DNA from: a virus
IMG/VR virus record: IMGVR_UViG_3300032736_000614
Location: 1-23,122 of that record
DNA: 23,122 nt
Reading direction: 5' to 3' (one strand)
The number at the start of each line of letters is the position of its first letter. Positions within the stretch are counted from its first letter, which is position 1. Shown here piece by piece: positions 1 to 23,122 of the stretch. Below the pieces are notes generated by a model, which was not told where the DNA came from, searched no databases, and saw nothing but the letters and a program-made list of their open reading frames with translations. Position numbers and translations under genes: made by a program.

Positions 1-2
1 TC

Positions 3-230
3 CTTCTTGAGAGATATGTTAAAATCCCCTTGTTATTTTTCATTTTGGGGCTTTTAACGCCTTTTGTGGCTTTTTTTATAGCGTTACGGCAATGCGGTGG
101 TATAAATCCTTTATCGGCATGGGGTTCTCTGGTGCGAGTTCCTCCTCCCAAACATGAAGGAAAAAAAAGCAAAGCCAGCTGGTGTCGGAGCGCGAGGTCG
201 TCGACCGGGTTCTGGAAGGAAGACTTCTAA
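3..230 (+). CDS. Possible 3' end of an upstream membrane-protein gene (partial)
   Basis: A reading frame open from the left edge runs to a TAA at 228-230. Its first 35 residues include a strongly hydrophobic stretch (about residues 8-30, rich in Leu, Phe, Ile and Ala) flanked by charged residues, as in a single membrane helix. The downstream part is basic and without recognisable character. It overlaps the small terminase gene by 77 bases, longer than any other overlap here, and a start could only lie left of the window or at a TTG at 30. It may be the tail of an upstream gene such as a lysis or membrane protein, or chance. If it is not coding, bases 1-153 hold nothing else I can name. Confidence 0.22.
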   Translation, partial: LLERYVKIPLLFFILGLLTPFVAFFIALRQCGGINPLSAWGSLVRVPPPKHEGKKSKASWCRSARSSTGFWKEDF

Positions 231-774
231 ATGGCCGATTTACAAAACCCTGGCCGAGTGTTCTCGTGAGACAGGAATTTCATCCGCACATCTGCAGGAG
301 ATGAGGCGACTCGGGTGCCCCGCCATTTCCGGCAAGATCGTTCACCTCGGAAAGCTGATGCCGTGGCTGGCGGCAAAGAAGCTTTCGACCATCGACGCAG
401 AATCGGGAGAGGAAAACCTGTCGCACCGGGCGGCGTTGGATAAGTGGAGAGCGGCACGGGAGAAGATTCGTTTGGACAAGGACATGGAATCGGTGATCCC
501 AAAGGCCGAGGTCAGGGAGGGGCTTCAGGCCGTGATGGGAATTTTGTTTTCGTTTTTGGAAAGGGTGTTTTGCAATGAGCTGCCTCCGGTTCTGAAGGGA
601 TTGGATGAACGCTCGATGAGCCTTCGTTGCAAGAAGGAGACGGAAGATCTGAAGGGTCAGCTACGGAACAAGTTCTCAGAGTTCGCTGGTAAGGTTAACG
701 GAGACCAAGAAGACCTTGGTGATTTGAATGATGAAGAAAGTGAGACATCAGAAGATGAGTCCCAGCGAGATTAA
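154..774 (+). CDS. Terminase small subunit (Nu1-like, DNA recognition for packaging)
   Basis: This 206-residue protein fits the terminase small subunit, which binds the packaging site on phage DNA and recruits the large subunit. After a basic Gly/Arg/Lys-rich start (residues 1-26) comes a helix-turn-helix-like segment at about 28-73 with the pattern TLAECSRETGIS..HLQEMRRLGCP followed by GKIVHLGKLMPWL, as in Nu1-type winged-helix DNA-binding domains. Residues 93-130 are a charged helix (KWRAAREKIRLDKD) and a conserved-looking VIPKAEVREGL segment often seen in this family before the oligomerisation part. The C-terminus is very acidic. No good ribosome binding site precedes the ATG. The position directly upstream of the GpA-like large terminase supports the call. 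The family assignment is from pattern and context. Confidence 0.78.
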   Translation: MKEKKAKPAGVGARGRRPGSGRKTSKWPIYKTLAECSRETGISSAHLQEMRRLGCPAISGKIVHLGKLMPWLAAKKLSTIDAESGEENLSHRAALDKWRAAREKIRLDKDMESVIPKAEVREGLQAVMGILFSFLERVFCNELPPVLKGLDERSMSLRCKKETEDLKGQLRNKFSEFAGKVNGDQEDLGDLNDEESETSEDESQRD

Positions 775-994
775 AAAAACAAGCGTCGATGAAATTAACA
801 GCCATTGCCGGGATGTTATTTTGGAAGTGTCGAAGCTGAGTCCTGAAATTCGGGTGCAGGTTTTTACGTGCATGATCAATCAGATTGCAACCTGCCTGGA
901 AAAGCGATCTGCCGATCTGTTGGTTGAGACGAAGTTCTTTCGTGAGCAGCTGCTTGGCGGCGTTTACCAAAAGCCGTATAACAATCCCGAATGA
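728..994 (+). CDS. Small protein between the two terminase genes, function unknown
   Basis: This 88-residue, mostly helical-looking protein begins within the 3' end of the small terminase gene (47-base overlap) and ends in an ATGATAG junction with the large terminase start at 991, so it is probably translationally coupled to both. An in-frame ATG at 755 (MSPSEI...) is an alternative start that would shorten the overlap. Residues 19-60 read as an amphipathic helix pair (VDEINSHCRDVILEVSKLS, then EIRVQVFTCMINQIATCLEK). I see no known motif. Lambda has no gene at this position, so a packaging accessory role is only suggested by place. The tight spacing argues that it is a real gene. Confidence 0.62.
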   Translation: MMKKVRHQKMSPSEIKKTSVDEINSHCRDVILEVSKLSPEIRVQVFTCMINQIATCLEKRSADLLVETKFFREQLLGGVYQKPYNNPE

Positions 995-2832
995 TAGACG
1001 ATCTTTCAACCTGGGTCGCGGCAGCGGCGAGAGATTCCGTTCCCCCCGATGCGGCGAAGTCTGTCATCGAGTGGGCTCAGAAGAACGTACGTCTCCCGGG
1101 TTCTGCCAGGTCAGAGAAATACGATGCGAGCATCACGCCGTGGACCAATGAACCTCTGGAGATGGCATGTTCCGGAGAGGCGAAGGTCATCACTTTTATT
1201 AAGCCCGTCCAGGGCGGCGGGTCGGTTGCGGGGGAGGTGGCGATCTGCTACTGGTTGGCCACAGAATCTGGTGGTGACGTTCAGTACAACTGGAACGATG
1301 ACGGGAAAGCCAAGGACCGGTGGGACAAGAGGTTTGAGAGAATCTTGAGGGCATGTCCGGCGGTGATGGTCCGGGCACCGAAGGACGACAAGATTGCGGG
1401 GAAGATGAAGAAATGCCTGTGGCTCTTTCCTCATTGCAATTTAACTGTCCAGGGAGTCTTTCAGCCAAACAACCTGACGAGCGATTCGATCCGGTTTCAG
1501 GTAAACGAGGAGCTTCATTCATGGGAATCAGGAAGGTTGGCGCAGGCTTACGGTCGAACGACAGCCGTCTGGAACTATGTGATTTTTAACATCTCGAACG
1601 GCGGGAACAACAACGACCAGCTTCACGTTGCGATGATGGAAGGAACGAACCAGCAATGGGAGGTTCCGTGTTCCGGATGCGGAAAATTCCATGTCATGAG
1701 AACGAAATGGGATGAGAACCACCCGGAGCTCGGAGGGTTGAGATATAATTCGGACAAGTGCAAATACGATGACGGAAGCTACAACTACAAGAGGTTGGAG
1801 CGAACGATCCGGTATCAGTTCCCGTGTGGCCATCAAATTTCTGACGATCGGTTTGAGCGCAGGAAGATGAGTCTGGGTGGCCGATACGGGAAACCGCGGA
1901 ACAGGGGGGCGAAGCTCGAGAACCGGAGTTATTCGCTTGAGGCCGTGTCGGTCGATTACATCCCGTGGATCAAACTCATTCAAGAGAAGCACACGGCTCT
2001 GAAGGCTTTGAGGCTTGGGGATCCGGAGCCGTACATGCGATACATTAAAGATCGTGAGTGTGGGTTCTGGGATGATGATGACAGACCGGTCCTGGGAACG
2101 ATTGTTCTGAATGAAGAGCTGAAGAAGGCCCGGGAAGGTTTGCCTGACAGGATCGCAAGATTGGCGGCGTTGGATCGTCAGATGGGTAATAAAAACAAGG
2201 GAGAGCTTCCGCATTGGTGGGTTGTGATTCGGGACGTTCGGGCGAATGGCGACTCGAGGCTCGTTTGGGAGGGGAAATGTTTAACCGACGAGGACGCGGC
2301 AGACACGACGGTGCGACACGATGTGCCTCCGGTGGCGGTTGTGTGCGATTCCGGAGATGACACGACGCACGTTTACAACTTCTGTTTGAAGCATGGTTTC
2401 AACGCAATCAAGGGATCCGGAGAGGCATCCTTTGCGTCTGACGGGGGTGTCCGGAGGATTTTCTCGAGCGCGAAGCCGCTGTATTTGATGGCGAACCTCC
2501 CGACACCGACGAGGGATAACCCCCATGAGGAGCCGATGTTCTGGTTTTATTCAAAGCAGGGCATCCGAGAGAGGTTGCACTACATCCGAGCATCGAATCT
2601 TTTGAAATGGGAGGTTCCGGGGGATGTTTCGGACGATTACAAGGCGCACATGGAATCTGAGGAACTGCAGGAGCGGAAGATGCCGCGTTCAAACGAAATC
2701 ATCAGGGAATTTGTCCAGGTGAAACGTAGGAATGACTTATATGTCTGCGAATGCTATATAGCAATGCTGATGGATATTTTGGGTCTCGTCGGAGCACAGG
2801 CGGTAGAAAACACTAAGCGTAAAAAAAGGTGA
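991..2832 (+). CDS. Terminase large subunit, GpA family (packaging ATPase and nuclease)
   Basis: The protein has 613 residues, close to the usual 600-650 of GpA-type large terminases, which cut concatemeric DNA and pump it into the prohead. Residues 71-78 (KPVQGGGS) form a deviant Walker A with Lys at the N-terminal side, as in lambda gpA, and no classical GKT lysine. Residues 168-180 (RFQVNEELHSWES) sit at the Walker B position but with Asn before the Glu. A zinc-ribbon-like pair follows (C227-x2-C230 and C279-G-H281). The nuclease half shows LAALDRQ around D395 and VVCDSGDDTTHVY around D453, the typical acidic positions. The start overlaps the previous stop (ATGA). It is followed three bases later by a sugar dehydrogenase gene that uses the AAAGG inside this gene's last codons as its ribosome binding site. 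Confidence 0.95.
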   Translation: MIDDLSTWVAAAARDSVPPDAAKSVIEWAQKNVRLPGSARSEKYDASITPWTNEPLEMACSGEAKVITFIKPVQGGGSVAGEVAICYWLATESGGDVQYNWNDDGKAKDRWDKRFERILRACPAVMVRAPKDDKIAGKMKKCLWLFPHCNLTVQGVFQPNNLTSDSIRFQVNEELHSWESGRLAQAYGRTTAVWNYVIFNISNGGNNNDQLHVAMMEGTNQQWEVPCSGCGKFHVMRTKWDENHPELGGLRYNSDKCKYDDGSYNYKRLERTIRYQFPCGHQISDDRFERRKMSLGGRYGKPRNRGAKLENRSYSLEAVSVDYIPWIKLIQEKHTALKALRLGDPEPYMRYIKDRECGFWDDDDRPVLGTIVLNEELKKAREGLPDRIARLAALDRQMGNKNKGELPHWWVVIRDVRANGDSRLVWEGKCLTDEDAADTTVRHDVPPVAVVCDSGDDTTHVYNFCLKHGFNAIKGSGEASFASDGGVRRIFSSAKPLYLMANLPTPTRDNPHEEPMFWFYSKQGIRERLHYIRASNLLKWEVPGDVSDDYKAHMESEELQERKMPRSNEIIREFVQVKRRNDLYVCECYIAMLMDILGLVGAQAVENTKRKKR

Positions 2833-2835
2833 AAC

Positions 2836-3702
2836 ATGAGTCTTAAAACGAAGGTTGGGGTGATCGGTCAGGGGTTTGTTGGGAAAACATATGCAGATTT
2901 TCTTGAAAAGAAGGAAGGGGTAGAGGTCATCCGATACTCTCTTGATGATCAGTTCATTCACAACAAGGAAGACATTAAAGATTGTGAAATTGTGCTGGTC
3001 GCGGTGCCGACCCCGACCCACAGAGCGTTCGGACAGGATCTTTCTGCGCTCAACGGGGCAATGGGAATCATCGGTCCTGGTGCGATCGTGATAATCAAAT
3101 CAACGGTGCTCCCGGGGACAACCAGGACATTATCAGAGGTGCATCCGGATAAAGTTGTCCTGTTTTCTCCTGAATTCCTGAGTGAGAAAACAGCAAAGAC
3201 TGACGTTGAACATCCTTTTTTAGTCATCATAGGAACCCCGTATTCTGATGACCTGAGCCTTGAGGCGGCACTTAAATTTAACAGCCTGCTTGGATATGCT
3301 GATGCAAAACCGAAAGTCTGCACATCTGATGAAGCGGAGCTTTTTAAGTATATTCACAACGTCAGCGGATACATCAACATCGTGATGTATAACATGTTTT
3401 CTGAGGTCGTTGATTGCCCGGGTTTTAAAGGGAACTGGGATTCGGTGAAGGAGTTAATTAAATCTGACCGCTGGCTTGCGCGTGAATATTCAGATGTTAA
3501 CCACAATGGTCACGGAGCCGGGGGAAGGTGTTTTATTAAAGACTTCGCGGCATTCCGGAGGTATGCAGACACCTGTGGATACGGACAGGGGTTGGATCTG
3601 AACAGCAGAAACCTACTTCATTCTATACAGATGAAGAACCACGCTCTCTTGAAAGCCTCACACAAAGACATTGAAATATTAAATGAGGTGGTTGGGCGAT
3701 AA
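2836..3702 (+). CDS. UDP-glucose/GDP-mannose dehydrogenase family protein, short form
   Basis: Enzymes of this family oxidise the C6 alcohol of a nucleotide sugar to a carboxylate using two NAD+, giving for example UDP-glucuronate. The sequence has the NAD-binding GxGxxG at residues 11-16 (GQGFVG), VAVPTPT at 55-61, KSTVLPGTTR at 88-97, SPEFLSE at 111-117, the central-domain Lys in LFKYIHN (K171) and the catalytic Cys in GGRCFIKD (C232). Length is 288 residues against roughly 390-450 for full enzymes; the whole C-terminal nucleotide-sugar-binding domain is absent. A ribosome binding site AAAGGTGA lies six bases before the ATG. It is sandwiched between terminase and portal-side genes, an unusual place for a metabolic gene. 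Substrate is unknown, and activity without the C-terminal domain is uncertain. Confidence 0.9.
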   Translation: MSLKTKVGVIGQGFVGKTYADFLEKKEGVEVIRYSLDDQFIHNKEDIKDCEIVLVAVPTPTHRAFGQDLSALNGAMGIIGPGAIVIIKSTVLPGTTRTLSEVHPDKVVLFSPEFLSEKTAKTDVEHPFLVIIGTPYSDDLSLEAALKFNSLLGYADAKPKVCTSDEAELFKYIHNVSGYINIVMYNMFSEVVDCPGFKGNWDSVKELIKSDRWLAREYSDVNHNGHGAGGRCFIKDFAAFRRYADTCGYGQGLDLNSRNLLHSIQMKNHALLKASHKDIEILNEVVGR

Positions 3703-3709
3703 ATGTTAA

Positions 3710-3751
3710 CTGTTGCACAACAGATGACTCAGGTATAATGTCCTGAGTCAT
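3710..3751 (+). promoter_or_regulatory. Promoter-like region inside two adjacent inverted repeats
   Basis: The gap after the dehydrogenase gene holds two perfect dyads. The first is CTGTTG at 3710-3715 and CAACAG at 3718-3723. The second is ATGACTCAGG at 3724-3733 and CCTGAGTCAT at 3742-3751, and its 8-base centre starts with a consensus TATAAT (3734-3739). A weak -35 candidate TTGCAC (3713-3718) lies 15 bases upstream, shorter than the usual 17. The second dyad covers the ATG at 3750, so it could act on DNA as an operator or in RNA as a hairpin hiding the start codon. There is no T-run, so a terminator is unlikely. Confidence 0.5.
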
Positions 3752-4139
3752 GGTGAGCACGAGATTCAAGAGGTTGTTTGTAAGAAATCTGTTGGAGACT
3801 GCTGTAGATACGTCGACGACCATTCTCGCTTTACTTAAATCTCTTACAAAGGCTCGGATAACTGAGGTTCAAAAGGGAAAGATCGTAATATCAACAAGCG
3901 GCAACGGTCACAGGACAGACTTCAGTTTTCCAGATGGGTTCTCTCCATCGGACACGATTGACCTTCTGAGTGAGCTAAGGGACAGGTATGAGGAAGCCTC
4001 TGCTGCCCTGATAGCAGCCGGGACAGCTGTTCCGACGGATACTCAGCTTCATAATGAAATGCTTGATCATCTGAACCGTCAGGTGCAGGTGTGGAATGAT
4101 TTCTCTGGATTAAGAGAAACCCCAACAGAGCAGACATGA
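3750..4139 (+). CDS. gpW-like head-tail connector candidate
   Basis: This 129-residue protein lies between the terminase block and the portal, the position of gpW in lambda. Residues 27-80 follow the gpW layout: a helix (ILALLKSLTKARI), a two-stranded hairpin (TEVQKGKIVISTSGNGHRTDFSF), then a helix (PSDTIDLLSELRDRYEEA). That resembles the lambda pattern of an allowable TGK-x-V, a 'GR-x-V-x-F' strand and a 'DL-x2-x-I-x-EL' helix. gpW itself is 68 residues, so this protein has extra N- and C-terminal parts. In lambda the family protein stabilises packaged heads and forms the platform for tail attachment. No ribosome binding site is seen, and the start codon lies in an inverted repeat. The stop overlaps the portal start (ATGA). 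The gene is likely real; the gpW assignment is pattern-based. Confidence 0.72.
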   Translation: MVSTRFKRLFVRNLLETAVDTSTTILALLKSLTKARITEVQKGKIVISTSGNGHRTDFSFPDGFSPSDTIDLLSELRDRYEEASAALIAAGTAVPTDTQLHNEMLDHLNRQVQVWNDFSGLRETPTEQT

Positions 4140-5656
4140 AATTAAAAGACAGATTGAAATTGGCAATGGCTGCGTTTCTGCCGAACTCGTTTTTCGATCG
4201 ATACGAAGCTGGGCAGAGGTATTCAACGCGCAGATCTCGCCTGAACGGGTATGTTCAGGATGCGAGGTTTGATGCTGATTCGGCAACGAGGATCGAGATT
4301 CTTAGGAAAAGCCGTTATTTCGAGAGGAACAACGGCATTGTGAATCGTCTTGCTGATTTGTTTGAGCAATACACTTCCGGGCCTACCGGCCTTGCGTTCG
4401 TTCCTTCGTCCTCGGACGAGGAATGGAACATTAAAGCGAAAGATTACTGGGATTCGTGGACTCCCAGAGCGGATCTGACCAGCAAAGCGTCGTTGGCAAC
4501 GATGATGAGCCTTTGTTCAAGGTCTTGGATGATCGATGGGGAGATTTTCATCAACAAGACATCAGGAAAGAAGCGTGCAGGGCAGCGCAGTTATCCGAGA
4601 ATTCAGTTAATTGAATCGCACCGAGTTGAAACGCCACCGGATCTCGCTGGAGAGAGGAATGTGATCGATGGTGTGGAGGTGGATGAGCGTGGGAGACCTG
4701 TCGCATACTGGGTGCGCGATGAATCGTTAGATGCGTCTGCTTTCGGTGCCGACAAATACAACCGGCTGAAAGCGGATGACATCGTGCATCTGTTTGAACC
4801 GAGCAGGCCAGGAATGGTTCGAGGTCTTCCGATGCTTTATCCGGTTTTGAACGACCTTCATGATTTGGATGATCTGCAGCTTCTTGAGATGGACGCATCA
4901 AAGGATGCGGCGTCGATCACGAACGTCATTAAAACAAAGACTGGAGAGATTGATCTTTCGGACCTTAGAAGGTTCAGAATGTCTGTTTCCGGCACCGACG
5001 GAACGTCCGGTGGATCTTCGCAAGACAGGACGAGCTATTATGATGAAATGTTCCAAGGGAAAGCGAAGGTTCTTCAGCACGGCGATGAATTCGATCAATT
5101 TAAAAGCGAACGCCCGAGTGTTGCGGTTCGGGACTACTGGGATTATTTAACATCAAAGATTTGCGCTGGAGTCGGTATATCGAAGCTTTTGGTTCTCCCC
5201 TGGTCAATGCAGGGAACGGTTGCGAGAAGTGATCTCGATGTCGCTTCCGCGTTCTTCCGGAGCCGCTCGGCTGTGTTGGCCACTGCATTTTCGGATGTAT
5301 ACGAATACGTGATGAAGTGGGGGACGAGCAATGTTCTGGAGATATCGGACCCCCCTGTAGACTGGTATAAGGTGACGGTCAGACCTCCGAGGAGCGTTAA
5401 TGTTGATGTCGGAAGAAACGCCAAGGCGTTGATTTCTGAATATTCTGCCGGGTGGAGGACGCTCGAAGAAATCTGCGGGGAACTCGGATCTGATTGGCGG
5501 GATGTCCTTAGAAAGCGTGCTGTTGAGAGACGGTATGCAAGGAGTCTCGAGTCAGAATTTGATCTTGAAGAGGGTGAGCTCATTGAAGCGGCCATGGAAG
5601 CAATCCAGAAGAGTGAGAAAATGGAACCCGCACAAGTAACTGTAGAGGAAACTTAA
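4136..5656 (+). CDS. Portal protein, lambda gpB family
   Basis: Portal subunits form the dodecameric ring at one head vertex through which DNA passes and to which the terminase and tail dock. At 506 residues it matches the usual 480-550 of lambda-type portals. The typical N-terminal pattern is present: RYSTRRSRLNGYVQDARFDADS, then RIEILRKSRYFERNNGIVNRLADLFEQY (residues 47-79), a WMIDGEIFI strand near 132-140, RIQLIESHRVETP near 155-167, an IDGVEVDERGRPVAYWV hairpin near 177-193, and the LKADDIVHLFEPSRPGMVRGLP segment near 215-236. The C-terminus is Glu-rich. The start overlaps the upstream stop by four bases. The next gene starts after one spacer base with AGAGGAAA, inside this gene's end, as ribosome binding site. 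Confidence 0.95.
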   Translation: MKLKDRLKLAMAAFLPNSFFDRYEAGQRYSTRRSRLNGYVQDARFDADSATRIEILRKSRYFERNNGIVNRLADLFEQYTSGPTGLAFVPSSSDEEWNIKAKDYWDSWTPRADLTSKASLATMMSLCSRSWMIDGEIFINKTSGKKRAGQRSYPRIQLIESHRVETPPDLAGERNVIDGVEVDERGRPVAYWVRDESLDASAFGADKYNRLKADDIVHLFEPSRPGMVRGLPMLYPVLNDLHDLDDLQLLEMDASKDAASITNVIKTKTGEIDLSDLRRFRMSVSGTDGTSGGSSQDRTSYYDEMFQGKAKVLQHGDEFDQFKSERPSVAVRDYWDYLTSKICAGVGISKLLVLPWSMQGTVARSDLDVASAFFRSRSAVLATAFSDVYEYVMKWGTSNVLEISDPPVDWYKVTVRPPRSVNVDVGRNAKALISEYSAGWRTLEEICGELGSDWRDVLRKRAVERRYARSLESEFDLEEGELIEAAMEAIQKSEKMEPAQVTVEET

Positions 5657-5657
5657 A

Positions 5658-8114
5658 ATGAATAGAAACCGAAAACGGAAAGCAAGATTTCGCAACCGGC
5701 TTGAATCGTGTTTTAACACAATTCAAACGAAGTTGCCAAAGTGGATCACAATTAAAAACGAAGCTGCCCAACCGGCTGCTGAGATTCTTATTTACGATTC
5801 GATCGGAACATCGTTTTGGGATGAGGGAATTGGCGCGAAGCAGGTTGCGGAGGAGCTGAAGCTGATCCCGAAGAACAGGGAAATCACTGTAAGGATCAAT
5901 TCTCCTGGTGGAAGCATCCACGAGGGGCTTGCTATTTACAACCTTCTGGCGACCCGCAGAGAGCACGTAAGTATTTACGTGGATGGTGTTGCGGCAAGCA
6001 TCGCTGCTGTGATTGCGCTGTCGGGAAAGACCCTGACGATGCCCAAGAACACTCTGTTCATGATTCATGATCCGTGGGGTCATGCCCAGGGGAACGCAGA
6101 AGAGCTTCGTAAGATCGCTGACACTCTTGATAAGCACAAGGATGTGATTGTCAATGTGTTTGCAGACAAGACAAAACTCGATCGGTCTGTCATTGAAAAC
6201 ATGATGACCGAGGAGACTTGGCTGACAGCCGATGAAGCGATGGAAAATAAATTTGCAGATATTGTCAGCAATGCTGTATCATATAATGCAATATTCGAGT
6301 TTGCGGATGTGATTGAGAATGCACCGGATCACATCAAGAGCAAATTGAAGAGTCAATACGGTGTAAATAGTAGTCAAGAAACACCCGCTGCTAACAGTGG
6401 TCAACAAACAGAACAAAGGCTAGTTATGAATCGAGAACAAATTGTGGCCCTGCTTAATAAGCACGGGATTAAATTTGCAGAAACAGCAACCGACGAAGAG
6501 CTGATTAATCTTTTGAGTGGAGCCATGGCTCCGAGCTCTCCCGCACCGGCACCGGCCCCGCAGAAACGGGCCATCACACCCACACCCGCCGCCGCCGCGC
6601 CCGTCGCTGCCGCCGCACCTACTGCTGTTGCGGATCCGGATCCGGATCCGGCATTTGATGTCCGGAACGAGTTCAAGAACAGTGTTGGCGAAATCAATCG
6701 CCTGAAGCAGCAGTATGAGGTTGTGAACGCACACTTCGAGAAGGAGCGTCGGACACGGATCGAGAATCAGGTTGATGAGTGCATCTCTGAAGACCGGATC
6801 CCGCAGCCGCAACGTGAGAAGTGGGTTAATCGAGTTCTCGCCGACGAGGCCGTGCTCGAGGATCTGCGGAACATGGAACCCCGTCCTCCTGGTGGTCAGG
6901 CTGTGGGGATCACGATCACGGGAGATTCCCCGAAGGACATCGAGAAGGGGTTGCTGAACCTCCGCAAACCGCTTAAGAGCTGGATGCGTGGTAATGCTGT
7001 GTCGGCTGAGTTGATTGGTTTCAACGCCAAGATGCTGGCGACCCAGATTCATGCGAACCGGAAGAAACTTGATGTTCTGTTGAACACCAACACGGTTGAT
7101 ACGGACTTGAAGCGGAATGTGATCCTCGCGGATCAGATGCGTGCCTTCAAGCGGAAACTGGTTTACTTGAGTGTGTTCACGACCCAGTTCCGGAACATTC
7201 CTCTGGACGGCACCAACAAGGTGACGGTTCCGTATTTCGATCTGGACACGAGCAGCTCGAAGGACTATTTGCAGGCAACCGGCTATGTGTTTGATGAAAA
7301 CACAGATGCGGGGTCTCGAACGGTCACGATCGACAAGCGGAAATACAAGTCCATGAACTTCAGTTCGGACGAATTCCGTCGTCAGCCGTATTTCGCTCCC
7401 AGCACCTCCCTGATGCTGAAAGCGGAACAGCTCGGTCTGGATGTGTGGCTCGACATCTTGAGCCTCGTGACGGTCGCGAACTACGGTGCGAGCGTTCTGG
7501 ACATTGAACCTGGATCCTCTGATGCCGATGACATCATCGACATCCAGCAGGCGTGTGATGATGCGGATTGGCCGGATATGGGCCGCGCATTAGTTCTGAG
7601 CACTGCTCACAAATCTGCCCTCTTGAAGGACGATTCTGTGAAGCACGCTCTGAACATCGGTTCCACGGATCCGATTCGTGCCGGTGCTGTCGGGCCTCTG
7701 TTCGGGTTTGAGACGTTCTTCAGCCCTCGGATCCCCACCAACAGTGAATACCTGAACGGTTTCGCTGTGCTGCCTCCTGCGGCGTTGGTCGTCACATCCC
7801 CGATCGTTCCGGCTCCTGGCGTTCGCGCTCAGTTGCTGAGTTACGATGTGGTTGTCGATCCTGAAACCGGAATCGCATTCGAGTACCGTTACTGGGGTGA
7901 TGCGACGGCTGATGAGGATCGCGAAGTGGTTGAGGTTAACTACGGCTACCTGGCCGGCAACGCCTCTGCGCTTAAACGGATCACGAACGGTGGTGAAACG
8001 CAGGAATCCAGCTCGAGCTCCTCACAGTCGTCTGCATCTTCTACGTCTGAGTCATCCAGTTCGTCCTCCAGCTCGAACTCGAGCTCGCAATCATCTCTGT
8101 CTTCTCAGGGTTAA
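5658..8114 (+). CDS. Fused ClpP-like prohead protease, scaffold region and major capsid protein with polyserine tail
   Basis: One 818-residue ORF carries what are usually two or three genes. Residues 40-207 are a ClpP-like (S14) protease: RINSPGGSIHEGLAIYN, catalytic Ser114 in DGVAASIAAVIALSG, His137 in MIHDPWG, and a candidate Asp near 162. Residues 257-440 look scaffold-like: a short helical start, a Pro/Ala-rich linker (293-334, with three tandem Asp-Pro) and a charged coil (335-375). Residues about 450-775 are capsid-like (MRAFKRKLVYLSVFTTQFRNIPL, VTVPYFDLD, SMNFSSDEFRRQPYFAPS, VLSTAHKSALL, FGFETFFSPRIP). Residues 784-818 are almost pure serine. In lambda the protease gpC also contains a nested scaffold, but the capsid gene is separate. 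A ribosome binding site AGAGGAAA precedes the ATG. No internal stop or frameshift separates the parts. Confidence 0.93.
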   Translation: MNRNRKRKARFRNRLESCFNTIQTKLPKWITIKNEAAQPAAEILIYDSIGTSFWDEGIGAKQVAEELKLIPKNREITVRINSPGGSIHEGLAIYNLLATRREHVSIYVDGVAASIAAVIALSGKTLTMPKNTLFMIHDPWGHAQGNAEELRKIADTLDKHKDVIVNVFADKTKLDRSVIENMMTEETWLTADEAMENKFADIVSNAVSYNAIFEFADVIENAPDHIKSKLKSQYGVNSSQETPAANSGQQTEQRLVMNREQIVALLNKHGIKFAETATDEELINLLSGAMAPSSPAPAPAPQKRAITPTPAAAAPVAAAAPTAVADPDPDPAFDVRNEFKNSVGEINRLKQQYEVVNAHFEKERRTRIENQVDECISEDRIPQPQREKWVNRVLADEAVLEDLRNMEPRPPGGQAVGITITGDSPKDIEKGLLNLRKPLKSWMRGNAVSAELIGFNAKMLATQIHANRKKLDVLLNTNTVDTDLKRNVILADQMRAFKRKLVYLSVFTTQFRNIPLDGTNKVTVPYFDLDTSSSKDYLQATGYVFDENTDAGSRTVTIDKRKYKSMNFSSDEFRRQPYFAPSTSLMLKAEQLGLDVWLDILSLVTVANYGASVLDIEPGSSDADDIIDIQQACDDADWPDMGRALVLSTAHKSALLKDDSVKHALNIGSTDPIRAGAVGPLFGFETFFSPRIPTNSEYLNGFAVLPPAALVVTSPIVPAPGVRAQLLSYDVVVDPETGIAFEYRYWGDATADEDREVVEVNYGYLAGNASALKRITNGGETQESSSSSSQSSASSTSESSSSSSSSNSSSQSSLSSQG
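6426..8114 (+). CDS. Nested in-frame product: scaffold plus capsid without protease (predicted internal start)
   Basis: Met257 of the fusion ORF is an ATG at 6426 preceded by AAAGG (6415-6419) with six bases between, a better ribosome binding site than several accepted genes here have. It lies exactly between the end of the ClpP-like domain plus a Gln/Thr/Ser-rich spacer and the start of the scaffold-like region. Translation from it would give a 562-residue scaffold-capsid protein free of protease. This mirrors lambda, where Nu3 starts inside gene C in frame. It would also solve the stoichiometry problem of a one-to-one protease and capsid fusion. The start itself is predicted, not proven. 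Confidence 0.45.
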   Translation: MNREQIVALLNKHGIKFAETATDEELINLLSGAMAPSSPAPAPAPQKRAITPTPAAAAPVAAAAPTAVADPDPDPAFDVRNEFKNSVGEINRLKQQYEVVNAHFEKERRTRIENQVDECISEDRIPQPQREKWVNRVLADEAVLEDLRNMEPRPPGGQAVGITITGDSPKDIEKGLLNLRKPLKSWMRGNAVSAELIGFNAKMLATQIHANRKKLDVLLNTNTVDTDLKRNVILADQMRAFKRKLVYLSVFTTQFRNIPLDGTNKVTVPYFDLDTSSSKDYLQATGYVFDENTDAGSRTVTIDKRKYKSMNFSSDEFRRQPYFAPSTSLMLKAEQLGLDVWLDILSLVTVANYGASVLDIEPGSSDADDIIDIQQACDDADWPDMGRALVLSTAHKSALLKDDSVKHALNIGSTDPIRAGAVGPLFGFETFFSPRIPTNSEYLNGFAVLPPAALVVTSPIVPAPGVRAQLLSYDVVVDPETGIAFEYRYWGDATADEDREVVEVNYGYLAGNASALKRITNGGETQESSSSSSQSSASSTSESSSSSSSSNSSSQSSLSSQG

Positions 8115-8123
8115 TCCCCTGAG
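8104..8123 (+). repeat. Inverted repeat across the capsid stop codon
   Basis: CTCAGGG (8104-8110) and CCCTGAG (8117-8123) form a perfect 7-base dyad with a six-base centre containing the TAA stop. The inner core CTCAGG-N8-CCTGAG is the same arrangement as in the dyad around the TATAAT at 3734. It could be an RNA hairpin at the end of the capsid cistron or a shared binding site. Confidence 0.45.
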
Positions 8124-8135
8124 GCTGAGTAGCCA

Positions 8136-8168
8136 ATGCGCCCCCGTGAGAAATCATCGGGGGCGCAT
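8136..8168 (+). terminator. GC-rich hairpin after the capsid gene (weak terminator or mRNA-stabilising stem)
   Basis: ATGCGCCCCCG (8136-8146) and CGGGGGCGCAT (8158-8168) pair perfectly over 11 bases with an 11-base loop. No T-run follows, so it is not a standard intrinsic terminator. It ends five bases before the AAAGG ribosome binding site of the next gene. A 3' stem that protects the capsid message or partly reduces downstream transcription fits the position. Confidence 0.55.
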
Positions 8169-8185
8169 CAAAGAAAGGTTCAGAC

Positions 8186-8653
8186 ATGTTAAGATTCACA
8201 ATTGCGAGAAGGCACGGACAGGCGGCTTACGAGCTTCTTTACGATCCTTCTACAACGGGAGAGGTTCAGCGGAGAGCGTACAACGATCTCAGGGGGGTCT
8301 CTGCTCATCGGGTGTGGGCCGAATACCATGTGTGTATTCCGCAGGACACGCAGAACTTCAGTCCTACCGGAGCAGATCCGGAGACATCCAGTTCATCGGA
8401 ATCATCGAGCAGCAGTTCGTCTACTGAGGTGAATTCTGAAACATCAAGCTCTTCGAGCTCGTCCAATTCGTCGTCGAGCAGCTCGTCGTCGAGCAGCGGA
8501 AGTTCCGCGTCGTCTTCGTCGCAGTCGTCATCTTCGTCTTCGTCGCAGTCGTCATCTTCGTCTTCGACTGAAGTTTCGGAAACGTCGTCTTCGTCGTCTT
8601 CGTCTTCGACTGAAGTTTCGGAAACGTCGTCTTCGTCGTCGCAGTCGGTGTAA
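8186..8653 (+). CDS. Serine-rich protein following the capsid gene
   Basis: The protein has 155 residues. Residues 1-62 form an ordinary, probably folded part (MLRFTIARRHGQAAYELLYD..., then RAYNDLRGVSAHRVWAEYHVC). Residues 67-155 are nearly all Ser with Thr, Glu, Gln and Val, including the recurring unit S-T-E-V-S-E-T. AAAGG at 8174-8178, seven bases before the ATG, is a good ribosome binding site. Strong hairpins lie on both sides (8136-8168 and 8671-8702), so the gene may have its own expression level. In lambda-like order a head decoration or head-completion gene stands here; a capsid-associated surface protein is therefore plausible, but no family is recognised. Confidence 0.85.
   Translation: MLRFTIARRHGQAAYELLYDPSTTGEVQRRAYNDLRGVSAHRVWAEYHVCIPQDTQNFSPTGADPETSSSSESSSSSSSTEVNSETSSSSSSSNSSSSSSSSSSGSSASSSSQSSSSSSSQSSSSSSTEVSETSSSSSSSSTEVSETSSSSSQSV
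8521..8638 (+). repeat. DNA-level tandem repeats in the serine tract
   Basis: A block starting GCAGTCGTCATCTTCG recurs with a 24-base step (8521 and 8545). A longer block centred on CTTCGACTGAAGTTTCGG recurs with a 42-base step (14 codons; copies near 8562 and 8604). These in-frame repeats allow the serine tract to change length by slippage or recombination without breaking the frame. Confidence 0.7.
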
Positions 8654-8670
8654 GTTGAAACAAAACAATG

Positions 8671-8702
8671 ACCCGTCCGGAATAATAACCGGGCGGGTTT
8701 CT
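8671..8702 (+). terminator. Rho-independent terminator-like hairpin
   Basis: ACCCGTCCGG (8671-8680) pairs with CCGGGCGGGT (8689-8698) over 10 bases with one G-U pair and an AATAATAA loop, followed by a short TTTCT. It lies between the serine-rich gene and the next start at 8720. The T-run is short, so termination is likely partial, allowing read-through to the tail genes. Confidence 0.58.
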
Positions 8703-8719
8703 ACCATAGGAAGCCAGCA

Positions 8720-9169
8720 ATGCAGAAATTATTCACTTTAGGTAAACGGCAAGGTAGCTCGCAATGGGTCGTCGCTCTGTCTGACAAACAGCACGTAAGA
8801 GGACACCGAGCACTGGTCAAAAATTTAATCGTAAAAGACCGCTCCCAGGAATGGGATGAGCTGGTCATTTGCGAAATCGTCCGAAGGGTTTCGTGTAAAG
8901 GAGTTCCGAAGTTCAAGCGGGAGGCTCCGAAGAAAAAAGAGACCAAAACCAACAATGCACCGAAGATCACAAAAACAATCGCCAATCAGGCGCGTAGGAT
9001 CTTCGATGCTTTTTCAGGACATAAAACTGCGGTTCCAATTAAGCCTGTTGCGGTTCCCGCAAAGGATACGGTGAAAGCTCCGGAAAAGAAAACCGATGAA
9101 GCTGTGGAGCCGAAGATTCAAAAGCCAAAGAGGGCATATGTTCGCAAAAAGATCGCAGTGAGTAACTGA
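8720..9169 (+). CDS. Lysine-rich basic protein, function unknown
   Basis: The protein has 149 residues. The N-terminal 60 residues look folded (QWVVALSDKQHVRGHRALVK, WDELVICEIVRR). Residues 65-149 are rich in Lys, Pro and Ala, ending in KPKRAYVRKK, similar in make-up to histone-H1-like or nucleic-acid-binding tails. AGGAAG ends six bases before the ATG. It sits where lambda has the FI packaging accessory gene, between the capsid region and the head-tail joining gene, but gpFI-like sequence is not evident. A role in DNA contact inside the head or neck is only a guess from charge and place. Confidence 0.72.
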   Translation: MQKLFTLGKRQGSSQWVVALSDKQHVRGHRALVKNLIVKDRSQEWDELVICEIVRRVSCKGVPKFKREAPKKKETKTNNAPKITKTIANQARRIFDAFSGHKTAVPIKPVAVPAKDTVKAPEKKTDEAVEPKIQKPKRAYVRKKIAVSN

Positions 9170-9170
9170 A

Positions 9171-9506
9171 ATGGCAAGCAGAGGTGCAGATGATCGTTTA
9201 CTTGGGTTGACGGATCTTCATGATGAAGATTCCGAAACCCTCGTATATCGGTCACGCGGCTCTGCTGTGAGCGCGACGATCGTCGGTGTTGTGAGGAGGG
9301 GCGGAGACGCATCGAAGAACAGGAAAGAGCAGATCGACTTCACGACCAGGGATCAAACGGTGGTCGAGATCTTGAGATCGGCTGTTTCTGCCGTTCCGCA
9401 GGTTGGGGAATCTTTCACCGACGAAGACTCAAAAGTAATGCGGATTTCTGTCGTGACGACCACGGACAACACGTATGTTTGCGAGATTCAAAGGGTTGGA
9501 GCATGA
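9171..9506 (+). CDS. Head closure / head-tail joining protein candidate (FII-like)
   Basis: The protein has 111 residues, near the 117 of lambda gpFII, and lies in the same relative position between head genes and tail-completion genes. The C-terminal half reads as beta strands: QVGESFTDEDSKVMRISVV, then TDNTYVCEIQRVG, a pattern common in small neck proteins that form rings below the portal. The start is one base after the previous stop, and the stop overlaps the next start (ATGA at 9503). No catalytic motif is seen. The assignment rests on order, size and strand pattern, not on a recognised family signature. Confidence 0.7.
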   Translation: MASRGADDRLLGLTDLHDEDSETLVYRSRGSAVSATIVGVVRRGGDASKNRKEQIDFTTRDQTVVEILRSAVSAVPQVGESFTDEDSKVMRISVVTTTDNTYVCEIQRVGA

Positions 9507-10192
9507 GCAGACCTGGAGCAGAGCATAACATCGGTGATCTAAATGATGCGCTGCATCTTTATCAGCAGTATTCGCGTCTCTCGATAGATGACATCCTTAA
9601 AAAGCAGGGAGCGAAGCTCGGTTGGGCGATCAGGCAAAGTCTTGCGAAAACAAAAAAGCCGTCGAAGGGAATCATACGTCAAATCGTCATCGACAGGCTC
9701 AGATCCGGCAAATTCATCAAGATACGTCAGAGCGTTATCGATAGAGTAGAGAAAAGACGCGGCGGGGTTGCTGGAAAGACCGGAAAAGGAACATCCGGAA
9801 GAACAAGGTCTTTCACTCTGACGAAGCAGCAGGAATTGGTTGAGCGAGAAATTCGTGTTCGTGAAAGTGGCCGAGGTGTAATGTCCGTGTCATCGCGATA
9901 CAGCGGAAAGCTGAAAGGCGATAATGTTGCGGGGAGCAAGTATGGGATGGAACTATCTCATGCGGTTGTCAGAACTCAGAACACATACGGGATAGCCCAG
10001 TTCGTTTGGGCCGGTGTCAACAAGCAGGCAAAACCGATCGCCGAGGGGCTGACCCGGGAGCCCGGTAGGTCGGCAGTCCGAGATGCGATTGCGTTTACAA
10101 CTGCTGACATTTTGCTGTATGTTAAACGGAAACAGATGGAAGTTATGAATCGAGCAGCCGCACGATTCGTTAAGAGGATGGGGATCCCGTAA
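9503..10192 (+). CDS. Tail completion protein candidate (gpZ-like position)
   Basis: I choose the ATG at 9503, giving 229 residues, because it overlaps the previous stop and has AAGGG seven bases upstream; an in-frame ATG at 9479 would add eight residues. The protein is very basic. Residues 25-75 form a helix-rich part (LSIDDILKKQGAKLGWAIR, then KGIIRQIVIDRLRSG). A middle loop is rich in Arg, Gly and Lys, and the C-terminal part has long helices (AIAFTTADILLYVKRKQMEV). Lambda gpZ (192 residues) joins the tail to the head at this place in the order and may contact the end of the DNA. Homology cannot be shown by eye. Confidence 0.68.
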   Translation: MSRPGAEHNIGDLNDALHLYQQYSRLSIDDILKKQGAKLGWAIRQSLAKTKKPSKGIIRQIVIDRLRSGKFIKIRQSVIDRVEKRRGGVAGKTGKGTSGRTRSFTLTKQQELVEREIRVRESGRGVMSVSSRYSGKLKGDNVAGSKYGMELSHAVVRTQNTYGIAQFVWAGVNKQAKPIAEGLTREPGRSAVRDAIAFTTADILLYVKRKQMEVMNRAAARFVKRMGIP

Positions 10193-10193
10193 C

Positions 10194-10646
10194 ATGGCCG
10201 GAACCACAACAACAACTCTTGCGGGGCTTCAGGAAGCCGTCAGGGCGACGCTCGCTGCCGCGACGGCGTTCTCTGCCATATCCGTAATCAAAGACCGTGG
10301 CGCATCCAAAGAATTGATCGGCAGTGCCTTGATGGATGTCGGTTTCTGTATTGTGGTCGACCCCCCGGTCATGGGGGATCTCAGGAACCAGACAGACTCT
10401 CAATTCATCATGGATGTGTCGATTCCCGTTACGTTGATGTTGAATCCGACTGTGAACGATGAATCGGGAGGGTCCGGTATCGTGATGGAGGATGCGATCA
10501 TCGCCGTCACGCAGGCGATGCTGAACAGGGCGAGGCACCGTGGAGGTGAAAGGTTTCAGGCTGCGGAGGTTTTGTTTCACATGACCGATTTCGATGAGGG
10601 TCTCTGGTCGTACCTGATGATGTTCTCAAAGGAAATCTTGTTTTAA
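10194..10646 (+). CDS. Tail terminator candidate (gpU-like position)
   Basis: The protein has 150 residues, close to the 131 of lambda gpU, the hexameric ring that caps the tail tube and fixes its length. An N-terminal helix (TLAGLQEAVRATLAAATAF) is followed by a strand core (DVGFCIVVDPPVMGD, then FIMDVSIPVTLMLNP), a helix (IVMEDAIIAVTQAMLNRA) and a final strand segment. This helix-strands-helix-strands order is typical of tail terminators. It starts one base after the preceding stop. It lies immediately before a mini-gene and the tail tube gene, as expected from lambda (U then V). Confidence 0.68.
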   Translation: MAGTTTTTLAGLQEAVRATLAAATAFSAISVIKDRGASKELIGSALMDVGFCIVVDPPVMGDLRNQTDSQFIMDVSIPVTLMLNPTVNDESGGSGIVMEDAIIAVTQAMLNRARHRGGERFQAAEVLFHMTDFDEGLWSYLMMFSKEILF

Positions 10647-10663
10647 AAAAAAGGAAACTATCA

Positions 10664-10822
10664 ATGAATCGTAAAGGTGTTAGAATTAGGTTGCTGCGAA
10701 ACCATTATATCAATGGTGAAAAGAAAATGCGTGGCACCATAGTTCTTTTGGGCAAATGGGCAGCTCGGCAGGTAGTTGAGCTTGGAGTTGGTAACATTGT
10801 TGGGAAACAAAAGAAAAAGTAG
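10664..10822 (+). CDS. 52-residue mini-protein before the tail tube gene
   Basis: An ATG at 10664 opens 52 codons ending in TAG at 10820-10822. AAGGA at 10651-10655, eight bases upstream, is one of the best ribosome binding sites in the window, and the frame fills the only sizeable gap between the tail terminator and tail tube genes. The protein begins MNRKGVRIRLLRNHY and continues with MRGTIVLLGKWAARQVVELG before a Lys-rich end. The layout (a basic strand, a 'G-x-I-V-x-L' strand, then 'A-x2-V-x-E-L-G') recalls small SH3-like phage proteins that define an entry or docking site. It is unrecognised by family, and its short length makes it easy to miss in gene calling. Confidence 0.62.
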   Translation: MNRKGVRIRLLRNHYINGEKKMRGTIVLLGKWAARQVVELGVGNIVGKQKKK

Positions 10823-10840
10823 TCAAACCAAGGATAGAAT

Positions 10841-11680
10841 ATGAACTTAGGACACGTAGAAGCGCACGAAAAGCTCACAGCCCGTCTGTTTTATAAGCCG
10901 ACTGGACAAGCTGGTTACACCGATGCCGGGAACGTCAAGGAATACGCAGATGCGACGACAAGAAGTCTTGTGACGCACATGCGTGCTGAAGACGGTTTCA
11001 GGGTCGTGAACGATGAACAGGTGAACGAGGAGCATCCTGCGTTCACATTTCTCCTGACAGAGAGAGATGTTCCTCAAGAAAAGCTCATCAGTCTCGCCCG
11101 TCGAGAGACCGATGTGACGCAATCTTTCAACGAAGGTGTTACGGCGACGCTCGAGGCCGTTGCGGTAAGTCAATGGTTTGCCATCGGCGCATACAACATC
11201 GAAAATGTTGCCGTGACGGCAAGTGAAAGCGGAGCCCTCGTTGAGGGGACCGATTATCAGATCGACAAAGAGAATGGTCGACTGTTCGTCGAGCCTTCAG
11301 CTGGAGTCAGCGATGGAGAGGATCTGACGGTCACGTTTGACCAGGGGGCCGTGACGTTTGAGCGTTACACATCCCAGAAAACGCCACTGTTTCAGGGGAA
11401 CTTCATCATTGAAGAGCACAATCAGTATTCGCAGGTTTTCCTTCGTCGACTGACCTTCACCGGAACGATCAATGTCATTGAGTTCCCGTCTCAGACTGGA
11501 GAATTCGCCACATGCCGCGTCAAGGTGACGCCGAACTCCGTTGTGACAATTGACAAGCGTCCGGCAGCGTCTACCCTTAGCGCACCTACGTATACTGCAG
11601 AGGGTGCCGCAATGAGCAGCTCCAGTTCCTCGAATAGCTCATCCAGTTCAGAGAGCAGCAGCAGCAGCAGCAGCTCGTAG
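10841..11680 (+). CDS. Major tail tube protein with C-terminal polyserine
   Basis: The protein has 279 residues, comparable with lambda gpV (246), and lies directly before the frameshifted tail chaperone and tape measure, which fixes the tail-tube role fairly well. Features include RLFYKPTGQAGYTDAGNVKEYADA near 15-39, typical of tube proteins that state the offset of a measured quantity, LTERDVPQEKLISLARRETDV near 73-93, and a TDYQIDKENGRLFVEP segment near 147-163. Residues 259-279 are serine with single Asn and Glu. In gpV an Ig-like domain projects from the tube at this end; here the polyserine takes its place. AAGGA lies about six bases before the ATG. If the tail is displayed outward it would place serine tracts along the entire tail. 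Confidence 0.85.
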   Translation: MNLGHVEAHEKLTARLFYKPTGQAGYTDAGNVKEYADATTRSLVTHMRAEDGFRVVNDEQVNEEHPAFTFLLTERDVPQEKLISLARRETDVTQSFNEGVTATLEAVAVSQWFAIGAYNIENVAVTASESGALVEGTDYQIDKENGRLFVEPSAGVSDGEDLTVTFDQGAVTFERYTSQKTPLFQGNFIIEEHNQYSQVFLRRLTFTGTINVIEFPSQTGEFATCRVKVTPNSVVTIDKRPAASTLSAPTYTAEGAAMSSSSSSNSSSSSESSSSSSSS

Positions 11681-11705
11681 AGCAACAACTAACAGTTAAA
11701 ACAAT

Positions 11706-12122
11706 ATGTCAAAACAGCCAGCAGACATCCATAATCCGTCAGTCACAATCCAGATCTCGAGCCGTTCGGTAACGGTCAAAGAGTTGACCTGGAAACAACA
11801 CTTTCGGGCAATCCGCGAGCTCACTGATACGATCATGGGGCTCGTGGATACGTCCGGAGGTGGAAAACCTGCGGGGGGTATCTCAATCTCTTTTGACCGT
11901 CAAAAGCTCATCGATGCTTTGGCGAGTCAAGAGGAGTTCATGAATTGGATTCTCACAGCGGCAACGGATCTGAAACCTGAAGAGGCAGATGTTCTGAACG
12001 CATCGGACTTCCTTAAGATCATCAGCACAATTGTTGATATGAATTTGGGGGAGGAGGTCATTGGGACCGTAAAAAAGCTCGGAGCCAAAATGTCAGCCGT
12101 ATTTGGGTTGACAGCCAACTAG
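11706..12122 (+). CDS. Tail assembly chaperone, short form (gpG-like)
   Basis: The protein has 138 residues, equal in size to lambda gpG (140), between tail tube and tape measure. Its start has beta segments (SVTIQISSRSVTVKELTW) and the rest is helical (KLIDALASQEEFMNWILTAAT, then NASDFLKIISTIVDMN), a common build for these chaperones, which bind the tape measure during tail assembly and are absent from the finished virion. Its last 15 codons after the slippery A AAA AAG at 12071 differ from the frameshifted form. The ribosome binding site is weak. The frame ends in TAG at 12120-12122. Confidence 0.85.
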   Translation: MSKQPADIHNPSVTIQISSRSVTVKELTWKQHFRAIRELTDTIMGLVDTSGGGKPAGGISISFDRQKLIDALASQEEFMNWILTAATDLKPEEADVLNASDFLKIISTIVDMNLGEEVIGTVKKLGAKMSAVFGLTAN

Positions 12123-12265
12123 CAAAAGCAACCGATTATCTCGTCAGAGAAGGTTACGCCTTCTCGGATATCGGATCCCTCACAGTGAGGCAATTCAGAC
12201 TATACATGAACACGGTTTCCGAAAGGATCCGTGAAGAGAACGCCAGAATTAAATCTAATAGATAA
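11706..12265 (+). CDS. Tail assembly chaperone, -1 frameshift product (gpGT-like)
   Basis: A -1 shift at the A AAA AAG of 12071-12077 joins the first 124 codons of the short form to an open frame that runs to TAA at 12263-12265, giving about 186 residues. The added part is start-less and otherwise unexplained, yet clearly protein-like: LAKATDYLVREGYAFSDIG, then LTVRQFRLYMNTVSERIREE. The stop overlaps the tape measure ATG at 12265 (TAATG), so the frameshift frame links the chaperone gene to its partner exactly as T does in lambda. The -1 frame is blocked upstream by a TGA at 12035-12037, so it can be reached only by frameshifting between there and 12122. Not tested experimentally here. Confidence 0.8.
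12052..12077 (+). promoter_or_regulatory. Programmed -1 frameshift site with upstream Shine-Dalgarno stimulator
   Basis: The slippery heptamer A AAA AAG (12071-12077) is in the correct phase for the zero frame (GTA AAA AAG). Twelve bases upstream lies AGGAGGT (12052-12058), inside GGGGGAGGAGG, a full match to the anti-Shine-Dalgarno core. In E. coli dnaX the same heptamer is stimulated by an upstream Shine-Dalgarno at similar spacing. I see only a weak short stem downstream (around 12106-12121). Confidence 0.78.
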
Positions 12266-14871
12266 TGGCATCTCAGACAGTAACGATCACGTTAAACGCC
12301 TTGGCCCAAAACCAAGGCTTTAACAGTTTTAAGTCCGGGCTGAACGGTGTAAAGACCGCAGCGATGGACGTTGACGATGTACTAAAGCGCACAGCACTCA
12401 GTGTTGGTGCGCTTGTTTCGTCTGCGGTTGGTATCGGGGCAATGGTCTCTGGCTTCAAAAGCCTTATTGCAACAGGTATCAGGTTCAACGCAACGGTTGA
12501 AAGTGCTAGGTTGGGAATCGCAGCAGCGGTCAAGACGTTCAACCCGAAAGAGGTTAAAGATTTTGCCACAGCTCTAAATATTGCCGACACGGCGGTAGAG
12601 AAATTAAAGAAATCTTCTCTAGAGACGGCAGCGAATTTCAGCGAGCTCGTAACAGGCTTGCAGTCAGTTAGTGGTCTCGCGACATCAGCAGGCATTGCTC
12701 TTACGGACCAGGTTGACCTCATTGTAATGATGAGTCAGTCGGTCGCGGCAGCAGGTCTTAATCGGGATCAGTTGGTTCAGGAGACAAGAGCTCTCCTGTC
12801 AGGAAACATCACCGTCCGATCGGCAACGGTTGCGACGATGTTGGAAATCAGTGACAAGGAAATGGCAGCTGCCCGAAGGACCGGCACTGTCATGGATTTG
12901 CTGCGCGGTAAAATGAAGGATTTTATCGCTGCCGGTAAGATCGGTATGACGAATTACACCCAGGCATTGTCAAATTTGTCTGAGGTGTTTGAGCAAAGAA
13001 TTGGGGCAGCGATGCTTCCAATGTTCAATGCATTAAAAGCAACCTTCCTATCATTTACAAAGGAATTGTTTAAAGCAGATCTGGCTTCTGCGTTTACTGG
13101 TATATCAGGAGCTTTGGTGTTGGTTATTCAGTCATTATCATATCTCGGCATTTCTGGGATAAAGCACATAAAAGGTCTGACGGCAGCTGTTGAGGTTTTA
13201 TCTGCTGCGTTTGCTCTACTGGGCATCAGGATAGCAGCTTCGCTCTCGTTGATGGGAGTAAGGTTTCTTCTCCCGATAATCGGTGGATTCCTGTCGTTGA
13301 GCATTACGATCGGACAGGTCTCGACAGCGTTTGGGTTTGCATCTGGATTAGGTGCTGTTTTGAAGTCCCTGTCTGCCGTTTCCCTTGTATTGTTCGCAGG
13401 ATTTGCCGGGTGGAAAGCTGGTCGGCTAATCGGTGAAATACAAATCCTTGGTGCCAGCATAAACGACATCTTGCGGGTGAACATCCTCCTGGCAATGAAA
13501 GCCTGGGAAGAGTTCAAGCTTTCGATCGGTGGAGGGTCTTTGGATCAGCTTGCTGTGATTCAGAAATCCATAAAGGATTCATTTTCCAAGCAATCTGAGA
13601 ATTCTGGGAAGAAGATTCCGAAATTATCAGGTACAGGATTAAGTAAATCAGACTCAAAAGCGTTGCTTGAAGCGAGAAGGGCCGAGCTTGAACTTGATTT
13701 GAAGTTTGCTGATTTGGATGAGAAGCGTCTCAGATCAGAGGGGTTGCTTATTGTCATCAGGGGGCAGGGCTGGGAACTGACAGCCAGGACCGTAAGAGGC
13801 ATAATTCAGGAGAGGGATGCGATCTTAAGGGTGCTCGATGCAAAGAAAGCCCTGATTGAGCAAAAGGTAAAAGACAGGCAGGATGCAAAGAAGGATGGAG
13901 TTCTTGGTGAAGCTGAAGCAAGGAAGCTTGAGATTGAAGATGAGCAAGAGCTTCTGTCGCTACGGATAGAGCGTCTGAATTTGCACAAAGAAGTCGCCAA
14001 GGCGACCCTTGAGACGACTGAGAGGCTCCTGAAGGCCCGTGAAGCCGTCGCGGACGAAACCTTCATGGGAAGGCTCACGACACAGATCAAGACCTTCGGA
14101 GAAGAGTTTGAGCATGTCGGGGCCAGGGTCGCGGATGTTTTGGTTGATGGTGTCAGGAGCGCGATTGATGCCGTCGCCTACGGTCTGTGGGCCGTCATCG
14201 ACGGGACCAGGACATGGGGAGATGTGTTTCTCCAGGTTGGACGACAGATCATCTCGCAACTGATCGCTATCGCGATTCAAGAGCTGATAGTCGACAGGAT
14301 CAAAAAGGCAGTCATGACAGCCTGGTCAGCATTTCAGTCGACCATGCGAGCAAAGGATGTCGTTGAGGCGAACGCGACGGAGATCGCGAAAACTCCTGCG
14401 CTTGCCACAAACGCAACGCTCGCCTCCATTGGATCGTGGGGCATCGCGGTTGCGATCGGTGTAGCGGCCATTGCGGCCATCATGGCTTCGTTTGGTGCCT
14501 TTGAAGCCGGTGGTGTTGTGGCAGGTGGCAAGCAGGCGATTGTCGTCAACGAAAGCGGCCCTGAAGCGGTTTTGAATTCTAGAGCGACAGCAATGCTCGG
14601 TCACGACACGATCAACAAGCTTAATTCTGGTGTCATGGGTGCCATGTCCTTGGAATCCAGAATGGCTTCCGGTTTCGGTGGATCCTTCCAAGATTCCGGA
14701 TCCGTTACCTCTGGGTCCGTTTCCGGATCCGGCCAGGATCTGAAGGTCAGCTTTGTTTTGGTTGATTCAAGAAACTCTCAGGCGGCACGGGATTTCATCA
14801 CCTCATCTGAGGGAAGGGTTATTGTTGCGGAGGTTGTGAGAGACCAAAGAACTGAAGTAGGTGTTTCATGA
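12265..14871 (+). CDS. Tail tape measure protein
   Basis: This is one of the longest ORFs here (868 residues), placed after the frameshifted chaperone. The tape measure sets tail length and is released during DNA entry. Residues 1-60 resemble the common start of tape measures (SQTVTITLNALAQNQGFNSF, then GLNGVKTAAMDVDDVLKR). Hydrophobic helices lie near 38-66, 275-400 and 722-747. Charged coiled-coil stretches lie near 461-495 and 535-600. The end shows the typical EAGGVVAGGKQAIVVNE followed by SGPEAVLNSRATAMLG near 746-783. At about 1.5 angstrom per residue the tail would be close to 130 nm, by the known rule for siphoviruses. The start overlaps the GT stop and the end overlaps the next start (ATGA). 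Confidence 0.92.
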   Translation: MASQTVTITLNALAQNQGFNSFKSGLNGVKTAAMDVDDVLKRTALSVGALVSSAVGIGAMVSGFKSLIATGIRFNATVESARLGIAAAVKTFNPKEVKDFATALNIADTAVEKLKKSSLETAANFSELVTGLQSVSGLATSAGIALTDQVDLIVMMSQSVAAAGLNRDQLVQETRALLSGNITVRSATVATMLEISDKEMAAARRTGTVMDLLRGKMKDFIAAGKIGMTNYTQALSNLSEVFEQRIGAAMLPMFNALKATFLSFTKELFKADLASAFTGISGALVLVIQSLSYLGISGIKHIKGLTAAVEVLSAAFALLGIRIAASLSLMGVRFLLPIIGGFLSLSITIGQVSTAFGFASGLGAVLKSLSAVSLVLFAGFAGWKAGRLIGEIQILGASINDILRVNILLAMKAWEEFKLSIGGGSLDQLAVIQKSIKDSFSKQSENSGKKIPKLSGTGLSKSDSKALLEARRAELELDLKFADLDEKRLRSEGLLIVIRGQGWELTARTVRGIIQERDAILRVLDAKKALIEQKVKDRQDAKKDGVLGEAEARKLEIEDEQELLSLRIERLNLHKEVAKATLETTERLLKAREAVADETFMGRLTTQIKTFGEEFEHVGARVADVLVDGVRSAIDAVAYGLWAVIDGTRTWGDVFLQVGRQIISQLIAIAIQELIVDRIKKAVMTAWSAFQSTMRAKDVVEANATEIAKTPALATNATLASIGSWGIAVAIGVAAIAAIMASFGAFEAGGVVAGGKQAIVVNESGPEAVLNSRATAMLGHDTINKLNSGVMGAMSLESRMASGFGGSFQDSGSVTSGSVSGSGQDLKVSFVLVDSRNSQAARDFITSSEGRVIVAEVVRDQRTEVGVS

Positions 14872-16409
14872 GTGTCTATTCGGTTCTCTGGGATCCTCCT
14901 ACCTATTACCCTAGTCTTGGGTGTGTTGATCAGGTTAATAGTTGGAGGTGGGAACCAGACAACGGATCCGGTGCCTCGAGGGCTGCTCGGTGGCCTAGCT
15001 CTGGCAATTTAGAAGAGAATCCGAACTCAATATTCGAGTCAGCGTTGATCGATTGGTGGGCCGAGAACCTGATCGATGACTTCATCGCTTACGAGGTTCC
15101 GCATTCTGGATATTCGCTTTATTGGGATTTGGGAGAAGCTTCGGACGGTTGGAATGTCCATGTCCTATACGACTTTGATTCCTATCAGTCCTACACCGGT
15201 GCCGGATGGGAGATGCACCTGGCCTATTGTCCGGATGACGGAGAGTTGACCAGCGAATCCAGCAGTAGCTCGAGTTCTACGGAGGTTTCTTTAACGTCTT
15301 CGAGCAGCAGTTCAAGTTCGACGGCTCTTTCTTACACCTCGACATCTCACAGCAGTCTCTCGACAGAAGCTTCCTATACTTCGTCAAGCTCATCAACTGA
15401 GGCGAGGGAATCTTCCAGTTCAAGTTCGACGGTTGTTTCCTTCACATCAAGCTCGAGCAGCATTGGTCTGGAGAGCAGCACATCAGTCAGCAGTCAAAGC
15501 TATTCGTCTGATTCGAGATCGAGCTCCTCGACAGAGGACTCCTATACGTCAGAATCAAGTTCCTATTCCTCGATGACCAGCTCATCGAGTTCTTCAGAGT
15601 TAATCGGATCGAGTTCGTCTCATTCCGGATTGTATTTTCTGAGGAGCACCTCTTCCCTGAGTTCTCTCGGGCTATCTGAATCCAGCTCTTCAAGCTCATC
15701 AACGGTAGAAGAAGAGGCTCTTCCGGTGATCGATGGTCATTACGTGCTTCCCCATCAGGCAAACTGGGCCTCGACACCTTCTGTTGAGCGTCAGTGGAGG
15801 TCTGGGGTCACGGCGGCTCTGACGGGCAAGGAGGATCGGACGAGCATCAGGGCTGCGGCATGGATAAAAATGAAGTATCAGGTGCTTCCTTATAACCATG
15901 ACGAACGCGCCAGGTTCGATTACAGGATGAAAGCCGCAATGAAGGCCGGGAAGGTGGCGGTTCCGAGATGGGGGAAGGGTGTCAGCATTGCCTCGGCTGT
16001 TGTCGCGGGAGACACGGTCTTGACGCTGAACAGAACATCTCACGGTTTTTCAAACGGGCAATATGTGTTCGTTCAAAGTTCGACGCCGACCGAATACATG
16101 TTTTGGGACATTTGCCTGATCGTTTCTGTTGATCGGTCCGTCATAACAGTCGCGACACCTCTTGATCATGGATATCCGGAAGGAACGATGGTTTGGCCGA
16201 TACTGTATGGAAGGCCGATACCGGAAGACTTCACGATCATGAATAAATCTCGCAATCAGTATTCGGTCAGTTTACAATACGATCAGCGTCAGGTGAATGC
16301 CTACGCATCAGAAGATTTCGAGTCCTACGACGACGGAGTGATTGTTTCTTCTCTGTCTGGTGGGATCGGATGGGAAGGGCCATGGGTAATAGGAGCCATG
16401 GCAGCTTGA
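14868..16409 (+). CDS. Tail-tip or baseplate protein with central serine-rich region
   Basis: The protein has 513 residues in three parts. Residues 1-127 are Trp- and Tyr-rich, without known motif (LWDPPTYYPSLGCVDQVNSW, then FESALIDWWAENLIDDFIAYEV). Residues 129-279 are mainly Ser with units such as S-T-E-V-S-L-T and S-T-E-A-S-Y-T. Residues 284-513 look folded: VERQWRSGVTAALTGKEDR, VPRWGKGVSIA, VVAGDTVLTL, FSNGQYVFVQS, then PILYGRPIPEDFTI. That is a pattern of phage tail proteins of the region after the tape measure. The very end (EDFESYDDG, then SGGIGWEGPW) resembles the start of a LamG/concanavalin-like domain, but the ORF stops there. Coupled to the tape measure gene by ATGA. Role assigned by position. 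Confidence 0.8.
   Translation: MSVYSVLWDPPTYYPSLGCVDQVNSWRWEPDNGSGASRAARWPSSGNLEENPNSIFESALIDWWAENLIDDFIAYEVPHSGYSLYWDLGEASDGWNVHVLYDFDSYQSYTGAGWEMHLAYCPDDGELTSESSSSSSSTEVSLTSSSSSSSSTALSYTSTSHSSLSTEASYTSSSSSTEARESSSSSSTVVSFTSSSSSIGLESSTSVSSQSYSSDSRSSSSTEDSYTSESSSYSSMTSSSSSSELIGSSSSHSGLYFLRSTSSLSSLGLSESSSSSSSTVEEEALPVIDGHYVLPHQANWASTPSVERQWRSGVTAALTGKEDRTSIRAAAWIKMKYQVLPYNHDERARFDYRMKAAMKAGKVAVPRWGKGVSIASAVVAGDTVLTLNRTSHGFSNGQYVFVQSSTPTEYMFWDICLIVSVDRSVITVATPLDHGYPEGTMVWPILYGRPIPEDFTIMNKSRNQYSVSLQYDQRQVNAYASEDFESYDDGVIVSSLSGGIGWEGPWVIGAMAA
15252..15704 (+). repeat. Serine-rich low-complexity coding tract
   Basis: About 150 codons of Ser/Thr with scattered Glu, Tyr and Val form the middle part of the tail-tip protein. 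AGC, AGT, TCG, TCA, TCC and TCT are all used, so the amino acid run is not a simple DNA microsatellite. The unit S-T-x-x-S-x-T appears about six times. Confidence 0.8.
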
Positions 16410-16441
16410 TATGAACCGTAAACCAGCAAATAAGCCAGCAC

Positions 16442-17383
16442 ATGAGACAGGAAATTCCACAAGCGGAACACAAAGACGGAAATGACGACCGAATTTCAAG
16501 GTGGGGTCGTTCGCGCCATGATGGATACCGTAAATTCAAACACGGATTCCAGCAACCCCCGCCATTGTTATTCACTCAAGATCATCATCCTTTGTGGTTA
16601 GGTGACATCTACCGTGGAAGATCTGCGTTTTTAATCGCAGGAGGACCATCTTTCTCGAAGATCGACAAAGACAAATTGAATCTCCCGGGTGTCATGACCA
16701 TGGGAATCAACAATTCTGTCAGGACGTTTAGGCCGAGCATGTGGATAAGCGTTGACAGTCCGGATCACTGGATCCGTTCAACGTGGCTGGATCCAAGGAT
16801 CCAGAAGTTCGTTCCGATAGACATGGCGTCTAAGTTTCTTTTCAACTCTGATACGTGGAAGTTCATGGAGCAACGTGTTGGAGATTGTCCGAACGTGGTT
16901 TATTTTAAGAGAAACGAACACTTCCGTGCAAAGCAGTTTCTGTGGGAGGATTGTTTCAATTGGGGGAATCACAAGGATCACGGAGGCGGCAGGTCTGTTA
17001 TGCTGTTGGCTATCCGGATGCTTTACGTGCTTGGATTCAGGAAGGTTTATTTGTTGGGTGTGGATTTCAAAATGGATCGAAGACACAAATATCATTTCGA
17101 TCAAGACAGGCACAAGGGGTCGATTCGTGGCAACATGTCAACATATGAGAAGCTCAACAAATGGTTGGCAGAGCTTCGGCCACTGTTTGAGGAGCAAGAT
17201 TTCCACGTCTATAACTGTAACCAACAGAGCAACCTAAAGGCTTTCGACCATGTAAGCTTTGACGATGCGATGGATGACGTACATTCTCACATGGATTTCG
17301 TTGATGTTTCAAAAGAGAGAACCCAAGGTCTTTATGACATCAAGACAGAAGATAAAAAGAAAGGTGTCGGGAATGGTCAATAA
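16442..17383 (+). CDS. DUF115/MptE-like protein, possible glycosyltransferase-related enzyme
   Basis: The protein has 313 residues. After a basic, poorly conserved-looking start (1-50), residues 57-110 read YRGRSAFLIAGGPSFSKID, then GVMTMGINNSVRTFRPSMW and ISVDSPDHW, the Rossmann-like 'IAGGPS...N...D' arrangement of DUF115 and related proteins (motility accessory factors and sugar-transfer or nucleotide-sugar enzymes). Further on are FRKVYLLGVDFKMD and KYHFDQDRHKGSIRG, then LFEEQDFHVYNCN and SNLKAFDHVSFDDAM, a tail often found in this group. Such proteins handle nonulosonic or pyrophosphate-linked substrates, but the exact reaction cannot be read here. No strong ribosome binding site. The 3' end overlaps the glycosyltransferase start at 17373, suggesting joint expression. 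Confidence 0.75.
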   Translation: MRQEIPQAEHKDGNDDRISRWGRSRHDGYRKFKHGFQQPPPLLFTQDHHPLWLGDIYRGRSAFLIAGGPSFSKIDKDKLNLPGVMTMGINNSVRTFRPSMWISVDSPDHWIRSTWLDPRIQKFVPIDMASKFLFNSDTWKFMEQRVGDCPNVVYFKRNEHFRAKQFLWEDCFNWGNHKDHGGGRSVMLLAIRMLYVLGFRKVYLLGVDFKMDRRHKYHFDQDRHKGSIRGNMSTYEKLNKWLAELRPLFEEQDFHVYNCNQQSNLKAFDHVSFDDAMDDVHSHMDFVDVSKERTQGLYDIKTEDKKKGVGNGQ

Positions 17384-18923
17384 TTCTTCTGGTGTTCTAT
17401 ATTTTAACAGGGGGACTCAATGCATACCGAGGTTGCTTGTTTCTGCCAGGTCGTTGCGGAAGCATTACAAAGGAAATGCGTCTATCGTCTGTGAAGAGGA
17501 GTCTCTTCCGGAAGCGTGGTGTCTGAATCAGCTGGCAGAGCTTAAAATTGATGTCATCAAGGTTCCGATGGGTCACCAGAACATCTTGGTTGCAAAATCA
17601 AGGATCTGGAAGCACAGCCCCTACGGGCACACGATGTTCATCGATTCCGACACGCTGATCGTCGGATCGATCGATCAGTTCTTTGAAATGATTAAAGAAC
17701 ACGGCCTGGTCGTTACCAATTTCAACAATTGGGGGACAAGCCACGGAAGAATGTATCGAAGGATCATCCAGTGGGAACCGATCGCCAAAGACCTTGTCGA
17801 GAAAGCCGTGAAATACGGGAAAGCGATCAACACTGGTGTGTTCGGTTGGAAAGCAGGCAACCCAGCGATGATCGATTACCAGGAGCTGACGCTGCTGGGC
17901 TTTCAAGCGAAACCGAGGGTTCATCGAAAGATTTTGGACGAGACGGCGATGCAGCTTGTCATTACCAAGCACAAGCACACGTTGACCGGTCCGGAATGGA
18001 ATGTTTCCGGTTTGTATGGCGAGAAGATGGAGCAGAAGATTCTTCATTTCCACGGGCACAAGCACTGCCGGGACAGCGAGACATGCGCCAAGTGGAAAGC
18101 AGGCTATCTGGATCTCATTGACTCAATCAAATCGATCCCAGGGGCACTGGAGGCTTTAGGGCAGGGTGGTCTGGACAGAACGATATCGCTCTGGCTGAAG
18201 ACAACGAATCGCCGAAGGAGAGATCTGACGATCGTCACCGCTGTGAATCCCAAATACGTCGATCGAGCTCGGAAAAACTTCAAGAGATGGATGTCAACCC
18301 CTGGGCTTAAGGATCAAAGATTCTTGGTATTCGTCAACGGCTTTGAAGACATCAAAAGCAGAAGGTTTTTAAATCATCCGAACGTGAAGGTTGTCCGTTG
18401 GCAATACGGATTTGATGATGCGAACGACAGGGAGACGATGCTCGCGTCTTTCATTCTCGGTGTTGCGGCACAGGTTAGGACGAAATATTGGATGAAGCTC
18501 GATTTCGATGCGACACCGAAACGAAAGTGGTTTGAATTCCCAGCCTATGAGGGGAAGACGATCGTCAGTCACCGGTGGGGTTTCACGAAGTTAAAAGGGG
18601 AGGAGAACATAAAGAGACACTGGTTCCATCGTCTCGATGACCTGTTCTCTCCTAAAAAACCGTTCTTCAAGCGTGAATATGATCCCGTGAAAGACTTCAA
18701 GGTTCGGCACGGAGGCAGGAGCCAGGACAAGTTGCCGATGCGTTTCGGATCGTTTTGTCACATTGAAAAGACAGAGTTCACAAAAAGAATTGCAAATCAC
18801 ATTGAGGTCGATGGATCCGGAAGACTACCTATTCCGAGCCAAGACACAATTTCGTGGTATTGTTCTTCATTGTGGAACGAGGCAGTGGAACTTGTTAATA
18901 TGAAAAAATGGTTCAAACCATAA
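17373..18923 (+). CDS. Glycosyltransferase with two GT-A-like domains
   Basis: I choose the ATG at 17373 (516 residues), with AAAGG eight bases upstream, over an in-frame ATG at 17259 that would run 125 bases into the previous gene. Residues 1-250 resemble a GT8-type glycosyltransferase: LYFNRGTQCIPRLLVSARSL at the start, KSRIWKHSPYGHTMFIDSDT near 75-94 with the metal-binding D91-S-D93, NTGVFGW near 155, and a final FHGHKHC. Residues 284-516 form a second unit starting DLTIVTAVNPKYVDRARKN, with YWMKLDFDATP (D377-F-D379), IVSHRWGFTK and a C-terminal SQDTISWYCSSLW. The DxD motifs bind the metal and sugar nucleotide. Donor and acceptor are unknown. Tandem transferase domains suggest two successive sugar additions. 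Confidence 0.85.
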   Translation: MVNNSSGVLYFNRGTQCIPRLLVSARSLRKHYKGNASIVCEEESLPEAWCLNQLAELKIDVIKVPMGHQNILVAKSRIWKHSPYGHTMFIDSDTLIVGSIDQFFEMIKEHGLVVTNFNNWGTSHGRMYRRIIQWEPIAKDLVEKAVKYGKAINTGVFGWKAGNPAMIDYQELTLLGFQAKPRVHRKILDETAMQLVITKHKHTLTGPEWNVSGLYGEKMEQKILHFHGHKHCRDSETCAKWKAGYLDLIDSIKSIPGALEALGQGGLDRTISLWLKTTNRRRRDLTIVTAVNPKYVDRARKNFKRWMSTPGLKDQRFLVFVNGFEDIKSRRFLNHPNVKVVRWQYGFDDANDRETMLASFILGVAAQVRTKYWMKLDFDATPKRKWFEFPAYEGKTIVSHRWGFTKLKGEENIKRHWFHRLDDLFSPKKPFFKREYDPVKDFKVRHGGRSQDKLPMRFGSFCHIEKTEFTKRIANHIEVDGSGRLPIPSQDTISWYCSSLWNEAVELVNMKKWFKP

Positions 18924-18927
18924 CACC

Positions 18928-20613
18928 ATGAACTTAAAAGATAAGTTCAGAGCGTTACTCGGTGACAACGCGCATCAATCACCGGATACTATTAAAAGTC
19001 TTCTGTCTTCAGCAAACGTCTACGCGGCTTCTGTTGATGGAAAAATTCCGGCCCTGTCTGATGGGATTGTACAGACAAAACTCTATGGGATGAACCACGG
19101 TGGGTCTGCCATCGTCGCCATTGAAGCGGACGAGGCCGGTGCGCTCCATGTGGAGCCGATCGGGACCGGATCTTTCGGGGAGCTGATCACAGCGGGGTTG
19201 AATCCTCGGGTGCAGATCGATGCCATCCATGGGTTGCTTGATACGGATGTGGAGACGTTCAGCGCGACCGGTGGGGCCGTGGCTGCGACGAACAATATGT
19301 TCACCTGCACGACCGGGACGAATGTCGGTGGCTACGGGGTGATCCGGTCGAAGCGGTTGGCGCGGTATCGTGATGGGCAGGGCTTCAGGGCGAGGTTCAC
19401 GGCGATGTTCTCGACCCCGGCTGCGAATTCGTTGCAGATGGCTGGTCTGTTGTCTGCTGATAACGGGCTCAACTTTGGAAACAACGGAGTTCCCTTCGGC
19501 ATCATGCGACGCATCGCGGGGGCCGCTCAGATCGTGAGGTTGACGATCACCAATGGCACGACAGGGGCCGGGGACATTGCGGTGACGCTCAACGGTGTGG
19601 CTTTTGCGGTTGCGGCAGCTGGTGCTCTTTCGACAACCGCAACTGCGGAGCTGATCGCGGAGAGCGGGGTGTTCACCGGGTGGACACATGCAACTTCGCC
19701 GACGAGCGACGGTGCGACGGTGACTTTCATTCAGAGCACTCCTGCGGCGGCGGCGGGAGCCTACACGGTGGCCGACATCGGTGTGGTGGGGACCATTGCA
19801 ACGCTACAGACCGGAGTGGCGAACGACGACACGACTGGGTTCGTGGCGCAGACAGCGTGGAACGTGGATGTGATGGACGGGAGCAACTCTGCCAGCAATC
19901 CTTCAGGCATCCTGCTCGATCCGACGAAGCTGAACGTCTATGAGATCGTCTATGCGTTCCTCGGGGCAGGTCATATCAACTGGAGGATCATGTCCAGTAG
20001 CGGACATTTCGTGTCTGTGCATCACACGATGTATCCGAACACGGCGATCATTCCGAATCAGGCGAATCCAACCTTCCGCATCGCCTGGACAGCGGCTTCG
20101 CTTGGGAGCGTAACCGCATTGACCGTGCAGGGAGCCAGCGGAGCTGTTTTCATCGAAGGGCTGTCGGTTGCATCTCGTGATCCCTATGGAGCCAAAGCCA
20201 CGCTGACAACTGGCACGACGGAGTATGTGGCCTTGGCGTTGCGGGTGCGGGGTGAGCTTACGAGTAAGATCAGTTTGCGGGAGGTGTTTCCGATCACGGT
20301 GACTGCGGGGGTTGAGACATCCAACCGGGTGGTGAACATCTCCATCTACATCAATCCCACGATATCCGGTACGGTGAATTGGAGTTACGTGGATCAGGCG
20401 AGGTCCGTGGTGGAGAAGGCGACGCCAACCACCATAACGCCGACTGGTGGGAGGTTCGTGGCCGGGAGCATTGCGGCGACGGGTGCGGCTTCGTCCATTG
20501 ATCTGTCGAAACTGGATCTGCGGTTGGAGCCTGGGGATGTGCTGGTGATCGCGGCGGCGACGGTGACGAATAGCACCAGCACGGCCTTCACGATAAACTG
20601 GCAGGAAATCTAA
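18928..20613 (+). CDS. Tail fibre or receptor-binding-type structural protein
   Basis: The protein has 561 residues, rich in Thr, Ala, Gly and beta-prone segments, without membrane or enzyme motifs. The start (MNLKDKFRALLGDN, GIVQTKLYGMNHGG) is followed by a beta-rich body. Residues about 205-300 hold an Ig-like-looking insert (VRLTITNGTTGAGDIAVTLN, then GVFTGWTHATS and GATVTFIQST). The C-terminus has TEYVALALRVRGELT, then VNISIYINPTISGTVNW. From about 19,090 the gene is visibly GC-richer than its own first 150 bases and its neighbours, as in swapped receptor-binding segments. The gene stands between two glycosyltransferase genes; no good ribosome binding site. Its stop overlaps the next start (TAATG). 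Structural role likely, exact part unproven. Confidence 0.75.
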   Translation: MNLKDKFRALLGDNAHQSPDTIKSLLSSANVYAASVDGKIPALSDGIVQTKLYGMNHGGSAIVAIEADEAGALHVEPIGTGSFGELITAGLNPRVQIDAIHGLLDTDVETFSATGGAVAATNNMFTCTTGTNVGGYGVIRSKRLARYRDGQGFRARFTAMFSTPAANSLQMAGLLSADNGLNFGNNGVPFGIMRRIAGAAQIVRLTITNGTTGAGDIAVTLNGVAFAVAAAGALSTTATAELIAESGVFTGWTHATSPTSDGATVTFIQSTPAAAAGAYTVADIGVVGTIATLQTGVANDDTTGFVAQTAWNVDVMDGSNSASNPSGILLDPTKLNVYEIVYAFLGAGHINWRIMSSSGHFVSVHHTMYPNTAIIPNQANPTFRIAWTAASLGSVTALTVQGASGAVFIEGLSVASRDPYGAKATLTTGTTEYVALALRVRGELTSKISLREVFPITVTAGVETSNRVVNISIYINPTISGTVNWSYVDQARSVVEKATPTTITPTGGRFVAGSIAATGAASSIDLSKLDLRLEPGDVLVIAAATVTNSTSTAFTINWQEI

Positions 20614-21380
20614 TGCGACGGAAACCAAGAATCACAATAGCAATTCAATGTCACAACTTTCAAAGAAGGTTGTGTTGGATGCTTTCGAGTTTAGCGCAAC
20701 AGGCTAGCAGTTATCTGTTGCGCGTTGACATTGCCCATGTTCGAGGTAACGGAACACCGAGTACGGAGAAGCTGCTGGCTGCGTTCTCTGATCGGTTGAG
20801 TCTGAAAAGCTCGACATGGGCAGACTTTGAGACGTTCACGAAGCGTGGAATGGTTAGGAACAGGCAGATAGCTGAATGCGAAACTGAATGGATATTATTC
20901 GGGGATGCGGACATGGTTTATCATCCGCATTATTTCCGACGGCTTTCGGTCGAGCTCGGCAGGAACCATCAGGACGCACCGTATTTCATCAGCTCTGGAA
21001 GGATGAGTAATCCGAAAGATCTTACTGATGAATTGGTGTTTAAACACGCGAATGAACACGGAGATGAGATAAAGGATGCTTTTGATAAGTCAAAACATCT
21101 TGCGATGAGGAGAATGGGGAATGTTGGGGCCGGGTTTTCTCAGATCATAAACATGAGACACGCTCCGCACGGTGGGTTTTATGTTGATGAGAAGCGTAAC
21201 TGGGATTTCAACTGGGAAGAACGGGGAAGCAATCCCAGAAGCGATATTCAGTTCCGGTGGCGAATGGTCAGGGCATCCGGTCCTCGGTTTCAGCTTCCAA
21301 GATGGTATACGAGAAACGCAATCCATTTGAATCACGATCGCGATCCGGAGGTTGGAACAAACATTAAAACACAGAGATGA
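20613..21380 (+). CDS. GT2-like glycosyltransferase
   Basis: The protein has 255 residues. The start RITIAIQCHNFQRRLCWMLSS is a GT-A nucleotide-binding strand and helix. A KRGMVRNRQIAECETEWILF segment (78-96) leads into GDADMVYHP with D98-A-D100, the DxD that binds metal and sugar nucleotide in family GT2. NVGAGFSQIINM (near 169-180) and WEERGSNPRSDIQFRWRM may line the acceptor side. Its length is at the short end for GT2, and no membrane helix is seen, so it probably works in the cytoplasm, consistent with acting on virion proteins during assembly. AGGAAA lies four bases before the ATG, which overlaps the fibre gene stop. Donor sugar and acceptor are not known. Confidence 0.82.
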   Translation: MRRKPRITIAIQCHNFQRRLCWMLSSLAQQASSYLLRVDIAHVRGNGTPSTEKLLAAFSDRLSLKSSTWADFETFTKRGMVRNRQIAECETEWILFGDADMVYHPHYFRRLSVELGRNHQDAPYFISSGRMSNPKDLTDELVFKHANEHGDEIKDAFDKSKHLAMRRMGNVGAGFSQIINMRHAPHGGFYVDEKRNWDFNWEERGSNPRSDIQFRWRMVRASGPRFQLPRWYTRNAIHLNHDRDPEVGTNIKTQR

Positions 21381-22030
21381 TGACTGAAGTTAAAAAGATC
21401 AAAGACCTGATCCCGTTCTTTGCTGAAAACAAAAAACGTCTGTTGGATTTTGACTGGTTGGCTAAAGCCATCCAGCCTCATTGCAAATATAAGTTCCTTG
21501 GGTGGCGCGGAAGCCGTCTTAGGATAATCCAGCACCCAACAGAGTTTGCCAGGTTCTTAATTTTCATGGCACGCAACAACGTGCGTTCGTATCTTGAAAT
21601 CGGAACGAGCACCGGTGGATCGTTCATGACCGTCGATGCATATCTGAGAGCTGCCGTTGATGGATATGAGCGGTCTGTTGGTTATGACAGGACATCAAAG
21701 CTTCGTGATTTCGACGAATACAAGAAAGCTGCAGGGACGATTGAATTCCGACACGAGAACTCGTCCAGAATACGTCTGAGGTCTGAAAGGTTTGATATGT
21801 CGTTCATTGACGCACGGCACATCAAGGCTTGGGTTTTGAAAGATTTCCAAAAGGTAAAGGACAACTCACGGTTCGTTGGGTTTCACGACATCGCACTTCG
21901 CCCACCATGCAGTGTCAAAGAGGCATGGGGAGAAATAAAAACTGGAAAGCGTTCGTTTGAGTTCATTGAAACCGGGATCGCAGAAGATTGCAGATGTGGG
22001 ATTGGCGTTATTGATATGGAAGGAAGTTAA
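21377..22030 (+). CDS. Class I SAM-dependent methyltransferase
   Basis: The protein has 217 residues. Motif I is SYLEIGTSTGGSF (71-83), the SAM-binding glycine loop. FDMSFIDARHIKAWVLKDF lies at the position of the acidic post-II segment, followed by SRFVGFHDIALRP and VKEAWGEIK. This order is as in sugar or small-molecule O-methyltransferases of the Methyltransf_24/cephalosporin-hydroxylase-like group. The start overlaps the glycosyltransferase stop; a second ATG directly follows at 21380. The stop shares bases with the next start (TAATG). Next to glycosyltransferases such enzymes usually methylate a sugar hydroxyl; that is an inference here. Confidence 0.82.
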   Translation: MMTEVKKIKDLIPFFAENKKRLLDFDWLAKAIQPHCKYKFLGWRGSRLRIIQHPTEFARFLIFMARNNVRSYLEIGTSTGGSFMTVDAYLRAAVDGYERSVGYDRTSKLRDFDEYKKAAGTIEFRHENSSRIRLRSERFDMSFIDARHIKAWVLKDFQKVKDNSRFVGFHDIALRPPCSVKEAWGEIKTGKRSFEFIETGIAEDCRCGIGVIDMEGS

Positions 22031-23122
22031 TGGCTTCTTATTCATCTGCTGGATTTTCGAGCCAAGGCTTCTCTACAACGAGCGTTTCCAGCGAGGGACG
22101 CACGCTAACGAGTCAATCGTCTGAAGGTTTTTCTGATTCAAGTAGGTCGAGCCAAGGGTTTTCTGCATCAAGCCAAGGGTTCTCGTATTCCAGCCAGGGA
22201 TTGACGAGCCTGGAATTCTCTACAACGAGCGTTTCCAGCGAGGGACGGACGTTGACAAGTCAGTCTTCTGAAGGTTTTTCTGCATCAAGTCAATCGTCTT
22301 TAGGATTTTCTGAATCAAGCCAAGGGTTTTCCGCTTCAAGCCAAGGATTTTCTGCATCGAGTCAGGGGTTTTCTGAAACGAGTGTTTCTTCTTTAGGGCA
22401 ATCGACCACCAGTCAGAGTTCTCTTTCAAGTCTTGGATTTTCTGAATCGAGCACATCTCAGAGTCAATCCTCTGTTGGGTTTTCTGATAGTTCCAAATCA
22501 TCTCTCGACTTAACATCGAACAGCTCTGCCAGTTCTCGGAGTTCGACCTCGTCATCGACAGCTGTTTCATACACATCAAGCAGCTCGAGCAGTAGCTCGT
22601 CTTCGTCTACTGCCGTTTCATTCACATCAAGTTCAAGTTCGTCATCAAGCATAAGCTCTGTTGGTTTCAGCTCTAGTTCATCGTCGAGCTCAAGTTCCCT
22701 GGGGACAAGTTCGAGTTCATCGTCGAGTTCAAGTTCGTCGTCTCTCTCTTCTGTCGGGTTTTCTGAAAGCTCTGCATCCTCGCAGTCTTCACAGGGGTTG
22801 TCTGAATCGAGCACATCAGTAAGCTCATCGTCAGTTGGATTTTCAGACAGTTCAAAATCATCCTTAGAATTCAGTTCAAGTAGTTCGAGCAGTCTTAGCA
22901 GTTCATCTTCCTCATCGACAGCCGTCTCTTTAACGTCAAGCAGTTCGAGCAGCAGCTCGTCGTCATCAACCGCCGTCTCGTTGACATCCAGCAGTTCGAG
23001 CAGCAGCTCTTCATCATCGACCGCAGTATCGCTGACATCGAGCAGCAGTTCCTCGACCGCAGTATCGCTGACATCCAGCAGTTCGAGTAGTAGCTCTTCA
23101 TCGCCGTCATCGAGTTCGAGCA
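22030..23122 (+). CDS. Serine-rich repeat protein, 3' end outside window
   Basis: An ATG at 22030 with GGAAGG (22018-22023) six bases upstream opens a frame that has no stop for 364 codons and runs off the right edge. It starts MASYSSAGFSSQGFSTTSVS. About residues 1-150 are built from a short unit close to S-S-Q-G-F-S-A, with Phe every seven or so residues. After that come long serine runs broken by S-S-V-G-F-S and by S-T-A-V-S-x-T units (x = Tyr, Phe or Leu). There is no signal peptide or membrane helix. All six serine codons are used. The make-up recalls glycosylated serine-rich adhesins, and its place after transferase genes suggests it could be a glycosylated fibre. Function unproven. Confidence 0.82.
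   Translation, partial: MASYSSAGFSSQGFSTTSVSSEGRTLTSQSSEGFSDSSRSSQGFSASSQGFSYSSQGLTSLEFSTTSVSSEGRTLTSQSSEGFSASSQSSLGFSESSQGFSASSQGFSASSQGFSETSVSSLGQSTTSQSSLSSLGFSESSTSQSQSSVGFSDSSKSSLDLTSNSSASSRSSTSSSTAVSYTSSSSSSSSSSSTAVSFTSSSSSSSSISSVGFSSSSSSSSSSLGTSSSSSSSSSSSSLSSVGFSESSASSQSSQGLSESSTSVSSSSVGFSDSSKSSLEFSSSSSSSLSSSSSSSTAVSLTSSSSSSSSSSSTAVSLTSSSSSSSSSSSTAVSLTSSSSSSTAVSLTSSSSSSSSSSPSSSSS
22069..22280 (+). repeat. Segmental duplication inside the serine-rich gene
   Basis: A 32-base stretch at 22069-22100 recurs exactly at 22216-22247 (147 bases, 49 codons apart). The following 33 or so bases are also similar in both copies, ending CTGAAGGTTTTTCTG. The copies remain in frame, so the protein unit (FSTTSVSSEGRTLTSQSSEG) is duplicated with only synonymous differences. 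Confidence 0.85.

Follow-up and report, generated by a model that had tools for sequence, protein, structure and literature searches.

The late genes of an uncultured phage encode five proteins with long serine-rich tracts as well as a set of sugar enzymes, and we infer from the sequence that these enzymes probably O-glycosylate the Ser tracts of the phage's own head, tail, and fibre proteins. The window, meaning the whole stretch of DNA that was analyzed (23,122 nt), is a 23-kb linear viral contig and represents a fragment of the phage. A sugar-coated virion is the most likely outcome of the enzymes because unrelated phages, which share almost nothing else, combine these enzymes with tails of this kind. 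The most economical account would be a mobile module that glycosylates virions at polyserine acceptors. A broader proposal is offered tentatively and with considerable doubt: a horizontally mobile module, in which polyserine strips on head, neck, tail, and fibre proteins are paired with a cassette undetected in deposited phages, may turn virions of several unrelated phage groups into mucin-like glycoparticles by way of a glycan that is acidic and, variably, methylated or sulfated.

To our knowledge, few cases of covalent phage-virion glycosylation have been documented. A defined enzyme set that recurs with a defined low-complexity acceptor would allow glycosylated virions to be predicted from sequence by a rule that can be tested, and the set in the window could serve as a minimal system for O-glycosylating polyserine in a laboratory host. 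Polyserine tracts, which annotation pipelines usually ignore, would also gain a possible function.

Serine tracts of the late proteins

The left part of the window has genes for TerS, TerL (GpA type), a UDP-glucose dehydrogenase (UGD), the portal, a ClpP-protease/capsid fusion, and head completion, followed by the tail tube, a chaperone, a tape-measure-sized ORF, and the tail-tip protein. The right end has a DUF115-like gene, a two-domain glycosyltransferase (GT), a structural protein, a GT2, a methyltransferase, and a polyserine ORF. The preliminary description had named five late proteins with long Ser-rich tracts; all five are borne out at the places it gave, with the correction that the tract of the 14868 tail protein is internal, not terminal.

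5658..8114, + strand: ClpP-type head maturation protease fused to the major capsid protein (PF00574, 5.3e-31; phrog major head protein, 7.2e-16)
8007-8105, + strand: polyserine C-terminal tail of the capsid fusion, residues 784-816 of 818 aa
8186..8653, + strand: small post-capsid protein, N-domain of ~58 aa and polyserine C-terminal tail (nt 8360-8647, residues 59-154)
10841..11680, + strand: major tail (tube) protein (phrog_807, 7.5e-12)
11615-11677, + strand: polyserine C-terminal tail of the tail tube, 21 residues (259-279)
14868..16409, + strand: tail assembly/tip protein (phrog_1082, 9.5e-20)
15252-15701, + strand: Ser/Thr tract of the 14868 protein, 150 residues (129-278)
22030..23122, + strand: polyserine ORF, fibre-like or candidate acceptor, running off the contig, its start overlapping the methyltransferase stop; tracts at residues 28-55, 77-104, and 115-364 (most of 28-364)

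Serine content is 50-90% within the tracts, against 4-10% elsewhere in most of the tract genes. The tracts have 256 TCN and 127 AGY serine codons, while the TCN:AGY ratio in the rest of these genes is 356:154, and all six Ser codons are in use. Since no single silent change interconverts TCN and AGY, tracts with this mixture look maintained as protein sequence. The mixed codons also rule out a codon-repeat artefact or simple microsatellite as the origin of the tracts; tandem DNA duplication is found in them only at 8468-8640 and 22069-23075.

In the relative L015, the capsid fusion and tail tube stop about where the tails of the window begin; its small post-capsid protein carries a tail rich in Pro/Ala in place of polyserine. 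In L006, whose terminase is closely related (60%), both the capsid fusion and the post-capsid protein have polyserine tails; the tails therefore appear to come and go on a core that stays constant. The N-domain of the 8186 protein resembles 8720 of the window, 14903 of L006, and 7958 of L015. The neighbours 8186-8653 and 8720-9169 look paralogous in their N-domains, with a polyserine tail on one and a Lys/Ala/Pro-rich tail on the other. BLAST with the polyserine ORF as query returned no matches, as is expected from low-complexity filtering. The sequence SSSSTEVSETSSSS is a candidate acceptor peptide for purified transferases.

Verrucomicrobia phage P8625, at 22% identity, is among the best matches of the terminase (991-2832) in deposited phages and hints faintly at a Verrucomicrobia-like host; no terminase relative was found in genome_contigs.

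Sugar enzymes and the proposed pathway

The sugar genes, and the structural gene that separates two of them, are as follows.

2836..3702, + strand: short UGD, 288 aa (PF03721, 1.8e-15; PF00984, 1.1e-8; phrog_9148, 2e-33; NDP-sugDHase, 3.4e-28)
16442..17383, + strand: DUF115/PF01973, GT42-like putative glycosyltransferase (PF01973, 1.9e-4, under cut-off; phrog_4603 alpha-2,3-sialyltransferase, 1.9e-9)
17373..18923, + strand: two-domain GT-A enzyme (by profile and fold comparison; no Pfam match)
18928..20613, + strand: virion structural protein between transferase genes (phrog_1645, 3.3e-13)
20613..21380, + strand: GT2-type glycosyltransferase with DAD motif (PF00535, 2.1e-4, marginally under cut-off)
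21377..22030, + strand: Methyltransf_24, putative sugar O-methyltransferase (PF13578, 1.7e-5, at or below the Pfam cut-off)

Overlapping starts and stops of structural and sugar genes, another feature noted earlier, are real: DUF115/GT overlap by 11 nt, 18928/GT2 by 1 nt, GT2/methyltransferase by 4 nt, and methyltransferase/polyserine ORF by 1 nt. Phage-encoded glycosyltransferases sit among the late structural genes of the window, a position expected of virion protein glycosylation. The UGD gene lies between terminase and portal, apart from the remaining sugar genes, and L006 has unrelated ORFs there.

UGD has a Rossmann N-domain and a central domain with a GGRCFIKD motif, while its 288 aa have no HMM match to the UDP-binding C-terminal domain. 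The DUF115-like protein is 42-51% identical to its homologues in four other phages carrying the cassette (carriers), and its top Foldseek matches are CstII and CstI (CstII E 4.6e-4, TM-score 0.31-0.37, with a medium-confidence model). In the two-domain GT, the N-domain is GT8-like (FIDSDT, HFHGHKH) and the C-domain has KLDFDAT; DSDT and HFHGHKH are conserved and correspond to the DxD and HxGxxK-type motifs of GT8. The enzyme has weak glycogenin profile matches (0.002-0.07), homologues in carriers with E-values down to 2e-89, and Foldseek matches to LARGE1, GlyE, glycogenin, and chondroitin polymerase at low whole-chain TM-scores. The folds of the two-domain GT and the DUF115-like protein match enzymes with Ser-rich or Ser/Thr acceptors, which favours the glycosylation reading; the low TM-scores and the generic nature of GT-A folds count against it. 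The GT2 is TarS/TarP-like (TarS 1.1e-5 with the family profile). The methyltransferase homologue in L128 has an additional match to RMNT_CmcI.

In the proposed pathway, Ser/Thr tracts on the capsid, capsid-adjacent protein, tail tube, tail tip, and fibre-like protein would be dense O-glycan acceptors, and cytoplasmic transferases co-expressed with them would assemble the glycan while the late genes are being expressed. Starting or extending the chains would fall to the two-domain GT-A enzyme and the GT2, the GT42/PF01973-type enzyme would add a sugar, perhaps an acidic one, UGD is likely to supply UDP-glucuronate, and the methyltransferase would decorate the product, which may serve for shielding or adhesion. 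The order of steps, the identity of the sugars, and the purpose of the glycan are what we infer from the enzymes encoded. The preliminary description had the glycan as acidic and perhaps methylated. Acidity is supported indirectly by UGD in two of the seven carriers (the window and L128), by the GT42-like PF01973 protein, and by a sulfotransferase in the L118 cassette; methylation has a single basis, the methyltransferase common to the window and one other carrier (L128). Most carriers have neither UGD nor the methyltransferase, which counts against the proposed pathway. So does the absence of NeuB from every carrier; if a nonulosonic acid were used, its donor would have to come from the host. 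Among carriers, CTP_transf_3 is found only in the L128 record.

Recurrence of tracts and enzymes in other phages

Viral contigs were searched from the side of the tracts, blind to the enzymes, with a DNA pattern for Ser/Thr with the interruption STxxSxTS. Seven contigs matched, with true polyserine ORFs in L118 (40 kb) and L122 (110 kb); the other five (L116, L117, and L119-L121) have no polyserine ORF and were rejected as tract carriers. Both true-tract records have homologues of the window transferases adjoining. In L122 these are DUF115 (E 9e-83), the two-domain GT (2e-89), and GT2 (6e-40); in L118 the two GT domains are separate ORFs, a GT2 is also present, and the contig end cuts the cassette. 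Searching from the side of the transferases, with the GT N-domain as query, gave L123 (8 kb, uninformative), L126 (173 kb), L127/L129 (114/62 kb), and L128 (85 kb). DUF115 is close to both GT domains in L126, L127/L129, and L128, and two of these three informative new groups, L127/L129 and L128, have polyserine proteins. L126 has the cassette and no polyserine tract in 173 kb, which counts against the glycosylation reading. Its Thr-rich tail was considered as a substitute acceptor and rejected, because 21 of the 1505 control ORFs have comparable S+T-rich stretches. When the two-domain GT or DUF115 alone served as query in a locus search, no viral contig matched.

When the carriers were compared by all-vs-all blastp (Ser tracts masked), the window had only DUF115, GT, and GT2 in common with L122 and only the GT domains with L118. 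With L126 and with L127, it had DUF115, both GT domains, and GT2 in common and no other gene. With L128 it shares all five enzymes (DUF115, GT, GT2, UGD, and methyltransferase) and sugar genes only. L118 is akin to L122, and L126 to L127; there are therefore four lineages that have hardly anything, if anything, in common beyond the sugar set. The co-occurrence of tracts and transferases that the preliminary description expected in other contigs is found in L118, L122, L127/L129, and L128 and fails in L126. Its claim that the enzymes act on the phage's own tracts gains from this recurrence in otherwise unrelated phages, L126 excepted, while the attachment itself is presumed.

The position of cassette and tracts varies among carriers. 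The L122 cassette lies between capsid and head-tail adaptor genes, and its tracts form the tail of a head-tail adaptor and also occur within a LamG/baseplate-like protein. Tracts are spacers between LamG-like lectin domains in L118 and lie alongside an FG-GAP propeller in L128. The STxxSxTS interruption is common to the window, L118, and L122, although for the latter two it was the search key; SLGVS-like interruption units are present in L127, a record not picked by its tracts. The L118 cassette also has sulfotransferase and epimerase-like genes. The sulfotransferase-like gene (L125:12115-12810) lies inside the sugar cassette and suggests that the L118 phage may make a sulfated glycan.

Several neighbouring genes were observed in passing. 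In the L122 record, L134:9240-9920, with a polyserine tail, is beside a paralogue without the tail, L134:9947-10264 (57% identity over 106 residues). The L127 record has two related polyserine proteins, L146:6665-8854 and L147:8445-9476, the rest of which is trypsin-type protease-like by eye and has no Pfam match. A gene with an Ogg-HhH DNA-glycosylase fold is near the cassette start in L127 (8002-8619) and L126 (6122-6730), and L128:6071-7741, near the cassette, is an ORF with squalene-hopene-cyclase/pectate-lyase toroid-like similarity.

Controls comprised 41 other phage records (1.27 Mb, 1520 non-overlapping ORFs), and a tract was defined as at least 12 Ser in 20 residues of a non-overlapping ORF. 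Tracts are present in six of seven cassette records and one of 41 controls (Fisher p 3.9e-6, the records not being independent); the single positive control is L006, the truncated close relative of the window. By lineage, the four lineages against controls give 3.4e-5, or 1.1e-3 with one lineage scored negative. In a first count over six-frame ORFs, inflated by the shadow ORFs kept in it, tracts appeared in 10 of the 41 controls (p 0.004); the non-overlapping-ORF rule replaced this count after its result was seen. The controls are mostly relatives of the window terminase or capsid genes, and because this sample is non-random the p-values are guides only. Among relatives from the terminase, tail-tube, and capsid searches, only L006 has tracts. 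The DUF115 and GT profiles have no match in 43 non-carrier records, and tblastn with DUF115, the two-domain GT, and their homologues has none in 50,697 deposited phages.

Alternative readings and known systems

The tracts could be unmodified flexible linkers or tails in phages whose sugar genes are otherwise employed, both being common in the same ecological group. Depolymerase domains of Saccharophagus are separated by polyserine linkers (PMC2386152), the long Ser runs of L118 likewise separate carbohydrate-binding (LamG-like) domains, and L126 has the cassette without tracts. In the window, however, most tracts are C-terminal tails of structural proteins associated with transferases, not linkers, and the exact enzyme set together with tracts would be unlikely to arise by chance in four otherwise unrelated lineages; this explanation is considered unlikely.

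If the cassette instead altered the surface of the host cell, as in superinfection exclusion, the weak likeness of the GT2 to exopolysaccharide and teichoic-acid transferases would be accounted for, and phages are known to bring about seroconversion through their glycosyltransferases. Among the window genes scanned, though, none was recognized as a flippase or membrane sugar-lipid transferase, the sugar genes lie within the late structural string, and the GT N-domain has no confirmed match in genome_contigs at the sensitivity of that scan, so that such a role is improbable. A shade less probable again is glycosylation of phage DNA (hypermodified bases), with the tracts incidental. Virus glycosyltransferases can hypermodify DNA (Pyle 2024, as cited in PMC12619734), the gene directly upstream of the cassette in L126/L127 has an Ogg-HhH DNA-glycosylase fold, and a thymidylate-synthase family gene is present in the L122 record. 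The window and L128 have no such neighbours, the cassette is among structural genes in the window and L118/L122, and the link with polyserine would be left unexplained. A thymidylate synthase in L127/L129 was rejected as a weak match in a frame with stops.

Glycosylation of the virion by the module would work like serine-rich repeat protein (SRRP) and mycobacteriophage virion glycosylation, with homology to either not found where tested. Mycobacteriophages offer a precedent, with glycans at the C-termini of capsid and tail tube (PMC12619734). Che8-type mycobacteriophages (Freeman et al. 2023, as far as it is cited in PMC12619734 and PMC11256854) have, like the window, phage-encoded glycosyltransferases and C-terminal capsid and tail-tube acceptor positions, but homology to DUF115 and the two-domain GT was not detected among the 50,697 phages, and the window has long polyserine tracts on five proteins and a larger enzyme set that includes UGD and the methyltransferase. 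In SRRP glycosylation (PsrP/Fap1) of Gram-positive bacteria, a Ser-rich acceptor is also encoded beside several transferases, and the GT8-like enzyme of the window resembles in fold GlyE, a GT8 that extends glycans on the Ser-rich PsrP (PMC12656782). The candidate acceptors in the window differ in being virion proteins, and neither the Gtf1/Gtf2 initiating pair nor SecA2/SecY2 is among the Pfam matches of the window genes scanned, the contig being a fragment.

PF01973 is the central catalytic domain of Maf flagellin transferases, is Cst-II-like, and modifies Ser/Thr (PMC11339370). The window protein is alike in its PF01973 similarity and Cst-II-like top fold, and Maf performs Ser/Thr O-glycosylation; however, the score of the window protein is under the Pfam cut-off, the Maf N- and C-terminal domains were not recognized in it, the carriers have no NeuB, and its putative acceptor is not flagellin. 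Ig-like domains are displayed on phage capsid, tail tube, and fibres as optional extensions (PMC9022992); the tracts of the window extend the same classes of virion protein, but are disordered Ser and tied to a transferase set.
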